A stretch of 64,000 nt of DNA, from assembly GCF_002078015.1 (NCBI RefSeq), contig NZ_LWBP01000191.1:1-64000 (forward strand), in the 5' to 3' direction. Position 1 is the first letter of the stretch, and each line of letters starts with the position of its first letter. A program made the translations under genes and the position numbers. Source of the DNA: Niastella populi. GTDB lineage: Bacteria > Bacteroidota > Bacteroidia > Chitinophagales > Chitinophagaceae. This document shows positions 1-64,000 of the stretch, piece after piece. Below the pieces are notes generated by a model. The model saw only the letters and a program-made list of their open reading frames with translations, did no database searches and was not told the origin of the DNA.

Positions 1-92
1 GTATCCTATGTTATGCTATACGACACTTAAGGCTTAACGCTACCTTACTAATTTTGTAATTCGCCTGCTGTATGCTGCTCTCTGTTTTTTCT

Positions 93-155
93 GCGTTCCG
101 TGTTTGGCATTTAATGTTCCGCGTTTGGCGTTTCGCGTTTGGCGTTATGCGTTTC
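93..155. repeat. Heptamer word array (GCGTTTC/GCGTTTG)
   Basis: Nine consecutive 7-bp units can be read without a gap, such as GCGTTCC, GTGTTTG, GCATTTA, ATGTTCC, GCGTTTG and GCGTTTC. The units vary but the 7-bp period is kept. This is one of about twenty such arrays in the window. The open frames across it are artefacts of the period, which is not a multiple of three. Confidence 0.8.
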
Positions 156-271
156 AGTTGCCTGCTTTCTGATGTAAAAATAGCACGGTAGCAGGGCGCT
201 TTGCAAGTTTCGGATGCGCTCTTTGTGTAGAATGCCTGCATTGTTTAAATGACGATAGGGGATAGTACGTA

Positions 272-313
272 GCAATAGGCATTTGACAATAGACAACAGG
301 CAGTAGGCAGTGA
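272..313. repeat. Heptamer word array (GCAATAG/GCAGTAG)
   Basis: Six 7-bp units run in phase: GCAATAG, GCATTTG, ACAATAG, ACAACAG, GCAGTAG, GCAGTGA. The rest of the first 450 bases holds no gene I can support, only this array and the one at 93-155. A related word set appears in opposite orientation at about 4354-4434. Confidence 0.7.
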
Positions 314-450
314 CCGGTTGCCCTAAGGGGCTTTTGGGCAGGGTTAAAAATTTTGTCACATGGCAACTAATGGTTATATTTAACCTGCAAACGCCTCTGA
401 TTATTAGCATAGCATTTATTCCACACACACTTACTCAAAACCATTGAGCT

Positions 451-912
451 ATGCAACGTTTCAGCCTGCAAAAGCATTTGGGCCCTTTCACAATCGACAA
501 AGCATTGATTCAACGTATTGAAACCTGGATTAACCGGAATATTCCCCGTATTCTGTTATTAAACCTCGAGAAGGGAAAGGATAACCCGCTCAGCCCGTTT
601 ATTTCCGTCACCATTCAAAAGCAACAGGGGAAAGAGAAATTGCGCACTATCGATGAGTATGGCTTTGAACTGTTTGACGAGAACATTGAAGAAGTGTCAC
701 TCGAACTGGTGCATAACAATGCATTCAATTTCTGGGGGCAGAAGGTCATTGTGCTGATCGTGACCTTCGATCTGCAGACCGGTTATTGCGATCTGTCGCT
801 GGCATTGAATGAAGAAGAACCCCGCGACAAAGTTTATATAATTGAAAAAGGTTTGAGAGCAGTGATGAGCCGTAATAAAAAGTCACTTCCCCTGGCAAGA
901 TTTTTCAGGTAA
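451..912 (+). CDS. Hypothetical protein, 153 aa
   Basis: I do not recognise the family. The protein is 153 residues, soluble-looking, with no signal peptide or membrane segment. A basic start (residues 1-45, with KHLGPF and ETWINRNIPR) is followed by a mixed alpha/beta body rich in hydrophobic strands (VIVLIVTFDL near 98-107) and a basic end. Normal codon use, an ATG start just after an AT-rich leader and a strong terminator about 40 bases after the stop support a real, singly transcribed gene. Neighbouring repeats and remnants give no functional hint. Confidence 0.7.
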   Translation: MQRFSLQKHLGPFTIDKALIQRIETWINRNIPRILLLNLEKGKDNPLSPFISVTIQKQQGKEKLRTIDEYGFELFDENIEEVSLELVHNNAFNFWGQKVIVLIVTFDLQTGYCDLSLALNEEEPRDKVYIIEKGLRAVMSRNKKSLPLARFFR

Positions 913-950
913 GTTCTGCTTGTGTTGTTTTGATGTTAGTAGCAAATAAA

Positions 951-1002
951 AGGGTGGGCTGTCCCGACTTAAGCCGGGACGGACCCACCCTTATTGTTTT
1001 TT
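951..1002 (+). terminator. Rho-independent terminator after the 153-aa gene
   Basis: A long GC-rich inverted repeat pairs AGGGTGGGCTGTCCCG with CGGGACGGACCCACCCT and is followed by TTATTGTTTTTT. It ends the transcript of the upstream gene. Confidence 0.85.
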
Positions 1003-1054
1003 AAAGAACCAGCCGGCAGACCTGGCGGATGGTTCTTCCAGATGAAACCGGAGA

Positions 1055-1077
1055 TGGCACACCTTCAAGGTGTGCCA
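1055..1077. repeat. Perfect palindrome TGGCACACCTT-C-AAGGTGTGCCA
   Basis: Two 11-base arms flank a single C. The hairpin lies at the 3' end of the minus-strand metalloprotease remnant and may be its old terminator. Its words resemble those in the hairpin at 16079-16107. Confidence 0.7.
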
Positions 1078-1088
1078 CGCTTGATGAA

Positions 1089-1456
1089 TTATTTAGTCTC
1101 CAGCGCATTTTGTATCAGGAACAACAGGTTGGCGCGGTTTGCCTTTGTTTCCCCGTTGGTTGAAACGGCTGTTGCCAGTTGTGTTTTTATCTTCTTCAGC
1201 GTATACAGCGCAGAAGCTTTTGATACATCATCAGCTGGTTTGGTCGTGTATGAACTGGGAGAAATAGCCCACCCGCGGATCGTCGCGGCGGGCGCGCACA
1301 TTGTTCTGGGGCATGGCGATCAGGCTGTGCTGCATACGAACCCGTACATGACGTTCATCGGTAATGTCAGTTGTGCCGCTGTTGTACAGAGCAGGGTTGT
1401 CATGTGCCTGGTCGACGACCTGGCGTAAAGATCGGGACCATCAGGAGTTTTTTCAT
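1089..1456 (-). pseudogene. Eroded zinc-dependent metalloprotease (DUF5117 family) remnant
   Basis: Three pieces of one protein family lie end to end on the minus strand in different frames. At 1456 there is a start reading MKKLLMV, like a signal peptide. From about 1436 to 1231 a second frame reads ...DITDERHVRVRMQHSLIAMP, then a DDPRVGYFSQF segment typical of the DUF5117 region, and ends at a stop. From about 1233 to 1089 another frame gives a helical C-terminus (ASALYTLKKIKTQLATAV ... LIQNALETK). Intact family members are roughly 800 residues, and the catalytic HExxH part is absent. The best reading is an old gene reduced by large internal deletions and frameshifts. The family assignment rests on remembered motif similarity only. 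Confidence 0.6.
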
Positions 1457-1535
1457 ACATGTGTTTTTAGGTCTGTCAATTTACTAATGCTTTCAGGTAA
1501 GCCGGTGTGTTTTGGGATGGAAGAGATGCCAGTTT

Positions 1536-1638
1536 GATAATTGGATAATGTGATAATTTGATTATGTGGAAATGCTTTTATTTACTGCCTGCGCTGGAAG
1601 CTGTATTTCATTATCACATTATCAAATTATCACATTAA
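1536..1638. repeat. Facing octamer arrays (GATAATGT) forming an inverted repeat
   Basis: The left arm (1536-1567) is four 8-bp units: GATAATTG, GATAATGT, GATAATTT, GATTATGT. The right arm (about 1609-1638) is the reverse complement of the same words. Together they could form a long imperfect hairpin about ten bases before the DUF6728 start. The same word recurs at 50974-51011. Confidence 0.75.
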
Positions 1639-1647
1639 ATTTGCATT

Positions 1648-1812
1648 ATGGGATTCTGGAGACAATTACAGGAATATTTTTATGTAAAAAAACGCGACCC
1701 CGGCGCACCACATACGCCCTGGATGCGCTACATGCATGGCATTAACAGGATCTCGCTGTTCATGTTCCTGGTTGCGATAATTGTTATTATTATCAAATTG
1801 ATAACAAGGTAG
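1648..1812 (+). CDS. DUF6728 family small membrane protein, 54 aa
   Basis: The ATG at 1648 opens a 54-residue protein, MGFWRQLQEYFYVKKRD..., with the conserved PWMRYMHGINRIS block at 24-36 and one hydrophobic helix (about 37-52) ending in a basic tail. This is the pattern of DUF6728, a Bacteroidota family of tiny single-span inner-membrane proteins of unknown function. The gene is too short for routine ORF cut-offs. It stands tail-to-tail with lpxB. The period-8 inverted array just upstream leaves little room for a promoter. Function is unknown. Confidence 0.8.
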   Translation: MGFWRQLQEYFYVKKRDPGAPHTPWMRYMHGINRISLFMFLVAIIVIIIKLITR

Positions 1813-1938
1813 GTTCCGCACCTGGGAGAAGCAGGTACAGGGTTACAGTTGCAGGAAAGCCGGAAATTTAAAGTCCGGTGAGCATGCCGCGCATGAGACA
1901 TGGAACCTGCAACAGGCTGATCGGATACGAACCGGTTA

Positions 1939-3051
1939 TTATTTTTTCTGCAAATATTCAACTATGCTGGCTGCCGCCCTGGCTGAAGCACGTCCGCCCT
2001 GGCCCAGCAATTGCCGCAGGCTGGTGTAATCTTCCTTTAACCGTTGCTGCGTGGCTGTATCGGAAAGCAGGGAATCCAGCTCCCTGCGCAGATTGCCCGG
2101 CGTTAGTTCGTTCTGGATCAATTCTTTTACCACCGGTTTATCCATTATGAGGTTTACCAGCGAAATGTATTTTACCTTGATGAGGCGTTTGGCTATCTGG
2201 TAAGAAATATTGCTGCCTTTGTAACAAACCACTTCAGGAACGCCGAAAAGTGCGGTTTCCAGCGTGGCGGTGCCCGAGGTTACCAGGGCAGCCCTTGATT
2301 GTAATAACAGGTTGTAGGTGGCGTCGCGAACGGATGATACATTCGGATACATGGAAAGCAGTGATTCGTAAAAGCTGTCTTCCTGGCCCGGCGCTTTGGC
2401 TACTATGAACTGGCAGGCGGGATAGATGCGGCTTACTTCCAGCATAATGGGCAGCTTTTTCAGGATCTCCTGTCTGCGGCTGCCAGGCAATAAAGCAATG
2501 ATGGGTTTGGTTGCCAGCGGCAGGCTGCCCGACTGCAGTTGCGCTTCTTCCACCACCTCTATCAGGGGATGGCCTACATATTCAACATCCCAGTTCCATT
2601 TGTCTTTGTAATAATCTTTTTCGAATGGGAGGATCACCAGCATTTTATCGATGCACTTTTTCATTTTGTGCACGCGGTTTGCTTTCCAGGCCCATACCTG
2701 AGGTGAAATATAATAAATGACCTTGTAGCCCTGTTGTTTGGCCCATTCGGCTATTCGTAAGTTGAAACCCGGGTAATCGATAAGTATAAGTGCGTCGGGT
2801 TTGTATTTGGTGATATCGTCTTTGCAGAATTGCAGGTTCTTGAGAATGGTGCCGATGTTTTTGGCCACTTCCCAGAAACCCATGAACGCCAGTTTGCGGT
2901 AATGTTTCACCAGTTCGCCACCTGCCTGTTGCATTCTGTCGCCCCCCCAGCACCGGATATTGGCTGCGGTATCTGATTTCCTGATCTCTTTGATAAGATT
3001 ACTGCCGTGCAAATCCCCTGAAGCTTCACCGGCGATGATATAATAACGCAT
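1939..3051 (-). CDS. lpxB: Lipid-A-disaccharide synthase
   Basis: LpxB joins UDP-2,3-diacylglucosamine and lipid X to make the lipid A disaccharide at the cytoplasmic face of the inner membrane. The 370-residue protein has the expected GT19 motifs: GEASGD at 8-13, DYPGFN at 92-97, YISPQVWAW at 114-122, EYVGHPL at 157-163 and LLPGSRRQEI at 187-196. I chose the ATG at 3051 because the glycosyltransferase fold begins directly at MRYYIIAGE; a longer reading from 3087 adds 12 unconserved residues. It lies downstream of surE and the small membrane gene on the same strand, a neighbourhood common in Bacteroidota. A heptamer array occupies 3081-3108 just upstream of its start. Confidence 0.95.
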   Translation of the reverse strand: MRYYIIAGEASGDLHGSNLIKEIRKSDTAANIRCWGGDRMQQAGGELVKHYRKLAFMGFWEVAKNIGTILKNLQFCKDDITKYKPDALILIDYPGFNLRIAEWAKQQGYKVIYYISPQVWAWKANRVHKMKKCIDKMLVILPFEKDYYKDKWNWDVEYVGHPLIEVVEEAQLQSGSLPLATKPIIALLPGSRRQEILKKLPIMLEVSRIYPACQFIVAKAPGQEDSFYESLLSMYPNVSSVRDATYNLLLQSRAALVTSGTATLETALFGVPEVVCYKGSNISYQIAKRLIKVKYISLVNLIMDKPVVKELIQNELTPGNLRRELDSLLSDTATQQRLKEDYTSLRQLLGQGGRASARAAASIVEYLQKK

Positions 3052-3080
3052 GAGGTAAAGATAAGAGAAAATAGCTTCAC

Positions 3081-3108
3081 GCTGCAAGCTTCAGGCTGCA
3101 AGCCAATA
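3081..3108. repeat. Short heptamer array (GCTGCAA/GCTTCAG)
   Basis: Four 7-bp units, GCTGCAA, GCTTCAG, GCTGCAA and GCCAATA, sit between the small membrane gene and lpxB. The same kind of word appears inside the PL6 gene at 53646-53671. Confidence 0.6.
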
Positions 3109-3189
3109 CCTTATCGCGGCATTTCGCGGAACGCATGCAGCTTGTGGCAGTTATATCCCCGTTCTTTCTTTTAAGGTAAAACCTTACAG

Positions 3190-3486
3190 TTAAAGAGTGA
3201 ACTTCAACAACAGCGCTGCTATGGCATATATTATCGTAATGGCGAATATGCCTTTGGCGGTTTTGTCGCGATGAGTATTGATGTAAAAGGTGAACAACGC
3301 TATATTTAAGATCAGGCAGGGCACCGAAATGGCGGTGATCTGGTTTTTATTCTCGCTGATAAAATTTAAACAGTCTCTAACACTGAATAAGGGATAGAAC
3401 TTGATAAAATAATAGGCGATAAGGCTTAACAGGGGCGCAATAAAGCCCAGCAACATGCCAAAGCGGAGGTTGTCTTTTTTGAACAT
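3190..3486 (-). CDS. Small integral membrane protein, 98 aa
   Basis: A 98-residue protein starting MFKKDNLRFGMLLGF with three predicted membrane helices (about 9-27, 44-66 and 77-96). I do not recognise a named family with certainty; such small hydrophobic proteins next to surE are common in Bacteroidota. The start is fixed by context: the surE stop and this ATG share one base (TAATG at 3488-3484), so translation is probably coupled. A longer frame extending upstream into surE is not credible. It likely belongs to a surE - membrane protein - lpxB operon. Function unknown. Confidence 0.75.
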   Translation of the reverse strand: MFKKDNLRFGMLLGFIAPLLSLIAYYFIKFYPLFSVRDCLNFISENKNQITAISVPCLILNIALFTFYINTHRDKTAKGIFAITIIYAIAALLLKFTL

Positions 3487-4292
3487 TACAGTTTCCAGGT
3501 TTTTTCTAGCTTTTCTTTCAATTGATAATGGGTTAGGTCGAACTGCACCGGTACAACGCTCACGTAATTGTTTTTGAGGGCCCACACATCGGTGTCTTTT
3601 CCTTTGTCGAAGTTCACAAATTCACCGGTAAGCCAGTAATATTTGCGGCCGTTAGGGTCGTTGCGTTCAATAAAGTCCTCTTCATATTTCGCATAGGCCT
3701 GGCGGCAAATGCGAATCCCTTTTATAAGATCGGGTGCAACGGGGGGAAAGTTCACATTAAGCACCGTATGTTTATCGAGTGTTGTCTTCAGCATTTGTTC
3801 TACAATAACACGGGCGTATTGGCGTGCAGCGGTAAAATCGGCTTCAATGCTATAATCGAGTAAAGAAAAACCTACCGAGGGAATGCTTTCAATAGCCGCT
3901 TCCACTGCGGCCGACATGGTGCCTGAGTATATTACGTTGATAGAGTGGTTGGCGCCGTGGTTGATGCCGCTCAGGCAAAGATCCGGTTTGCGGCGCAGGA
4001 TCTTGTCTACAGCCAGTTTCACACAATCGACCGGGGTGCCGGAGCACTGGTATGCTTCCACGCCATCGAAAAATGTGCTAACCGCACTCAGGCGTAAGGG
4101 TTGGCCGATGGTAATGGCATGTCCCATGCCCGATTGGGGTTTATCGGGCGCTACAACAACTATCTTTCCGAGGTCTTTCACTGCTTCTACCAGGTTATGT
4201 ATGCCTGGTGCTGTTATACCATCGTCATTGGTTATCAGAATAACGGGTTTTGCCGACTTTGCTGCCTTAGCTGCTTTCTTCTTTTTTGCCAT
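3486..4292 (-). CDS. surE: 5'/3'-nucleotidase SurE
   Basis: SurE is a cytoplasmic metal-dependent phosphatase that removes phosphate from 5'- and 3'-nucleotides (and short polyphosphate in some species). The 268-residue protein shows the diagnostic ILITNDDG motif (NDDG at 22-25), the SGINHGAN loop, the GTPVDCVK segment and the YSGTMSAAVEA block that carry the metal and active site. A lysine/alanine-rich stretch of about 15 residues precedes the first strand and is not part of the family core. The downstream membrane-protein start overlaps its stop by one base, indicating an operon. Upstream is a 556-base non-coding region. Confidence 0.95.
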   Translation of the reverse strand: MAKKKKAAKAAKSAKPVILITNDDGITAPGIHNLVEAVKDLGKIVVVAPDKPQSGMGHAITIGQPLRLSAVSTFFDGVEAYQCSGTPVDCVKLAVDKILRRKPDLCLSGINHGANHSINVIYSGTMSAAVEAAIESIPSVGFSLLDYSIEADFTAARQYARVIVEQMLKTTLDKHTVLNVNFPPVAPDLIKGIRICRQAYAKYEEDFIERNDPNGRKYYWLTGEFVNFDKGKDTDVWALKNNYVSVVPVQFDLTHYQLKEKLEKTWKL

Positions 4293-4353
4293 ATCTTATA
4301 ACAAAAATGCTGAAAAAATCTGTCAAATACATGAATTACATGAAATACAATTG

Positions 4354-4434
4354 GCAACGGGCCATTGGCTATTGACAAAACCGGCCCATTACCGGGCATT
4401 CTGCATTATTTGCCTGTTGTTTACTGCCTGTTGG
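4354..4434. repeat. Heptamer word array (GCATTCT/TTGCCTG words)
   Basis: Units such as GCAACGG, GCCATTG, GCTATTG, then GCATTCT, GCATTAT, TTGCCTG, TTGTTTA and CTGCCTG run in 7-bp phase on both sides of a short palindrome-like ACCGGCCCATTACCGGGC segment. It sits upstream of surE. The words resemble the reverse complement of those at 272-313. Confidence 0.6.
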
Positions 4435-4599
4435 TTTTCTAGAACGTTTTTAATCTTTGAACATTATAAATACACACCTCATTTTCTGGTACATGGCCGG
4501 TTAGGAAGTATGGGGTAAGATCGTTTGCGCGCGTGATGGCACCTTACCCTGGTTTCCGGCTTTGTTATGGTTTTTGGGTAGCTGGCCGGCCAGGCCTGC

Positions 4600-4660
4600 C
4601 CTGAAACCGGGGATCTGAAACCCCGACCCTGAAACCCCGAACCTGTCGCCTGGAACCCGC
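4600..4660. repeat. Heptamer word array (CCTGAAA/CCCCGAA)
   Basis: Alternating 7-bp units CCTGAAA, CCGGGGA, TCTGAAA, CCCCGAC, CCTGAAA, CCCCGAA, CCTGTCG and CCTGGAA are in perfect phase. The rest of the 4293-4848 gap holds the atpG promoter and no gene. Confidence 0.75.
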
Positions 4661-4720
4661 AAGGGGCCTAAACTCTCCTGCAGGGGTTGGGGGAAGGGAA
4701 TTTTAAACTGCACGTGGAAT

Positions 4721-4744
4721 TTTGGCCGCTTTCCGCTACCTTTG
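4721..4744 (+). promoter_or_regulatory. Probable promoter of atpG
   Basis: TACCTTTG at 4737-4744 matches the Bacteroidota -7 element TAnnTTTG. A TTTGG lies upstream at 4721, but the spacing is shorter than the usual distance to the -33 box, so only the -7 element is convincing. It would give a leader of about 100 bases before atpG. Confidence 0.45.
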
Positions 4745-4848
4745 CAGCCGATTAAAACTACAGGTAGGTTTGTTGAATATAGAGTGTTGAAAATTAATGA
4801 ATTATGAAGCAATTTGCCTGGTAGTGAACAACTCATCAACTTTGCAAT

Positions 4849-5730
4849 ATGGCAGGTCAGTTAAAAGAAGTTCGTAATAAGATCAAGGCTACACAGAATA
4901 TGCAGCAGATTACCAAGGCAATGAAAATGGTAAGCGCTGCCAAATTGAGAAAAGCCCAGGATGCCATTATCCAGATGCGTCCATATGCACGTAAGCTGCA
5001 GGAGGTACTTAGCAATATCGTAAGTAGTACCGATGGCGATACAAGCATGACGCTTGCTGTAGAACGCCCTGTTGAAAAAGTATTGCTGATCGTTATTACC
5101 AGCGATCGTGGGTTGTGCGGCGCGTATAATGCCAACGTTATTAAAGCTGCCCGTAACGTGATCCATGAAAAATATGCTGCCCAGAATGCCAAAGGCACCT
5201 TACACGTATGGGCCATTGGTAAAAAAGGCTATGAGTTTTTCCAGAAGAACAAATTCAAGGTTACAGATACCTATAAAGATCTTTTCCTGAACCTGAAATT
5301 CGAAAATGTACAGGCTGCCGCCCAGGCCGCTGTAAAAGCTTTCGAGGCAAAGGAATATGATGTAATTGAATTAGTATATAGCGAATTCCGTAATGCTGCC
5401 GTTCAACGGTTTGCGGTAGAACGCTTCCTGCCCATTCCTAAAGTTGAAAAGAAAGACGGCGCTAAAAAAAGCGACTTCATTTACGAACCCGCCAAAGAAG
5501 AGCTGATCGCCGAGCTGATGCCAAAGATCCTGAACACTCAGTTGTACAAAGCGGTGCTCGATGCCAATGCTTCAGAGCATGGCGCCCGGATGACCGCAAT
5601 GGATAAAGCCAGCGAAAATGCCAACGAATTATTAAAGCACTATAAAATATCATACAACCGGGCCCGCCAGGCAGCCATCACTACCGAGCTTACAGAAATT
5701 GTGAGCGGCGCTGCGGCATTACAGGGTTAA
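4849..5730 (+). CDS. atpG: F1-ATP synthase gamma subunit
   Basis: The gamma subunit is the rotating shaft inside the alpha3-beta3 head of the F1F0-ATP synthase on the inner membrane. The 293-residue protein has the usual N-terminal coiled coil (LKEVRNKIKATQNMQQITKAMKMVSAAKLRKAQ, residues about 4-36), a central Rossmann-like domain with ITSDRGLCGAYN at about 82-93, and the C-terminal helix with SEHGARMTAMDKASENA. Length is normal. In many Bacteroidota atpG follows atpA directly; here no other ATP synthase gene is adjacent, and the gene has its own likely promoter. A separate location for the other subunits is inferred, not seen. Confidence 0.96.
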   Translation: MAGQLKEVRNKIKATQNMQQITKAMKMVSAAKLRKAQDAIIQMRPYARKLQEVLSNIVSSTDGDTSMTLAVERPVEKVLLIVITSDRGLCGAYNANVIKAARNVIHEKYAAQNAKGTLHVWAIGKKGYEFFQKNKFKVTDTYKDLFLNLKFENVQAAAQAAVKAFEAKEYDVIELVYSEFRNAAVQRFAVERFLPIPKVEKKDGAKKSDFIYEPAKEELIAELMPKILNTQLYKAVLDANASEHGARMTAMDKASENANELLKHYKISYNRARQAAITTELTEIVSGAAALQG

Positions 5731-5791
5731 GACAGTTATGATCTGCAGTGGTGCTATAGCTATTGGCTGCAGGTCATTACCATAAACTTTA

Positions 5792-6958
5792 ATGATGGAA
5801 ATTTCCAACCTGATACCTCATATTGAAGCGTTGATCTTTGCCAGTGAAAAGCCATTGACAACACTGGAGATCACTGACCTCATCAATAATGCCTTTGGCT
5901 TTATGGAGGATAAGATCATGCTCGATCAGATTGAATCTGCCATTGAAGGGATCCTCGAGAAATATAAGGCCGAGTTCTATCCCTTTGAAGTGCGTGAGAG
6001 TGGCGGTGGTTGGCAGTTCCTCACCAAAAAAGATTATCATAAGACCGTTGCCCAGTTGAACGGTGAAAAATTCCTGAAACGCTTATCTACAGCGGCCCTG
6101 GAAACTTTGAGTATCGTGGCTTATAAACAACCGGTGACCAAATCTGAAATAGAGGCCATCAGGGGGGTAAGCAGCGATTATGCCATTCAGAAATTACTTG
6201 AAAAAGATCTTATCGTAATAACAGGCCGGAATGAAAATATGCCCGGTCATCCCCTGGTATACGGTACTTCGAAAAACTTCATGGATTACTTCGGTTTGAA
6301 TTCGACCGATGACCTTCCAAAACTGAAAGAGGTTTTCGACGACACAATAGTAGCGCCCACCGCAGTTAGTGAAGCTGCTATTGAAACCGCTGCTGAAAAC
6401 GAAGCTGCCGAAGAGGAAGCCGCTCCATCGGCCAATGGCACTTACCTGAATGGTACAGAGATCACATTTAGTGAAGAGGGATCGGAAGATGCAGAAGGCG
6501 CTGAAGGTACGTACGAACAGGAAACCGATGAATCGGAAATAGCCGGAGAAGCGGATGCCCTCGATGAGGAAGCTGATGACGTGCTGGATGAAATTGCTGA
6601 AGAAGGCTACGATGAAGAAGAAGCGTCGGAAGATGAAGGGTTTGAAGAAGAGGAAGCATACATTACACCGGAAGAAGAAGAGGAAGAAGTACTTAATGAA
6701 GACGGCTCAGTATCCTTTAAAGTTGACGAAGACGGCGAACTGATAGAAGAGCACAACGACGAACCGGAAGAGGAAGAAGCCGATGAGGACGAGGAAGCGG
6801 ATGACGCTGAAGAGGAAGAGGATGAAATGGATGAGGACGAAGAAGAGGAGGGCGACGACGAGGAAGAAGAAGAGGTGGACGGCGAAGAGGAAGCTACTGA
6901 CGATGAGGATGAAGAAGGCGATTCGGCCGGTGAGGATAAGGACGAAGAAAAAAAGTAA
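5792..6958 (+). CDS. scpB: Segregation and condensation protein B with a long acidic tail
   Basis: ScpB dimerises and binds ScpA to form, with SMC, the condensin complex that compacts and segregates the chromosome. Residues 1-170 hold the two winged-helix domains, with the family hallmark LSIVAYKQPVTKSEIEAIRG at 106-125 and GRNENMPGHPLVYGTS at 145-160. ScpB is normally 180-200 residues; this protein is 388. From about residue 190 onward it is a low-complexity tail dominated by Glu and Asp, probably disordered. The tail is in frame, has no stop, and uses varied GAA/GAG/GAT/GAC codons, so it is probably real protein. scpA is not next to it. Confidence 0.92.
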   Translation: MMEISNLIPHIEALIFASEKPLTTLEITDLINNAFGFMEDKIMLDQIESAIEGILEKYKAEFYPFEVRESGGGWQFLTKKDYHKTVAQLNGEKFLKRLSTAALETLSIVAYKQPVTKSEIEAIRGVSSDYAIQKLLEKDLIVITGRNENMPGHPLVYGTSKNFMDYFGLNSTDDLPKLKEVFDDTIVAPTAVSEAAIETAAENEAAEEEAAPSANGTYLNGTEITFSEEGSEDAEGAEGTYEQETDESEIAGEADALDEEADDVLDEIAEEGYDEEEASEDEGFEEEEAYITPEEEEEEVLNEDGSVSFKVDEDGELIEEHNDEPEEEEADEDEEADDAEEEEDEMDEDEEEEGDDEEEEEVDGEEEATDDEDEEGDSAGEDKDEEKK

Positions 6959-7022
6959 AAAGTACATTTTTATAGATTATGCGCATTTGCTACCGGCGAA
7001 TGCGCATTTTTTTTGCGGAACG

Positions 7023-7129
7023 CTTAAGGCTTAACGCTAAACGCTACATCCCGCAGTGGATGATTCCCGAAAGGTTACAGATTGCCCGATATCCGGGAAG
7101 GGCGTTCTGCCTTTTGCGTTCTGCGTTCA
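7023..7129. repeat. Two heptamer arrays upstream of lysA
   Basis: CTTAAGG, CTTAACG and CTAAACG run in phase at 7023-7043, and GCGTTCT, GCCTTTT, GCGTTCT, GCGTTCA at 7102-7129. The second set uses the same words as 93-155. They fill most of the gap between scpB and lysA, so an upstream extension of the lysA frame from 7082 should not be taken as protein. Confidence 0.65.
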
Positions 7130-7156
7130 GCATTTTTGTTCTTATATTCGCATACT

Positions 7157-8371
7157 ATGTCACAGCAATTATCAAGAGAGTTTTTAATTCAGTTAGCGAA
7201 TGAATACGGTACCCCGTTGTATGTGTACCATGCCGAAAAAATAAAAGAACAATACGAAAAGCTGAAGAAGGGTTTTGAAAAGATCAATGCCCGTTTTTAC
7301 TATGCCTGCAAGGCCCTTACCAATATTAATGTTTTAAAGTATGTAAACAGCCTTGGCGCAGGTGTTGATTGTGTGAGCATTTATGAAGTGAAGCTGGCCC
7401 TGAAGGCAGGCTTCGACCCAAAGAATATTTTGTACACCCCCAATTGTGTCGACTTTCAGGAGATAGTGGCAGCGAAGGAACTGGGTGTAAATCTCAATAT
7501 CGACAACATTTCTATTTTAGAGCAGTTTGGCAATAAGTTTGGCAGCAGTTATCCGGTTTGCATCCGGCTCAATCCGCATATCATGGCCGGCGGTAACTTT
7601 AAAATTTCTACCGGTCACGTAGATAGCAAGTTCGGTATTTCCATTCACCAGATCAGGCATATCGAGCGCATTGTAAAAAGCACCAAAATCAAAGTGACCG
7701 GCGTGCACATGCATACCGGTAGTGAGATCAAAGACATTGGCGTTTTTCTCGAAGGGCTGGAAGTGATGTTCGAGATCACCAGCCATTTCCCCGACCTCGA
7801 GTTCATTGACCTCGGCAGCGGATTTAAAGTGCCGTATCAGCCCGATGATCCCGAAACGGATGTGGCCACCCTTGGCCAGAAGATGGCAGTGGCGTTCAAA
7901 AACTTTGAGAAGGAGACCGGCAGGAAACTGCAGGTATGGTTTGAACCGGGCAAATACCTGGTAAGCCAGTGTGGTTACTTTATAGTAAAAACAAATGTGG
8001 TAAAACAAACCCCGGCCACCGTGTTTGCCGGTGTTAACAGCGGGTTCAATCACCTTATCCGCCCCATGTTCTATGAGGCGTACCACCATATTGAAAATAT
8101 CACCAACCCCAACGGTCCGGAAAGGATCTATACCGTGGTTGGAAATATTTGCGAAACCGATACGTTTGCTTGGGACCGCAAACTGCACGAGGTGCGGGAA
8201 GGCGATTACCTGGTGTTTTACAATGCCGGCGCCTATGGGTTTGAAATGTCGTCGAACTTCAACTCCCGCCTGAAACCTGCAGAAGTGATGGTAAAGGATG
8301 GCAAGCCCCATCTTATTCGCAAACGCGATGAGTTTGAAGACCTGCTCAAAAATCAGATTGAAGTTTTATAA
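7157..8371 (+). CDS. lysA: Diaminopimelate decarboxylase
   Basis: LysA is the PLP enzyme that removes CO2 from meso-diaminopimelate to give L-lysine, the last step of lysine synthesis. The 404-residue protein has the fold-type III barrel with the PLP lysine at K52 in FYYACKALTN, HMHTGSEI in the barrel core, the glycine loop DLGSGF, EPGKYLV, and the C-terminal active-site segment ICETDTFAWDR, where the classical CESGD is modified to CETDT. The ATG at 7157 is chosen because the longer frame from 7082 runs through a heptamer array. A strong terminator follows within five bases, so it is probably monocistronic. Other decarboxylases of this family (e.g. carboxynorspermidine decarboxylase) are less likely. 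Confidence 0.88.
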   Translation: MSQQLSREFLIQLANEYGTPLYVYHAEKIKEQYEKLKKGFEKINARFYYACKALTNINVLKYVNSLGAGVDCVSIYEVKLALKAGFDPKNILYTPNCVDFQEIVAAKELGVNLNIDNISILEQFGNKFGSSYPVCIRLNPHIMAGGNFKISTGHVDSKFGISIHQIRHIERIVKSTKIKVTGVHMHTGSEIKDIGVFLEGLEVMFEITSHFPDLEFIDLGSGFKVPYQPDDPETDVATLGQKMAVAFKNFEKETGRKLQVWFEPGKYLVSQCGYFIVKTNVVKQTPATVFAGVNSGFNHLIRPMFYEAYHHIENITNPNGPERIYTVVGNICETDTFAWDRKLHEVREGDYLVFYNAGAYGFEMSSNFNSRLKPAEVMVKDGKPHLIRKRDEFEDLLKNQIEVL

Positions 8372-8375
8372 ATTG

Positions 8376-8401
8376 TCCCGACGGTTTCCGTCGGGATTTT
8401 T
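8376..8401 (+). terminator. Terminator of lysA
   Basis: TCCCGACGG-TTT-CCGTCGGGA is a perfect 9-bp stem followed by TTTTTAT, beginning five bases after the lysA stop. Confidence 0.9.
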
Positions 8402-8420
8402 ATTTACATTCACTGAGAAA

Positions 8421-8542
8421 AAGTTATTGAGTTGTTCAGTTAGTAAGTTAAGTTCATGTGTTGTTGGGTTTATGCTTTTGCAAATAGCAGCCAGTTAAAA
8501 CTGAATAACTAAATAACTCAATAACTGAATAACTCAATAACT
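8421..8542. repeat. Facing octamer arrays (AGTTATTS) forming an inverted repeat
   Basis: The left arm at 8421-8455 carries AGTTATTG, AGTTGTTC, AGTTAGTA. The right arm at about 8500-8542 is the same words in reverse complement: CTGAATAA, CTAAATAA, CTCAATAA, CTGAATAA, CTCAATAA. The 8-bp period is exact on the right arm. The array ends six bases before the next ATG. The same word family recurs at 33801-33882 and 36266-36382. Confidence 0.8.
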
Positions 8543-8547
8543 TTTTT

Positions 8548-9027
8548 ATGCCTGCAAATAAATTCATACAACGACTTAATAACCCGGTATTGTTCAGGTT
8601 GTTCCTGCTGTGGAAATTGCCGGCGGCTTTCTTTTCGGGTGTTCGCATCAGGGAGATCGATGAAAAGCATTGCGTGGTAACGGTTCCCTATAAATGGTTC
8701 TCGCAAAATCCCTTTCGATCTACCTATTTTGCCTGCCTGGCCATGGCCGCAGAAATGAGCACGGGTTCCCTGGCCATGGCGCATGTCAGCAACCGCAAAC
8801 CGGCCGTATCGATGCTGGTGGTGAAGTTTGAAGCGGCCTATTTTAAAAAGGCTACCGGCCGCACCCGGTTTGAGTGTAGGGACGGCGATCTGTTGTTAAG
8901 CGTTGTTGAAAAAGCCATTGCAACCGGTGAACCGCAAACCTGCGTCACAACATCTGCGGGCATCAATGCGCAGGGAGAAAAAGTAGCGGAGTGTTTGATA
9001 ACATGGTCGTTCAGGGCAAAGGCATAG
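8548..9027 (+). CDS. DUF4442 hotdog-fold protein (thioesterase-like)
   Basis: A 159-residue cytoplasmic protein matching DUF4442, a hotdog-fold family related to acyl-CoA thioesterases such as PaaI. Visible features are the N-terminal helix (FLLWKLPAAFFSGVRI), the YKWFSQNPFRSTYFACLAMAAEMSTG segment at about 48-73, which aligns with the hotdog helix, and the strands VSMLVVKFEAAYFKKATGRTRFEC. Family members are thought to act on acyl thioesters, but no substrate is known and the catalytic residue cannot be fixed from sequence alone. It begins right after an octamer array and is followed by the metallo-hydrolase gene on the same strand. Confidence 0.8.
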   Translation: MPANKFIQRLNNPVLFRLFLLWKLPAAFFSGVRIREIDEKHCVVTVPYKWFSQNPFRSTYFACLAMAAEMSTGSLAMAHVSNRKPAVSMLVVKFEAAYFKKATGRTRFECRDGDLLLSVVEKAIATGEPQTCVTTSAGINAQGEKVAECLITWSFRAKA

Positions 9028-9083
9028 AAGCAACAAGGCAAAAAAGCGGCAGCAAGCCTGACGCCGAAAGCAAGGTTGGCAAA

Positions 9084-9136
9084 TACTTTTGAGTTCCGAT
9101 AGAAAAGGACTTAAAACTTAGAACTTAAAACTTTTT
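9084..9136 (+). promoter_or_regulatory. Possible promoter and heptamer array before the metallo-hydrolase
   Basis: TACTTTTG at 9084-9091 fits the Bacteroidota TAnnTTTG element. It is followed at 9109-9136 by four 7-bp units: ACTTAAA, ACTTAGA, ACTTAAA, ACTTTTT. The array ends six bases before the ATG at 9143, so it would lie in the 5' leader. Confidence 0.45.
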
Positions 9137-9142
9137 ACTATA

Positions 9143-10546
9143 ATGAAGATCGCATTTCACGGTGCCGCGCGTACCGTTACCGGATCAAAGCATTTGCTAA
9201 TGCTGAATAACGGCAGAAAGTATTTACTCGATTGTGGAATGTTCCAGGGGTTGGGCAAGGCTACCAGTAATTTGAACCGGCATTGGGGTTTTAATCCGTC
9301 GGAGGTGGATCATCTTATATTATCGCATGCACACATCGATCACAGCGGCCTCATACCCAAACTTACGGCCGATGGGTTTACCGGTAATATTTACTGTACG
9401 CCGGCAACCAAAGATCTTACACAGATCCTGTTGGTAGATTCTGCCGAAATACAGGAAGACGATGTAAAGTACCTGAACAAGAAAAGAGCGGCGGAGCGCC
9501 AGCCGTACCTGCAGCCATTGTATACCGTAAAAGATGCAGAAGAGTCATTTCAGTTCTTTAAAGCGGTTGATTACGGACAATGGCATGCAATAGATGAGTT
9601 TGTTGAACTGATGTATACCGATGCCGGCCATATCATCGGCAGCGCAGTAGTGAACCTGAAAGTGAAAGAGGATGGCAAAGTAACCCAAATAACATTCAGT
9701 GGCGATGTAGGCCGTTACCGCGATGTGATCCTGCGGTCGCCGGCGGTGTTCCCGCAAGCCGACTATATTATAATTGAATCAACGTACGGCAACAGCCTGC
9801 ACGAGTTGAACCAAACGACACCCGACCAGTTGTTGCAGTGGATAGAGAAAACCTGTTTGCAGAAGAAAGGAAAACTGATCATCCCCGCATTCAGCGTGGG
9901 CCGTACGCAGGAGTTGCTGTATCATTTAAATCAGCTGGAGCTGGAACGCCGCCTGCCCGATCTGGATTATTTTGTAGATAGCCCGCTGAGCGTAAAAACA
10001 ACGGAGCTGGTTAAACGGTATCCGCGGTATTTCAACAAAAGTATTCAAAAGGTGCTGGAGTCCGATTCAGATCCCTTTGCATTCAAAGGAATGAAGTTTG
10101 TAAAAACCGTGCAGGAGTCGAAGCTGCTGAATTTCCGCAACGAGCCCTGCGTTATCATTTCTGCCAGCGGAATGGCCGAAGCCGGAAGAGTAAAACACCA
10201 TATCAGTAACAACATCGAGAATAGCCGCAATACGATTTTAATGACCGGTTATTGCGAGCCCGACTCATTGGGCGGCCGGCTGTTATCGGGCAGAAAGGAG
10301 GTGCATATTTTTGGCGTGATGCATGAAGTGCATGCCGAAGTAGCTGCCATTCACAGTATGAGCGCGCATGGTGATTATGAAGACCTGAGCCAGTTCCTGG
10401 CCTGTCAGGAACCCCGTGATGTAAAACGTTTGTTCCTGGTGCATGGCGAATACAATGTGCAGCAGCAGTTCAGGCAGCGGTTAATTAAGAAAGGATTTAC
10501 CGATGTAGAGATACCGGAGTTGCATTATGAGATTGGGTTGACATAG
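9143..10546 (+). CDS. MBL-fold beta-CASP metallo-hydrolase (RNase-like)
   Basis: A 467-residue protein of the metallo-beta-lactamase beta-CASP group, related to RNA-processing enzymes (CPSF73/YSH1-like) with an RMMBL C-terminus. It shows HAHIDHSG at 62-69 (the HxHxDH zinc motif), TDAGHIIGSA, SGDVGRY, ESTYGNSLHE, the beta-CASP region IIPAFSVGRTQELLYHLNQL, then IISASGMAEAGRVKHH and the late SAHGDYEDL zinc histidine. All metal ligands appear present, so it is probably an active nuclease; the RNA target is unknown. The last codons and the stop (TTG ACA TAG) lie inside the first unit of an octamer array. Confidence 0.88.
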   Translation: MKIAFHGAARTVTGSKHLLMLNNGRKYLLDCGMFQGLGKATSNLNRHWGFNPSEVDHLILSHAHIDHSGLIPKLTADGFTGNIYCTPATKDLTQILLVDSAEIQEDDVKYLNKKRAAERQPYLQPLYTVKDAEESFQFFKAVDYGQWHAIDEFVELMYTDAGHIIGSAVVNLKVKEDGKVTQITFSGDVGRYRDVILRSPAVFPQADYIIIESTYGNSLHELNQTTPDQLLQWIEKTCLQKKGKLIIPAFSVGRTQELLYHLNQLELERRLPDLDYFVDSPLSVKTTELVKRYPRYFNKSIQKVLESDSDPFAFKGMKFVKTVQESKLLNFRNEPCVIISASGMAEAGRVKHHISNNIENSRNTILMTGYCEPDSLGGRLLSGRKEVHIFGVMHEVHAEVAAIHSMSAHGDYEDLSQFLACQEPRDVKRLFLVHGEYNVQQQFRQRLIKKGFTDVEIPELHYEIGLT

Positions 10547-10570
10547 TTGGCAGTTGACGAGTTGACGAGG
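10537..10570. repeat. Octamer array overlapping a stop codon (GTTGACGA)
   Basis: GTTGACAT, AGTTGGCA, GTTGACGA and GTTGACGA run in 8-bp phase and cross the stop codon of the metallo-hydrolase at 10544-10546. The same word builds the long array at 31846-31973. Confidence 0.7.
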
Positions 10571-10635
10571 AAGGAGGGATCTTTACCTTCAACTACGCTA
10601 TTAACTGAAAAACCCGGCCAGGGCTGGGGTAAAAC

Positions 10636-10661
10636 AAAAACCGCCTCACGGGGCGGTTTTT
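10636..10661 (+). terminator. Terminator after the metallo-hydrolase
   Basis: AAAAACCGCC and GGGCGGTTTTT pair around a short TCACG loop, giving a stem plus T-run usable in both directions. Confidence 0.85.
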
Positions 10662-11112
10662 AAATTCAATAATCTTTGGGTAGTCTCTAAGTAAAATTTA
10701 ATTCATCTATAGGCTCAGATTTTCTTTAGGTTCTCCTTTCAGATAAATGGATCTTAACTGTTTGGTCTTTTCATCGGATCGGATGTTTAGGGTTTTTTCT
10801 CGAGGAGATTTTTTTGTTGGTTTTCATGGATTGTTGGATACAAAACGGGTTGGTTTTACTAAGATATTCAGGCTCCGTGACGCCTTTTACCGGATTTTCC
10901 CTTTTAACAGGGCTTTGGTTTTTAACAGGATATTCTGATCTTTAACAAAGATGATTAATCTTTATGCTTATATCAACTTTATTCGACAAATAAGGGGAAA
11001 CCTTCGATTTTTAGGTGGAAAACTCTGTGCTAATGTGTAAAAAAATATAGCATGTGTTTTTTACACTTAAAACGGCCAGTTGGGAGATCGCCTGTTATTC
11101 ACCTGTTTATAA
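10662..11112. other. Non-coding stretch ahead of an orphan terminator
   Basis: No gene is supported between 10662 and 11112. The only sizeable frame (10747-10938) encodes a Phe/Arg-rich low-complexity string with no homology I recognise, from repetitive GGTTTT-like DNA. The terminator at 11118 has no coding gene in front of it, so a short non-coding transcript is possible. Confidence 0.4.
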
Positions 11113-11117
11113 AAAGA

Positions 11118-11147
11118 AACCCCGGCTTTTGAGCCGGGGCGTCTTTT
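11118..11147 (+). terminator. Orphan rho-independent terminator
   Basis: CCCCGGCT-TTTG-AGCCGGGG at 11120-11139 is followed by CGTCTTTTT. On the + strand nothing coding precedes it for 570 bases. On the minus strand it lies downstream of the LytTR gene and has A-run complementarity, so it could also end that transcript. Confidence 0.75.
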
Positions 11148-11412
11148 TAATGAAATCCGTATCATGAGCAGGCTGGAGATTTAGTTAACACTATTTTTAT
11201 AGCGTATGGATTCCACTTTGTTTGTTCTTCCGTTTTAAGGATAGGGTTTATAATTGATAACCGTCACAATTAATAAGTTACACAGTATATATGGTTCTGC
11301 GTTTAGGGGCTATTTTGTTATAACAAAGATGGTTACGCAAACCGGCAAAGAGAAAAATATTAGCTCTTTGGGGGTATTATGCCGGTAAACAGAAAGAAAG
11401 TTTCGATGAAGT

Positions 11413-12105
11413 TCAAATGATGTTTAAACGCTTTAATACGTCGGCCTTGTGGGCTTTACTTACTGGTATTTCGTTCCCTTTGATAAACAGATCGTTTTCG
11501 CGGATATCGTCTATCTTGTTGATGTTTATTATGTAAGAGCGATGCACTTTGATGAAGGTCTGGCGGTTCACTTTTTCTTCGAGGTTCTTGATGGTATTGT
11601 GAGTAATATACTTTTTGTCGAAGGTTACGAACTTTACATAATCGCCCATGCTTTCAATAAAGAGTATATCATCGTTGTTTAACCGAACCAGTTTGCCGTC
11701 GCATTTAATAAAAATATGGTCGGTGGCCGTGCTGCTGATATTGTTATCGCCGGCCGGTGTGGTGAGTTTATTCAGCGCTTCCTGGAAACGTTGATAGGTA
11801 AACGGCTTTTTAAGAAAGTCGGTTACATTGTACTCAAAAGCGTTATAAGCGTATTCTGATTTGGAGGTGGTAAGAATTACTTTGGGATAGTAGGCAAGCT
11901 GGTCGAGCAGGTCGAACCCGGTAGCGCCGGGCATTTCAACATCCAGGAACAAAACGTCAACAGAGTTTTTATTCAGATATTCAAGTGCCTGCTCAACATT
12001 TGTGAAGTGACCTTTCACTTGTAACAGCGCACTCTTTTCGCAGCATTTCACCAAATAGTCGGCAGCTACCTGTAAATCTTCAACAATGACACAGGTCCAT
12101 TTCAT
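11413..12105 (-). CDS. LytTR-family response regulator
   Basis: A 230-residue transcription factor with an N-terminal receiver domain (about 3-118; acidic pocket E9-D10, phospho-acceptor D55 in VLFLDVEMPG, switch residue region ILTTSKSEYAYNAF, lysine in FLKKPF) and a C-terminal LytTR DNA-binding domain (about 135-230; IKCDGKLVRLNNDDILFIESMGDYVKF, then FIKVHRSYIININKID). LytTR regulators bind direct repeats upstream of target promoters. It overlaps the upstream Hpt gene by four bases and faces a hybrid histidine kinase, so it is probably the output of that phosphorelay. Confidence 0.93.
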   Translation of the reverse strand: MKWTCVIVEDLQVAADYLVKCCEKSALLQVKGHFTNVEQALEYLNKNSVDVLFLDVEMPGATGFDLLDQLAYYPKVILTTSKSEYAYNAFEYNVTDFLKKPFTYQRFQEALNKLTTPAGDNNISSTATDHIFIKCDGKLVRLNNDDILFIESMGDYVKFVTFDKKYITHNTIKNLEEKVNRQTFIKVHRSYIININKIDDIRENDLFIKGNEIPVSKAHKADVLKRLNII

Positions 12106-12506
12106 AAAAAATTGGAATTGAATTCTTTCAACTTGTTGTACTCCGATGCGATCAGCTCCTTACTCTCCGCTAATGTAACCACAATTTGCTGATATTCTGA
12201 CGTTAATTCATTTGAAGAAGTTGCTTTTTGACAAAAATCTTCAAAAACTTTACAAATATGTTGTACTAACGTCAAACCAACAAACCCAAACGTTGGTTTC
12301 ATTTTGTGTATTGCCTTTTTGAGGTCAGATATATTATTAGTTTCGTATGCCCGTTGTATTGCGTTGAAGTCCTCGTCAAAATGCGTGAGGGTGGTTTGAT
12401 ATATTTCTTCTATGTACTGGTAATCATCTTCATACAGGCTATAAAGATATTCGCTATCAATTTTTTCGTTGAAAATGAATTTTTTAGAGAAATTTGATCC
12501 GCTCAT
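12102..12506 (-). CDS. Histidine phosphotransfer (Hpt) protein
   Basis: A 134-residue, mostly helical protein. The Hpt signature is AIHKMKPTFGFVGL at 66-79, with H67 as the likely phospho-histidine, followed by the usual glycine and leucine helix contacts. Hpt proteins carry phosphate from the receiver of a hybrid kinase to a separate response regulator. It is co-transcribed with the LytTR regulator (ATGA overlap at 12102-12105) and divergent from the hybrid kinase 77 bases away, which gives a complete kinase-receiver, Hpt, regulator chain in one locus. Confidence 0.88.
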   Translation of the reverse strand: MSGSNFSKKFIFNEKIDSEYLYSLYEDDYQYIEEIYQTTLTHFDEDFNAIQRAYETNNISDLKKAIHKMKPTFGFVGLTLVQHICKVFEDFCQKATSSNELTSEYQQIVVTLAESKELIASEYNKLKEFNSNFL

Positions 12507-12583
12507 AGGAAAATAGTTTATCCATTTTTTCGTTAAATTAGTTGTCCGTAGAATAGAACCTTTCGTTCTAATCCAATAACTCT

Positions 12584-14719
12584 ATGAAGGAGAAAATATT
12601 ATATCTGATCTACTCTATTTACAGGGAGATAGTTCATTCTGGTTTACATGAGGGTGTTTCTAAGGAACTACGAAAAAGGATCATCCGCTTCAACCAGTTT
12701 ATCCTGCTCGCCCTGTTGCTCAATTTTTTTCAGGTATTCTCCTACTTCTACCACAAACTTTATATAAGTGCGTTAGTAAATATCACCTCCGCTTATTTCT
12801 TTCTGCTTGCATTTTATTTTGGTTCCCGGCGAAGACTGGAAACAGGACGCATCATTGCGGTGGTAAATATAAACCTGTACTTAATTGTAATATGTTATAT
12901 CGAAGGGCTGCGGGCAGGGGAGTACCTGCTGTACTTTCCTTACTTCGTGGTGCTAACGTTCGTGGTTAGTATCCGCCGCAACTTCAAAGAACTGATCTCT
13001 GTTTACTCCATCACTGTTATAGCATCCCTGGCGTGTGTAAAGATATGTCCGTATGTAAATAACATACAAACCATCAATGAAACATTATACGCCCAGTTGT
13101 ACAGCGGTAACCTGGTGATCTCGCTGGCTATGACCATCATTTTCTCCTATTCAATTCTACGGGTGAATAAAGACAATGAGGTGGCCATTCTGCAGGAAAA
13201 AACATTTGGTGATACCATCTTCAATACCTCGCTCGACGGGGTATTCATTATTTACCATCAAACGAACATCATTGCCAGTTGTAATAAACGTGCGCTTGAG
13301 TTATTCGAGGTAAATGAGAAAAGGGAGATCGAGGGTACAAACATCGAGAACTGGTTCGAAGAGCACCAGGTAAAACAATTCAATTCTATTAAGGAGCAGT
13401 TGTCGGGTGAGTCGCGGCCCTGGCAGGGTGAGTTAACCCTTACGGCCAAAACCGGCAGAACGTTTTATGGGTTTGTAAGTGTTGTTCCTTTTACTTATAA
13501 GGATACCGGTTACACAAAGATCAGTATCCTCGATGTTTCGAACGTGAAAATGGCCGAGTTTGAACTGATGAAGGCCAAGGAAAAAGCCGAATCTGCCGCC
13601 AGAACCAAATCACGCTTCCTCAGTAACATGAGCCATGAGCTGCGTACGCCGCTGAATGGCATCATTGGGGCCTCGAATCTATTGCTGCAGGAAGAGCATT
13701 TGCCAACGCAGGACCAACACCTCGATATCCTCAAGTTCTCTTCAGAGCATATGATGATGCTCATTAACGACATTCTGGATTATAATAAAATGGAGGCCGG
13801 CAAGGTTGAATTGGCCGATGTGCCGGTAAATATTAAAGAGTTCATGCAAAAGCTGGCCACCCAGTTTGCGCCGCAGATAAAATCAAAAGGGCTCGAGTTC
13901 AAAGTTGATATCGACGATCGTCTCGATCTTGAATTTTATACCGATGAAACCAGGCTGAACCAGGTGCTCAGTAACCTGCTGGCCAACTCGCTTAAATTTA
14001 CCCACCAGGGCAGCATAACGATGGCGGTGCGCCGGTTGTTTTCATCGAGCGCCAAATCTACCCTGCAGTTTATCGTAATGGATACGGGTATCGGCATACC
14101 GAAGAACAAACACAAAGAGATCTTCGACAGTTTTACCCAGGCCGATGTAAATACTACACGTAAATACGGCGGCACGGGATTGGGACTGGCCATTACCAAA
14201 CGGATCGTGAATATGTTCAACAGCGATCTGCTGCTCGAAAGCGAGGAAGGAAAAGGCAGCGCATTTCATTTTACGGTTGAGCTGAAGATCTGTGAGAATC
14301 GCAAACAATACATCAACGAAGAGAACGGCAAACACCTCGATTCGCTGGAAGGGATACGGTTGCTGATCGCAGAGGACAATCCGGTGAACCTGTCGATAGC
14401 CAAACGGTTTCTTACCAAATGGGGTATAAAGGTGAGCGAAGCTACCAATGGCCGCGATGCGCTGGCCCAATTTAAAAAAGGATCGTTCGATCTGTTGCTG
14501 ATAGATCTTGAAATGCCTGAAATGGATGGCGCAACCGCCCTGAAAGAAATACGTAAGATCAACGCTTCCATTCCTGCCGTGGCCTTTACAGCTGCGGTAT
14601 ATGATAATATGCAGGATGACCTGCTTCAAAAAGGGTTTACCGATTTTATTCATAAGCCATTCAGGCCGGAAGAACTGCACTCGAAGATCAGTTACCTGGT
14701 GTCTGCACTGCGTGCTTAA
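12584..14719 (+). CDS. Membrane hybrid histidine kinase (PAS-HisKA-HATPase-REC)
   Basis: A 711-residue inner-membrane sensor. Residues about 35-200 contain a multi-helix membrane module (LLALLLNFFQVFSYF, FLLAFYFGS, LYLIVICYI, ILFPYFVV-like segments), with no large periplasmic domain. A PAS domain follows (about 205-325; IFNTSLDGVFIIYHQTN), then HisKA with the phospho-histidine H351 in MSHELRTPLNG, an HATPase domain (N box LLANSLKF, G1 DTGIGIP, G2 GGTGLGLAI), and a receiver (about 598-705) with D641 in LIDLEMPEMDG. It should pass phosphate from H351 to D641, then to the divergent Hpt and LytTR proteins. The signal is unknown. Confidence 0.93.
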   Translation: MKEKILYLIYSIYREIVHSGLHEGVSKELRKRIIRFNQFILLALLLNFFQVFSYFYHKLYISALVNITSAYFFLLAFYFGSRRRLETGRIIAVVNINLYLIVICYIEGLRAGEYLLYFPYFVVLTFVVSIRRNFKELISVYSITVIASLACVKICPYVNNIQTINETLYAQLYSGNLVISLAMTIIFSYSILRVNKDNEVAILQEKTFGDTIFNTSLDGVFIIYHQTNIIASCNKRALELFEVNEKREIEGTNIENWFEEHQVKQFNSIKEQLSGESRPWQGELTLTAKTGRTFYGFVSVVPFTYKDTGYTKISILDVSNVKMAEFELMKAKEKAESAARTKSRFLSNMSHELRTPLNGIIGASNLLLQEEHLPTQDQHLDILKFSSEHMMMLINDILDYNKMEAGKVELADVPVNIKEFMQKLATQFAPQIKSKGLEFKVDIDDRLDLEFYTDETRLNQVLSNLLANSLKFTHQGSITMAVRRLFSSSAKSTLQFIVMDTGIGIPKNKHKEIFDSFTQADVNTTRKYGGTGLGLAITKRIVNMFNSDLLLESEEGKGSAFHFTVELKICENRKQYINEENGKHLDSLEGIRLLIAEDNPVNLSIAKRFLTKWGIKVSEATNGRDALAQFKKGSFDLLLIDLEMPEMDGATALKEIRKINASIPAVAFTAAVYDNMQDDLLQKGFTDFIHKPFRPEELHSKISYLVSALRA

Positions 14720-14869
14720 TTTTTTAGCAACAGAAGAGAAGGCCAATATCCCCAAATGCCCTGATGAATTTAAGGCATAATTACCCCTTTATGTGTCAAA
14801 ATTGTCATGCACCTCATTATTTTCCAGGTAAATTTTGAATGTATTGGCATTCGTTAATGTTTTATCCGC

Positions 14870-15308
14870 AGAGCTTTGTATCTTGCATACCTGTTCAATT
14901 GTATAGCATAGTTCAGTATTAGCCGAAAAAACAAAGCCATGAGAAAGATTCCATTGAATGTTTCTTCAAACAGTTATCATTTATTGCCGCACCAGGCAAA
15001 GCCATTAACCAGCGAATGCACAGATTTTCAGCATTTAACACGCTGGTCACCTATTAATCCTTTTTTTATTGCGCTAATTTCCAAATGTTGTACCGGGTAG
15101 AACCAGTATTGAGCCGAAGGCTTTGCGCAATCCTGAACTATACCATTTAACCTTTCCTGAACGTTATTACGACGATAATTCAAAATTATCATACATCTTT
15201 TCCGGGTAAAACATAGCCGCAGCAATCAGCCCGGGAACAACAACGGTTGCTGCATAATTTTCTCATGTGACTCGCAGCCCCTATTCTTAGGGGCTGCCTT
15301 TTTTTTAG
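14870..15308 (+). other. Possible small transcript with a 53-codon ORF and terminator
   Basis: Between the hybrid kinase and the DUF4136 gene, an ATG at 14939 opens a 53-codon frame (MRKIPLNVSSNSYHLLPH...) that ends near 15100 with CCTG before the stop. It is followed at 15274-15297 by a perfect 9-bp stem (GCAGCCCCT and AGGGGCTGC) and a T-run. I recognise no protein family. Either a small peptide gene or a non-coding RNA would explain a terminator with no ordinary gene before it. Confidence 0.3.
15274..15308 (+). terminator. Rho-independent terminator with no obvious gene
   Basis: GCAGCCCCT-ATTCTT-AGGGGCTGC is followed by CTTTTTTTT. It precedes the DUF4136 gene and lies more than 500 bases after the histidine kinase. 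Confidence 0.85.
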
Positions 15309-15460
15309 TTTGTGGTTTGTTGTTTATGGTTCTTATCAGGCCCATTTAAACCTTGTTTCCGCAACGCTAACTCTAACATTTCCTTAAGTATACTTTCACA
15401 AAGCCTTACACACCGGCACCTTCTTTTCAACGTAAATTATAGTGGTGATATAAACCCAAA

Positions 15461-15473
15461 AAGGAGGAGTTAT
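15461..15473 (+). promoter_or_regulatory. Unusually strong Shine-Dalgarno site
   Basis: AAGGAGGAG ends about five bases before the ATG at 15474. Near-perfect anti-16S pairing is rare in Bacteroidota and is not seen before other genes here. It fixes the start of the DUF4136 lipoprotein. Confidence 0.75.
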
Positions 15474-16055
15474 ATGAACGTTTTAAAAGCGATCCCGGTT
15501 CTGATGTTACCCATCGTACTGGCGGTTGGTTGTGCAACCCCGGCCTATGTCGAAAAAGATGAAACAACCGACTTTAGCCGGTATAAGACCTATGCCTGGA
15601 TAGATACCGATAAAAAAGAAGGCAAGAACAGGCACAACAATGATTTTATGAAAAGGAATGTGCATGAATCGGTAAATGCCAGGTTGCAAAAAGAAGGGTG
15701 GCGCGAAGACAAGACCCGCCCCGATGTATTGATCAGCTATGACATCCTGGTTGAGAAAACTACCCGGGAACAATCGAATCCCGTGTACTCGGCCCCTTTC
15801 CGGCGTGTATTCTATAATCCGTTCTATCGCCGCTGGGGTACCATTTATTATCCATCGTCGTTTATGGGATATGATTATGGAACCGCTGAGGTCAGGGAAG
15901 GAACGTTGACCGTAACGATGGTTGATGCAAAGACCGATAAAACCATCTGGCAGGGCTGGACCACCGATGATGTGAACAGCCGCAACCTTACCAGAAAGGA
16001 AATCCAAAGCAGCGTCAACTCTATTTTTCGCAAGTTCTATGTTGTAAAAAGATAA
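15474..16055 (+). CDS. DUF4136 lipoprotein
   Basis: A 193-residue protein with a lipoprotein signal peptide (MNVLKAIPVLMLPIVLAVGC, cysteine at 20) and the DUF4136 pattern: DFSRYKTYAWID at about 36-47, a middle region of hydrophobic strands, and a closing TVTMVDAKTDKTIWQGW block at about 143-159. DUF4136 proteins are envelope lipoproteins of unknown role. A longer frame starting at 15312 is rejected because the lipobox and the strong ribosome-binding site both point to 15474. It converges with the DUF5723/OmpA gene on a shared bidirectional terminator. Confidence 0.88.
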   Translation: MNVLKAIPVLMLPIVLAVGCATPAYVEKDETTDFSRYKTYAWIDTDKKEGKNRHNNDFMKRNVHESVNARLQKEGWREDKTRPDVLISYDILVEKTTREQSNPVYSAPFRRVFYNPFYRRWGTIYYPSSFMGYDYGTAEVREGTLTVTMVDAKTDKTIWQGWTTDDVNSRNLTRKEIQSSVNSIFRKFYVVKR

Positions 16056-16078
16056 TTATAGAACCGGGTGAAAAGAAA

Positions 16079-16107
16079 ACGTGCCACACCTTTTAAGTGT
16101 GGCACGT
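16079..16107. terminator. Bidirectional terminator
   Basis: ACGTGCCACAC and GTGTGGCACGT pair around a short CTTTTAA-like loop. It separates the convergent DUF4136 and OmpA genes. Its sequence resembles the palindrome at 1055-1077. Confidence 0.8.
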
Positions 16108-16132
16108 TTAGTATTATCAATTGCCTGTTTGT

Positions 16133-18382
16133 TTATTGATAGTTCAGGTGTAATTCTACCCGTCTGTTTTTTGTACGGCCTGCGGGTGTGGTATTGGGGG
16201 CAACCGGTTTTGAATCGCCAAAACCCTGTGCGGTTATGCGCGTAGCTGCAATACCTTTTTTGATAAGGTAGTTCTTAACCGCATCGGCACGTTTGGCCGA
16301 TAATTTCAGGTTCGACACGGCATTTCCGGTATTGTCGGTATGTCCTTCAACGCTGATAATAAGCGACGAATCGGATTTCAATACATTAACCACAACATCC
16401 AGCTTGGCGTACGATACGTTTTGAATAACTTCTTTACCCGGCATAAAGTAGATGCTTTTGGCAGCAATAGCTACTTTCTTCGCAATCTCCTGTTTTATTT
16501 CAGGGCAGCCATTGTTGGCGGGCAGGCCCGGTGTGGCAGGACATTTATCTTCTTCGTCGTTAATGCCATCGCCATCGGTATCAGGTATTGGGCAACCATT
16601 GTATTTGGCGGTACCAGCTACCTGCGCACATTTATCTTCTTCATCGTTGATGCCATCGCCGTCGGTATCGGGTACGGGGCAGCCATTGTATTTGGCAGTA
16701 CCGGCAACATCAACGCATTTGTCGTTTTTGTCGGCAATGCCGTCTTTATCCTGATCGGGACAGCCTGCCAGGGCTATTTCCCCGGCCTCTTCGGGGCATT
16801 CATCTTTTTCATCAATAATGCCGTCGTTGTCTTTATCGCGGGTAACATTTACTTCTTTGATCACCTCTACACTTTTAACAACGGTATCAACTACGGTTTC
16901 AACAACGGTTTGCGGTTTTACTTCAACCGGTTGCGGTTTGGGTGTTTCTGCCGGCTCTTCTTTTACGGTTTTTTCAACCCTCGTTCTATGCCGTTTCGTT
17001 TTTACACGCTGGTAAATAGGAAGGGTGAAGCCTAAGTGAAAATCGGCCGAGTTCACGTTCTTGCTCGAGAACATGTTCGACAGTACTGATCCGGAACCGA
17101 GGAAAAGAAAACCGGCTCTCAGTCCCGCCCCGATGGCCATTTTTTTATTCAGCGTATTATAATAGAATGGCGTATAAATGCTGAACCATTTTTTCTCGAG
17201 GCGCGGTGTGATGGTAAATGAAGTGGCATAGTGGGCGCTCAGCTCATTTTTATCGCGGCCAAGGAGGTTTACAACGGTACCTGCGTTTATGAAAAGGCGA
17301 CGGTAGATATGGTAATCTGCATCGAAACGGAAGGTAGTGGGCAGTTTAACCTTTAAGTCGCCGGCCTGAGTGTGGGAAGAAAGGATGCCCTGGTTTTCAA
17401 GCCTGGTAAAATACTCATCGAAGGTTTCACCGTCCTGTTTGTCGAGGTCTTCGGTAGTACGTCCGGAGGCATTCATAATATAACTGCCGCCATGTTCCGA
17501 GTTATTATATTTTACCGAACCGATATCATTTATTGAAGCGTTCACCCGCAATTTATATGGCGTAGGATCGGTAACGAGCCAGCCGCTGCTTTCGGGTCTC
17601 CATTCATAAGTGAAACCGAGGTCGAAGCCGAGACCATGGTTGCCTGATGATTTATCGAGGATGTCTGAGAAATCGTCGTCCACCGCATCGAGGTTGCCGG
17701 AATAACGAACGTTCAGGTCGCCTTCCAGTTTATTGATGAAGTCGTTCTTGTCGATGTTCACCGCTAGTTTTTTTGAATACACGGAGGCGGCGCCCATCCC
17801 TATTACATATTTACCGGTAATACCCATTTTCACCAGGTGTTGTGGGTTATTGTAAATAACACGGCCATAAGTTAAACCGGCTTCGGCAAAGGCGTGGGCC
17901 TTTAACTGTAAATTTTCTTCCTCTATATCGGTGTTGTAAATGGCGTCTGAATGACCCATGTAGCGGAAAGTGCGGTCGCTGAGGTTGAATTCGTTCACCA
18001 CGGTTCGCATACGTGTATAAAGGCCAATACCGCTTTTTTTGCCCGATGTGAACATAAAAGAAGGGCCCAGGATATCTGTATTGAACCACAGGTTCTTTTT
18101 GTCGGTGTTGCCCGATTTAAAGTAATCGGTATTCTCTTCGAGATCAGAGAAGTTGAATTTCCTGAACTTGGAATTCTTGAGCTCGTAGGCGTTATTACCA
18201 GCCAGCATGCTCATAGAGAAAAAGTTCACATTCACTTTGTACTTGCTGCCAGCTACATACGCCGGGTTTTGTACCATGCCGTGAACACCTGCATAATTGT
18301 CGTAAGTAAATCCTGTAAACTGTTGAGATAAGCCAAACAAGGGTACGCTACCTATGAGGCCTAATACAAGGCTTTTTTTCAT
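16133..18382 (-). CDS. DUF5723 / OmpA-family outer-membrane protein
   Basis: A 749-residue outer-membrane protein. A signal peptide (about 1-20, MKKSLVLGLIGSVPLFGLSQ) leads into a long beta-barrel region of the DUF5723 type (about 25-470; NPAYVAGSKYKVNVNFFS). A Pro/Val/Lys-rich linker follows, then thrombospondin type-3 calcium repeats (about 523-625; DKDNDGIIDEKDECP and DTDGDGINDEEDKC, the latter nearly twice identical), and a C-terminal OmpA peptidoglycan-binding domain (about 640-749; VEGHTDNTGNAVSNLKLSAKRADAVKNYL). Such proteins tie the outer membrane to the cell wall. In Bacteroidota, barrels fused to OmpA domains often lie in gliding or envelope loci. The exact role is not known. Confidence 0.9.
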   Translation of the reverse strand: MKKSLVLGLIGSVPLFGLSQQFTGFTYDNYAGVHGMVQNPAYVAGSKYKVNVNFFSMSMLAGNNAYELKNSKFRKFNFSDLEENTDYFKSGNTDKKNLWFNTDILGPSFMFTSGKKSGIGLYTRMRTVVNEFNLSDRTFRYMGHSDAIYNTDIEEENLQLKAHAFAEAGLTYGRVIYNNPQHLVKMGITGKYVIGMGAASVYSKKLAVNIDKNDFINKLEGDLNVRYSGNLDAVDDDFSDILDKSSGNHGLGFDLGFTYEWRPESSGWLVTDPTPYKLRVNASINDIGSVKYNNSEHGGSYIMNASGRTTEDLDKQDGETFDEYFTRLENQGILSSHTQAGDLKVKLPTTFRFDADYHIYRRLFINAGTVVNLLGRDKNELSAHYATSFTITPRLEKKWFSIYTPFYYNTLNKKMAIGAGLRAGFLFLGSGSVLSNMFSSKNVNSADFHLGFTLPIYQRVKTKRHRTRVEKTVKEEPAETPKPQPVEVKPQTVVETVVDTVVKSVEVIKEVNVTRDKDNDGIIDEKDECPEEAGEIALAGCPDQDKDGIADKNDKCVDVAGTAKYNGCPVPDTDGDGINDEEDKCAQVAGTAKYNGCPIPDTDGDGINDEEDKCPATPGLPANNGCPEIKQEIAKKVAIAAKSIYFMPGKEVIQNVSYAKLDVVVNVLKSDSSLIISVEGHTDNTGNAVSNLKLSAKRADAVKNYLIKKGIAATRITAQGFGDSKPVAPNTTPAGRTKNRRVELHLNYQ

Positions 18383-18982
18383 GACTTGGGGTTTGCTAGG
18401 GTTAAGCGGTTAAAATAAGACGTAATTTTTAAACATCAAAACGCCGCAAGGTAAATTAAATTATATATATAGTGAAAAGGAATCAATTATATATGACACA
18501 AATTAAATTAACGGCTGTTTTGTAAAGGATTATGATGTTTTGGCGGATAGGTGGCCCTGTTGCTGTGACCCATTTGATTCGCGGGGCAAAATCAGGGCGA
18601 ACAACCCTTGTTTATCCGTATTTTTCAGATAAGCGATGGGAATTATTTTACATATTATATATCTGCCATTACTAGATGCTTAAGGATGAGAGTAGTTCAT
18701 ATTCATATATCGACACCTTATATACATGCAATCAATATGCGAAAAATGGAATTCTTACTACATTTAACGTTGCATCATTAATGATAACCCTGGATTGAAG
18801 TAAGCCCTATTGTTACCTACCGGTGACAGGTGATTGCAATTGTACCGGTAGCCCCTCATGCAGATTGTTTCGCCCGCTGAAGATCAGTGCAGGCGGGCAT
18901 TTGATGTATATTCCTTCCTTCCAGCCCTGATCAATAACCCGGTAAAAATCAAATACCAACCCTTTAAAACAAATCCGTACGT
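18383..18982. other. Divergent non-coding region
   Basis: This 600-base gap separates the divergent OmpA and T9SS-protein genes. It is AT-rich near the OmpA start and should hold both promoters, but I cannot place them. A hairpin (GCCCGC near 18871 pairing with GCGGGC near 18893) lies 90 bases before the + strand gene. No coding frame is supported. Confidence 0.4.
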
Positions 18983-21811
18983 ATGAATAACTTTACACTT
19001 TCGGCCTCGCGGTCATTTCTGAGGCTATTGCTTCAAATCATTATCTGCACATTATGGTTGTTATGTATTGCATCGGCTGCTTTTTCGCGCGATAAACGCG
19101 CGCCTGTATTGGGACAGCAGCCAGCCGCTCAAACCGTTTGCGCCAGTTCGAACCCTACCTTTACAATTGGAACAGTTGGCAGTACCGGAACCACTTCCCT
19201 GCAATGGCAGGTGAGTGTGAACGGAGGCGGTAGCTATAGCAACATAAGCGATGGCGCCGTTTTTAGTGGTACAGGCACTTCAACATTGACGGTGTTGAAT
19301 GTATCGACTGCACTCAACGGCAATTTATTCCGCTGTGTAGTAACGGATATTACAGGCACAACAACTTCCGATGGCGCATTGCTGACGGTAAATGCCACAC
19401 CGGCCGTTTCATCTGCTGCAGGGGCAACCACGGTATGTGATGGAGCTACCGGCGCGGGTTTACAGGTTACAAACGATGCAGTTTTAAGCTATCAATGGCA
19501 GGTAAGCACCAATAACGGCGCTTCATGGCAAAATGCAACTGCGGGCGATGGCTATACCGGCGCTACCACGCACGATATAACTTACCCGGCGGCCAACCTG
19601 GGTATGAATGGCAATTTGTACCGCTATATCGCTACCATTACTGCTACGGGCTGTTCTGCCACGAGTATTGCACTCGATACGTTAAGGGTATTATCGAAAC
19701 CGGCATTTGCAGGTGGAACCAGTAACCTCACTCCCTCGTCGATAGCTACCATTTGCCCGGGCGGTAACGCTTTTTTTACGGCAAACGCAACAGGCGCTGC
19801 TGCCATGGCTTATCAATGGCAGTTTAAACCGGTTACTTCGGCCGGTTTTACCGATCTTACCGACGATGCGGTTTTCAGCGGTACACAAAGCAATTCTTTA
19901 CAGATTACCGGTTTTACCGCAACGGCGGGCACCAATTTGTATAATGTGCGACTCATTGCAAGTTATCCCTCTACGTTAGGATGCGCTTCGGTTACCAACC
20001 TGGGCACTATCAACGTGCGTACGCTGCCTTCTGTTACTTCGCAACCAGTTGATACAACAGTTTGCGCCAACAGTACAGCGGGTTTTAGGGTAACTGCCAC
20101 CGGCAGCGCCACTTTAAATTATCTGTGGCAAACCGATAATGGCACCGGGGGCGTTACATGGTCAAATATAGGAGTGGCTTCGCCTTCCCCGGCGGCGGCT
20201 ACGTTGAACCTGGGAGCGGTTACCACTGCCATGAACGGCTTTCGGTACCGGGTAATTGTAAGTCATAATCTTTGTGCTCCGCCCGCAACGTCGGCAGAGC
20301 GGGTGTTAACCGTTCGCAGATCGGGCACCTGGCTGGGAACTGTTGATACGAAATGGGAAGAACCAATGAACTGGTGTGGCGGCGTACCCGATAATACCAT
20401 CGATGTGCTGGTGCCGAACTTCTTTCCGCCAAATATGCCCGATATCAGCAACGGTACCGGTACCGCCTTTTTTAGAAGTATTGAAATTGAAAATGCGGCG
20501 CGGCTTACTATCAGCGGCGGTGCGGTTGACGGCATAGCAAGCCGTGCGTCAAATTTGTACAATCTGCAGGGAACGGTAGCTTACACTGCAACAGTCAATC
20601 AAAACATATTCCCCGCCAACCATGGCTCACTGGAGATCAATGGCAGCGGCAATAAGTTCTTAGGCAGTGCAGTTGATGTGAATCATAACCTGGTATTGGG
20701 CGGGTCGGCCAAACTTGTTACAGGTACACATGTAATTACCATGAAAACCGGAAGCAATACCATTGTGGCAGCGCCTTTTACCGCTCCTGCTACCAGCTGG
20801 ATAGTTACCGGTAATGGAAATGCCGGCGCCGGAAATACCGGTTTGGGCGGATTACGTATTGAACAGGTAGACGCGGCCGATGGGGCTGTGTTGTTCCCGA
20901 TTGGGCCAACTCCTGCGGCTTACAACCCTATTCAATTAACCAATGCCGGTACGGTCGACAATTTCACAGTGGCGGTGAACGACCAGATGATTCCCGGTGG
21001 CATTCATGCTTCGGGCGTTAACAGAACATGGCTGGTTTCGGAAGCGGTGAATGGCGGCAGCAACGTAATGCTATCGCTGAAATGGCAGGAAGGTGAAGAG
21101 CAATCGGCTTTTGACAGAACCGAAACGAGCATCATCAGATCGAACGGAACACAGATCGTTGAAATGACCAGCCAGGCGCCGGCCAGCGGTTCCAACCCAT
21201 ATGCACGCGCAGACGGCTCATTTAATATTCTTTCTCAATTCAGCGTATCGAGCAGTTCGGCGGTGTTGCCGGTAGAATTAAAAACCTTTACGGCTAAAAA
21301 AGCAACGAACGCATCGGTAGGTTTAACCTGGAATACCACAGGATCAACCGAGCCAAAATATTTCGATGTGCAAAGATCGGTTGATGGCGTTCATTTTGTG
21401 AACATTGGTAAAGTGAAAGGAGAAGCTGGCAAATATTTATATAGTTATACCGATAACCTGCCCGGCGCCGGTATGGTATATTATCGCCTGTTGGTCACCG
21501 GTCAGCAAAATGAGATGGCGTACAGCGGTATTCAATCGGTTGTATTGAACAGCGCCAACCAGGTGCAATTGCGGCCTTCAGCAACTGCCGGTGCAATAAC
21601 CAATGTGTATGTGCATGCGTTGAAGGAATCGGTAGCGAGCCTGTACATAACGGATATTGCCGGAAGAATGTATCACCGTCGGTCGATCAGGCTGAATAAA
21701 GGCGAACAACAACTACCCGTATTTATCGGCAACCTTGGCAAGGGCGTGTATTATGTGCATGTGAAAGATGGGAACGGCAATGTCAATGTGCTTACGATGG
21801 TGAAATGGTAG
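18983..21811 (+). CDS. Secreted Ig-like repeat protein with T9SS sorting domain
   Basis: A 942-residue exported protein. An atypically long signal region (MNNFTLSASRSFLRLLLQIIICTLWLLCIASAAFS) is followed by four Ig-like modules of about 90-110 residues (about 45-445), each with a LxWQVSTNNG-type strand and a TVCxxxN start. Next comes a beta-rich region (about 450-760) containing GTWLGTVDTKWEEPMNWCGGVPD, and then the LPVELKTFTAKK ... WNTTGSTEPKYFDVQRSVDGVHF module that precedes type IX sorting domains. The end (about 865-942) is a type A T9SS C-terminal domain (LGKGVYYVHVKDG...MVKW). It is likely surface-attached or released, with an adhesive or structural role. No catalytic domain is seen. 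Confidence 0.85.
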   Translation: MNNFTLSASRSFLRLLLQIIICTLWLLCIASAAFSRDKRAPVLGQQPAAQTVCASSNPTFTIGTVGSTGTTSLQWQVSVNGGGSYSNISDGAVFSGTGTSTLTVLNVSTALNGNLFRCVVTDITGTTTSDGALLTVNATPAVSSAAGATTVCDGATGAGLQVTNDAVLSYQWQVSTNNGASWQNATAGDGYTGATTHDITYPAANLGMNGNLYRYIATITATGCSATSIALDTLRVLSKPAFAGGTSNLTPSSIATICPGGNAFFTANATGAAAMAYQWQFKPVTSAGFTDLTDDAVFSGTQSNSLQITGFTATAGTNLYNVRLIASYPSTLGCASVTNLGTINVRTLPSVTSQPVDTTVCANSTAGFRVTATGSATLNYLWQTDNGTGGVTWSNIGVASPSPAAATLNLGAVTTAMNGFRYRVIVSHNLCAPPATSAERVLTVRRSGTWLGTVDTKWEEPMNWCGGVPDNTIDVLVPNFFPPNMPDISNGTGTAFFRSIEIENAARLTISGGAVDGIASRASNLYNLQGTVAYTATVNQNIFPANHGSLEINGSGNKFLGSAVDVNHNLVLGGSAKLVTGTHVITMKTGSNTIVAAPFTAPATSWIVTGNGNAGAGNTGLGGLRIEQVDAADGAVLFPIGPTPAAYNPIQLTNAGTVDNFTVAVNDQMIPGGIHASGVNRTWLVSEAVNGGSNVMLSLKWQEGEEQSAFDRTETSIIRSNGTQIVEMTSQAPASGSNPYARADGSFNILSQFSVSSSSAVLPVELKTFTAKKATNASVGLTWNTTGSTEPKYFDVQRSVDGVHFVNIGKVKGEAGKYLYSYTDNLPGAGMVYYRLLVTGQQNEMAYSGIQSVVLNSANQVQLRPSATAGAITNVYVHALKESVASLYITDIAGRMYHRRSIRLNKGEQQLPVFIGNLGKGVYYVHVKDGNGNVNVLTMVKW

Positions 21812-21838
21812 TGGTGAATGGTCAATGGTGAATGTTGG
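21798..21838. repeat. Heptamer array overlapping a stop codon (TGGTGAA)
   Basis: TGGTGAA, TGGTAG, TGGTGAA, TGGTCAA, TGGTGAA and TGTTGG run in 7-bp phase apart from one unit. They begin in the last codons of the T9SS protein and include its TAG stop. Confidence 0.65.
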
Positions 21839-21885
21839 TTCGCTGTTATTTAAGATTACATAGTGTTGAATGTTCTATATACAGG

Positions 21886-21913
21886 GAGTCCCGCAGTTGC
21901 GGGACTCTTTTTA
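21886..21913 (+). terminator. Terminator of the 942-aa T9SS gene
   Basis: GAGTCCCGCA and TGCGGGACTC form a perfect stem followed by TTTTTATG. Confidence 0.85.
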
Positions 21914-21968
21914 TGTAATTCTTTTGTTACTTACAGTGCCGCTGCCGCGTGCCTTTACGTCTTTGCAA

Positions 21969-22007
21969 TAAAAAAAGGGCTGCACCAGTAACCGGTGCAG
22001 CCCTTTC
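21969..22007 (-). terminator. Terminator of the glycine-rich T9SS gene
   Basis: AAAGGGCTGCACC (21974-21986) and GGTGCAGCCCTTT (21994-22006) form a 13-bp stem. On the minus strand it is followed by a T-run. Confidence 0.85.
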
Positions 22008-22028
22008 TATAATAACTATGCTCCTCTC

Positions 22029-23948
22029 TTATCTGATCATTAACTTACCCGCCTGCTCGTATCCTTCACTGGTTAGTTTAAAGATATATAAGCCGGGTTT
22101 TAATTGCGTTGCCGGTGTTACGGTAATGCTTCCGTTAACCGGTTTATAATTATTTGAATACATTATTTTACCCGTAAGATCGGTAATGGTTACCTGGTGG
22201 GTTTTGTTATTGTATTCATTGTTTACCCGTATACTGAAATGGTCATGCGCCGGGTTGGGGTAGGCCACAGGCAGACTTTCTACCTCCGGTATATTCACCG
22301 ATACGATCCCTGAAGAGCTGGTGCTGCCGGTTTGGTCGTCTGTCAGTTTCAGCTGATAAAAGTTCTTTCCGGCAACCGGCCGGGGATCTGTAAAAGAATA
22401 AGCGTTAAAGGGGTTATTACCTTTTCCCTTTACGGTGCCTATAGTATTGAAATGAATGCCATCGGTTGCATGCTGAATGGTAAACAGCGTACTGGCATCT
22501 CCGGTGGCCGTAAAGGCAAGGGCTACTTTTTTGTTAACCCGCTCGGCCGAAAAACTGATCAGTTTAACCGGTAACACCGTTCCAATTCCTGAAATGATAC
22601 CGGCATTGTTACTGCCGCTACCACTGCCTGCACGTGTGGCGCCGTTGTCAGAGCTGTTTAAACCGCCGATACCGGGCCGGGTAGTAGTTGTTATATTGGA
22701 GGTAGGCATAGCGTTTGCGAAAAGGACTGCGCCCTGTCCGCCGCCGCCACCGCCGCCATGCGCCGTGCCGTTGTTTACATCCCCGCCATTACCGCCATTG
22801 GCCTGTATTTGTAACGGACAACCGGCAGGTACATTGAAGGTGTTTACCTGGAAGAGGATGGTACCGCCTGCGCCTGCGCCACCGGCCCCGTCATTGCCGC
22901 CGTCTGTTGTGCCCGATGCCGCATTACCGTTGGCAGTTATCCTTACTGTTGAGGACGTGCAACTGGTAGTAAGCGTATTTGCTTTGATGATTATTATGCC
23001 GCCACCGGCTGATCCGGGTGTTTGGGTTCCATTATTACCCTGGCCGCCGCCGCCGCCGCCGCCCATGAACAAACGGGTGCCTGTCATTAAATAGGTGTTC
23101 AACTCAATTCCGCCTAACCCGCCTGATGGAGAGGCACTGCAGCCCCAGCCGGCGCCGCCTTCGCCGCCGGCGGTAAAGTTGCCGCCGCCGCCACCGCCGC
23201 CATTGTCATCGTTTCCGCCACCGCCGCCGTTCAATATACGGCCACGGCCACGGGCATACGTATTACTGGAAACCAGGTAAATACTTTCTCCTTTGCCGGC
23301 ATGATCGGCAGAGTTGGTACGGTACACACCGGGTGTGCATTCGTCTTCGTGATCGTTGGAAATAACGCCGCCGGCAAAGCCCTGCCCATTTGCTGTTACA
23401 GAATGACGCAGGGTAAGTGTACCGGCAACCTGGAAGGCAACTACACCACCGGTGCCGAGACCTCCATTCCAGCTTACCGCAGTAATGTTGGCGGTGGTAG
23501 AATAGTTGGTTGTGCCAAGTTTGGTAAAGCTCACAACCTGTATCCGGCTGTTGTTTCCCACCGTAAAGTTTTGATTCAACGCTTCTGTAAGGGTAATGCG
23601 TGTTCTGTCGGTATTGATAGCGCTGATAACGGCCACTTCATAAAAGCCTGCATTGCTGATAGCCGATAAATTTCCAAAACCCGAATTGTTCGAGGTATTG
23701 GCGCCTATGACATTGTCCTGCATTTGAATTACGATCACTTCCTCACCTACGGTGAAGGAATGATACATTTCATTGCGGTTATCGATCGTTAACCGGGTTT
23801 TGGCAGTATTGATTCCCGTAACGCGCGCATAGGAATTTACCTGTGCCTGGGCGCTTGCTGACAATAATAATGAAATGAAAAGGGCAATTAGAAATGCTGA
23901 GTTCCCAATACGGAGGGGTATTCCGTATAAACGGTAGATTTGTTTCAT
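22029..23948 (-). CDS. Secreted glycine-rich protein with T9SS sorting domain
   Basis: A 639-residue exported protein. The ATG at 23948 gives a clear signal peptide (about 1-36, FLIALFISLLLSASAQAQ); the frame continues upstream to 24020 but without signal-like sequence. Residues about 40-200 are beta-rich (NSYARVTGINTAKTRLTIDN, FTVGEEVIVIQMQD). Residues about 210-450 carry several poly-glycine runs in GGGGGNDDNGGGGGG style, with stretches like IELNTYLMTGTRLFMGGGGGG that suggest an elongated beta-helix or fibre. From about 455 comes LPVKLISFSAERVNKK, the pre-sorting module, and the end (about 560-639) is a type A T9SS domain. The overall pattern suggests a surface adhesin or matrix protein; this is inference. 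Confidence 0.85.
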   Translation of the reverse strand: MKQIYRLYGIPLRIGNSAFLIALFISLLLSASAQAQVNSYARVTGINTAKTRLTIDNRNEMYHSFTVGEEVIVIQMQDNVIGANTSNNSGFGNLSAISNAGFYEVAVISAINTDRTRITLTEALNQNFTVGNNSRIQVVSFTKLGTTNYSTTANITAVSWNGGLGTGGVVAFQVAGTLTLRHSVTANGQGFAGGVISNDHEDECTPGVYRTNSADHAGKGESIYLVSSNTYARGRGRILNGGGGGNDDNGGGGGGGNFTAGGEGGAGWGCSASPSGGLGGIELNTYLMTGTRLFMGGGGGGGQGNNGTQTPGSAGGGIIIIKANTLTTSCTSSTVRITANGNAASGTTDGGNDGAGGAGAGGTILFQVNTFNVPAGCPLQIQANGGNGGDVNNGTAHGGGGGGGQGAVLFANAMPTSNITTTTRPGIGGLNSSDNGATRAGSGSGSNNAGIISGIGTVLPVKLISFSAERVNKKVALAFTATGDASTLFTIQHATDGIHFNTIGTVKGKGNNPFNAYSFTDPRPVAGKNFYQLKLTDDQTGSTSSSGIVSVNIPEVESLPVAYPNPAHDHFSIRVNNEYNNKTHQVTITDLTGKIMYSNNYKPVNGSITVTPATQLKPGLYIFKLTSEGYEQAGKLMIR

Positions 23949-24287
23949 CGGTTCGGATTTTATTGGGTGGTTTAGGTGATCCCTGAAACAAAGTACGGTA
24001 ATTGTATAATAAAAACACACTATTCTTTTTGAAATACGTATACATATTCGGGATATGTTCTTATACGTTAAAAGCCCCTGTTATTTAAACACTCAAAAAG
24101 TGATGTTTTATGAAACGCTTGCTGGTGGCCGGTTACAGCGTTTTTTAGAATCAATTATTTTGTCGTTGTAATGATGTTGCCTGTTAAATAAATTGTATGT
24201 GTGTAGTGAATGATGAATATTATTTAGTTGATCTACTATGAATGCATAGTGGTATCCCGCCAGCTAGTATAGAATTTTGTGAATGAA
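23949..24287. other. Non-coding upstream region
   Basis: The 340 bases between two minus-strand T9SS genes are AT-rich and hold the likely promoter of the glycine-rich protein gene. I see no gene, repeat array or conserved RNA in it. Confidence 0.4.
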
Positions 24288-24318
24288 AAAACCCTCCCGG
24301 TAGGGGAGGGCTTTTTTA
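24287..24318 (-). terminator. Terminator of the 1648-aa T9SS gene
   Basis: AAAAAACCCTCCC and GGGAGGGCTTTTTT pair around a short GGTAG loop. The stem has T-runs on both strands. Confidence 0.85.
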
Positions 24319-24341
24319 AAATGTATAAACGACACGTTTAT

Positions 24342-27300
24342 TTATTTTACGATCACCAGTTTGCCGGTAAACGATCTGCTGCCGGAGTTGATAATGTAAT
24401 AATAATTACCTGCGGCTAACTGCGAAGCAGGAACGGCTACCCGGTTCAACCGGTTGGCCATTACATTTCCTTTGAACAATACCTTTTCGCAGGCACCCAG
24501 CGCATTGTAAATACTTACAGTGGCATTGGCGCTTTGCGGTGAGGTAAATTCAATGATACCATTTGTGATAACCGGGTTGGGATATGCTTTATAGGTAAAG
24601 CTGGTAACGTTTGTACCGGTTACGGTTGGTTCATTGGTTTTTGCTGTGGCAAGGGGTGTTGCTTTACGTGCACCGCAATCGGAGTAATCTGCCGCTACTT
24701 CCATAAAGTCGGTAACACTACAGCCGGTAACCAGGTCGGTAACCGTAATGATATACAAACCGGGTATGCCTGTAATGGTGGTTGGCTGATCTGAAATGAA
24801 ATCATCGCCTAACCACAGGTAACTGGCGTTGGCCGAATTGGAAGTAACTGTTAAAGTAACTTCGGGATTGGCACAGGTTATAGGGCCGCTGTTGCTGAAA
24901 GTTATTTCCGGCGGCGCCGTATTTTCAGTTACGATGGTCGATTTGCTGGAGGTACAGCCATTGACAGGGTTGGTAGCTGTGAGTGTATACTGACCACCAT
25001 GCGTAACAGTTGCCAGTGCAGATGACGCAATGTAGCCATTCGGCCCTTCCCATCTGTAATCTACACCCGATGATGACGAACTGCCTGAAATGGTAACGCT
25101 GCTGGTTAAACAGTTTATTATTCCCGAGTTGTTGATTGAGATCTCGCCGGGCGGAGTGGTATTCTCTTCTACGATGGTGCTGGCTGTGGCAGTACAGCCA
25201 TTGGTTGGGCTGGTTGCCGTGAAAACATACGTGCCGCCTCTTGTGATCGATGCACTTAATGTAGAGGCGCTGAACCCGTTCGGGCCACTCCAGCTGTAGT
25301 TGAGATTACCCGAAGAAACCGTTGCCTCAATTGTAATGCCGGGGGTTATACAGGTTATAGTTCCATTGTGCGTAGCTGAAACGGCAGTTGGCGCTATCGT
25401 GTCCTGTGATACGCTAACCTGGCTTGTTGATGAGCAGCCATTGGCCGGGTTGGTAACGGTCAATGTATAATTGCCGGGTATAGTTACCGAAGTACTGGGC
25501 GTGCTGGCAATAACACCGCCAGCATTGCTCCAGCTATAGCTGACGCCAGGTGTGGTTGAACTGCCTGCCAGCGTTGAACTGGTGGCGATACAGGTTAACT
25601 GTAATGGATCAGCAGATGCCGTTACGGCTGGTTTTGTAGTATCCCGGGTTACTGTGGCTGTAGCCGTTGCTGAACAACCACCCAGTGTCACCGTCAATGT
25701 ATAGCTGCCTGGTGCATTGACTACCGGGTTTTGTACGGTTGACGAATAACCGTTCGGCCCGCTCCAGGTATAAGATGCGCCTGATGCCGCAGAGCTTCCC
25801 TGAAGCGTGACCGAATTGTTAATACAGTTAATGGCGCCGCCTGTTGCGTTTGCAGTTACATTGGCAGCGCTTGTTGCTACAACCTGCATGTTGTCGAAGT
25901 AATAGAACTCATCATTGCCCGTAGCCCTTGCCCGTACAACGATCTGTAAGCTGTTACCGCTTAAACCGCTGATCGAAACTGGCGTAGGTGTGGTACTGTG
26001 GTTATTGATGGTGCCCAGTTTTTCGGCAAACAATACTTCTGTGCCGTTATTGAGCTTATAATAGAACCTGATGTAATCGGCATATTCACCGGTGGTGTTC
26101 ATTACGGCATCGTTGATAATGGAACTTCTCACCTGGGTTGAAATGGAGATATTTGTTTTGCCGCTGATATCGATAGCGCCGGAAGTCCAAACCCCTTCAC
26201 CGGTTGTGGTGCTGTTGCTGATCCTGAACTCATTGTTCAAAACCGAGAACAGGGTAGTTGACGGGTTGATGGCGGTTGTCCATGGTGTGGCGCCGGCATC
26301 GGATGACGTGCCATTCGCCAGGGTGAAGTCTTCCAGCCAGGCGGTGCCGGTAATGGTGTTGCTGAAGGTAACGACCGCACTGGTATTGCTGGTGCAGCCA
26401 TTCGCCGGATTGGTTACAGTAAGGTTGTAAGTACCTGCAACAGTAACAACGGGATTTTGCGTTGTAGCCGTAAAGTTGTTCGGGCCTGTCCAGCTGTAAG
26501 TAACATTGCTGGTGGAAGAACTTCCTGAAAGGGTAACCGAAGAGCCGCCGCTACAGCTAAGCGATCCGCTTGCGCTGGCGGTGGCGCCGGGCGCTGTTGT
26601 GTTCAGTACAACGATAGCCGTATCGATGCCGCTGCAGCCTGTAGCCGGGTTGTGAACCGTTAATGTATAAATACCGCTTGCGGTTACAACGGGGTTTTGG
26701 GCTGTAGAAGTAAAGTTGTTCGGCCCTGTCCAGCTATAACTTACGCCACCCGATGCGGCATTCCCTGACAATGTCACCGATGAGCTGGTGCAGGTAATGA
26801 CGCCGCCGTTTGCTGTAACGCTCTCGCCGGTGATGTCGCTTCCCTCCAGTTTTATATTATCGAAATAATAGCGTTCGGTAGGGTCGCTGTTGCTTGTTTT
26901 GATGATCACCTGCAGGGTGCTGCCATTGAGCGCTGCAGAGGTTACGGTAACGGAAGCCGTGCCATTGGTTGTAGTACCTAAGCCGGCAACGTCTTCAAAT
27001 ACCAGGGTTTCTGCACCGCCGTTCAGCTTATAATAAACGCGAATGTAATCGCCATTTTCGAACGCATCGTTAGTGCTTGCTGTTTCACTGCGCAGGTTAA
27101 CCGAGAACGTTACGCCTGTTTTACCGGCGATATTGATCTCCTGCGAGCTCCATACTCCTTCTGCCTGACCGCTGAATGTGGTCTTGAACTCATTGTTTTG
27201 AACCGAGTACGTTCCGCTTCCACTGGTAGTGGCTGTCCATGCTACAGCGCCGGCCCTGGAAGTAGTGCCGTTGCTGAGTCCGGAAAAATCTTCGAGCCAG

Positions 27301-29288
27301 AAGATGGCAGGGGTAGAACTTGTGCCCGAGGTTACAGATACGGATTGCTGAGTCGTACAGCCGTTGGCCGGGTTGGTTACGGTGGCAACGTACGTACCGG
27401 CTGTGCTTACCGTTGGATTTTTTGAGTTGCTTGTGAAATTATTCGGTCCGGTCCAGCTATAGGTAGCATTGGGAACGGTTGAATTTACATTCAGGGTGAT
27501 GACCGATAAACAGGCCAGGTTGCCGCCGGTAGCAGCTATGTCGGGCGGAGTTTTATTTTCCGGAACGCTAATGGTGCCGGATGCGGTGCAGCCCGAGGAG
27601 AACGTTGCGGTCACAATGTATTGTCCGCCCACGTTAACAGCAGGGTTTTGTACTGGAGAGGTGAAACCGTTGGGGCCGGTCCATGACCAGGCGGTTACTG
27701 TACCCGTTGCGGTTGCCGACAATTGCGCCGCTGCCGTACAGGTTACGATGCCGGTAACAGCTGGCGTAATGGTGGTAGTGCCGGCGTTGCTTCCCGTTAA
27801 TTTTATGTTGTCGAAGAAATAGCGTTCTGAAGGGTCGGAATTGCTGGTTTTGATGATCACCTGCAGCGTGCTTCCATTAAATGTGGATGAGTTGAAGGTG
27901 GTGGAACTGGTGGTATTGGTGGTAGAACCGAGGCCTGCCAGATCTTCAAACGCCAGCGTTTCTGCGCCGCCATTTAATTTGTAATACACCCGTATGTAAT
28001 CACCGGTTTCAAATGCGTCGCTGGATGTAGCTACTTCACTGCGCAGGTCAACCGAAAAGCTGACATTGGTTTTTGATGAAATATCAATAACCTGCGAGGT
28101 CCAGGTGCCAACGCCCTGGCCGCCGCTAAAGGAAGCCTTATACTCGCTGTTCTGTATCGAATAAGTGCCGGAACCGGGGGCTGATGTGGTCCAGGCGGTA
28201 GTGCCTGCATCGGAAGTAGTGCCGTTGCTTAAACCGGTAAAGTCTTCCAGCCAGAAGGTAGTAACGGCGCTTGCAGAAACGGTTACCGATTGCTGGGCGC
28301 TGCAGCCATTGGCCGGATTGGTAACAGTGACCGTATAGGTGCCTGCCGCACAAACCGTGGGGTTTTGGGAAGTGGAGGTAAAGCTATTGGGACCGCTCCA
28401 GCTATAGGTAGCGCCGCTTACATTCGAGGTGGCGCTGATGGTTACACACGATCCGCAGGCGAGTCCGCCGCCTGTAGCTGTGATCACAGGGGCTGTTTTA
28501 TTTTCGGTTACGGTAACGCTTGCCGAACCGGTACCGGTGCTGTTGGTAGCTACTACGGTGTAGGTGCCGGCGGCGGTTATAACGGGGTTTTGCGCCGTAG
28601 AAGTATACCCGTTCGGACCGGTCCAGCTCCAGGTGGTAGTACCTGAACCGGTGGCGGTTGCCGATAAACCCAGCGATGGGCTGGCGCAGGTTAATATGCC
28701 GCCATTGGCGGCAGCGGCAGTTACGGTAATGCCCGAAGTAACCGTACAGGGGCCTTTTTCCTTGAACATCCTGTACTCTTCTATATAGTACTTCGATGTT
28801 TGCGAACCGCCGTTATTATAGTTGTAAAGCCTTACTACCAGCTGTACATTATTGCCGGTAAGCACCGGTGAAATGAAATCAATTGTGCCGAAATTGCCGG
28901 TGCGTTGATCGAGCAGGATTTCAGCCCCGCCATTGATCTTATAATAGATCCGCACATACTCCGAGCTGTTCATGTCACCTTCGGAGGAAACCTTAACAGC
29001 CACCTGAAATTCGGAGTAACCGGGGTTACTGAAAACCCGGGAATACCAGATGCCTTCGCCACCCAGTTCCTGGGCGTGCAGGCGGTTCGATTTTACGGCA
29101 AAGTAACCGGTAGAGGCAACATTCGAACTGTTGAGGTACCAGCCTGTTGCTGAAGGATCTGACGTAGTACCATTTGCCAGGGGAAAACGCGCGTTTACGA
29201 TCGGACAATCCGGGCTGGCAGACAGGTAATTGCTAAGGAAAAAAAAGAACAACAAAAGAGAGAACGGTTTAGGTATTCGTTTTTGCAT
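24342..29288 (-). CDS. Giant modular secreted protein with T9SS sorting domain
   Basis: A 1648-residue exported protein with a signal peptide at 1-24. It alternates two module types. One is a jelly-roll-like module starting WLEDFTGLSNGTTSDAG (about 343-505, 662-825 and 983-1140, with a variant at about 30-180), each ending with a YYFDNIKL-type strand. The other is an Ig/SprB-like module of about 80 residues with the core YSWTGPNNFTSTxQNPxVTxAGTYTLTVTNPANGC, present about a dozen times. The modules at 343 and 662 are close copies, suggesting recent internal duplication. A type A T9SS domain (about 1570-1648; YPNPVITNG...GKLVIVK) ends the protein. It is likely a large cell-surface adhesin. Confidence 0.88.
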   Translation of the reverse strand: MQKRIPKPFSLLLFFFFLSNYLSASPDCPIVNARFPLANGTTSDPSATGWYLNSSNVASTGYFAVKSNRLHAQELGGEGIWYSRVFSNPGYSEFQVAVKVSSEGDMNSSEYVRIYYKINGGAEILLDQRTGNFGTIDFISPVLTGNNVQLVVRLYNYNNGGSQTSKYYIEEYRMFKEKGPCTVTSGITVTAAAANGGILTCASPSLGLSATATGSGTTTWSWTGPNGYTSTAQNPVITAAGTYTVVATNSTGTGSASVTVTENKTAPVITATGGGLACGSCVTISATSNVSGATYSWSGPNSFTSTSQNPTVCAAGTYTVTVTNPANGCSAQQSVTVSASAVTTFWLEDFTGLSNGTTSDAGTTAWTTSAPGSGTYSIQNSEYKASFSGGQGVGTWTSQVIDISSKTNVSFSVDLRSEVATSSDAFETGDYIRVYYKLNGGAETLAFEDLAGLGSTTNTTSSTTFNSSTFNGSTLQVIIKTSNSDPSERYFFDNIKLTGSNAGTTTITPAVTGIVTCTAAAQLSATATGTVTAWSWTGPNGFTSPVQNPAVNVGGQYIVTATFSSGCTASGTISVPENKTPPDIAATGGNLACLSVITLNVNSTVPNATYSWTGPNNFTSNSKNPTVSTAGTYVATVTNPANGCTTQQSVSVTSGTSSTPAIFWLEDFSGLSNGTTSRAGAVAWTATTSGSGTYSVQNNEFKTTFSGQAEGVWSSQEINIAGKTGVTFSVNLRSETASTNDAFENGDYIRVYYKLNGGAETLVFEDVAGLGTTTNGTASVTVTSAALNGSTLQVIIKTSNSDPTERYYFDNIKLEGSDITGESVTANGGVITCTSSSVTLSGNAASGGVSYSWTGPNNFTSTAQNPVVTASGIYTLTVHNPATGCSGIDTAIVVLNTTAPGATASASGSLSCSGGSSVTLSGSSSTSNVTYSWTGPNNFTATTQNPVVTVAGTYNLTVTNPANGCTSNTSAVVTFSNTITGTAWLEDFTLANGTSSDAGATPWTTAINPSTTLFSVLNNEFRISNSTTTGEGVWTSGAIDISGKTNISISTQVRSSIINDAVMNTTGEYADYIRFYYKLNNGTEVLFAEKLGTINNHSTTPTPVSISGLSGNSLQIVVRARATGNDEFYYFDNMQVVATSAANVTANATGGAINCINNSVTLQGSSAASGASYTWSGPNGYSSTVQNPVVNAPGSYTLTVTLGGCSATATATVTRDTTKPAVTASADPLQLTCIATSSTLAGSSTTPGVSYSWSNAGGVIASTPSTSVTIPGNYTLTVTNPANGCSSTSQVSVSQDTIAPTAVSATHNGTITCITPGITIEATVSSGNLNYSWSGPNGFSASTLSASITRGGTYVFTATSPTNGCTATASTIVEENTTPPGEISINNSGIINCLTSSVTISGSSSSSGVDYRWEGPNGYIASSALATVTHGGQYTLTATNPVNGCTSSKSTIVTENTAPPEITFSNSGPITCANPEVTLTVTSNSANASYLWLGDDFISDQPTTITGIPGLYIITVTDLVTGCSVTDFMEVAADYSDCGARKATPLATAKTNEPTVTGTNVTSFTYKAYPNPVITNGIIEFTSPQSANATVSIYNALGACEKVLFKGNVMANRLNRVAVPASQLAAGNYYYIINSGSRSFTGKLVIVK

Positions 29289-29730
29289 ATATAGGGTATT
29301 TGTTCGTTTATACGATCAAGAGCATGGCATGGCTGTTCCTGCCTGTAAGGCAGGAAAAACTATTGTCACCAGGTTATGTTAATGGGGGGCCATATGTGCT
29401 GCCTGGTTATGGCGAATAATGAGGGCTTATTATTAATATACGAGCACGTAGGAAAAGGTAAAAGGGTTTAGTGCTGACTTATATGCAGGTGGTTACAGGC
29501 GGTCAAATTAATAACAAAGTTTTCGGGAATTCACATTTATTTTCAACTTATCCTTTAGGTGGTGCCAATCAGTCTTTGATAGGTTACAATTAAATACAAG
29601 ATGAAAGAAATTGTATTGTGTTTTAAATGAGATCAGAAAGCCTTTATATATGTGTTGTGCATAATAAGACTTTCTGACCAGTAGTGACGAATGTATGGTT
29701 GGGCTCTTATAAAATGGGAATTGTTATGCT
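29289..29730. other. Non-coding region with one short hairpin
   Basis: This 442-base gap lies upstream of the giant T9SS gene and downstream of the AraC gene. A small perfect hairpin (TTCCTGCC-TGTA-AGGCAGGAA near 29337-29357) is the only structure I see. No coding frame is supported. Confidence 0.4.
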
Positions 29731-30609
29731 TCAATTCACTTTCTGCATGTATTCGGTAAGGAACTTCTTGGGCGGTTGTCCGGTTATTTTTTTGAACACC
29801 CGGTTAAAGGTAACGGCATTGTTAAAACCGCTTTGATAGGCGACGGCGGCCAGGCTGTCGAAATTTTCGCCAACGATTTTTTTACATGCTTCATTGATGC
29901 GCACCTCGTTTAGAAAAGCCACATACGTTTTTAAAGTATGCTTTTTAAAATACCGGCAGAAAGCCTGTGGGGTCAGGTGCGCCACATCGGCAATTTGTTT
30001 CAGGGTAATGTTCTCGGTATAATGCGCCATGGTATATTGATAAATATCATTCATGCGCAATCCTTCCGATTCGGTAATAGAACTTTCTGTATGTGTATTG
30101 GAAAGCGATTTGTATTGTTTAAGCCTGCTGAGGGTTTGCAGTAGCTGAATAAAGAATGCCAGCCTGATACCGTTCCTGGCTTCTTTGATCAGGACCATCT
30201 TTTTCATGATATCTTTCTGGTGCGAGGCGGGAACCTGTAATCCTTTGCGGGTAAGCTCCATGAACTTTTTGACGTTATTCATTTCCGGCAGTTCCATGAT
30301 CTTCCCAAACGGGCCGCGCAGGTCAACGAATAAGGTAAGCGCATGAATGTCTTTCTCGCTGTTCTTTTCAAAATAATCAGGATCGCTTTTGAACAGGTGC
30401 GGCTGGTTGGCGCCGAGGATATAAATATCACCCGATTGAAAACGCTGCATGCAGGTGCCGGCGATCAGCGTGCCTTCTCCTTTGATTATCCAGGTAATTT
30501 GTGTTTCGTTATGACGGTGCAGGTGATTGTAGAAATGTGGTAACTTATCCTCCTGTACCATGATCGAATGTTCCTGGGAAACCGGTATGGTGAATTGAAC
30601 GACTTTCAT
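29731..30609 (-). CDS. AraC-family transcriptional regulator
   Basis: A 292-residue regulator with an N-terminal cupin sensor (about 15-120; HFYNHLHRHNETQITWIIKGEGTLIAG) and a C-terminal pair of helix-turn-helix motifs (about 192-290; ITLKQIADVAHLTPQAFCRYFKKHTLKTYVAFLNEVRINEACK, then AYQSGFNNAVTFNRVFKKITGQPPKKF). The ATG at 30609 is chosen because the upstream extension shows no cupin sequence. AraC-cupin proteins usually sense a sugar or organic acid and activate the adjacent operon. The divergent DapA-like, DUF885 and GH127 genes are the natural targets, and TTGGTA repeats lie in the shared upstream region. Confidence 0.92.
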   Translation of the reverse strand: MKVVQFTIPVSQEHSIMVQEDKLPHFYNHLHRHNETQITWIIKGEGTLIAGTCMQRFQSGDIYILGANQPHLFKSDPDYFEKNSEKDIHALTLFVDLRGPFGKIMELPEMNNVKKFMELTRKGLQVPASHQKDIMKKMVLIKEARNGIRLAFFIQLLQTLSRLKQYKSLSNTHTESSITESEGLRMNDIYQYTMAHYTENITLKQIADVAHLTPQAFCRYFKKHTLKTYVAFLNEVRINEACKKIVGENFDSLAAVAYQSGFNNAVTFNRVFKKITGQPPKKFLTEYMQKVN

Positions 30610-30630
30610 GTGCAGTGGTTTGGTTGGTTT

Positions 30631-30684
30631 TACCAATATTACCAATTTTTTCCCATAAGCCGGTGCAAGAGGTTAATATTGGTA
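30631..30684. promoter_or_regulatory. Inverted TACCAATATTA / TAATATTGGTA sites, candidate AraC operator
   Basis: TACCAATATTA at 30631-30641 is matched exactly in reverse complement at 30674-30684. The first copy also holds a direct repeat (TACCAAtatTACCAA). A further TTTTGGTAAC lies at 30855-30864, next to the possible -7 element TAATTTTG (30851-30858) of the divergent gene. Repeated TTGGTA half-sites between an AraC gene and its neighbour suggest the regulator's binding sites. Confidence 0.45.
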
Positions 30685-30698
30685 AAGAAATGATTAAA

Positions 30699-30810
30699 AA
30701 GGCACAAGGCACAAGGCACAAGGCACAAGGCAGAAGGCGGAAGGCAGAAGGCGCAAGGCGGAAGGCAGAAGGCGGAAGGCAGAAGGCACAAGGCACAAGG
30801 CGGAAGGCAA
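30699..30810. repeat. Sixteen-unit heptamer array (AAGGCAC/AAGGCAG/AAGGCGG)
   Basis: Sixteen consecutive 7-bp units all begin AAGGC and vary only in the last two bases (AC, AG, GG, GC, AA). The array sits between the divergent AraC and DapA-like genes. Open frames on both strands through it are artefacts of low complexity. Confidence 0.95.
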
Positions 30811-30929
30811 GAATATTTTGAGTTCATTCACCCTTGACCATTGACCTTGTTAATTTTGGTAACAAACTGATTAAAACAGGCTACGCACCAGTAACTGCTT
30901 CATAATACCTTTATTAAAAATTAATACGA

Positions 30930-31850
30930 ATGAGTATATCATGGAAAGGTATTTTTCCTGCCTTCACAACCAAGTTTACAGCCGATGATACCCTCGATCT
31001 GGCCCTGTTTGAAAAAGGATTGCAGGCTCAACTGGATGCGGGTGTAGATGGGATTGTACTCGGAGGCAGCCTCGGGGAAGCCAGCACCCTCACTACTGAA
31101 GAAAAAGAAACGCTGGTAAAGCTTGCCATCGATATTGCCGGCCCTGTTCCGGTAGTATTGAACATTGCGGAAGGCGCCACGAAGGAAGCCATTAAACAGG
31201 CCGCCCTGGGTAAAAGCTGGGGGGTAAAAGGGTTGATGTTATTGCCGCCTATGCGATACAAAACAGATGACCGCGAAACGCTCACCTTCTTCAGGGCGGT
31301 AGCGCAGTCGACCGATCTGCCGATCATGATCTATAACAATCCCGTAGACTATAAAATAGAAGTTACGCTCGATATTTTTGAGCAGCTGCAGGAGTTTGAT
31401 AACATTCAGGCCGTAAAGGAATCAACCCGCGATGTATCGAACGTAACGCGGATGATCAACTACTTTGGCGATCGCTATAAGATCCTTTGCGGGGTTGACA
31501 CGCTGGCCATGGAAGAATTGCTGATGGGCGCCGATGGCTGGGTGGGCGGCCTGGTAACTGCATTCCCACGGGAAACAGTAGCCGTTTACCGGTTGATCAA
31601 AGCCGGGCTCATCGACGATGCCCGCGCTATATACCGCTGGTTCCTGCCGTTGCTTGAACTGGATATTCATCCCAAACTGGTACAATATATAAAACTGGCC
31701 GAAGCGCAGGTGGGACTGGGGTCGGAATATGTACGCGCACCCCGGTTAACGCTGATAGGCGAAGAGAGAGAGCGGGTGCTGAAGATTATTAATGATGGAA
31801 TTTCGTCCAGACCTGAGCTGCCTGAATACATGAAGATGGAGGTTAGTTGA
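30930..31850 (+). CDS. DapA-family aldolase/dehydratase
   Basis: A 306-residue TIM-barrel protein of the dihydrodipicolinate synthase superfamily, which binds 2-keto acids through a Schiff-base lysine. Visible residues are GGSLGEASTLT at about 45-55, Y135 in IMIYNNPVDY and the Schiff-base lysine K163 in IQAVKESTRDV. True DapA is unlikely because the gene sits in a sugar cluster (AraC regulator, GH127) and not with lysine genes. A role such as 2-keto-3-deoxy-pentonate dehydratase or a keto-deoxy-sugar aldolase fits the context but is inference. The TGA stop lies inside the first unit of a long octamer array. Confidence 0.85.
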   Translation: MSISWKGIFPAFTTKFTADDTLDLALFEKGLQAQLDAGVDGIVLGGSLGEASTLTTEEKETLVKLAIDIAGPVPVVLNIAEGATKEAIKQAALGKSWGVKGLMLLPPMRYKTDDRETLTFFRAVAQSTDLPIMIYNNPVDYKIEVTLDIFEQLQEFDNIQAVKESTRDVSNVTRMINYFGDRYKILCGVDTLAMEELLMGADGWVGGLVTAFPRETVAVYRLIKAGLIDDARAIYRWFLPLLELDIHPKLVQYIKLAEAQVGLGSEYVRAPRLTLIGEERERVLKIINDGISSRPELPEYMKMEVS

Positions 31851-31973
31851 CGGGTTGACGAGTTGACGAGTTAACGGGTTGACGAGTTGACGGGTTAACG
31901 GGTTGACGAGTTAACGGGTTGACGGGTTGACGAGTTGACGAGTTAACGGGTTGACGAGTTGACGGGTTAATGA
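31846..31973. repeat. Sixteen-unit octamer array (GTTGACGA/GTTGACGG/GTTAACGG)
   Basis: Sixteen 8-bp units drawn almost only from GTTGACGA, GTTGACGG and GTTAACGG run without a gap. The stop codon of the DapA-like gene (31848-31850) is inside the first unit. The array occupies the first 128 bases of the gap before the DUF885 gene. Confidence 0.95.
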
Positions 31974-32020
31974 ATGGAAAAGCAAGTGGAGGTAGTAGTT
32001 GGTTCGATATTCGGGAATCT

Positions 32021-32073
32021 TTTCACGTATCACGATTGCCGTTTCACGTTTCACGATTGCCGTTTCACGTTCC
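32021..32073. repeat. Heptamer array (TTTCACG/ATTGCCG)
   Basis: TTTCACG, TATCACG, ATTGCCG, TTTCACG, TTTCACG, ATTGCCG and TTTCACG run in perfect 7-bp phase and end fifteen bases before the DUF885 start. An upstream extension of that reading frame from 31974 would translate this repeat and is rejected. Confidence 0.85.
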
Positions 32074-32087
32074 AAAACAAAATTATT

Positions 32088-33797
32088 ATGAGAAAAATAC
32101 CAATACTTATCCTTTGCATGGTTCTTGAGGCCATGCGGTCCAACGCTCAATCGCCGCTCTACCAGCAAACAAGCGAGGTAAATAACCTGATGGCCCGGTA
32201 TGAAGCCGACCGCGGCAGCATACACCGGTTCTATTTTGTAGAGAATAGCCCGGAGCGGCGCAACAGGCTGATGACCCTTGTTTCGGATTACCTGAAACAG
32301 GTGCAGCAGTTGAAGTATGAAGATCTTCCCGCCGGAAGCAGGGTCGATTATGTGCTGTTCAAAAGAAACCTCGATGAGCAACAGCGGGTACTGAACGTGG
32401 AGAAAAAAGAATACGAACAACTCAATACCTGGTTCCCGTTTGCAGCTACCATTTATGAAATGGAAAAATACCGCCGCCGCGGTCCCCAGCCAGATGCGCA
32501 GCAGTGGGCGGCCCAAATGAAAGAGATCACGATCTCCATTGGAAAGTTGTCCAAATCGCTGGAAAAAGATTCTGCCATAACCATAAACCTTATCCGCCGG
32601 GCGCAGGGTGTTGTAAAGGGGTTTCAGACGGCACTGAAAAGTGTGAACGATTTTTATTCAGGGTATGATCCCGCCTATACCTGGTGGCTGCCCGACCCTT
32701 TTAAGAAACTCGATACCGCCATTGCCGCCTATGCACAACTCTGGCAGCAAAAAGCAAAATCGGCGCCGGGTGGTAAAGACGATGGCAGCGGTATTATTGG
32801 TTACCCCATCGGGAAAGAAGAGATCATTCGCCAACTGCAACTGGAGTTCATTCCCTATACACCCGAAGAACTGATAGATATCGCCAACAAAGAGTTTGCC
32901 TGGTGCGATGCGGAAATGCTGAAGGCAACACAGGAAATGGGATTGGGAAAAGACTGGAAAGCAGCCCTCGAGAAAGTAAAGAATACCTATGTGGCGCCGG
33001 GAAAACAACCGGGGGCTATCATGAAGTTATACGACGAGTCTGTTGCATTTTTAAAAAAGAATAACCTGCTCACGATTCCGCCCATGGCCGAAGAAACCTG
33101 GCGCATGATCATGATGACGCCCGAGCGGCAGCTGGTAAATCCTTTCTTCACCGGTGGCGAAGTGTTAAGCATCTCGTATCCCACCAATACGATGGAAGAA
33201 GATGATAAAATGATGAGCATGCGTGGAAACAACCCGCATTTCTCCCGCGCAACCGTACATCATGAATTAATTGCAGGCCACCATTTGCAGGGGTTCATGA
33301 ACAACCGGTATAAAGTATATCGCAATTTCGATACGCCTTTCTGGATAGAAGGCTGGGCGCTGTACTGGGAAATGTTATTGTGGGACCTGAAATTCCCCCA
33401 ATCTCCTGAAGACAGGGTGGGGATGTTGTTCTGGCGTATGCACCGTTGTGCGCGGATCATTTTTTCACTGAATTATCACCTGGGAAAATGGACGCCGCAA
33501 CAATGCATCGATTTTCTGGTTGACCGGGTGGGCCATGAACGCGCCAATGCCGAAGGAGAAGTGCGCCGTTCATTTGTGGGTGGGTACAGTCCGCTTTACC
33601 AACTGGCGTACATGATCGGCGGTCTGCAATTCTATACAATGAAAAAAGAACTGGTAGATAGCGGTAAAATGACGTATGCACAATACCATGATGCAGTACT
33701 GCACGAAAATTCAATGCCTGTTTCAATGGTAAGGGCCATCATTACGAACCAGCGGATTGCAAAAGATTATAAAGCGGAATGGAAGTTTTACAGGTGA
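32088..33797 (+). CDS. DUF885 family secreted metallopeptidase-like protein
   Basis: A 569-residue protein with a signal peptide (about 1-20, MRKIPILILCMVLEAMRSNAQ). It belongs to DUF885, a family of zinc-peptidase-like helical proteins. The metal motif is HHELIAGHH at 391-399, giving HExxxGHH, followed by the downstream FWIEGWALYWEMLL glutamate helix at about 418-431. These are the expected zinc ligands, so the protein is probably an active periplasmic peptidase. Its position between a DapA-like lyase and a GH127 glycosidase is unusual and might point to handling of glycopeptides such as arabinosylated plant proteins; this is inference. The start at 32088 is preferred over 31974. Confidence 0.85.
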   Translation: MRKIPILILCMVLEAMRSNAQSPLYQQTSEVNNLMARYEADRGSIHRFYFVENSPERRNRLMTLVSDYLKQVQQLKYEDLPAGSRVDYVLFKRNLDEQQRVLNVEKKEYEQLNTWFPFAATIYEMEKYRRRGPQPDAQQWAAQMKEITISIGKLSKSLEKDSAITINLIRRAQGVVKGFQTALKSVNDFYSGYDPAYTWWLPDPFKKLDTAIAAYAQLWQQKAKSAPGGKDDGSGIIGYPIGKEEIIRQLQLEFIPYTPEELIDIANKEFAWCDAEMLKATQEMGLGKDWKAALEKVKNTYVAPGKQPGAIMKLYDESVAFLKKNNLLTIPPMAEETWRMIMMTPERQLVNPFFTGGEVLSISYPTNTMEEDDKMMSMRGNNPHFSRATVHHELIAGHHLQGFMNNRYKVYRNFDTPFWIEGWALYWEMLLWDLKFPQSPEDRVGMLFWRMHRCARIIFSLNYHLGKWTPQQCIDFLVDRVGHERANAEGEVRRSFVGGYSPLYQLAYMIGGLQFYTMKKELVDSGKMTYAQYHDAVLHENSMPVSMVRAIITNQRIAKDYKAEWKFYR

Positions 33798-33800
33798 GAC

Positions 33801-33882
33801 GAGTTGTTCAGTTATTGAGTTATTCAGTTGGAAGATTAACTCAATGACCCCGATAACTCAATAACTTAAAAACTGAATAACC
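33801..33882. repeat. Facing octamer arrays (AGTTATTS), second copy
   Basis: AGTTGTTC, AGTTATTG, AGTTATTC, AGTTGG on the left face GATAACTCAATAACTTAAAAACTGAATAAC on the right, separated by about 20 bases. It begins four bases after the DUF885 stop and ends about 20 bases before the GH127 start. Confidence 0.8.
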
Positions 33883-33901
33883 AAAACCTTTCCTTTAAAT
33901 A

Positions 33902-36265
33902 ATGAGAAAGTATCTATTTATATCGACACTGCTTTTATTGCTAAGTGATAGCATTTTGGGACAGTCATATGTGCCCGAAAAGCATCAGCCCAAAATGAAA
34001 GTGAAGCCGGTGGTGCCGGTGAAGGCGTATAGTTTTCACCTGCAGGATGTGCAGCTGCTCGATGGCCCGTTTAAAACAGCGATGGAAGCCGATGTGCGGT
34101 ACCTGCGGTTGATTGAGCCCGATCGCCTGCTGGCCGATTTTCGCGAGCACGCGGGTGTAAAGGCAAAAGGCGCCCGCTATGGCGGTTGGGAAAACTCGGG
34201 GCTTGCAGGCCATAGCCTTGGCCACTATTTATCGGCCTGCGCCATGCACTATGCCGTTACAAAGGATAAAACATTTCTCGATAAAGTAAATTATATAGTC
34301 ACCGAACTGGCCGAAGTACAACCCAAACGCAATGGGTATGTAGGCGCTATTCCCAAAGAAGACAGTGTTTGGGCCGAAGTGGAGAAAGGAAACATCCGCT
34401 CCCGCGGGTTCGACCTCAACGGCGCCTGGTCGCCCTGGTACACAGTGCACAAAATTATGGCGGGATTGCTCGATGCCTATCTGTACTGCGATAACAAACA
34501 GGCATTGGCGGTAGAAAAAGGTATGGCCGACTGGACGGCCCACATCATTCGCAACCTGCCCGACAGCTCTTTGCAACGCATGCTGTTTTGCGAATACGGC
34601 GGAATGAACGATGTGCTGGTGAACACTTTTGCGCTGACCGGCGAGAAGAAATACCTCGATCTCTCTTATAAATTCCACGATACACGCATCCTCGATTCGC
34701 TTGCCATGCAAAAAGATATTTTGCCCGGCAAACATTCCAATACCCAAATTCCCAAGGTTATCGGCTGCATTCGCCGTTACCAGCTCACCGCAGCCGGGAA
34801 AGACAAAACCATTGCCGATTTCTTCTGGAAAACGGTGGTTGAAGATCATACCTACGCCCCGGGCGGCAACAGCAATTATGAATACCTGGGTCCGGCCCGC
34901 AAACTGAATGAAACGCTCACCGATAACACCATGGAAACCTGCAATACCTATAATATGCTAAAGCTGACACGGCATATGTTCGCTTTGCAGCCTTCCGCCA
35001 ACCTGATGGATTATTACGAGCGCGCCCTGTACAATCATATCCTTTCTTCCCAAAACCATGGCAATGGCATGATGTGCTACTTTGTACCGCTACGGATGGG
35101 AACGCAAAAAGAATTCAGCGACTCGTTCAATACGTTTACCTGTTGTGTGGGTTCGGGAATGGAGAACCATGTAAAGTATGGCGAAAGCATTTATTTTCAG
35201 GGGGCGGATGGCAGCCTGTATGTAAACCTGTTCATTGCTTCGAAATTGAACTGGAAAGAAAAAGGCGTAGTGATAGAACAGCAAACACAATTGCCGGAAA
35301 GTAACTGGGTACGGTTTGCAATTAAAGCGGCAAGACCGGTTTCGTTTCCTTTACGTATCAGAAACCCATACTGGGCAAAACAAAAAGTGCTGGTAACTGT
35401 GAACGGAAAAGAGCAAACGAATATACAACCCGGGGCCAATGGGTATTTCACCATTACCCGTACCTGGAAAACCGGTGATGCGGTAATATTTAAACCAGAT
35501 CTGCAATTATATACGCAGCCGATGCCCGATAATCCCAACCGCGTGGCGGTGTTTTACGGTCCGCTGGTGCTGGCCGGGGTATTCGGCAACAGGGAACCCG
35601 ACCCGGTTACCGGTATTCCGGTACTGGTGTCATCGGAAACAGCACCGGCCAAATGGTTAAAGGCTGATAGCAAACAGCCGCTGGTTTTTCATTCTGTAAA
35701 TACCGGGCAACCGCAGGAGGTGACGCTGATCCCCTTCAACCAGGTGCAAAAAGAATTTTATAGCGTGTACTGGGACCTGTTTACGCCGCAGGGCTGGGCC
35801 GAACAACAAAAAGTGTATGAAGCGGAACGCAAAAGACGGCACGAAATAGAAGTAAAAACGGTTGACCTGTTACGGCTGGGTGAAATGCAGCCGGAGCGCG
35901 ATCATGATTTTGCCGGGGAGAAAGTGAATACCGGGGAAGAGCATACCAAAAAATTCAGGATAGCATACCCGGGTGGTTATTTCTCGTTCAACATGAAGGT
36001 GGATGCGGAAAAAGCCAATAGTTTGTTATGTACCTACTGGGGCATGGATAACCGCGGCAGAACGTTCGACATCCTCGTGAACGATGTAAAGATCGCCACG
36101 GAAGACCTGAATAAATACAAGGCCAGTAAATTCTATGAAATATCATATCCCATTCCTGCCGGTATTACCAGGGGAAAAGACAAAGTGAAGGTGACCTTTA
36201 TGCCCGCCGCAAATAATATGGCAGGGCCTTTATATGGCGAAGTGCGTGTGATGAGGAGAGAGTAA
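33902..36265 (+). CDS. Glycoside hydrolase family 127 (beta-L-arabinofuranosidase type)
   Basis: A 787-residue protein with a signal peptide (about 1-20). It matches the GH127/DUF1680 fold: an (alpha/alpha)6 barrel (SGLAGHSLGHYLSACAMHY, NGAWSPWYTVHKIMAGLLDAY) followed by beta-sandwich domains. GH127 enzymes use a zinc-bound cysteine nucleophile with ligands Glu-x-Cys and Cys-Cys. Here METCNTYNML places E345 and C347, and FTCCVGSG places C414 and C415, so the catalytic set is intact. The expected reaction is release of L-arabinofuranose from plant glycans or glycoproteins. It is the last gene of the AraC-linked cluster and is followed by an octamer array and terminator. Residues beyond 660 form an extra beta domain (DUF4986-like; uncertain). 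Confidence 0.9.
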   Translation: MRKYLFISTLLLLLSDSILGQSYVPEKHQPKMKVKPVVPVKAYSFHLQDVQLLDGPFKTAMEADVRYLRLIEPDRLLADFREHAGVKAKGARYGGWENSGLAGHSLGHYLSACAMHYAVTKDKTFLDKVNYIVTELAEVQPKRNGYVGAIPKEDSVWAEVEKGNIRSRGFDLNGAWSPWYTVHKIMAGLLDAYLYCDNKQALAVEKGMADWTAHIIRNLPDSSLQRMLFCEYGGMNDVLVNTFALTGEKKYLDLSYKFHDTRILDSLAMQKDILPGKHSNTQIPKVIGCIRRYQLTAAGKDKTIADFFWKTVVEDHTYAPGGNSNYEYLGPARKLNETLTDNTMETCNTYNMLKLTRHMFALQPSANLMDYYERALYNHILSSQNHGNGMMCYFVPLRMGTQKEFSDSFNTFTCCVGSGMENHVKYGESIYFQGADGSLYVNLFIASKLNWKEKGVVIEQQTQLPESNWVRFAIKAARPVSFPLRIRNPYWAKQKVLVTVNGKEQTNIQPGANGYFTITRTWKTGDAVIFKPDLQLYTQPMPDNPNRVAVFYGPLVLAGVFGNREPDPVTGIPVLVSSETAPAKWLKADSKQPLVFHSVNTGQPQEVTLIPFNQVQKEFYSVYWDLFTPQGWAEQQKVYEAERKRRHEIEVKTVDLLRLGEMQPERDHDFAGEKVNTGEEHTKKFRIAYPGGYFSFNMKVDAEKANSLLCTYWGMDNRGRTFDILVNDVKIATEDLNKYKASKFYEISYPIPAGITRGKDKVKVTFMPAANNMAGPLYGEVRVMRRE

Positions 36266-36382
36266 GTTGTTCAGTTATTCAGTTATTCAGTTAGTGAGTT
36301 TATGGGTTGAAATGAAAGTCCGGAAACAAGGGCCGCCGCTACTTTGTTTCCGGACTTTATTATTTTCAAACTGAATAACTGA
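36266..36382. repeat. Facing octamer arrays around a 15-bp terminator stem
   Basis: Directly after the GH127 stop, AGTTGTTC, AGTTATTC, AGTTATTC, AGTTAGTG run in 8-bp phase. The reverse-complement word CTGAATAACT lies at about 36370-36380 on the other side of the terminator. This is the third copy of the word family seen at 8421 and 33801. Confidence 0.75.
36315..36362. terminator. Bidirectional terminator with a perfect 15-bp stem
   Basis: AAAGTCCGGAAACAA (36315-36329) and TTGTTTCCGGACTTT (36344-36358) are exact complements around a 14-base GC-rich loop. It separates the convergent GH127 and T9SS genes. Confidence 0.9.
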
Positions 36383-36390
36383 CGTTTTAA

Positions 36391-37713
36391 TTAAATTTTC
36401 TGGAATTTTTTTACCGCAGTAACCCCGGTACCAGCGATCTGTAATTTTAGAATGTAAGCGCCGGCTGCCAGGTGCGATACATTCAGCGACCTGTTATTCA
36501 AACCGGTTGATAACACTTCCTTCTGGCTGATAACCGGCTGGCCGGCCATATTAAATACCTGTACGGTAGCGGTGGCCTGCACTTCATTCGCAATCACATA
36601 CTGAATGGTTGTGACAGCCTGTGCCGGGTATATGGTCATTTCCCTGCTGCTGCCTGCGTTTTTCAGCGTAATAACTGCTGAATAAATAAATGTTCCGTTA
36701 AGGTCAACCTGTTTCAGCCGATAGTAGCTGGAGGAGTTGTTATTGATCTCACTGAAGGAATAATTGTTTGCACTGTTGCTGCCAGCCTGTACACGGCCAA
36801 CTGAATCGAAATTGCGGCCATTTATCGAACGCTCTATTATAAAATAGCTATTGTTCACTTCATTAGTGGTAGACCAGCTAAGCGCCGCTTTGTTATCTTT
36901 TATTACACCGGTGAAGCTGGTAAACGTTACCGGTAACGCACCGGCAACTGAAATGTTCTTCGTTAATGTGGCAACCACGCAGCTTGAATTACTGATAACA
37001 ACCGACATTATTTTGTTTCCCGCGGAAGTCCATTTTGTAGAAGGAGTTGCCGAAGTTGAGGTGGCTGTGCTGGCATCGGCGCCCATGCTCCAGTTGTAGG
37101 TGATGCCTGATGAAGGACCGTTGCTTACAGAATAATTATAGGTAGCGTTTAAAACTGCGCTTGAAGCACCATTGATAGCCATATCGGTTTGAGGATGCAG
37201 TTCTATATCATCGAGCAGAACCCCAAAAGTGCCGCTGTTGTTGTTATCCTTTATATGAATGTTTATGGTTTTATCGCTGCTGTTGGCCGGTACGGTGAAT
37301 GTATATGACTGGGTGGTCCAGTTAAAGGTTGTATTATTAAAGCCCTTCGCCTGGTTTAAATAGTTTGTATTCGAATTGTTGCCTCTTACTTTTATTGAGA
37401 TGCTGGCTGTAGAGGGTGTGTTGGCATCAGCCCTTCTTGTTGCCCTGAAAGTTAACTGGTAAGTAAAGCCGGGCATGATGCATACATTTTGATCGAGACA
37501 TGTTTCTCCATCTATTTCAGTAACGTAGTTCGACGCATTGGGGCCGCCATATACCGGTTCGGGATGAATTTCAACTATACAACCACCGTTCCAGCCCGTA
37601 GCGCCATTGCTGAAATTAGAGTTGGTGATGAGGTTTTGAGCCGGCGAGTAAAGTGACAGGAGGATGCTCGTTATAATTAAAGCGACGGTTGCAAGGGTAC
37701 TGTTTTGTTTCAT
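36391..37713 (-). CDS. Secreted CBM-like protein with T9SS sorting domain
   Basis: A 440-residue exported protein. A signal peptide (about 1-25, LIITSILLSLYSPAQN) is followed by a jelly-roll carbohydrate-binding-like module (about 28-175; LITNSNFSNGATGWNGG at the start, LLDDIELHPQ at the end, a CBM4/9-type pattern). An Ig-like segment (about 178-255), the LPVTFTSFTGVIKDNKAALSWST pre-sorting module and a type A T9SS domain (about 365-440) complete it. It is probably a surface glycan-binding protein. It lies tail-to-tail with GH127, but no shared function can be shown. Confidence 0.8.
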   Translation of the reverse strand: MKQNSTLATVALIITSILLSLYSPAQNLITNSNFSNGATGWNGGCIVEIHPEPVYGGPNASNYVTEIDGETCLDQNVCIMPGFTYQLTFRATRRADANTPSTASISIKVRGNNSNTNYLNQAKGFNNTTFNWTTQSYTFTVPANSSDKTINIHIKDNNNSGTFGVLLDDIELHPQTDMAINGASSAVLNATYNYSVSNGPSSGITYNWSMGADASTATSTSATPSTKWTSAGNKIMSVVISNSSCVVATLTKNISVAGALPVTFTSFTGVIKDNKAALSWSTTNEVNNSYFIIERSINGRNFDSVGRVQAGSNSANNYSFSEINNNSSSYYRLKQVDLNGTFIYSAVITLKNAGSSREMTIYPAQAVTTIQYVIANEVQATATVQVFNMAGQPVISQKEVLSTGLNNRSLNVSHLAAGAYILKLQIAGTGVTAVKKFQKI

Positions 37714-38281
37714 ATACTACACAAAACCATCCAGGTGCCAAAATGTAAGTGGTTTACAATTAATATATTATAGCGTTGTGCCAAATGAGCGTTTTCCCGG
37801 CATGGGATTTTATTCCCTGATTGTTTGTGCGGGAAAACGGGTGATAGGAGAAGTGTGTAAGGAACGGTAAGTGTAAATTTGTACCGTAACTGATGGGGTA
37901 AAGACCGGCTTTCCATCGTTTATGGTCTGCCGGATAATAAGGTGATTCGAATTTACATGTAAGCCGCGAAAATCCATTCCGGGAACGTTGCCGGAAAAAA
38001 TGCGGCCGTTTTTTATCGTTGGCGTGAAAAAAAATCTAGTGCATGCGGCTGAACTTTTGCATGGGATTGGTGGTAATATACCTGTTCGGCTAGAGTGGCA
38101 TGTAAAAAATATAACTTTAGTTCTTATCTTCGACGCCTGTTTAACCATAGATTTCGGTTATTGGCGAACGGAATATTATTATCGTACTTGGCACAATAAA
38201 CTAATAAAGAGTACGGTTAATGGCCTGTTGGTTTTGATATATTGTAAAAGTATCTTTTTAAACTACTTATTTATTTATTGA
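37714..38281. other. Non-coding region upstream of the SET gene
   Basis: 568 bases between divergent genes. It must hold two promoters but no clear TAnnTTTG element, array or RNA structure stands out. Short frames on both strands have no protein-like character. Confidence 0.4.
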
Positions 38282-38905
38282 ATGGCATTCCTGGAGAAAC
38301 AGTTGTACGTTAAAACTTCTACCTTACCCAACGCTGGAAAAGGATTATTTACCAAAAAATTCATCCCTAAAGGAACCCGCATTGTAGAGTATAAAGGCAA
38401 AACAAGGACCTGGAAAGAAGTGCAGAAAGACGAAGATGAAAGCCCTTATATTTATTACGTTAAGCGCAATTTTGTTATCGATGCATTGAACGATAAAAAG
38501 GCCCTGGCCCGCTATGCCAACGATGCGAGAGGCTTATTCAGGGTAAAAGAGTTAAACAACAATGCCGAGTATGTAGAAGAAGGCGTGCGTGTGTTTATTG
38601 AAGCCACCAAAGATATTCCGGCCGGTGGTGAGATCTTCGTAGGCTACGGCCCTGAATACTGGCAGGTGATCCGTCATAATATGCGGATCGATGAAAGAGA
38701 GAAAAAGAAACTGCTGGCGAACGGCGAAAAAGTAAACGGAGCAGTCGCCAATGGCAAAAAAGTGAATGGCAAAGCTGCCAATGGGAAAAAGGTAAATGGC
38801 AAAGTTACCAATGGCAGCAAGGTTAACGGCAAAGCCGCCAACGGCAAGAAAGTAAACGGGAAAGTTGTAAAAAAGCAGGTCAGGAATAAGAAAGTGGCAG
38901 CATAG
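38282..38905 (+). CDS. SET-domain protein with lysine-rich repeat tail
   Basis: A 207-residue protein. Residues about 5-130 form a SET domain, the S-adenosylmethionine-dependent lysine methyltransferase fold: GKGLFTKKFIPKGTRIVEYKG near the start, ALARYANDARG (in place of the usual NHSC core) near 74-84, and AGGEIFVGYGPEYW near 116-129 (in place of ELTFDY). After a charged helix, residues about 145-195 are five copies of a ten-residue unit of type KxxNGxKVNG, rich in lysine and resembling a histone-H1-like or HU-tail sequence. A role in methylating itself or a basic nucleoid protein is possible but unproven. The gene stands alone with its own terminator. Confidence 0.85.
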   Translation: MAFLEKQLYVKTSTLPNAGKGLFTKKFIPKGTRIVEYKGKTRTWKEVQKDEDESPYIYYVKRNFVIDALNDKKALARYANDARGLFRVKELNNNAEYVEEGVRVFIEATKDIPAGGEIFVGYGPEYWQVIRHNMRIDEREKKKLLANGEKVNGAVANGKKVNGKAANGKKVNGKVTNGSKVNGKAANGKKVNGKVVKKQVRNKKVAA

Positions 38906-38963
38906 GTCAATATGCTGATGTGCTAATGAGCGAATGAAATACAGCTTTAAGTAATTATATAGA

Positions 38964-38997
38964 GTGTCACGCTTTCATAGCGTGACATTCCTTTTTT
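38964..38997 (+). terminator. Terminator of the SET gene
   Basis: GTGTCACGCT and AGCGTGACAT pair around TTCAT and are followed by TCCTTTTTT. The stem belongs to the same style as those at 1055 and 16079. Confidence 0.85.
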
Positions 38998-39072
38998 GGA
39001 TACCCGGTAAGCGGCAAATGGTACACGGCACAACCTGTAACCTGTAACGCAGCCATATTTCAAACAAACACT

Positions 39073-39864
39073 CTACTTCATAAGCTTCTCAATAAACAGG
39101 TTCACTACCTCCACAAGGATCAGGATGATAATGATCCATTCCAGCACAATGCTGTTCCGGTATTGAAGCAGGTCTTTAAACAGGTCGAGATTTTCTTTAA
39201 CGATCTCCAGGCCTTCACGAATGGTTCTGAAGCGGGCCTGAAGGTCGAAAGTTTTTTTCAGGCCGATATCGAGCCGGTTCAATTCTTCATCTTCCCAGGT
39301 TTCTTCAGGCGAATCGAAAATATACAGATTAGCCTCGATGCGGTTTTTGAGGTTCAGCGTACGGCCGATATATTTTTTCAGATTGGTGCCCGAAAGATCG
39401 AGCCTTCCTTTGCGTTCCAGTTGCAGGGTATGGTGCGTGGTTTCTTCCAGCAGCAGGTTGGTTTGCTGGCTGTAATGATCCAATGCAACCGATTGCGAAA
39501 CATTGAGCATAATGAGTCGCAGGCTATCGGTGGTAGCCCCTTCAATTTCGATCTTATTATAGCCTAATCTATTGCGGCCTGCGTTTATTCCAATATCAAA
39601 CTCATCGCTGATGTGCTGATCGAGCGGGTTTTTGCAATACGGTGTAATAGCCTGGATAAATGCCATGGTCTCCACCTCATTGTATCCTAACAAGCTAACA
39701 ATGCCATACTTGAAGATGTAAGCAAACTTTTGTGTGTGCGATTTAACCCGGTAAAACAATTCATCAGAATCCCCATGCAGCAACTCGGCCTTGAATACAG
39801 TTTTAAACTCTTTAATATCAATGCTGTCGGCTATTTGTAGTGATAAAACTTTCAACATATGCAT
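39073..39864 (-). CDS. RMD1/DUF155 family membrane-anchored protein
   Basis: A 263-residue protein of the RMD1 (DUF155) family, which includes yeast mitochondrial and sporulation proteins and uncharacterised bacterial members. Visible marks are FAYIFKYGIVSLLGYNEVE at about 47-65, the charged middle helices (LLEETTHHTLQLERKGRLDLSG, KKYIGRTLNLKNRIEANLYIFDSPEETWEDEEL), the YRNSIVLEWIIIILILVEVV membrane helix near the C-terminus (about 236-258), and a short basic end. Function in bacteria is unknown. The gene has its own upstream region that contains a heptamer array. Confidence 0.85.
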   Translation of the reverse strand: MHMLKVLSLQIADSIDIKEFKTVFKAELLHGDSDELFYRVKSHTQKFAYIFKYGIVSLLGYNEVETMAFIQAITPYCKNPLDQHISDEFDIGINAGRNRLGYNKIEIEGATTDSLRLIMLNVSQSVALDHYSQQTNLLLEETTHHTLQLERKGRLDLSGTNLKKYIGRTLNLKNRIEANLYIFDSPEETWEDEELNRLDIGLKKTFDLQARFRTIREGLEIVKENLDLFKDLLQYRNSIVLEWIIIILILVEVVNLFIEKLMK

Positions 39865-39906
39865 CCTTTTTAACCATTAATCTCCTGACTGTACTTAAAG
39901 TTACGA

Positions 39907-39962
39907 AACGCTGCATGCAAAACGCCTGACGCAAAACGCAAATTGCAAAACAGCATATGCAA
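39907..39962. repeat. Heptamer array (AACGCAA/CATGCAA)
   Basis: Eight 7-bp units run in phase: AACGCTG, CATGCAA, AACGCCT, GACGCAA, AACGCAA, ATTGCAA, AACAGCA, TATGCAA. The array is just upstream of the RMD1-family start. The rest of the 39865-40408 gap is taken up by the SusC fragment and a terminator. Confidence 0.8.
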
Positions 39963-40080
39963 TGCGCTTATAGCTAATGCCTTAAAGTTTTCATTTGTTA
40001 CAACAGCGGGGGCAATGAGCAGTAAAGAAGTACGGGTTTACGACCGTACTGAATAAAGTGTTTTCCCGAAGCTTAAAGTT

Positions 40081-40352
40081 TCTTACATGGCCGATGGGGT
40101 GGTAGTTGGGTATGGCCGGCAGAAAAAAGTGAACCTGGCTGGCGTTGCGGGCACCGTGAATGTTGATGAAAAGATCGCCACCCGTTCGGTGCCGAAGGTA
40201 TCCGCCGGTTTAAGTGGTCTGGTGCCCGGCCTTGCCGCTGACAAAGCTCAAGGTATAGCCGGAAGAAATAGCGCCGCTTGCTTGTTCGTGGGTTGGGTAC
40301 CGTTAATAACAGCGGCCTGCCCGTTGTGGTCGGCGGCATGGATAGTAGAATA
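40081..40352 (+). pseudogene. Frameshifted SusC plug-domain fragment
   Basis: The sequence from 40087 reads GVVVGYGRQKKVNLAGVAGTV, then NVDEKIATRSVPKVSAGLSG and LVPGLAADKAQGIAGRNSA, which is the signature start of a SusC-type TonB-dependent receptor plug. At about 40275 the frame shifts, and the continuation LVRGLGTVNNSGLPVVVGGMDS is found in another frame. Nothing of the signal peptide, the regulatory domain or the barrel of this receptor is present. It is a decayed fragment of about 270 bases from a roughly 3-kb gene, with no SusD next to it. Confidence 0.8.
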
Positions 40353-40362
40353 CAATTATATT

Positions 40363-40397
40363 GGGGCCGCTGCCGGCAGGCAGCGGCCCCAACTATT
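40363..40397. terminator. Perfect 12-bp hairpin terminator
   Basis: GGGGCCGCTGCC (40363-40374), loop GGCA, and GGCAGCGGCCCC (40379-40390) are exact complements. On the + strand it is followed by AACTATTTTTT; on the minus strand it lies 18 bases after the VOC gene stop, which it probably also terminates. Confidence 0.85.
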
Positions 40398-40408
40398 TTT
40401 TCCTGGCT

Positions 40409-40789
40409 TTACGCTAACTGTAGTAATTGTATCAGGTTGCCGCAGGTGTCATCAAAAGTTGCTTCAATTCCCCAGTCTGTTTGCGTAGGTTCTTTTTTGA
40501 ACACGAGGCCTTTTCCTTTCAGCCTTTCATACTCTTCCTCCATATTCTCCACGCTAAAAATGATCACCGGGATGTTTGCCTCGTACAGTGCTTTCTGGTA
40601 GTTGGAAGCGATGGGGTTTTCGTTTGGTTCCAGCAACAGGCCGGTTCCATTGGGCTCTTCAGGAGAGGCTACAATAGCCAGGTAACCTTCCGGTAAATAA
40701 TACCGTTGCACAAAACCCAATACTTCCGTGTAAAACTTAAATGCCTTGAAGGTGTCTTCTACGTAAATACTCGTTAGTCTGATTTTCAT
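40409..40789 (-). CDS. VOC-superfamily (glyoxalase/bleomycin-resistance-like) protein
   Basis: A 126-residue protein with the vicinal-oxygen-chelate fold: IRLTSIYVEDTFKAFKFYTEVLGF at 3-26 and the second half FSVENMEEEYERLKGKGLVF ... TFDDTCGNLIQLLQL. The typical metal ligand positions carry mixed residues (no HxxxE pair is obvious), so catalysis is uncertain. It may be a small-molecule binding or resistance-type protein. The start at 40789 is chosen because MKIRLTSIYVED is the normal beginning of the fold. The next gene upstream (DUF4199) ends 14 bases before it, so they are likely co-transcribed. Confidence 0.8.
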   Translation of the reverse strand: MKIRLTSIYVEDTFKAFKFYTEVLGFVQRYYLPEGYLAIVASPEEPNGTGLLLEPNENPIASNYQKALYEANIPVIIFSVENMEEEYERLKGKGLVFKKEPTQTDWGIEATFDDTCGNLIQLLQLA

Positions 40790-40803
40790 ACCATCTGATT
40801 TTT

Positions 40804-41352
40804 TCAGGAAGCCATAGCGGTTGCCAGTCTTCCGGTTTTTGATTTCCGTTTTAGTATCAGCGCACAAATCAGGGAAACGATAAGGCCAATTGGTAATACT
40901 TCCACATATGTGGCCAGCACTACATAGAATGGGTTGCTATAGATCTTTTTATAGGTATCGACCAGTTCATTGGTCTTTTCCATTTTTACCTGGTTATCGC
41001 CGGCGCCTTTTGCCTCGGTGATCAAATGGGTGCAGTATTTATCCATCCAGTCGGGCAGGAAAACATAATATTCAATTACCCATACCAGCACATAAAAAGT
41101 GGAGGCTACAAGCGTGATCAATAAGCCTATCTTAAACGCTTTGCCGAAGGTGATGGTGCCATTATTGAACTTATCGCGATAATTTTTAATACCTATATAA
41201 ATAAAGGATGCAGCAATCAGCATGCCCGCATAGCCTACTACTTCATTGCTTTTAAAGTTGGCGTTGTAATAACAGTTCACTGAAGAGTAGATCATAAATG
41301 CGGTTACGATTAAACCATACAACAGTCCGAATACAAGAACATTTTTTTTCAT
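40804..41352 (-). CDS. DUF4199 family membrane protein
   Basis: A 182-residue integral membrane protein with four helices (about 5-25, 36-53, 73-97 and 143-167) and a soluble loop of about 40 residues between the third and fourth. This is the layout of DUF4199, an uncharacterised Bacteroidota family. Conserved features are GITFGKAFKIGLLITLVAS-like sequence before the third helix (here TITFGKAFKIGLL) and the basic C-terminal end KRKSKTG. Function unknown. It lies between a membrane-bound LuxR protein and a VOC protein, all on one strand. Confidence 0.82.
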   Translation of the reverse strand: MKKNVLVFGLLYGLIVTAFMIYSSVNCYYNANFKSNEVVGYAGMLIAASFIYIGIKNYRDKFNNGTITFGKAFKIGLLITLVASTFYVLVWVIEYYVFLPDWMDKYCTHLITEAKGAGDNQVKMEKTNELVDTYKKIYSNPFYVVLATYVEVLPIGLIVSLICALILKRKSKTGRLATAMAS

Positions 41353-41497
41353 TGTTTTGCTTTTGATGAGTAATATAACCGGCCTGGTACCGGCAGCCGG
41401 CTACGCCACAAAAATGGAGGGCAAAACGGAAATCACGTTCATACTTTCGGGTGATTTTGTCGTAAACCCCGATTTTTATACTAAAGAGTGACTGGTT

Positions 41498-41986
41498 TTA
41501 AGGAATGAGGTTCAATCGTTTAGCTTTTTCGATGGCTTGCGTGCGGCGTTTGACGTCGAGCTTTTCAAAAATGCGGCTCGAATGTGTTTTTATGGTATTC
41601 AGCGAAACAAACAGGCGGGCGGCGATCTCCTGGTTGCTTAATCCTTCGGCGATCAGTTGCAGCACTTCGAGTTCTCTTTTACTTAAACCCGGATTAACCA
41701 GCGCTTCTTCACTGGCGATTACGCCATTCCCGTTTGCGGCAGCAACGGGTGTTATATATACTTCCTTTTCCACCACCACCGTCTTAACTTTGGGGCGGGC
41801 CAGTTTCAGTGCCAGCCAGATCCCCAGTCCGGTAAAAATAATGGCAATGGCGCCTACATAAATTTCGAGGGCATGATCGATGATTACAAATCGGAATTGA
41901 AGCCATTTCAATAGAAATAACAGGATGGCCATACATGCGCCATACAGGATCGGTTGTTTATATTTTACCATTCGCTTTAAGATCAT
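41498..41986 (-). CDS. Membrane-anchored LuxR-type regulator
   Basis: A 162-residue protein with two N-terminal membrane helices (about 12-28 and 42-64), a linker ([17 protein letters not shown]), and a C-terminal LuxR/GerE helix-turn-helix (about 99-160; [52 protein letters not shown]). There is no receiver or autoinducer-binding domain, so the signal is presumably sensed through the membrane hairpin or by a partner. DUF4199 proteins often sit next to such regulators in this lineage, which makes the downstream DUF4199 protein a candidate partner or target; this is inference. The 145-base gap between them may hold the binding site. Confidence 0.88.
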
Positions 41987-42335
41987 GATCCCGATATTAT
42001 ATTTAAACGGTATTATAAAAATACACTATTTTATAAACCTCCCAACTTACCCGGTCTGGCCGGCAAAAGCGGTAATCTGTATATGGATAACAAGTTTTGA
42101 GTTTAATTCCGCTGCTAAAAAAACTGAGCGGGATGAATGCAATTGGCCGGCGCCGGTGCACTGGCTTATCTTGTTAACTGTACATAAGTTGTAATTATTT
42201 GATATGACGTGCGGCATCTTACCATGTACGGTCATTTTTTTATGATGTACATATTACTATTATATTTCTATAAGTATGTTACCAATAAACCATATGGGTG
42301 CCCGTTAAAGGCAACGTAACACCTAACCCTATTGT
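41987..42335. other. Divergent non-coding region
   Basis: 349 AT-rich bases separate the LuxR gene and the 924-aa T9SS gene. They must hold both promoters. No gene, array or strong hairpin is seen. Confidence 0.4.
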
Positions 42336-45110
42336 ATGCGCTATTTTGTACCCGTTATATACATGGGGCTGTCTCTGCTGATTTCCCATGTTGTTTTAGC
42401 CCAATGTCCTTCAGTTACTCCCTTATCCATAACTGGTATAACCACTACAGAAAGCAGGTGCCAGGCCTCAGGCACTGCCGAAGTTCAGCTCAGCGGCGGT
42501 ACCGCGCCTTTTGTTTACAGTATTATATCCGGGCCTGTTCAGTTTCCCGGCCAGTCTTCCAATCAGTTTCAATCGCTACCACCGGGTAACTATACCGCCC
42601 GGGTGGTTGATAATTGCAATACAACGTTTACTGCCAATTTCACCATTGCCGGTTCATATACCGTACCGCAGCCATTTTCTATACTAACGCCGCCCAGGTG
42701 TCCCGGCGCCAGTGATGGCAGTATTACTGTGAATATTACAAATGGCCGTTCTCCATATACCTATGCACTTATAAGTCCATCGCCTGTAATCAGGCCTTCA
42801 CAAACAAGCAACCAGTTCACCGGTTTAGCCGGTGGTTCGTATACATATGAGGTAACTGATTCGTGTGGTAATTTTCAAACAAGAACGGTTACGTTACCCG
42901 ATGGAAATGATGGGGCATTTTTGATTGACCGTGGTAGCCTGCATTATATAGATTGTGATTCTTTTTATTTGCCCTATAGAATTTATGCGGTTAATCCCAG
43001 CCACATCAGGGCGCCATATACCATGACCTTAACCTTGCCCGATGGAACTACAAAAACGCATGTGATCACCAATACGCAATATATTGACGGGTATATTATC
43101 CGCGATACCTTTCATTTCAGGTACCATCACCAGCATGGGGCGTTGGACAACATTCCCATCAATGCGGTGAATAGCTGTGGCGCTTCTGCAATAAGTTATG
43201 GTTATATGAATGTACTGGATATGTGGCCTAACAGGTATACTTCCGGCACCTGCAACAGAAACCTCCGCTATGCGTTTGATCCTGCATCTGACAATGGGCC
43301 CGGTTCGTTTTTCGTATACCGTTGTAATACCGTTCAATACTCGTTGTACAGCCCGGCCGGTATATTGCTGGCTTCACAAACCAATAATTCTTCTTTTTCA
43401 GGCCACCCGCCCGGCATTGGTTATAAAGTGGTGCGTGAAGACTGCTGCGGAAAAGACAGTATTACCTTTAACTGGGAAGAAAGGCCGCTGCTGAATATAT
43501 ACTCCGTTTCCATTAACCCCGCCGATGTATGTAAGGAAGGAGCAGCCGGTATAGATATACTTATTAACAATTTAACTCTCGGGGATATCATCGTTGCAAG
43601 TGGTCCGCCGTCGATTACGTTCCCTGATGGAACCGTACATAATTATATTTATCCCGATACCATGCGAAATATGCCCTTCGGCTCAACAGGCGTAAGGATC
43701 AATTATTTTGGAGCAGGCACTTACACTATCTATGCCGTAGACACCTGCGGTGAAAGGGATACGGCTACGTTTACGATAACGCCTGCCCAGTTACGTCATT
43801 CATCATTTACTGCCAACCTTATAAAAGGTTGTATTAATGATAACAGGATCGTCTTTAATGCCGGTTCTAATGGAGCCCAATACGACGCCACTATTAATAT
43901 AAACGGCCAGCTGTTCTATACGTCCTCATATCCTGCCATAGATTCAGCTGTGAATATACCGGCAGGCACCTATTCGGCCATGTATGCATACAGGGCACGC
44001 ATTGCGCCCTGGTCGTTTTTAACGGGTATGAGCGGCTATGCCTGTGATACCATTCAATATGAGATAGTAGTGCCGCCTTACGCACAACCTGCATTTGTCA
44101 TGGCCCCGGCTGTAGCCGTTTGTGGAAGCAATCGTTTCGTTGCCCTGTTGCCCGATAGCACTACGGGCGTATTTCCTTACAGGTACCGGTACAATACCGG
44201 CGCTACAACTTCACCTTTGCAAACAGGCAATGTATTCTCCGGTTTGTCGGCCGGTTTGTATAATTTTTTGATTGCCGATGGTTGTGGAAACAGTTTTTCA
44301 AACAGTGTTGCTATTGATACACTGGCGCTGCCGGCGGTAAGCGTTACCGGCGCCGCCTGCCTTGGCAGCAGTACAACCCTTACGTTGCCCGCCAATCCAT
44401 ATTATACATATAACTGGCAACACCCCGATGGAAGTACAACCGCCGGTAATACGCTAACAATGGATCCGGTAACAACAACCCATCTTGGAAATTATCAGGT
44501 CTCTGTAACCAGTAATGTGAACGGATGTACCGATCATTCATCCGGCGCCTTACAGGTAAACGACTGCATGGTCGTTCTTCCGCTAAAACTCATCTATTTC
44601 ACAGGTGATCGCCTGCACAATAACATTGTACTTAAATGGAAGACCGCTGAAGAGGCAAATACCAGCCATTTTGATGTAGAACGAAGTACCGATGGCGTTC
44701 ATTTTACCACTATACAACAGGTGAAAGCTTCCGGTACATTAACCGGAAATTATTCAGCAACTGATAACCAGCCATTAGCCGGTAAATTATTTTATCGACT
44801 TAAAATGGTGGACAAAGATGGAAAATTTACAAACAGTAGCATCATTACAATAAACAGTGATGGGAATGGCTTTTCTGTAACACCGCAACTGATCACTAAT
44901 AACTGTGAGATTAAGCTTACTTACGCTGCCGCCGAACAACCCGCGACTATTCAGATAGCGGGTATTGATGGAAGGCTGTGGTTGACCCAAGCGGTTGCCA
45001 AAGGCAGCGTTCAAACCACTATTCCAACTAATGGCCTGGCAACCGGGAGTTATCTGGTGATCTTTATAAATAATGGTAAACGTACTGCTGTAAGGGTGGT
45101 GAAGTTATAG
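42336..45110 (+). CDS. Secreted SprB-repeat-like protein with T9SS sorting domain
   Basis: A 924-residue exported protein with a signal peptide (about 1-22). Residues 23-730 are beta-rich modules with SprB-like phrases (TGTAEVQLSGGTAPFVYSI-type, here ASGTAEVQLSGGTAPFVYSI at about 46-65; CPGASDGSITVNITNGRSPYTYAL) and regularly spaced cysteines (VxDxCG motifs at the end of modules). SprB repeats occur in gliding adhesins of Bacteroidota. From about 747 comes the LPLKLIYFTGDRLHNNIVLKWKTAEEANTSHFDVERSTDGVHF pre-sorting module, and the end (about 845-924) is a T9SS type A domain. It is probably a surface adhesin. Its stop is followed within ten bases by a heptamer array. Confidence 0.85.
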   Translation: MRYFVPVIYMGLSLLISHVVLAQCPSVTPLSITGITTTESRCQASGTAEVQLSGGTAPFVYSIISGPVQFPGQSSNQFQSLPPGNYTARVVDNCNTTFTANFTIAGSYTVPQPFSILTPPRCPGASDGSITVNITNGRSPYTYALISPSPVIRPSQTSNQFTGLAGGSYTYEVTDSCGNFQTRTVTLPDGNDGAFLIDRGSLHYIDCDSFYLPYRIYAVNPSHIRAPYTMTLTLPDGTTKTHVITNTQYIDGYIIRDTFHFRYHHQHGALDNIPINAVNSCGASAISYGYMNVLDMWPNRYTSGTCNRNLRYAFDPASDNGPGSFFVYRCNTVQYSLYSPAGILLASQTNNSSFSGHPPGIGYKVVREDCCGKDSITFNWEERPLLNIYSVSINPADVCKEGAAGIDILINNLTLGDIIVASGPPSITFPDGTVHNYIYPDTMRNMPFGSTGVRINYFGAGTYTIYAVDTCGERDTATFTITPAQLRHSSFTANLIKGCINDNRIVFNAGSNGAQYDATININGQLFYTSSYPAIDSAVNIPAGTYSAMYAYRARIAPWSFLTGMSGYACDTIQYEIVVPPYAQPAFVMAPAVAVCGSNRFVALLPDSTTGVFPYRYRYNTGATTSPLQTGNVFSGLSAGLYNFLIADGCGNSFSNSVAIDTLALPAVSVTGAACLGSSTTLTLPANPYYTYNWQHPDGSTTAGNTLTMDPVTTTHLGNYQVSVTSNVNGCTDHSSGALQVNDCMVVLPLKLIYFTGDRLHNNIVLKWKTAEEANTSHFDVERSTDGVHFTTIQQVKASGTLTGNYSATDNQPLAGKLFYRLKMVDKDGKFTNSSIITINSDGNGFSVTPQLITNNCEIKLTYAAAEQPATIQIAGIDGRLWLTQAVAKGSVQTTIPTNGLATGSYLVIFINNGKRTAVRVVKL

Positions 45111-45119
45111 CTTGCGCAG

Positions 45120-45182
45120 AATGCGGAACGCTGAATGCGGAACGCCAAACGCCAAACGCTGAACGCGGAACGCAAAATGCTC
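45120..45182. repeat. Nine-unit heptamer array (AACGCCA/AACGCGG)
   Basis: AATGCGG, AACGCTG, AATGCGG, AACGCCA, AACGCCA, AACGCTG, AACGCGG, AACGCAA and AATGCTC run in perfect 7-bp phase, starting ten bases after the T9SS gene stop. Confidence 0.9.
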
Positions 45183-45280
45183 CGGGCTAAGCGTACACCC
45201 CAAGTAGGCAAAGGAGGTTGGCGTAAAAGTACCGGAAACATTACGCATTGCTAATTACTCAAACAATGCGCGCACGGCGA

Positions 45281-45409
45281 TCAGTACGCCAGCTTTTCGC
45301 TATTCACCTGTTCCATGAGTGGGTGTTCATTGTCTTCCAAAATAATACTCCAGGCAAACCTGATGAAAACCGCCGCGGCGACCGTAAAGGCGATGCAGAC
45401 AGGTTTCAT
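45281..45409 (-). CDS. Possible 42-aa membrane peptide
   Basis: An ATG at 45409 opens a 42-residue frame: MKPVCIAFTVAAAVFIRFAW, then SIILEDNEHPLMEQVNSEKLAY. One hydrophobic helix (about 4-23) is followed by an acidic tail. I recognise no family. The protein-like helix and hydrophilic tail make it a plausible small membrane protein, but there is no promoter, terminator or homologue to confirm it. It could also be a chance frame in the long gap before the alginate locus. Confidence 0.3.
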   Translation of the reverse strand: MKPVCIAFTVAAAVFIRFAWSIILEDNEHPLMEQVNSEKLAY

Positions 45410-45867
45410 ACATAACTCAGGTAGCATTAGCCGGAATGAGATCACAAGTTAAATTGAAAAAAACGCTGATTGAACGGAGGCTTCATTCCGTGTAACCCAA
45501 AGTACAGCATGTTAAATGAAAGTTTGTTCGTTTGCTGCCAGGAAGTTTTTGTAAAAAGTTCATTTCGTTTAACGCCAAACACTTTTTATATATAAAAGTG
45601 ACCATCTCTTCTAAAAAAAGTGTTTTTGTAAATAACATGTCCATCCCCTTTAACGAAAACAGGGTTTAATAAATAAAATGATCAGTTAATTATTGAAAAT
45701 GGCTGTTTGAACGAAATACTTCTGGAGTAAAAATTAAATCTCAACCTAATCTGTTTTATTAATTTTTTGAATGCCAGTGGTTTAAACATATTGATGCCCG
45801 CCCGTTCGCTGCTGCTCCGGCGCTTTCTCTTAAAATAAATTTGGATTAGAATAGATAATCCCTAGTT
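45410..45867. other. AT-rich upstream region of the alginate locus
   Basis: I see no gene or array in these 460 bases. They are AT-rich, with several runs of A and T (for example CTTTTTATATATAAAAGTG near 45590), and could hold additional control sites. Confidence 0.35.
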
Positions 45868-45894
45868 TTGGTTAACCAATTATTGGTTAACCAA
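45868..45894. promoter_or_regulatory. Twin TTGGTTAACCAA palindromes, candidate operator
   Basis: The 12-base perfect palindrome TTGGTTAACCAA occurs at 45868-45879 and again at 45883-45894, separated by TTA. A TTGGTTGAT half-site follows at 45896. FadR-type GntR repressors bind short palindromes with a TGGT...ACCA core, and the locus encodes such a regulator at 52693. The sites lie about 270 bases before susC, which implies a long leader or control of the promoter just downstream. Confidence 0.7.
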
Positions 45895-46166
45895 TTTGGT
45901 TGATAAGGTTACAAATTATAAACGATTGCATAAACCACTGCCAATGATGCTTCCCCTAAACAGAACAATAAGAGGCTGTTTATCAATGCCTTTTACCCTG
46001 GTTTCGGCCTTTTTGCCCGGTGCTTTTAAGGTTGACGGCACAAACCGGCCTTACCACCGGCCCCTTTACCCTGAACCCGTCCCCTTTTTTCACCCTGATT
46101 CCGGGTTTGCCACCCGCCTCCTCCCCATTGCCAATTGATTTTAACAGCTAACGATAAACTGCTTAT

Positions 46167-49100
46167 ATGAAAAAAAATTTGGGAATCCTGATCGTGTGTC
46201 TGCTGTTGAGCGTGGTAGCGCTGGCGCAGAAAACCATCGGGGGCAAAATTACAGATGCCAAATCGGGCATACCCCTGGCGGCCGCATCGGTGACGGTGGT
46301 TGGCGCCAAAAGCGGTACGGGTGTGAGTACCGATGAAAAGGGCAACTTCAGCATTAAGGTCAACAGCGCAAAAGCCAAACTGATGATCAGTGCGGTTGGT
46401 TATAAATCACAGATCATAGAGCTGAATGGTAAAACCAGCCTGGCAATTCAGCTTGAAGTAATGGCTGCCGTACTCGATGATATTGTAGTGATCGGTTATG
46501 GCCAGCAACGCAAGTCGCACCTTACGGGCGCCGTTTCAAAAGTAAAGAACGAGAACCTCGATGAAATTCCAACCTCAGGGCTCGATAAAACGCTGATCGG
46601 AAAAATTGCCGGTGTTACCGTGCAGAATACCAGTTCGGAGGTAGCATCGAACCCGCGTATACGTGTACGCGGATTAAGTTCCATCAGCGCCAGTGCCGAT
46701 CCGCTGGTGGTGGTAGATGGTCATCCCGTGCCCGATGGATTGTCGATGGTAAATGCATTTGACGTAGAGTCGGTGGAAGTGCTGAAAGATGCCGCCTCGG
46801 CCGCCATTTATGGTTCGCGCGGGGCCAATGGCGTTATTATCATCACCACTAAAAGCGGTAAAACCAATAAACCGAAGTATGCGGTTAAAGCTTATTATGG
46901 TCAGAAAGGACCGTACAAGCTGCATCCCATCATGAGCACCAGTGAGTATACGCAGAAGATGTATAATGAAGCGGCCATGCGGGCAAAAGACCCCACGGTA
47001 ACGACAGATAAACAAAACCTCATTACGCCGCAGGAGAAAGCGCGGTACCTGGTCGAAAGCGTATTGCGCAGTGGCGATGGTACCAACTGGCAGGAAGAGG
47101 CATTGCAAAGCGCTTCTATTTACAATGTACAAATGGGTGTTTCGGGCGGCAAAGACCTGCGGTATTATGTGTCGGGCAATTACCAGAGCGATGAAGGCAT
47201 TATGGGCCACAGCGGGTTGAACCGGATGAACTTCAAAACAAAACTCGATGGAGCGCTAAGTAAGAAAGTGAAATTCAGTGTGAACTTCAACCCCTCTTAC
47301 TCGCGGGCGCAATCGCCACCGGTAAATTTCACCGATTATTATCGTTTTTATTCAGGCCTGCCGGTACATCATACAGCCGCTACGGCAGCTTTTGTAAAAC
47401 AGAATCCGCAATGGGCAAACCTGCAACCCGGCGATTGGGCGCAGGCCGGGCATTTCAGCAATCTCGTTTACCAGGGATATATGCCCGACGGTACTTATTA
47501 TAACAGCGGCGCCGATGCCAGTGTAAACGATGGAAAAGTGATCCCCTTCAGCAGCAGCAATAACACGCCGAAATCGGTAGCAGAGCGCCAAAGTAATTTT
47601 ACCGATAACTATCGCGCATTGACCGGCGCCGATATCACCATTGACCTGTACAAAGGGTTAACACTGAAAACACAGGGCAGCGCTTATTTCAATTATGTAG
47701 AAACAAATAGCTTCTCGAAGCGCAATGCAAAGGCCGACGGCGATGTGAACAGAGGCGTTAATTATTCAAAGAAATTTATTGATCTGTTATGGGAGAACAC
47801 CCTTAACTATACCACCAGCATCCGCAACAAACATAATATTTCCGGGTTGTTAGGTTTTACGGCGCAAAAGACCAGCATCGATGAAAGCCAGATCACAGGA
47901 CTGAACCTGCCCGGCGACGACATTCAAACCCTGAACCTCGCTTCATCCATCGACCTCTCGGGTACGTATACTAAAAAAACGCCGATCGGTTTGCTTTCCT
48001 ACCTGGGCAGAATTACCTATGATTATGAAGGGAAGTATTTGTTCACGGCCAGTTTGCGTACAGATGGCAGCGGTTATTTTCCCGAGGGACAAAAATACGG
48101 CTGGTTCCCGGCGGTATCGGCCGGCTGGCGTATCAGCAGCGAGCCGTTTATGGAAGACATCCGTTGGTTGAGCAACCTGAAGGTACGGAGCAGCTACGGC
48201 GCAACCGGTAATAATAAAATAGAACCGTTCTCTTACCTCGAACTGCTGAATATCGCAAATTACGCTTTTGGCGCCGGTACGGGAACGCTCGGCAGCGGGC
48301 TGGCAGCCAACAATGATGTGTTGCCCAATATTCTTACCTGGGAACGTACCTTCCAGTACGATGCGGGTATCGATGTGGGTTTGTTTGGCGACCGGATTAC
48401 CATGAGCCTTGAATATTACAATGGCGTTACCGACAGGTTATTATATAAACAGGCGGCGATGTCGTTCTCTGGCAGCAATCAATACTGGAACAATATTGGT
48501 AAAGTGCGCAACCAGGGTTTGGAGCTCGAATTGTCGTCAGTGAATGTGCGCAAAAAGAACTGGCAATGGTCAACAATGCTGAACGTTTCGGGTAACCGCA
48601 ACAGGCTGTTGCAAATGGGCGGCGAGCCATTTCAATATAACTACGGTGAAAGAAACGAGATCTATGCATCGATCGTAGGCCGGCCATCGGTGCAGTTCTT
48701 TGGGTATAAAACCGATGGCGTTTGGACATCTGATCAGGCGATTGCCGATGCCAAAGCGGCGGGTTATTCCAGCGCCATGTCGAAATACTTTGTGGCCGGC
48801 GGGTTGAAGTTTGTAGATGTTACCGGCGACAAGATCATCGATGAAGCCGACCGCACCGTGCTGGGCAAACCATTTCCCGATTTTACCTGGGGTATTACCA
48901 ATACCGTTAAATACAAATCGTTCGATGTCACGTTTGTGATCCAGGGAGTTCAGGGCGCCAGCGTATTGAATGGCGATGCCTATTACAACGAATCGAAATG
49001 GTACAATAAAAATTACAATACCGGTGGCCGGTGGGTGAGTGCAGCTTTTCCCGGCGATGGCAAAACGCCGTATGCTTCCAACGGCAGCGACTGGATGCTG

Positions 49101-49382
49101 ACCGATCATGTAATAGAGAATGGGTCCTATGCCGCCCTGCGCAGTTGTGTGCTGGGGTATTCATTACCGGCCAAACAGGTAAAACGCATGAAGCTGAACG
49201 GCATCAGAATGTATGCTGCGGGTGAGAACCTGTTTTACATTATGTCGAAGAACTACCGCGGAATCAATCCTGAAGCAAGAACAACTTCAGGCGCCTACGC
49301 TTCGCCGCTGATCGACGGTTATCAGCGCGGTGGTTTTCCGATCGGAAGAACTGTTACGATGGGGATCGATATTAATTTTTAA
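46167..49382 (+). CDS. susC: SusC-type TonB-dependent receptor (alginate locus)
   Basis: A 1071-residue outer-membrane importer. Order: signal peptide (1-20), carboxypeptidase-D regulatory-like domain (about 22-100; GGKITDAKSGIPLAAASVTVVG), plug domain (about 108-225; VVIGYGQQRKSHLTGAVSKV, then VVVDGHPVPDG and the ALKDAASAAIYGSRGANGVIIITTK-type segment, here VLKDAASAAIYGSRGANGV), and a 22-strand barrel ending TVTMGIDINF. SusC pairs with SusD to bind and import oligosaccharides with TonB energy. The first gene of an eleven-gene + strand locus; the lyases downstream identify the substrate as alginate. Unlike many members it has no N-terminal STN or signal-relay extension, so regulation is probably through the GntR protein. 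Confidence 0.95.
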   Translation: MKKNLGILIVCLLLSVVALAQKTIGGKITDAKSGIPLAAASVTVVGAKSGTGVSTDEKGNFSIKVNSAKAKLMISAVGYKSQIIELNGKTSLAIQLEVMAAVLDDIVVIGYGQQRKSHLTGAVSKVKNENLDEIPTSGLDKTLIGKIAGVTVQNTSSEVASNPRIRVRGLSSISASADPLVVVDGHPVPDGLSMVNAFDVESVEVLKDAASAAIYGSRGANGVIIITTKSGKTNKPKYAVKAYYGQKGPYKLHPIMSTSEYTQKMYNEAAMRAKDPTVTTDKQNLITPQEKARYLVESVLRSGDGTNWQEEALQSASIYNVQMGVSGGKDLRYYVSGNYQSDEGIMGHSGLNRMNFKTKLDGALSKKVKFSVNFNPSYSRAQSPPVNFTDYYRFYSGLPVHHTAATAAFVKQNPQWANLQPGDWAQAGHFSNLVYQGYMPDGTYYNSGADASVNDGKVIPFSSSNNTPKSVAERQSNFTDNYRALTGADITIDLYKGLTLKTQGSAYFNYVETNSFSKRNAKADGDVNRGVNYSKKFIDLLWENTLNYTTSIRNKHNISGLLGFTAQKTSIDESQITGLNLPGDDIQTLNLASSIDLSGTYTKKTPIGLLSYLGRITYDYEGKYLFTASLRTDGSGYFPEGQKYGWFPAVSAGWRISSEPFMEDIRWLSNLKVRSSYGATGNNKIEPFSYLELLNIANYAFGAGTGTLGSGLAANNDVLPNILTWERTFQYDAGIDVGLFGDRITMSLEYYNGVTDRLLYKQAAMSFSGSNQYWNNIGKVRNQGLELELSSVNVRKKNWQWSTMLNVSGNRNRLLQMGGEPFQYNYGERNEIYASIVGRPSVQFFGYKTDGVWTSDQAIADAKAAGYSSAMSKYFVAGGLKFVDVTGDKIIDEADRTVLGKPFPDFTWGITNTVKYKSFDVTFVIQGVQGASVLNGDAYYNESKWYNKNYNTGGRWVSAAFPGDGKTPYASNGSDWMLTDHVIENGSYAALRSCVLGYSLPAKQVKRMKLNGIRMYAAGENLFYIMSKNYRGINPEARTTSGAYASPLIDGYQRGGFPIGRTVTMGIDINF

Positions 49383-49407
49383 CGCCTGCCATAGAAAAAT
49401 ATTCGTC

Positions 49408-50976
49408 ATGAAACTGCTTAAACAAACTTCCATCATATTGCTTGTTGCCGGCCTCACGGCCTGTAACCGGATCATTGACCTGAAGCCCGGGTCGAATGTG
49501 ACGGTTGAGAATTACTACCGCACCTATGAAGAGGTGAAAGTAGCCCTTACCGGTTGTTATAATGGGTTGCAAAAGCCGCTGGAAACAGAATGGATGATGA
49601 CCGAATTGCGGTCTGATATTTCAAAACAGGGTTCACCGGGCAGTACGTCGGTGCCAAATATTGAATTGAATGATCTGAACACTTATTTACAGAACTCATC
49701 GCACGACAAGGTGTATGACTACTGGTATTATACCTATAAAAATATTCGTAGCGCCAATTACGTGTTGAGAAGTTTGGGCGTGGAATATACCAACGGAAAG
49801 ATCGCGTTGGGTGAACCTGTTGCGCAAATGAGCGATGCACAACGGAAACAGTTGGCCGGGGAGGCATTGTTCATCAGGGCGTATCATTATTTCAACCTGG
49901 TGCGGTTATATGGCGGTGTATTTATTCTCACCGAAAAGGAAGATCCTGTTGCATTGAAATCGATCGGCCGCTCTTCGGTAGAAGAATGTTATAAATTGAT
50001 CACTGCCGACCTGGAAACAGCACAGGAATTAATGGCCAGGAAAACCTTTAGCGCTATGGCGCAGGAAGACCTCGGCCGGGCAACCATCTGGGCCGCCAAA
50101 TCGCTGCTGGCGAAAGTATACCTTACCATCAACCGCAGAACCGACGCATTGCCATTGCTGGAAGATGTGATCAGCAACAGCGGTCACGACCTGCTGTCCG
50201 ATTATGCTGATGTGTTTTCGATCGGTAATGAAATGAACAGGGAAATTGTTTTTGCCGTGCGGTATAAAGCCGGTGGACTGGGTTTGGGTAATTATATGGC
50301 CAATTCCTTTGCCGCATTGAACAGCGGCAGCGCCCTTGTCAATGGCAACGGGTCGGGTTTGAATTATCCTACCGACAATATGGTGGCCAAATATATCATG
50401 CCTGCCAGCAGTTTTGCCGATAAACGGAAAGACGCCACTATAGCGCGGTATAATAACCTGAACTATGTAAAGAAATTCCTTTCGCCGGTGATGATAAAGA
50501 ACGATGCCGAGAACGATTTCCCGGTTCTCAGGTTTGCCGATGTACTGCTGATGAAAGCTGAAGCATTGGGTTTCGATGCGGCATCTGTTGAGATCATCAA
50601 TCGTATCAGGGCGAGAGCAGGGGCCGGAATATACCCGGGCACAGGTACTTTCTCCGCTGCTTTTTATCAGTACCCCGCATCGGGCGACGAAGCTATCACC
50701 GATGCAAACTTCCTTACCAGATTACTCGATGAAAGAAGGCTCGAGCTGGCATTCGAGAACCACCGCCTGTTCGATCTGATACGCACCGGGCAGTTCGTAA
50801 CAGCTATGCAGGCATATTATTCTTCGGAATACGATACGCATTACAAACGGTTCAAACCTGCCTTGTTGTTAACTGAGTTACAGGCGAACATCAATATACG
50901 ACCGCTTTTGCCGATACCACAACGTGAGCTGGACACCAATAATGAAATTGCGATTGAACAAAATAAAGGATATTAA
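49408..50976 (+). CDS. susD: SusD-type surface glycan-binding lipoprotein
   Basis: A 522-residue lipoprotein. The signal peptide ends at the lipobox LTAC with lipidated C19. The mature protein shows the SusD/RagB pattern: TPR helices starting YRTYEEVKVALTGCYNGLQK, the middle GEALFIRAYHYFNLVRLYGGVFI block (about 151-173) and the C-terminal LLDERRLELAFENHRLFDLIRTGQF block (about 436-460) and LLPIPQRELDTN near the end. It caps SusC and captures alginate oligomers. The start at 49408 is fixed by the lipoprotein signal; the frame runs upstream into the susC end. Its TAA stop is the beginning of an octamer array. Confidence 0.95.
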   Translation: MKLLKQTSIILLVAGLTACNRIIDLKPGSNVTVENYYRTYEEVKVALTGCYNGLQKPLETEWMMTELRSDISKQGSPGSTSVPNIELNDLNTYLQNSSHDKVYDYWYYTYKNIRSANYVLRSLGVEYTNGKIALGEPVAQMSDAQRKQLAGEALFIRAYHYFNLVRLYGGVFILTEKEDPVALKSIGRSSVEECYKLITADLETAQELMARKTFSAMAQEDLGRATIWAAKSLLAKVYLTINRRTDALPLLEDVISNSGHDLLSDYADVFSIGNEMNREIVFAVRYKAGGLGLGNYMANSFAALNSGSALVNGNGSGLNYPTDNMVAKYIMPASSFADKRKDATIARYNNLNYVKKFLSPVMIKNDAENDFPVLRFADVLLMKAEALGFDAASVEIINRIRARAGAGIYPGTGTFSAAFYQYPASGDEAITDANFLTRLLDERRLELAFENHRLFDLIRTGQFVTAMQAYYSSEYDTHYKRFKPALLLTELQANINIRPLLPIPQRELDTNNEIAIEQNKGY

Positions 50977-51011
50977 TGTGATAATGTGATAATTCGATAA
51001 TGTGATAATGG
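50974..51011. repeat. Octamer array starting at a stop codon (GATAATGT)
   Basis: After the susD TAA come GATAATGT, GATAATTC, GATAATGT and GATAATGG in 8-bp phase. The same words occur at 1536-1638. It lies inside the alginate operon, between susD and the surface lipoprotein gene. Confidence 0.85.
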
Positions 51012-51048
51012 AAGACACAATATGTCTCCGATAACAAATGACTGCGAT

Positions 51049-52653
51049 ATGATAAAAATATTCAAATCATCCATTTTTAATCTGCCGGCCATGGCGGCGT
51101 TGATAACGCTGGTAATGGTTGCCTGTCAAAAGAAAGACTTTGTACAGCCGGAAGGCACATTGAACAGTGATGAGTATGTATACAATGTGGCTTTAAAAAG
51201 TTTTCAGCCGCAAGCCGCCGTTAGCGGTAACATAAATGCGACCATTGATATGGAAGTGATCTATTATTACTTACAACGCGAGGGCAAACAGGATACGCTT
51301 ATCCAGGTAGATTTTCCGCCGGCGGAAAATAGCCGCGACTACCGGTTCGAAATAAAAGCAGTTTCCTGGGCGGGCATTGACCTGTCGGCGGTACAGGGCC
51401 TGAAACTGTTGTGCGTACAGGATAATAATGCATCCTTTGAAAAGATCATAAAGATCAGCTATTTCGATCCCAACGCGCCGGTGGTCACCGGTTTGCCCGA
51501 TAAAATGACACCTGCGATAAACGGTAACACCGCTATCACTGCAAAAGCTACTTCAGAAACCGGGTTGTCGAAGATCTATATTTCCGATAACCGGAGCGGT
51601 AATTTCGAGGTATTGGACAGTATTGCCGGGAATGGCGCCAAAGAAGTTGCCATCAACTATAATTATACCTATGGCGATGGCGCTGGGCAGTTAAAGGTTA
51701 CAGCAGTAGATATATACGGGTTGAAAACAGAGACGCTGGTGCAGTTTGTAAACATTCCGTTTAAACCGGTGATCACTTTCAGTACCGATGCCCTTATGGC
51801 CGCTTTGCCCGATGGAACACCGGAGATCAGCGGTACGCTGAAATCCTATACTCCCCTTAATGCAGTTACGGTATATGCTATTGCAGGCAATGTGGAAACG
51901 ATGCAGGGAACGGTTACGCCCGTGCTTACGGGCTCAACAGCCAATGAGTATAATTATACCTTTAATTATACCTCGTTTGGCTACAACGCATCGGTTACCG
52001 CCTGTAAGGTAGTGGCAAAAGATGCAGGCAACAGTGAGAATGCAGCTTCGGTGCCGGTTACCATTCTTCCATACTACCACTGGAAAAATCTTACCATGAT
52101 GGCGCAGGGGCTTACCGGCACCAACTCAACCAGTTGTTTTTTTACCGGGGAACTTTCAGCGCCGGTTGTTGGTCCATGTGAGGTGATCAACGATGCCAGC
52201 TATAATACGCGGGTTGATTTTGCCATCTTCTGTAACAGCACGCCCCTGATCGCTTTCAATAACCCGGCGAATATTTCATCAGGTACGTTGTCGACCTTTA
52301 AATGTAGTGGTACCTCATGGGCGCCGCCAACACCCACCTCAACTACTTTGAAGAAAACCCAATTCAGGGTATTGGGAACAGGATCGGCCGAAAGTAATAT
52401 TAAAACAAAGTTCAATGACAATAGCATCACGGAATTGAACGATGCCTTTTTCACCGGTGTGGCCGCACCAACGGCAAATGCACCCAACTCAACTACTTTT
52501 ACAACATCATCGCTGATCTGGGCCAAAGTAACGCCTGCCGGCGGTACCGGTGCAACAAAAAATATATTGATCAAAGTTAATGCGGTGAACGTGGTAGCGG
52601 TTCCCTCACAGGGAACTTCTACGCTCACTATCGACATTATGAAAGAACAATAA
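51049..52653 (+). CDS. Surface lipoprotein, probable alginate-binding (SusE/F position)
   Basis: A 534-residue lipoprotein with lipobox VMVAC and C26 as the lipid site; the start at 51049 gives this signal peptide (an extension from 51022 is possible but adds nothing). The mature part is beta-rich with Ig/PKD-like segments (DPNAPVVTGLPDKMTPAINGNTAITAKA near 142-169; PFKPVITFSTDAL), followed by a distinct C-terminal domain (about 345-534; YYHWKNLTMMAQGLTGTNSTSCFFTGELSAPV). No enzyme motif is seen. By position directly after SusD it is the likely surface glycan-binding protein of the locus. The exact family is not recognised. Confidence 0.8.
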   Translation: MIKIFKSSIFNLPAMAALITLVMVACQKKDFVQPEGTLNSDEYVYNVALKSFQPQAAVSGNINATIDMEVIYYYLQREGKQDTLIQVDFPPAENSRDYRFEIKAVSWAGIDLSAVQGLKLLCVQDNNASFEKIIKISYFDPNAPVVTGLPDKMTPAINGNTAITAKATSETGLSKIYISDNRSGNFEVLDSIAGNGAKEVAINYNYTYGDGAGQLKVTAVDIYGLKTETLVQFVNIPFKPVITFSTDALMAALPDGTPEISGTLKSYTPLNAVTVYAIAGNVETMQGTVTPVLTGSTANEYNYTFNYTSFGYNASVTACKVVAKDAGNSENAASVPVTILPYYHWKNLTMMAQGLTGTNSTSCFFTGELSAPVVGPCEVINDASYNTRVDFAIFCNSTPLIAFNNPANISSGTLSTFKCSGTSWAPPTPTSTTLKKTQFRVLGTGSAESNIKTKFNDNSITELNDAFFTGVAAPTANAPNSTTFTTSSLIWAKVTPAGGTGATKNILIKVNAVNVVAVPSQGTSTLTIDIMKEQ

Positions 52654-52692
52654 AAAAAATCATTAACCTTACACCTGTAAAATAAAAGCATT

Positions 52693-53415
52693 ATGGATAC
52701 ATCAGACATAATTCAAAGCATTAAGAGCATCGAGGTGGAAAGTCCGACCAACAAGATCATCCAACAGCTAAAACAGTTGATCACCACAGGGCAATTGAAA
52801 CCGGGCGACCGACTGCCGGCCGAACGGGTGCTGGCAGAAAGATTGGGCGTTGGCCGCAGCTATGTGCGTGAAGCCATTCGCAAACTGGAGTTCTTTGGCT
52901 TGCTGAAAACTTCGCCGCAAAGCGGAACATATGTATCGGGTTACAATATAAAAATGATCGAAGGTGTATTGACCGATATCATCAACTTCAATAAGGATGA
53001 TTTTGCGGCCCTGATAGAAGCCCGCTATTATATGGAGATCAACGCGGCAAGGCTGGCAGCCATGCGGCGCACCGATGATGACCTGGCCTTGTTGCAGGCT
53101 GCTGTAGCCGATTACGATAATAAAGTGAACGGCAAACAGGATGCGGTGCAGGAAGACATGTTCATTCACCTGCGGATTGCCAATGCCACAAAGAACTCGG
53201 TGTTTGAAAGCATGCTACTGATGTTGTTGCCCGATATCATCAAAAACATCATCGATCAAAAGATCTGCGGCGATAACCGCGGTGTACAGGCGATGGCAGA
53301 GCACCATGAAATATTGCAGGCCATTGCCGATCAGGATGCCGATGCGGCCGGTGCGGCAATGGCTGCGCACCTCGATGATATTTTGAGGATAAGCAGGGAG
53401 AAGAAAGGGTGGTAA
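52693..53415 (+). CDS. FadR-type GntR transcriptional regulator of the alginate locus
   Basis: A 240-residue regulator with an N-terminal GntR winged helix (about 18-86; IIQQLKQLITTGQLKPGDRLPAERVLAERLGVGRSYVREAIRKLEFFGLLKTSPQSGTYV) and a C-terminal FCD ligand-binding domain (about 100-235; ALIEARYYMEINAARLAAMRR, then HLRIANATKNSVFESMLLML, AEHHEILQAIADQDADAAGAAMAAHL with metal-binding histidines). FCD regulators usually release DNA on binding a sugar acid; a keto-deoxy sugar acid or DEH is the expected inducer here. The twin palindromes at 45868-45894 are the probable target. Confidence 0.92.
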   Translation: MDTSDIIQSIKSIEVESPTNKIIQQLKQLITTGQLKPGDRLPAERVLAERLGVGRSYVREAIRKLEFFGLLKTSPQSGTYVSGYNIKMIEGVLTDIINFNKDDFAALIEARYYMEINAARLAAMRRTDDDLALLQAAVADYDNKVNGKQDAVQEDMFIHLRIANATKNSVFESMLLMLLPDIIKNIIDQKICGDNRGVQAMAEHHEILQAIADQDADAAGAAMAAHLDDILRISREKKGW

Positions 53416-53601
53416 GCAGGAAGAAATGAAGTATTTGAAAATCGGGAATAGAGAAATGGAACGTCTGTTGAAAAATTTCGTTAAGACATACAGGATAATG
53501 AAATGTTGCCATAGTAAGTTCCATCTGGCCAAAACTCAATTATTATTTTCAGCCGAAAAAGTGAAATATTGAATAACGAATGTCCATCACTAAATGTTGA
53601 A

Positions 53602-55995
53602 ATGAAAACCAGCAAAAACTGTAACCGCATTTTGTATTTGCGTACAGCCTGCGGCTTGCGGCTTGCAGCTGTTTTTAAAAAATATTGCTGGTTATTTGTT
53701 TTCATACTGCTTGTTGGGAAAGCGCGTGGCGCTACAATGCTGGTAAGCAATAAACAACAACTGCATGAGGCGTTGTTAAAAGCGCAGCCGGGCGATACCA
53801 TTTTGCTCAACAAAGGAAGGTGGAATAATGTAGCCCTGGTTATAGAAACAAGCGGTACCAAAGAAATGCCGGTCGTAATTGCAGCCGAAGCGCCGGGGAC
53901 GGTACAATTTACCGGCAACTCGTTCATCAGGTTTGGCGGTAACCATGTGGTGGTGTCAGGTATTCAGTTTGTTGATGGTTTTGCAGAAAATGGCGCTGTA
54001 GTAGAGTTCAGAAAGAACAATGAAAAACCTGCCAATAATTGTCGCCTTACCAACTGTGTGATCAATGATTATAACAAACCCGGCCGTTTTGATAACGAGA
54101 GCTGGATCGTATTATGGGGGCGGCATAACCGCATCGACCATTGTACCATTGGTGGTAAATTAACCGGCGGTACAACCATCATTGTTGAACTGAATGATGA
54201 ACGCAGCCAGCAGAACTATCACGAAATAGACAGCAATTATTTTAACGGAAGACTGCCATTGGGTTCCAATGGGGGCGAAACCATTCGGGTTGGCGTGTCC
54301 CGCTATGCTTTGACCTCCTCACACACCAGCATTCACCACAATTATTTTGAACGCTGCAGTGGAGAAGTGGAGATCATTTCTGTAAAAAGTTGCGACAACC
54401 AGATCAACAACAATACTTTTTATGAATGCGAAGGAGGGTTGGTGCTGCGGCATGGAGAACGCAATACTGTAACCGGCAACGTATTTATAGGTAATCAAAT
54501 GCCGCATACAGGCGGCGTGCGCATCATCAATCCCGGTCATAAAGTTAGCAATAACCTGTTTATAGAACTGGCAGGCGAGCGCTTTCATGCTGCATTCAGC
54601 GTATTGAATGGCGTTCCGAATTCATTACCTAACCGCTATGTGCAGGTAAAAGATGTGGAAATAGATCACAATACATTTGTAGGTTGTAAAAGCATAGTTT
54701 TCGGGGCTGGTAAAGATCCCGAGCGAACCGCGGCTCCGGCGAATGTTGTCTTTCGCAACAATTTGATCTCCTCTAAAAGTAATCTTTTGTATGAAGACGC
54801 CAATAATGATGGCGGTATTTTGTTCCAAAGCAACTCGGCTATTGTTCAGGGAACTGCTGCACTGGCTAAAGGATTTTCTCCTGCCGGTAAAAGCGGTGTA
54901 AGAAATGTTACCTATAAGGGAAGGTGTTATACGTTGCCCGTTCATACAAACGGGGTAGGCTTGAAGCAGGTATCCTGGATGGATGCTGACGAAGCCGGCG
55001 CCAGATGGTATGAACCGGCAGGGCCGGCACTAACCGCTCCTGTAACATACACGGTACCGGCAGCACAAAGCAAAGAGCTGCCAGGTATTGTAGCCAAAGC
55101 AAGACCCGGCGATATCATTCAGCTAGCCGATACCGGCCTGTATGAGCTCGACGAACCATTGGTGATCCGTACCCTTATAACAATCAAAGGAAGGGATGGT
55201 GAATTCAAACCGCAATTGGTAAACACCGGTGCGAAAAGTTTGCCGGCTTTTGTCATTATCGAAAATGGCGGCGGTATAACGCTGGAACATGTTCAGTTCA
55301 ACAGCGCGTATAAAAGTTATGGCGATGTGCAAACCGCCATCAGCACTACCACCAAACCCATGAACGGTCATTACCGCTTACAGGTACATGATTGTGTATT
55401 CTTCAATTTCAATGAAAGTAGTTCCGGTTGTATCCGTGGAACCAAAAGCACTTATGCCGATTCGGTGATCATTACCAACAGTTTGTTTCATCATAATTCC
55501 GGAACGGGTATCGATTTCTCGGCAGAGAAAGATGACAAAGGTATTTACAACGTAGCGCACCTGTTGGTAAGGAATTGTGTATTTACCAATATGTTGAGCA
55601 CAGCCATCAATGTATATCGCGGCGGCAACGATGAAAGTACCACCGGCCCCAACGTGGTTATAGACCATTGCACTTTCAATGAGGTGGATAACCGCATGCA
55701 GGGCTGTGTGGTAAAACTGCCGGGTGTGCAAACCGCCAGCGTTACCAATTGTGTATTCAACAAAAGCGGCGCCGGCGGCCGTTGCATCTGGTTTGAGGAA
55801 ATGAGCTGGGACAAACTGAGGGTAGACTATTGCAATTTTTATAAAAGCGGCCGCGTAAGTTCATTCTTCAATAATGTTACCGGTAAACATATTTATTACA
55901 ATAACCCTGTATTTAACGATCCGTCACTGTACGATTTCAGGCTGGCTGCGGGCACCCTGAAATCGGCCGATGGAAAACGATTGGGTGTAAACTAA
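53602..55995 (+). CDS. Polysaccharide lyase family 6 (alginate lyase)
   Basis: A 797-residue secreted lyase. Two parallel beta-helix domains follow one another: residues about 45-440 (SNKQQLHEALLKAQPGDTILLNKGRW at the start) and about 490-795 (LPGIVAKARPGDIIQLADTGLY), the arrangement known in two-domain PL6 enzymes such as AlyGC. The catalytic lysine and arginine pair, 21 residues apart in AlyGC, is matched by K262 (EIISVKSC) and R283 (GLVLRHGE). PL6 cuts alginate by beta-elimination, often at MG or G blocks. I take the ATG at 53602; a TTG at 53569 is also in frame. The signal peptide has an unusually long basic n-region encoded partly by a heptamer array. Confidence 0.9.
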   Translation: MKTSKNCNRILYLRTACGLRLAAVFKKYCWLFVFILLVGKARGATMLVSNKQQLHEALLKAQPGDTILLNKGRWNNVALVIETSGTKEMPVVIAAEAPGTVQFTGNSFIRFGGNHVVVSGIQFVDGFAENGAVVEFRKNNEKPANNCRLTNCVINDYNKPGRFDNESWIVLWGRHNRIDHCTIGGKLTGGTTIIVELNDERSQQNYHEIDSNYFNGRLPLGSNGGETIRVGVSRYALTSSHTSIHHNYFERCSGEVEIISVKSCDNQINNNTFYECEGGLVLRHGERNTVTGNVFIGNQMPHTGGVRIINPGHKVSNNLFIELAGERFHAAFSVLNGVPNSLPNRYVQVKDVEIDHNTFVGCKSIVFGAGKDPERTAAPANVVFRNNLISSKSNLLYEDANNDGGILFQSNSAIVQGTAALAKGFSPAGKSGVRNVTYKGRCYTLPVHTNGVGLKQVSWMDADEAGARWYEPAGPALTAPVTYTVPAAQSKELPGIVAKARPGDIIQLADTGLYELDEPLVIRTLITIKGRDGEFKPQLVNTGAKSLPAFVIIENGGGITLEHVQFNSAYKSYGDVQTAISTTTKPMNGHYRLQVHDCVFFNFNESSSGCIRGTKSTYADSVIITNSLFHHNSGTGIDFSAEKDDKGIYNVAHLLVRNCVFTNMLSTAINVYRGGNDESTTGPNVVIDHCTFNEVDNRMQGCVVKLPGVQTASVTNCVFNKSGAGGRCIWFEEMSWDKLRVDYCNFYKSGRVSSFFNNVTGKHIYYNNPVFNDPSLYDFRLAAGTLKSADGKRLGVN
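53646..53671. repeat. Heptamer array inside the PL6 signal-peptide region
   Basis: CCTGCGG, CTTGCGG and CTTGCAG run in 7-bp phase within the coding sequence for TACGLRLAAV. These are intergenic-style words (compare 3081-3108), here translated. Confidence 0.55.
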
Positions 55996-56004
55996 TTATA
56001 ACGA

Positions 56005-58140
56005 ATGCCACGAACAGAGAGATTGTGTTTAGTATGGTTGTTGATCGCCGGATTGCTGCAAAGCGCAAAGGCGCAACAGCATCCCTCCATATTGCTTACC
56101 CGGCAGAACATAGAGAACGTTCGCAATGGGGTTGCCAGGTATCCTTTGCTGCAGCAGTCATGGAAAGAGCTGAAAAAGGATGCAGACAAAGCAATTAAAG
56201 CAACGATCGATGTGCCCATGCCGCATGATGCGGGCGGCGGCGTTACGCATGAACAACATAAAAAGAACTATCAGAACATACTGGCCTGTGGTGTAGCCTG
56301 GCAAATAACCAACGACGATCGATATGCCCGGTATGTAAAAGAATTGTTGATGCAATATGCAGCTGTATATAATACCTGGCCGCGTCATCCCAGGCGCAAG
56401 GACGCGCCGGGTGGTAAAATGTTCTGGCAAAACCTGAACGATTGCGTATGGCAGGTATATGTGATACAGGGATACGATTGTATTTACGACTATCTGAACG
56501 CAGATGAAAGAAAAAAAATAGAAGACAATTTGTTTGAACCCATAGTAAAAGAGCTGTCGGAGGTAAATGGCGACATTTTCAACAGGATCCATAACCATGG
56601 CACATGGTCGGTTGCCGCAGTGGGAATGACCGGTTATGTTTGTGGCAGAAAGGAATGGGTGGATATGGCTTTGCATGGCAGCAAAAAAGATGATAAAAGC
56701 GGTTTCCTGGCGCAGTTGAACCGGTTGTTCTCACCCGATGGGTATTATACCGAAGGACCCTATTACCAGCGTTATGCAATTCTGCCCTTTATACTTTTTG
56801 CCAAAACAATACATCAATATCAGCCCGAACTGGGCATTTATAACTATCGCAGCGGTTTGTTGAAAAAAGCGGTGAACACCGCCCTGCAATGCACCTATAC
56901 CAATAAAGTATTCTTCCCGGTAAACGATGCCATGAAGGACAAAACCTATGAAAGTGAAGAATTGGTTTATGCCGTTGATATAGCGTACAGCGATATGCAG
57001 TCGGCCGATGACCTGCTCGATATTGCACAACAGCAGAAAAGGGTGATTGTCAGCGATGCCGGGGTAAAAGTGGCCAAAGCGATTGCCGAGGGAAAAACAA
57101 AACCGTTCGCTTATCAACCGGTGTGGATCAGCGATGGCGCCGATGGAAACGAAGGTGGGCTGGGAATTTTAAGATGGGGCAGTAATGACGACCAGGCATG
57201 CGTGGTGATGAAAGCGGCGTCGCAGGGAATGGGCCATGGCCATTTCGACCGGTTGAATATTCTGTACTATGATAACAATACCGAAGTGTTCAGCGATTAT
57301 GGCGCAGTTCGTTTTTTAAATATCGAAACAAAAAACGGCGGTAACTATACCAGGGAGAATACTACCTGGGGTAAACAAACCATTGCGCACAATACGATAG
57401 CGGTAGATAAACAATCGCAGTACAGGGCCAATGAAAAGGCCGGTGACAGATCAGCCCCCCGGCTGGTTTACTTCAATGCAACATCGCAATACCAGGTAGT
57501 ATGCGCCGAAGAGGATCATGCTTTCGAGGGTGTGCAACTGGTACGTACGGCCATTCTGTTCAAACCTCAGGGCGCTGCCATGCCATTGCTGATAGATGTG
57601 TTCAAAGCCAAAAGCGCAGCGCCGCATCAATACGATCTGCCATTCTGGTACCAGGGCCATTTAACCGATAGCAATTTTCCCATTACCGCCAGCAAAACGC
57701 AGCTACTGCCTGCGGGCGGCAATTACGGCTATCAGCATTTGTGGGTGAACGGCGAAACCAAAATGAATACCGCCAATGGCGTAATCACCTTCATCAATAA
57801 CAAACGCTTCTATTCAACTACCTTCCTGGCAGATACCAACACCAGCGTGTCGTTTGTGACCTGTGGGGCAAATGATCCTGACTTCAATCTGCGAAATGAG
57901 AAAGCATATATCATTACGACAAAAGCAGCGGCGGGGCATACATTTATCAATATTACCGAACCCCATGGGAAAACCAATCCGGTGGCGGAGTACACGGTTG
58001 GTTTTAAACCGCAGACAAAAGATATAAAACTTGTGAGCGATGATGCCGATAATACTGCTTTTACGTTCACATATAATAAGGTAACCTACAAAGTCAATTT
58101 ACAGTACAACAACAAACTATCATTTATTACCATTAAATAG
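56005..58140 (+). CDS. Polysaccharide lyase family 17 oligoalginate lyase
   Basis: A 711-residue exo-lyase with a signal peptide (about 1-23). It has an N-terminal (alpha/alpha) toroid (about 25-360) and a heparinase II/III-like beta-sheet domain (about 370-710). Residues fit the PL17 catalytic set known from Alg17c: N197 and H198 in RIHNHGTW, Y254 in EGPYYQRY and H413 in GHGHFDRLN. PL17 enzymes turn alginate oligomers into unsaturated monomer, which opens to DEH. It starts nine bases after the PL6 stop and is followed six bases later by the KdgF-like gene, so the three are one operon. Probably periplasmic. Confidence 0.93.
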   Translation: MPRTERLCLVWLLIAGLLQSAKAQQHPSILLTRQNIENVRNGVARYPLLQQSWKELKKDADKAIKATIDVPMPHDAGGGVTHEQHKKNYQNILACGVAWQITNDDRYARYVKELLMQYAAVYNTWPRHPRRKDAPGGKMFWQNLNDCVWQVYVIQGYDCIYDYLNADERKKIEDNLFEPIVKELSEVNGDIFNRIHNHGTWSVAAVGMTGYVCGRKEWVDMALHGSKKDDKSGFLAQLNRLFSPDGYYTEGPYYQRYAILPFILFAKTIHQYQPELGIYNYRSGLLKKAVNTALQCTYTNKVFFPVNDAMKDKTYESEELVYAVDIAYSDMQSADDLLDIAQQQKRVIVSDAGVKVAKAIAEGKTKPFAYQPVWISDGADGNEGGLGILRWGSNDDQACVVMKAASQGMGHGHFDRLNILYYDNNTEVFSDYGAVRFLNIETKNGGNYTRENTTWGKQTIAHNTIAVDKQSQYRANEKAGDRSAPRLVYFNATSQYQVVCAEEDHAFEGVQLVRTAILFKPQGAAMPLLIDVFKAKSAAPHQYDLPFWYQGHLTDSNFPITASKTQLLPAGGNYGYQHLWVNGETKMNTANGVITFINNKRFYSTTFLADTNTSVSFVTCGANDPDFNLRNEKAYIITTKAAAGHTFINITEPHGKTNPVAEYTVGFKPQTKDIKLVSDDADNTAFTFTYNKVTYKVNLQYNNKLSFITIK

Positions 58141-58146
58141 GCATAT

Positions 58147-58485
58147 ATGTTACAGAGCAATGAGTTTCAGTTTGAACAGGAGATACCATGGGAAGATGTT
58201 GGTAATGGCATTCAGCGGCAGATCTACGGGTATGACGAGAAGGTGATGCTGGTAAAAGCGAAATTCGAAAAAGGCGGTGTTGGATCGCTGCATCAGCATC
58301 CGCATTCACAGGTGACATATGTAGAAAGTGGGGTATTTGAAATGACCATTGGCGATGAAAAGAAGATCATTCGCAAAGGCGACGGGTATTATGTACCGCC
58401 AAATATCATCCATGGCTGTGTATGCCTCGAGGCCGGTATGCTGGTAGATGTGTTTTCGCCCCACCGCGAAGATTTTCTTAAATGA
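58147..58485 (+). CDS. kdgF: KdgF-like cupin (unsaturated uronate ring-opening)
   Basis: A 112-residue single-domain cupin. The sequence EIPWEDVGNGIQRQIYGYDEKVMLVKAKFEKGGVGSLHQHPHSQVTYVESGVFEMTIG is the KdgF pattern, with metal ligands H48, H50, Q/H in HQHPHSQ and H89 in PPNIIHGCVCL. KdgF speeds conversion of the 4,5-unsaturated monomer released by lyases into the linear keto form used by DEH or DKI enzymes. No signal peptide, so it acts in the cytoplasm. It follows the PL17 gene by six bases, the expected position for its step in the route. Confidence 0.9.
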   Translation: MLQSNEFQFEQEIPWEDVGNGIQRQIYGYDEKVMLVKAKFEKGGVGSLHQHPHSQVTYVESGVFEMTIGDEKKIIRKGDGYYVPPNIIHGCVCLEAGMLVDVFSPHREDFLK

Positions 58486-58527
58486 ACTTACACCGTTTTT
58501 TAAGCATATAAATTAAAACTTTTTCTG

Positions 58528-59412
58528 ATGAAAAAAATGTCATTGATAATGGCAGGGCTATTGGCATGCCTGACCGGGTTTACCCAGGAAGATGCTGTAA
58601 AGAAAGTAAATTATCCTGTAGGGTATAATGCGCTGTTGGATGTTGTGTATACCTCGGGCCCTGGTTGGGAACAAAAACTTGACCTTTACCTGGCGCCCAA
58701 GGATATGGGGCCGGCGCCGATTGTAATAAATATTCATGGCGGCGGCTGGAACCATGGCACCAAGGAGTCGCAGACCGGTTTTAGTACATTTTTCAAAGCA
58801 GGTTTTGCCGTGGCGAATATTGAATACCGCCTTACGCCGCAGGCTACCGCACCTGCAGCTGTGGAAGATGCAAGATGCGCATTGGTGTATATTGTCAGGA
58901 ATGCGGCGGCATTGAATGTAGATGTAAATAGAATCGTGATCATGGGCGGCAGTGCCGGCGGGCACCTCGCATTGATGGCGGGCCTCCTGGGAAACGACCA
59001 TCGCTTCGATGGTAACTGTAAGGGAGTGGAAAATATAAAAGTGGCCGCTATTATTGATAAATATGGGATCACCGATGTGAACGATTGGGCTTATGGCTCA
59101 CATATCACCAGTAAATCGGCCACCCGCTGGCTGGGTGACAAAGCTAAAGACGAAGCGTTCATAAGATCTGTATCGCCTGTCAGCTTTGTTAATAAAAACA
59201 ATCCGCCGGTTTTCATCGTGCACGGAGACGCTGATCCTGTTGTGCCATATCAGCAATCGGTTGACCTGCATAAGAAGTTACAGGAAGCAGGTGTTAAAAC
59301 ACAGTTTGTAACCATTCCGGGCGGGCAGCATGGCAAATTCCCGGCCGATAAAAATTCAGAACTGAATAAATCGATCATCAGTTTCCTGCGGGAATTAAAC
59401 ATTGTAAAGTAA
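58528..59412 (+). CDS. Secreted alpha/beta hydrolase (esterase-like)
   Basis: A 294-residue protein with a signal peptide (MKKMSLIMAGLLACLTGFTQ). It shows the alpha/beta hydrolase set of the BD-FAE/hormone-sensitive-lipase-like group: oxyanion HGGGW near 71-75, nucleophile S142 in MGGSAGGHL, acid D in HGDADPVVPY near 236 and histidine in GGQHGKF near 271. Bacterial alginate is often O-acetylated on mannuronate, so a deacetylase function would fit the locus; this is inference, as no named alginate esterase family is matched. It sits between KdgF and PL7 with short spacers. Confidence 0.85.
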   Translation: MKKMSLIMAGLLACLTGFTQEDAVKKVNYPVGYNALLDVVYTSGPGWEQKLDLYLAPKDMGPAPIVINIHGGGWNHGTKESQTGFSTFFKAGFAVANIEYRLTPQATAPAAVEDARCALVYIVRNAAALNVDVNRIVIMGGSAGGHLALMAGLLGNDHRFDGNCKGVENIKVAAIIDKYGITDVNDWAYGSHITSKSATRWLGDKAKDEAFIRSVSPVSFVNKNNPPVFIVHGDADPVVPYQQSVDLHKKLQEAGVKTQFVTIPGGQHGKFPADKNSELNKSIISFLRELNIVK

Positions 59413-59417
59413 CCGGT

Positions 59418-60179
59418 ATGAAAAAAAAGAGCAGGGTGTTTTTAGTGGCCGCACTGGTCGCTTTTATTTCAACATCGTACAGGGGCGACAGCCTGCAGGC
59501 AGCGAACTATCCCGCCAATGTGCTGGACCTCACCAACTGGAAACTGAATATACCGCTTGATAAAAATAAGGATGGCAGATCAGACGAAATAAAACAACCG
59601 GAACTGGCGGCCTATTCAATAGCTCCCTGGTTTCAAAACAATGCAACAAATACGGGCGTAGTGTTTAGAGCCAATTGCGGCGGCATCACAACCCGCGGTT
59701 CGGGATACCCGAGAAGTGAATTGCGCGAAATGACCAACAATGGCCGAAGCGGCGCCAGCTGGTCGTCCGATGCGGGAACGCATATCATGGAAATAGAACA
59801 GGCCATTACGCACTTGCCCAATGTAAAACCACATATTGTGGCCGGTCAAATTCACGATGCCGGTGATGATGTGATCGTATTCAGGCTGGAAGGCAAAAAA
59901 TTGTTCATAGATCATAATGGCGCCGATGGCGCAGTATTGACAAAGAATTATGAGTTGGGCGCAAAGTTCAACGTAAAGTTTGAAGTAGCAGCCGGACAGG
60001 TGAAAAGTTATTACAACGATGTACTGGTTGAAACTTACCCTGTTCATTTTTCAGGCGCTTATTTTAAAGCCGGCGCATATGTACAATCGAATTGCCAGGG
60101 GCATAAAAAAGTAGCCGGTGAGTCATGCGATGCTTATGGGGAAGTGGTGATCTATAAACTACGGGTAACGCATTATTAA
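59418..60179 (+). CDS. Polysaccharide lyase family 7 alginate lyase
   Basis: A 253-residue secreted endo-lyase with a signal peptide (about 1-29) and a single beta-jelly-roll. The three PL7 signature blocks are present: R99-SEL-R103 in GYPRSELREM, Q144-I145-H146 in VAGQIHDA, and YFKAGAYVQ near 212-220 with the catalytic tyrosine. The QIH form of the second block is associated in the family with activity on G-containing blocks rather than pure mannuronate; QVH would suggest poly-M. It starts five bases after the esterase stop. It probably makes the oligomers that PL6, PL17 and SusCD handle. Confidence 0.92.
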   Translation: MKKKSRVFLVAALVAFISTSYRGDSLQAANYPANVLDLTNWKLNIPLDKNKDGRSDEIKQPELAAYSIAPWFQNNATNTGVVFRANCGGITTRGSGYPRSELREMTNNGRSGASWSSDAGTHIMEIEQAITHLPNVKPHIVAGQIHDAGDDVIVFRLEGKKLFIDHNGADGAVLTKNYELGAKFNVKFEVAAGQVKSYYNDVLVETYPVHFSGAYFKAGAYVQSNCQGHKKVAGESCDAYGEVVIYKLRVTHY

Positions 60180-60208
60180 TAAAAACGATCATTTCAAAAA
60201 CTTGTCAT

Positions 60209-61546
60209 TTGAAAGTATCACAAAACATAGAACAGATAGCTGAGATACCGGTACCGGACAGTGCTTTTAAAATAAAGGGGTTGCGCTGGTACATTGTGAG
60301 CTTAATTGGGGTGGCCACCATCATCAATTATATCGACCGGGGCGCTATCAATTTCATGTGGCCCTACATTTATAAAGATTTTGGAATTGCCGATGCGGAT
60401 AGCAAAAGCGCACTGGCATTTATTACTTCTTTTTTTATGGTGGCCTATGCCATTGGGCAAACCGTTACCGGTAAACTGATGGATGCCATCGGCACGAGAT
60501 TGGGAATAACCATATCGATCATTGGCTGGAGTATTTCCATTGCGTTGCATGCGTTGGCAAAAGGTATTTTATCGTTCAGCGTATTCCGTTTCTTACTGGG
60601 TATCAGTGAGGCGGGCAACTGGCCCGGCGCAACCAAGAGCAATGCGGAATGGTTTCCGGCAAAAGAGCGCGCCATAGCACAGGGAATATTTGGCGCAGGC
60701 GCTTCGCTGGGAAGCGTTGTAGCTGCACCGGTAATAGCCTCTCTATATCTGGCATTTGGCTGGAAAGTGACCTTTGCCGCCATTGCCATTTTGGGAATAC
60801 TTTGGGTTATTCCCTGGCTGCTTATCAATAAGCATACACCCGATAAACATCCCTGGATCACCAAAGAAGAACGAGCGCATATTCTGGAAAGCCATACAAA
60901 TACCGCAAACACCATTCCCGAAACAAAAATATATAGCTGGAAACAGTTGCTGCAATTCAAAAATACCTGGGGCATCATCAGCTCCCGTTTTTTTATAGAT
61001 CCCGTATGGTGGTTATTCGTTACCTGGCTGCCTACCTTTTTAAAAGAGCAATATCATTTCGATATGAAACAGGTGGGGGCCTTTGCCTGGGTGCCGTATT
61101 TGTTTGCCGCCATTGGCGGACTGGCCGGGGGATTTTTTTCTTCTCATTGTATCAGGCGGGGTATGCCGGCAGCAAAGGCAAGAAAACGCGCTATGGCCAT
61201 TGGGTCTGTTTTAATGCTGATCTCATTGATCTGCATTGCCGCCTGGCTTGAACATTTGAAAGATAATATTTCGGTGGCCATTGCATTGATCAGCAGTACC
61301 CTGTTCGGCTTTCAATTTCTGATAAATAACCTGCAAACATTACCCGGCGATTATTTCAATGGAAAGAATGTTGGAACGGTAGCCGGTTTGGGCGGCACAG
61401 CTGCAGTATTGGGTACGCTCATCACTACGTGGATAGTTCCGGTGATCACCCGTACCAGTTATACTTCATTTTTTATAATGGGCGCCGCCATGGTGCCTGT
61501 TGCCTGGGCATGTATAACCTTTATAGCCTCGTCAAAAAAACATTGA
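60209..61546 (+). CDS. MFS transporter (hexuronate/DEH family, ACS type)
   Basis: A 445-residue major facilitator protein with twelve membrane helices. The GLRWYIVSLIGVATIINYIDRGAINFMWPYIYKDFGI start and the GKLMDAIGTRLGI loop (helix 2-3) resemble the anion:cation symporter group (ExuT, hexuronate). In this locus it should import DEH or unsaturated monomer made in the periplasm across the inner membrane. No ATG fits upstream of helix 1; a TTG at 60209 gives the first full start (KVSQNIEQIAEIPV...), so the start codon is unusual. The next gene, SDR, begins 24 bases after its stop. Confidence 0.88.
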   Translation: MKVSQNIEQIAEIPVPDSAFKIKGLRWYIVSLIGVATIINYIDRGAINFMWPYIYKDFGIADADSKSALAFITSFFMVAYAIGQTVTGKLMDAIGTRLGITISIIGWSISIALHALAKGILSFSVFRFLLGISEAGNWPGATKSNAEWFPAKERAIAQGIFGAGASLGSVVAAPVIASLYLAFGWKVTFAAIAILGILWVIPWLLINKHTPDKHPWITKEERAHILESHTNTANTIPETKIYSWKQLLQFKNTWGIISSRFFIDPVWWLFVTWLPTFLKEQYHFDMKQVGAFAWVPYLFAAIGGLAGGFFSSHCIRRGMPAAKARKRAMAIGSVLMLISLICIAAWLEHLKDNISVAIALISSTLFGFQFLINNLQTLPGDYFNGKNVGTVAGLGGTAAVLGTLITTWIVPVITRTSYTSFFIMGAAMVPVAWACITFIASSKKH

Positions 61547-61569
61547 ATAAAAACTTAAAAACATCCATA

Positions 61570-62322
61570 ATGAAACTTACAGGAAAAGTAGCAATAGTAA
61601 CCGGCGGAGCAAGAGACATTGGCAGGGCCGTATCGGTAAAGCTGGCGCAGGAAGGTGCAAAGGTGGTAGTGAATTATAACAGCAGTGAAGAACTGGCGCA
61701 GGAAACGCTGGCCCTGATAAAAGCGGCCGGCGGGGAAGGGCTTCTAGTAAAAGCAGATATCACCAACCGGGAAGAAGTGGCGCGGCTGGTAACTGAAACG
61801 AAAAAGGCCTTTGGCCATGAGATCCATATTTTAGCCAATGTTGCCGGCGGTATGGTTGGCCGTAAGCTCATCACCGATATGGACGAGGCGTTTTGGGACC
61901 ACGTAATTAACCTGAATGTGAAATCGGCGTTCCTGATGACGAAAGAAGTAGTATCGTATATGCCGGCCGGAAGCAGTATTATCAATTTTTCTTCGCAGGC
62001 CGGAAGAGATGGCGGCGGTTTTGGCGCATCGGCATATGCTACATCGAAGGGTGCTATTGCTACGTTCACGCGTGCAATGGCCAAAGAACTGGGGCCAAAA
62101 GGGATCCGGGTGAATGCGGTAGATCCCGGGATGATCGCCACTACCTTCCATGATACATTCACCAAACCGGAAGTGCGCACTGCCGTTGCCAATGCAACGC
62201 CATTACGCCGCGAAGGGAATGCCGGCGAAGTGGCTGACCTTGTGGCCTACCTGGCCGGTAATGAAAGCAGTTTTATCACCGGCGCCAATATCGATATCAA
62301 CGGCGGTACCTACTTTTCATAG
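61570..62322 (+). CDS. SDR oxidoreductase, probable DEH reductase
   Basis: A 250-residue short-chain dehydrogenase. The cofactor loop TGGARDIG at 11-18, the NVAGG motif near 89, and the catalytic triad Ser near 142-143 (NFSSQAGR), Y156 and K160 in SAYATSKGA are all present. The ATG at 61570 begins the fold (MKLTGKVAIVTGG); a longer frame from 61429 overlaps the MFS gene end and is rejected. In alginate loci an SDR reduces DEH (4-deoxy-L-erythro-5-hexoseulose uronate) to 2-keto-3-deoxy-D-gluconate. NADPH or NADH preference cannot be told with confidence: R15 after the glycine could favour NADPH. Last intact gene of the locus. Confidence 0.9.
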   Translation: MKLTGKVAIVTGGARDIGRAVSVKLAQEGAKVVVNYNSSEELAQETLALIKAAGGEGLLVKADITNREEVARLVTETKKAFGHEIHILANVAGGMVGRKLITDMDEAFWDHVINLNVKSAFLMTKEVVSYMPAGSSIINFSSQAGRDGGGFGASAYATSKGAIATFTRAMAKELGPKGIRVNAVDPGMIATTFHDTFTKPEVRTAVANATPLRREGNAGEVADLVAYLAGNESSFITGANIDINGGTYFS

Positions 62323-62332
62323 ATCAGCGCTT

Positions 62333-62830
62333 TTAAGATTGCATCCGTGTCATTCGCCAGGCGGCGGGTGGCACGGTTATTATTTTAACCCGGCGAGCGT
62401 ACTTATTACCAGCACCGCTACGCCGATAAGTTTTTCTTCTTTCAGCATTGCGCAATACCTGCAGGGCTTTACCAATATGTTTTTCCACGGTTTTAACTGA
62501 AATGCCCATTTCCTGCGCAATGTCTTAATAGCTCATGTTTCCGTAATGGTAAAGCATAAATGACTGATGGCATTTTTCAGGCAGCGTGTCGATGCTTGTG
62601 CGGATGCGTTTCTTCAACTCGGTATGCTCGTAAGGAAAAGCCTGCGATAAATAATTTTCGTTTTGTAAGATCGATGAATGATGCGCATCGCGTGACAACT
62701 GATCTCTTAGCTGGGTAGCTACTTTGTATTTTACCGCATTGGTGTTCTTATCAGCCTGATAGGAATCGGAACGGGAGCTGAATGTTGATCTTACCCAAAA
62801 TGATGGCTACCCGCAGTAGAAGATAATTGG
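62333..62830 (-). pseudogene. Truncated ECF sigma factor remnant with in-frame stop
   Basis: On the minus strand one frame from about 62808 reads ...YQADKNTNAVKYKVATQLRD, then LKKRIRTSIDTLPEKCHQSFMLYHYGNMSY, a stop (TTA at 62525-62527 on the + strand), and then DIAQEMGISVKTVEKHIGKALQVLR. This is sigma-70 region 4 of a Bacteroidota ECF sigma factor, with the start of its DNA-binding helix interrupted by the stop. No recognisable region 2 lies upstream. The remnant is too short for a functional sigma (about 165 codons without region 2). A sequencing error could explain the stop, but not the missing region 2. Confidence 0.7.
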
Positions 62831-62884
62831 AAAGAAGTGGTAAGAAGAGGCCGGAAGTAAGATGTCTGCAAAGACTGAACTTCC

Positions 62885-63300
62885 TGCTTTTTCTATAGCG
62901 AAAGCATATTTGGTGATATGGAAGCTTCATTGAACCTGGGGAAATTATTGCACATAAATAATAGCTTGCAGATAGGCGCTGATTTCAGGGTTATTTGATT
63001 GATCATGATGGCAATAACTTTATCGTTCCAACCGGCCCGGCTGATATTTTGAATTATACGATGCATGGTTTTTTGTTCAGGAATCGAAAAAATTCCTGCA
63101 TGAAAATAACGTCAGCTTCCGTAAGAGAACGGGTATCGGTTTACCGGCATCTTTGAATGCTTTTAAAAAATCACCGGCGATGGTGTAAAAAAAAGTGGGT
63201 GAATTTAAAGTGATACCAAATGGCGTGTTTGAAAACTGCTGGTAGAAAATTCCATCGATGCTTTTGTGGCAACGGTGCATAAAGGTTAAAACAACCGGTT
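62885..63300 (+). pseudogene. Degenerate TonB-dependent receptor fragment
   Basis: One + strand frame from about 62885 reads YSESIFGDMEASLNLGKLLH and INNSLQIGADFRVI, a stop at about 62997, then DHDGNNFIVPTGPADILNYT. After frame shifts it continues with GYRFTGIFE-like sequence (intact family: NGYRFPSIFEAF), GDGVKK and VIPNGVFENCW, ending in SIDAF near 63260. This is the part of a TonB receptor barrel that carries a NGYRFPS-type signature. Several stops and shifts exclude function. It lies beside the sigma factor remnant. Confidence 0.6.
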
Positions 63301-63445
63301 GTTTGTAAACGCTCAACTGTACAATTGTTATTCAAACTTTATAGCACAGATGGAAACCAGTCCTTGCTTTATTATACAACTATAACATATTCACTATAAT
63401 GTTGTAAAAAGTATGAATTGCCTGGCAACAGGTATGGCTTTTGCC

Positions 63446-63453
63446 TATTTTTG
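63446..63453 (+). promoter_or_regulatory. Possible -7 element of the rhomboid gene
   Basis: TATTTTTG matches the Bacteroidota TAnnTTTG element ten bases before the ATG at 63464. No well-spaced -33 element is clear. The leader would be very short. Confidence 0.35.
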
Positions 63454-63463
63454 AGAAAAAAAG

Positions 63464-64000
63464 ATGGTATTTCCTATTGGTGATGATAACCGGGACAGGA
63501 AAAGATTCCCTTTTATCAATTATCTGCTTATAGCGCTTAATATTTTTGTATATGTTTACTGGCAAAGGTTAGGGCAGAACGATGATTTTACTTTTGCCTA
63601 TTCTGCCGTGCCGGCTGAAATACTTACCGGGCGCGATATCGTAACCGAATCGAAGGTGGCTATAAACCCGTATGATGGAGAAACTTTCCGCGTACCTGGC
63701 CTCGGTATTACCAATATTCCTGTTTTTTTCACTTTGTTTACATCCATGTTCATGCATGGCGGGTTGGCGCATTTGGCGGGTAATATGATGTACCTGTGGA
63801 TCTTTGGCGATAATATAGAAGATGCGTTGGGGCACCTCAAATATCTTTTCTTTTATTTATTGTGTGGTTCGCTGGCGGGCTTAAGCCATGTGTTCAGTAC
63901 CCTTGTATTTGGACAAAGTATGTTAATACCCAGTTTAGGTGCGTCTGGCGCCATCTCAGGCATATTAGGCGCATATCTTCGATTGTTCCCCGGCAAAGGC
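63464..64000 (+). CDS. Rhomboid family intramembrane serine protease (cut by window end)
   Basis: The first 179 residues are present; the gene runs off the window. After a short cytoplasmic start (MVFPIGDDNRDRKRFPFINYL), the first helix, a loop, and the rhomboid core can be seen: FTSMFMHGGLAHLAGNMMYLWIFGDNIED (WR-like and HxxxHLxxNM motif) and then SLGASGAISGILGAYL with the catalytic serine in GASG. The catalytic histidine would be in the missing part. Rhomboids cut membrane proteins within the bilayer. The substrate is unknown. The fragment is on the same strand as the alginate locus but separated by 1.1 kb of remnants. Confidence 0.88.
   Translation, partial: MVFPIGDDNRDRKRFPFINYLLIALNIFVYVYWQRLGQNDDFTFAYSAVPAEILTGRDIVTESKVAINPYDGETFRVPGLGITNIPVFFTLFTSMFMHGGLAHLAGNMMYLWIFGDNIEDALGHLKYLFFYLLCGSLAGLSHVFSTLVFGQSMLIPSLGASGAISGILGAYLRLFPGKG

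What the first reader, a model, noticed from the sequence alone, without database searches (positions are those of the whole stretch)
93..53671. About twenty intergenic arrays built from 7-bp or 8-bp words
Low-complexity stretches between genes repeatedly resolve into gap-free units of exactly 7 or exactly 8 bases. Each locus has its own small word set: AAGGCAC/AAGGCGG (30699-30810), AACGCCA/AACGCGG (45120-45182), GCGTTTC (93-155), CCTGAAA/CCCCGAA (4600-4660), TTTCACG/ATTGCCG (32021-32073), AACGCAA (39907-39962), GTTGACGA/GTTAACGG (31846-31973), GATAATGT (1536-1638, 50974-51011), AGTTATTS (8421, 33801, 36266). Period is kept while letters drift, so they are not simple slippage products of one motif. 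Cyanobacterial STRR heptanucleotide repeats are the nearest known analogue; I know of no described Bacteroidota counterpart. Function is unknown.
Basis: partly seen in the sequence, partly recalled or inferred. Interest (0 to 1): 0.75.

Follow-up and report, generated by a model that had tools for sequence, protein, structure and literature searches.

The report
Short-repeat palindromes that overwrite gene ends
The gaps between genes in this bacterium (a relative of Niastella, Bacteroidota) are often filled with head-to-head arrays of 7- or 8-letter DNA words that run up to, and often into, the stop codon of the neighbouring gene; the layout resembles one described for a single word in Xanthomonas, but here it uses many different words that change from species to species.

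Summary
In 856 kb of this genome I count 204 intergenic arrays of period 7, 8 or 9, about 238 per Mb. In the 400 kb tested against shuffles almost none is expected, and periods 5, 6 and 10 are nearly absent.

Many arrays are arms of palindromes across the gap: left array '>', right array '<'. In 39 of 43 gaps with several classified arrays all '>' precede all '<'; '<>' was not seen. In each large word family some letters are nearly fixed and two to four vary.

Arrays abut or overlap stop codons: in tandem gaps 42 at the stop side, 7 at the start side. Stop-codon usage differs beside them, and in three orthologue sets the last codons follow the array word.

In the same gap, species carry different words or none. 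Quadruplexes (0 of 204), a G-U excess and one-for-one replacement of terminators are not supported.

The layout matches the GGGAATC heptamers of Xanthomonas (Rehm 2015); this is a new multi-word variant. Best reading: palindromic satellites that grow by local duplication, disperse, and are held at gene edges by selection. A function is unproven.

The parts
116..153 (.). 7-bp array, GCGTTTG/GCGTTTC (AACGCNN family)
272..311 (.).
1533..1637 (.). palindrome of two 8-bp arrays (1533-1568 and 1604-1637), AATGTGAT family
7019..7134 (.). inverted pair of 7-bp arrays (7019-7046 AACGCTT, 7102-7134 GCGTTCT) downstream of scpB
8418..8546 (.). palindrome of two 8-bp AGTTATTS arrays, 33-nt arms 91% complementary, after an intrinsic-terminator-like hairpin behind the decarboxylase gene; the same gap is array-free in five relatives (64-77 bp in four, 613 bp of other DNA in G004)
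9109..9133 (.). 7-bp array, ACTTAAA
10552..10569 (.). short 8-bp AGTTGACG array 5 bp after a stop codon (lower threshold only)
15302..15331 (.). 7-bp array, GTTTGTG family
21812..21837 (.). 7-bp array, ATGGTSA type, starting directly after the stop codon of 18983-21811
30699..30808 (.). 7-bp array AAGGCAC/AAGGCGG, 15.7 units
31846..31968 (.). 8-bp array GTTGACGA/GTTAACGG, 15.4 units; contains the TGA stop codon of the upstream DHDPS-family gene
32023..32074 (.). 7-bp array TTTCACG/ATTGCCG
33802..33881 (.). palindrome of two 8-bp AGTTATTS arrays (33802-33829, 33853-33881)
36265..36382 (.). 8-bp AGTTATTS array starting at the last base of the stop codon (36265-36308), a hairpin (36315-36358), and a short inverted unit (36369-36382)
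38910..38937 (.). 8-bp AATNTGMT-type array 4 bp after a stop codon (lower threshold only)
39922..39949 (.). weak 7-bp AACGCAA-type array (lower threshold only)
45116..45180 (.). 7-bp array AACGCGG/AACGCCA, 5 bp after a stop codon
50974..51010 (.). 8-bp array TAATGTGA; its first three bases are the TAA stop codon of the SusD-like gene
53640..53670 (.). 7-bp array, GCTTGCA family

Best explanation
The arrays are, in many gaps, the arms of gap-spanning palindromic satellites. A short word of 7-9 bp is amplified by local duplication (replication slippage), giving tandem arms; a copy in inverted orientation stands on the other side of the gap, so the gap reads '> <'. Families of such palindromes are copied to other gaps of the same genome, and palindromes are lost again. 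Growth into genes is cut off by selection, so arrays pile up at gene edges, above all at gene 3' ends. There a word that carries a stop triplet can take the place of the native stop codon, because periods 7 and 8 bring the triplet into all three frames. Shown here: periodicity, head-to-head layout, word families, overlap with and change of stop codons, turnover between species, similar copies at different loci, neighbouring units more alike than distant ones. Inferred: slippage as the growth step, the way copies spread (no enzyme identified), loss as a unit, and that most copies have no dedicated function.
For: Local duplication: identity between units falls from 0.77 to 0.66 (period 7) and from 0.78 to 0.66 (period 8) between 1 and 4 units apart. 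In gap X6, G004, G005 and G009 have about two ATAAGTN units per arm where own and G007 have about five, around a similar centre (read by eye).
Layout: '><' 34, '>><' 3, '>>>><' 1, '><<' 1, '>>' 2, '<<' 2, '<>' 0 of 43 gaps.
Dispersal: 160 of 452 gaps share BLAST matches (E 1e-4), one of them a 105-bp arm-centre-arm match at 86% between 352.0 and 356.2 kb of C1. The inner-edge sequence GTTGCTGCCGCRCTTTGA has 19 exact copies, 9 of them in one tandem block. Longitalea carries near-identical arms in two neighbouring gaps.
Gene-edge limit: 9 of 212 arrays of period 7-9 lie inside genes, although genes are 86% of the DNA; tandem gaps 42 at stop side, 7 at start side.
Stop codons: TAA/TGA/TAG 24/19/24 at abutting arrays, 156/56/44 without array, p=4e-4. 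Stop triplets in 2.38 of 3 frames sense against 1.04 antisense for the 26 arrays overlapping the gene by 4 bp or more. Last codons follow the word.
Turnover: arrays in 89 of 256 orthologous gap slots; of 217 species pairs with both filled, 144 share no word family.
Against: Arm lengths of inverted pairs are negatively correlated (Spearman -0.36, p=0.02, n=40), so arms do not grow in step. Slippage alone does not explain why the same few unit positions vary across loci, nor why periods 5, 6 and 10 are nearly absent. No transposase or target-site duplication was tied to them. Not every array is an arm: of solitary arrays nearest to a stop in tandem gaps 20 point away and 8 toward the gene. In gap F the same word family occurs in own, G003, G005, G006 and G007 but no array in G001, G002, G004, G008 and G009; on the nine-genome tree (G008 not in it) this needs three gains of one family or four losses.
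Confidence: 0.5

Rival explanations
1. The palindromes work in RNA: they are 3'-end hairpins that terminate transcription in both directions or protect mRNA 3' ends.
For: Head-to-head layout next to stop codons; arrays in 27 of 74 convergent, 89 of 330 tandem and 13 of 88 divergent gaps. Terminator-like hairpins are rarer at abutting ends, 4 of 73 against 61 of 256, p=2e-4. In Xac, transcripts start or end more often at G4-capable heptamer repeats than at the others (Rehm 2015).
Against: Arms show no G-U excess: 41 G-U against 54 A-C mismatches in 64 codirectional pairs. In gaps where at least two species carry abutting arrays, array-free orthologues also rarely have a terminator-like hairpin (3 of 24, plus 0 of 7 short gaps; 2 of 39 with abutting arrays), so arrays do not stand in for terminators one for one. 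Convergent orthologous gaps of 2 and 17 bp exist with neither. In gap F a terminator-like hairpin already stands before the array.
Confidence: 0.15
2. They are a classical non-autonomous mobile element (REP/BIME or MITE kind), moved by a transposase in trans; the tandem arms are incidental.
For: Dispersed families with recurring inner edges; filled and array-free orthologous gaps; each of the ten genus genomes has a Y1 transposase gene with an open frame of 146-171 aa, E 3e-22 to 5e-20, with arrays in the gap upstream of it in 8 of 10 loci.
Against: Y1 genes are also present in G010 and G011, where 60 kb each showed no 7/8/9 array; arrays lie beside many other genes too. No GTAG/GTGG head in the consensus words. 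No target-site duplication evident by eye in gap F. Words differ between species at one gap more often than they agree (144 of 217 pairs).
Confidence: 0.2
3. The words are tandem binding sites of a DNA- or RNA-binding protein; the fixed positions are contacts, the free positions are not.
For: Units have nearly fixed and free positions over many loci, e.g. AACNAYA with about 2.0 against 0.5-0.6 bits in 27 arrays. G exceeds C outward from the gene in 72 of 85 stop-proximal arrays, C exceeds G in 8, 5 ties; array-free ends 111 against 116.
Against: Fourteen word clusters with four or more members near stops (some of them related) would need many recognition modes; families are swapped at the same gap between species. 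Fixed and free columns can also arise from dispersal of a founder array that already held the variants.
Confidence: 0.1
4. G-quadruplex elements as proposed for Xanthomonas and Nostoc heptamers.
For: Similar layout and outward G bias.
Against: 0 of 204 arrays can form a G3+ quadruplex and only 9 have two or more GGG tracts.
Confidence: 0.01

Closest known systems
GGGAATC (Xanthomonas) and GGGGA(C/T)T (Nostoc PCC 7120) heptamer repeats, Rehm et al. 2015, PMC4692102 (passages and sections 13, 15, 16 read)
   Same: Heptamer units with fixed and free positions; mostly intergenic; under-represented between divergent genes; G-rich strand reading outward from the gene (my reading of their strand and distance data); most downstream repeats within 50 bp of the stop codon, some overlapping it; convergent pairs (70 cases in Xcc, 75 in Xac; few in Nostoc); length varies between relatives.
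   Different: One word per genome studied there, many here; 8- and 9-bp units here; no quadruplex potential here; [quoted passage not shown] Supply of stop codons and last residues is shown here; I did not see it in the passages read.
TAACTGA heptamer repeats of Beggiatoaceae, Cyanobacteria and five Bacteroidetes, MacGregor 2015, PMC4679880 (abstract, sections 3 and 12, and passages read)
   Same: Intergenic heptamer tandem units, also in Bacteroidota; some sets overlap a stop codon.
   Different: TAACTGA doublets: 0 in 856 kb here. In the Beggiatoaceae genome mostly just upstream of start codons and one word; here mostly at gene 3' ends, many words, head-to-head.
Cyanobacterial STRR heptanucleotide repeats (recalled; not read)
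   Same: 7-bp tandem intergenic units.
   Different: Not compared here; their words and positions are recalled only.
REP/BIME with RAYT, Nunvar et al. 2010, PMC2817692 (authors recalled; passages only)
   Same: Palindromic, intergenic, many copies; a Y1 transposase gene is present.
   Different: No GTAG/GTGG head and no single hairpin unit; arms are short tandem arrays.

Membership tests
Rehm-type heptamer repeats | Tandem 7-nt unit with fixed and free positions, intergenic | tested here: met
   periods 8 and 9 occur too
Rehm-type heptamer repeats | Convergent pairs; polarity outward from gene; close to and overlapping stop codons; fewer in divergent gaps | tested here: met
Rehm-type heptamer repeats | G tracts able to form a G-quadruplex | tested here: not met
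   0 of 204 arrays
Rehm-type heptamer repeats | Preference for four units | tested here: inconclusive
   median 5.4 units, but the score threshold removes short arrays
TAACTGA repeats (MacGregor 2015) | Word TAACTGA in direct repeats | tested here: not met
   0 doublets in 856 kb
TAACTGA repeats (MacGregor 2015) | Located just upstream of start codons (their main genome) | tested here: not met
   tandem gaps 42 at stop, 7 at start
REP/RAYT | GTAG/GTGG head on a short hairpin | tested here: not met
   consensus words of the printed families
REP/RAYT | Transposase gene flanked by two inverted cognate repeats | tested here: inconclusive
   arrays in the gap upstream of the Y1 gene in 8 of 10 genus loci, but arrays are common everywhere
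MITE | Terminal inverted repeats with target-site duplication | tested here: inconclusive
   inverted arms yes; no duplication evident by eye in one alignable filled/array-free gap (F)
Intrinsic terminators | GC-rich stem followed by a T run; stem kept by compensatory and G-U changes | tested here: inconclusive
   no G-U excess; terminator-like hairpins rare at abutting ends and in array-free orthologues; termination itself not measured
Cyanobacterial STRR | Membership of the named cyanobacterial heptamer families | not tested
   no cyanobacterial sequence compared

The most novel reading that the evidence does not exclude
A dedicated, largely word-independent process writes head-to-head arrays of 7-9-nt units into the gaps between genes of Chitinophagaceae (and, judging by the similar layout with other words, of Xanthomonas), re-writing stop codons and last residues of proteins as it goes; the arrays act as replaceable gene-boundary marks whose layout, not whose sequence, is maintained.
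Probability: 0.1. Interest if true: 0.88.

Novelty: new variant of a known kind. Interest (0 to 1): 0.62.

Why it matters
The head-to-head heptamer layout was described for single G-rich words and discussed through G-quadruplexes. Here a very similar layout, with the same outward G bias and the same hugging of stop codons, is built from many words without quadruplex potential, in another phylum, with 8- and 9-bp units as well. The layout is therefore the thing to explain, not the word. It also shows intergenic satellite DNA supplying stop codons and last residues of conserved proteins, with natural replicates: the same gap in up to ten genomes with several words or none. That makes the origin of heptamer repeats, noted as over-represented in bacteria in 2007 (Mrazek, as cited in the papers read), testable by comparing strains.

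Tried and rejected
G-quadruplex: rejected, 0 of 204. RNA stem kept by selection: no G-U excess, 41 against 54. Known RNA family: 0 Rfam matches at gathering score and no tRNA in the window. Terminator substitution: at first supported, then weakened, because array-free orthologues of the same gaps also rarely have terminator-like hairpins. Coordinated growth of the two arms: not supported, Spearman -0.36. Y1 transposase as driver: present also where no arrays were found. TAACTGA word: absent in 856 kb. Polarity as a transcription effect: start-side arrays in tandem gaps also point away from the gene, 26 of 27 within 60 bp, so the rule follows the gap and not the strand of the gene; in divergent gaps it is weaker, 7 away and 4 toward. 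Assembly artefact: arrays also occur in the single-contig genome G005. Integron attC sites were considered from recall only and dropped; not tested.

Caveats on my own tests. Family polarity was defined from stop-side arrays, so the stop-side figures 72 of 75 and 75 of 76 are partly by construction; the independent tests are the order within gaps, the start side, and the G>C count. Families with fewer than 4 members or fewer than 2 stop-side members were dropped. The uniform-placement expectation allows only offsets 0 to +5 whereas the observed window is -20 to +5; I rely on stop against start within tandem gaps instead. Sharing of a word family means consensus words within two mismatches. Three of the 30 gaps are gene overlaps that cannot hold an array. 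The listing was cut in the middle; the counts cover the cut gaps.
Full report
What was checked. The finding says that intergenic DNA of the window holds about twenty arrays of exactly 7- or 8-bp words. TRF lists them and the lag test confirms them: in 35 gaps (10.8 kb) lag 7 has z=8.6 and lag 8 z=5.6 against dinucleotide shuffles, with harmonics and nothing at 5, 6 or 9. In 400 kb of contig C1 of the same genome the excess is far larger (z 21.1 and 11.9); 63, 24 and 7 segments of period 7, 8 and 9 face at most 0.1 expected, and 345 kb of coding DNA has 0, 1 and 1. Over 856 kb (C1 1-600 kb, C67 1-192 kb, window) 204 intergenic arrays of period 7-9 were found, 238 per Mb; extrapolated to 8.6 Mb this is about 2,000, not counted directly.

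Which organism. The window is contig C190 of an 8.61-Mb genome. The best named relatives of its decarboxylase gene are Niastella vici, N. yeongjuensis and N. soli (95-96% identity), a Niastella MAG (95%) and Longitalea arenae (94%). Contig lengths show that G001, G009, G004 and G006 of the genome search are vici, yeongjuensis, soli and Longitalea; G008 fits the MAG by contig number and match position.

How wide. In the 80 named loci, period-7 or period-8 segments exceed shuffles in Niastella, Longitalea, Ferruginibacter, Chitinophaga, Parafilimonas, Flaviaesturariibacter, Pollutibacter and Foetidibacter (the last two by 2 and 1 segments), at lower density outside Niastella and Longitalea; the pooled lag score is not raised in Ferruginibacter (z 1.4 and -0.6) and only slightly in Chitinophaga (3.7 and 1.1); Paraflavisolibacter and Limnovirga had none in one locus each. 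Stop-side placement recurs there: 36 of 118 distances at stops lie within -20 to +5 bp, against 13 of 148 at starts, all periods 5-12 counted. Two same-family genomes (60 kb each) had no 7/8/9 array, and seven other order-level relatives had two period-7 and two period-9 segments in about 200 kb. The 20-base AGTTRTTS pattern with one mismatch occurs in all 10 genomes of the genus and in 1 of 9 others, there once, as often as the reversed control.

Anatomy. Clustering gave 26 families of period 7 (121 arrays, the five largest 27, 15, 14, 11 and 8), 13 of period 8 (75) and 2 of period 9 (8). In the large families three to six positions are nearly fixed and two to four are free or held to two letters, e.g. 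AACNAYA or AGTTRACN. Edges recur: AACCACA-type arrays mostly end in AAAC outside and several meet GCTGCCGCGCTTTGAG inside; several AATGTGAT-type arrays meet AATGRAATA inside. Units next to each other are more alike than distant ones.

Layout. Neighbouring arrays of one period within 150 bp are inverted in 39 cases, direct in 24 and unclear in 9 of 72; 25 further neighbours differ in period. Using family polarity, 43 gaps with two or more classified arrays read '><' 34, '>><' 3, '>>>><' 1, '><<' 1, '>>' 2, '<<' 2 and never '<>'. Arrays on the start side of tandem gaps also point away from the gene, 26 of 27 within 60 bp; divergent gaps are less clear, 7 away and 4 toward. The word right after a stop has G>C on the gene strand in 72 arrays, C>G in 8, ties 5, against 111 and 116 after array-free stops.

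Stop codons. In tandem gaps 42 arrays lie within -20 to +5 bp of the stop and 7 within the same range of the start; convergent gaps add 28. Stop usage beside abutting arrays is TAA 24, TGA 19, TAG 24 of 67; with distant arrays 43/17/12 of 72; without arrays 156/56/44 of 256 (p=4e-4 against none, 0.009 against distant). For arrays overlapping the gene by at least 4 bp (n=26), stop triplets lie in 2.38 of 3 frames on the sense strand and 1.04 antisense. Three orthologue sets were read codon by codon. Gene ending at C1 354260: own, G002, G003, G004 and G006 continue in GTTT words and all five stop with TAG, mostly after TTA or TTG; G005 and G007 continue in AATGTGATAA words and stop ATG TGA; G001 continues in an AGTA word and stops AAG TAG; G008 and G009 differ. 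Gene ending at 356166: own, G003 and G004 (GTTT words) end TGT TTA/TTG TAG, that is -CL*; G005 (AGTTCATAG) ends AGT TCA TAG; G008 and G009 end AGT TGA; G001, G002, G006 and G007 end otherwise. Gene ending at 349611: own, G003 and G006 continue in AATGTGAT words and stop with TGA, the other six stop with TAG or TAA. These three were chosen because they carry arrays in several species. Over all genes of the orthologue set tail length hardly differs (48 with abutting array: median 1, mean 2.1; 254 without: median 0, mean 2.1), so the effect is on letters more than on length.

Turnover. Thirty orthologous gaps (three of them gene overlaps) in up to ten genus genomes give 256 slots; 89 carry arrays (convergent 25 of 39, tandem 55 of 158, divergent 9 of 59). 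Twenty-two gaps have an array in at least one species and one gap in all. Of 217 species pairs with both filled, 73 share a word family and 144 do not. Gap X16 has GTTTATG in own, GTTTGTG in G003 and G004, AGTTATTC in G002, GTTACAGG-type in G007, GTTCAAA in G009 and G008, GTTCC words in G005, 17 bp in G006 and 2 bp in G001. Gap F behind the decarboxylase has an AGTTATTS palindrome in own, G003, G005, G006 and G007, and no array in G001, G002, G008 and G009 (64-77 bp) and G004 (613 bp of other DNA). On the tree of 31 concatenated proteins (nine genomes, G008 left out; two inner branches supported at only 0.83 and 0.55) this needs three gains or four losses. G002 keeps AACTGAATAACC there, which may be a remnant or a seed.

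Copying. 160 of 452 gaps of own DNA share matches at E 1e-4, many of them array on array; one pair matches over 105 bp through arm, centre and arm (86%) and another over 94 bp (82%). Longitalea has near-identical arms in gaps F and G.

What it is not. No G-quadruplex potential (0 of 204); no G-U excess in arms (41 against 54); no Rfam match in the window; TAACTGA doublets absent in 856 kb. Terminator-like hairpins are rare at abutting ends (4 of 73 against 61 of 256), but array-free orthologues of the same gaps rarely have them too (3 of 24), so arrays seem to mark gene ends without terminators rather than replace them. A Y1 transposase gene is present in all ten genus genomes but also in two same-family genomes without arrays in 60 kb.

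Mechanism. Best reading: satellites that grow by local duplication, often stand as palindromes across the gap, disperse in the genome, are lost again, and are held at gene edges by selection. A stop triplet inside the word is what lets an array replace a gene's own stop; periods 7 and 8 carry it through all frames. Unexplained: the preference for 7 and 8 over 5, 6 and 10, the fixed columns, the outward G bias across families, and how the inverted copy arises.

Known work. Rehm 2015 found, for one G-rich heptamer per genome studied, convergent pairs in Xanthomonas (few in Nostoc), outward polarity, overlap with stop codons and rarity between divergent genes. The Niastella arrays share the layout without the word or the quadruplex. 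MacGregor 2015 reports heptamer arrays in five Bacteroidetes. A survey of prokaryote satellites (PMC6749651, passages only) mentions heptamer-derived families without naming Niastella or Chitinophaga. The listings of eight library searches showed no title or abstract start describing multi-word head-to-head arrays in Chitinophagaceae; most subscription papers are not in that library.

Noticed in passing
G000 C1:452693-453304 and C67:67469-68399: A different dispersed repeat, AATCTGTTAGCGCGGT...CGCGCTGACAG in tandem, shared by two gaps of the same genome.
   Followed up: no
G000 C196:71765-72711 and C197:62-240: GTTGCTGCCGCGCTTTGA recurs nine times, four of the steps at 168 bp: a larger tandem array of a whole element.
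   Followed up: no
L204-L213: Each of the ten genus genomes has a Y1 transposase gene of about 150 aa between two genes of similar length, which looks syntenic; most also have a second, weaker match.
   Followed up: partly
window 38720-38866: Coding tandem repeat of 30/60 bp (unit GGCAAAAAAGTAAACGGCAAAGCCGCCAAT) in a 207-aa ORF at 38282-38905.
   Followed up: no
window 16541-16741: 87-bp coding repeat, 2.3 copies, in a 749-aa ORF on the minus strand.
   Followed up: no
window 42336-45110: SprB-repeat protein with a possible type IX secretion tail (below the curated cut-off), followed by a 7-bp array.
   Followed up: no
L058, L075, L078, L081, L082, L088, L089: 11-bp arrays (e.g. GACCTAACAGG) in several Chitinophagaceae: a further recurring period.
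   Followed up: partly
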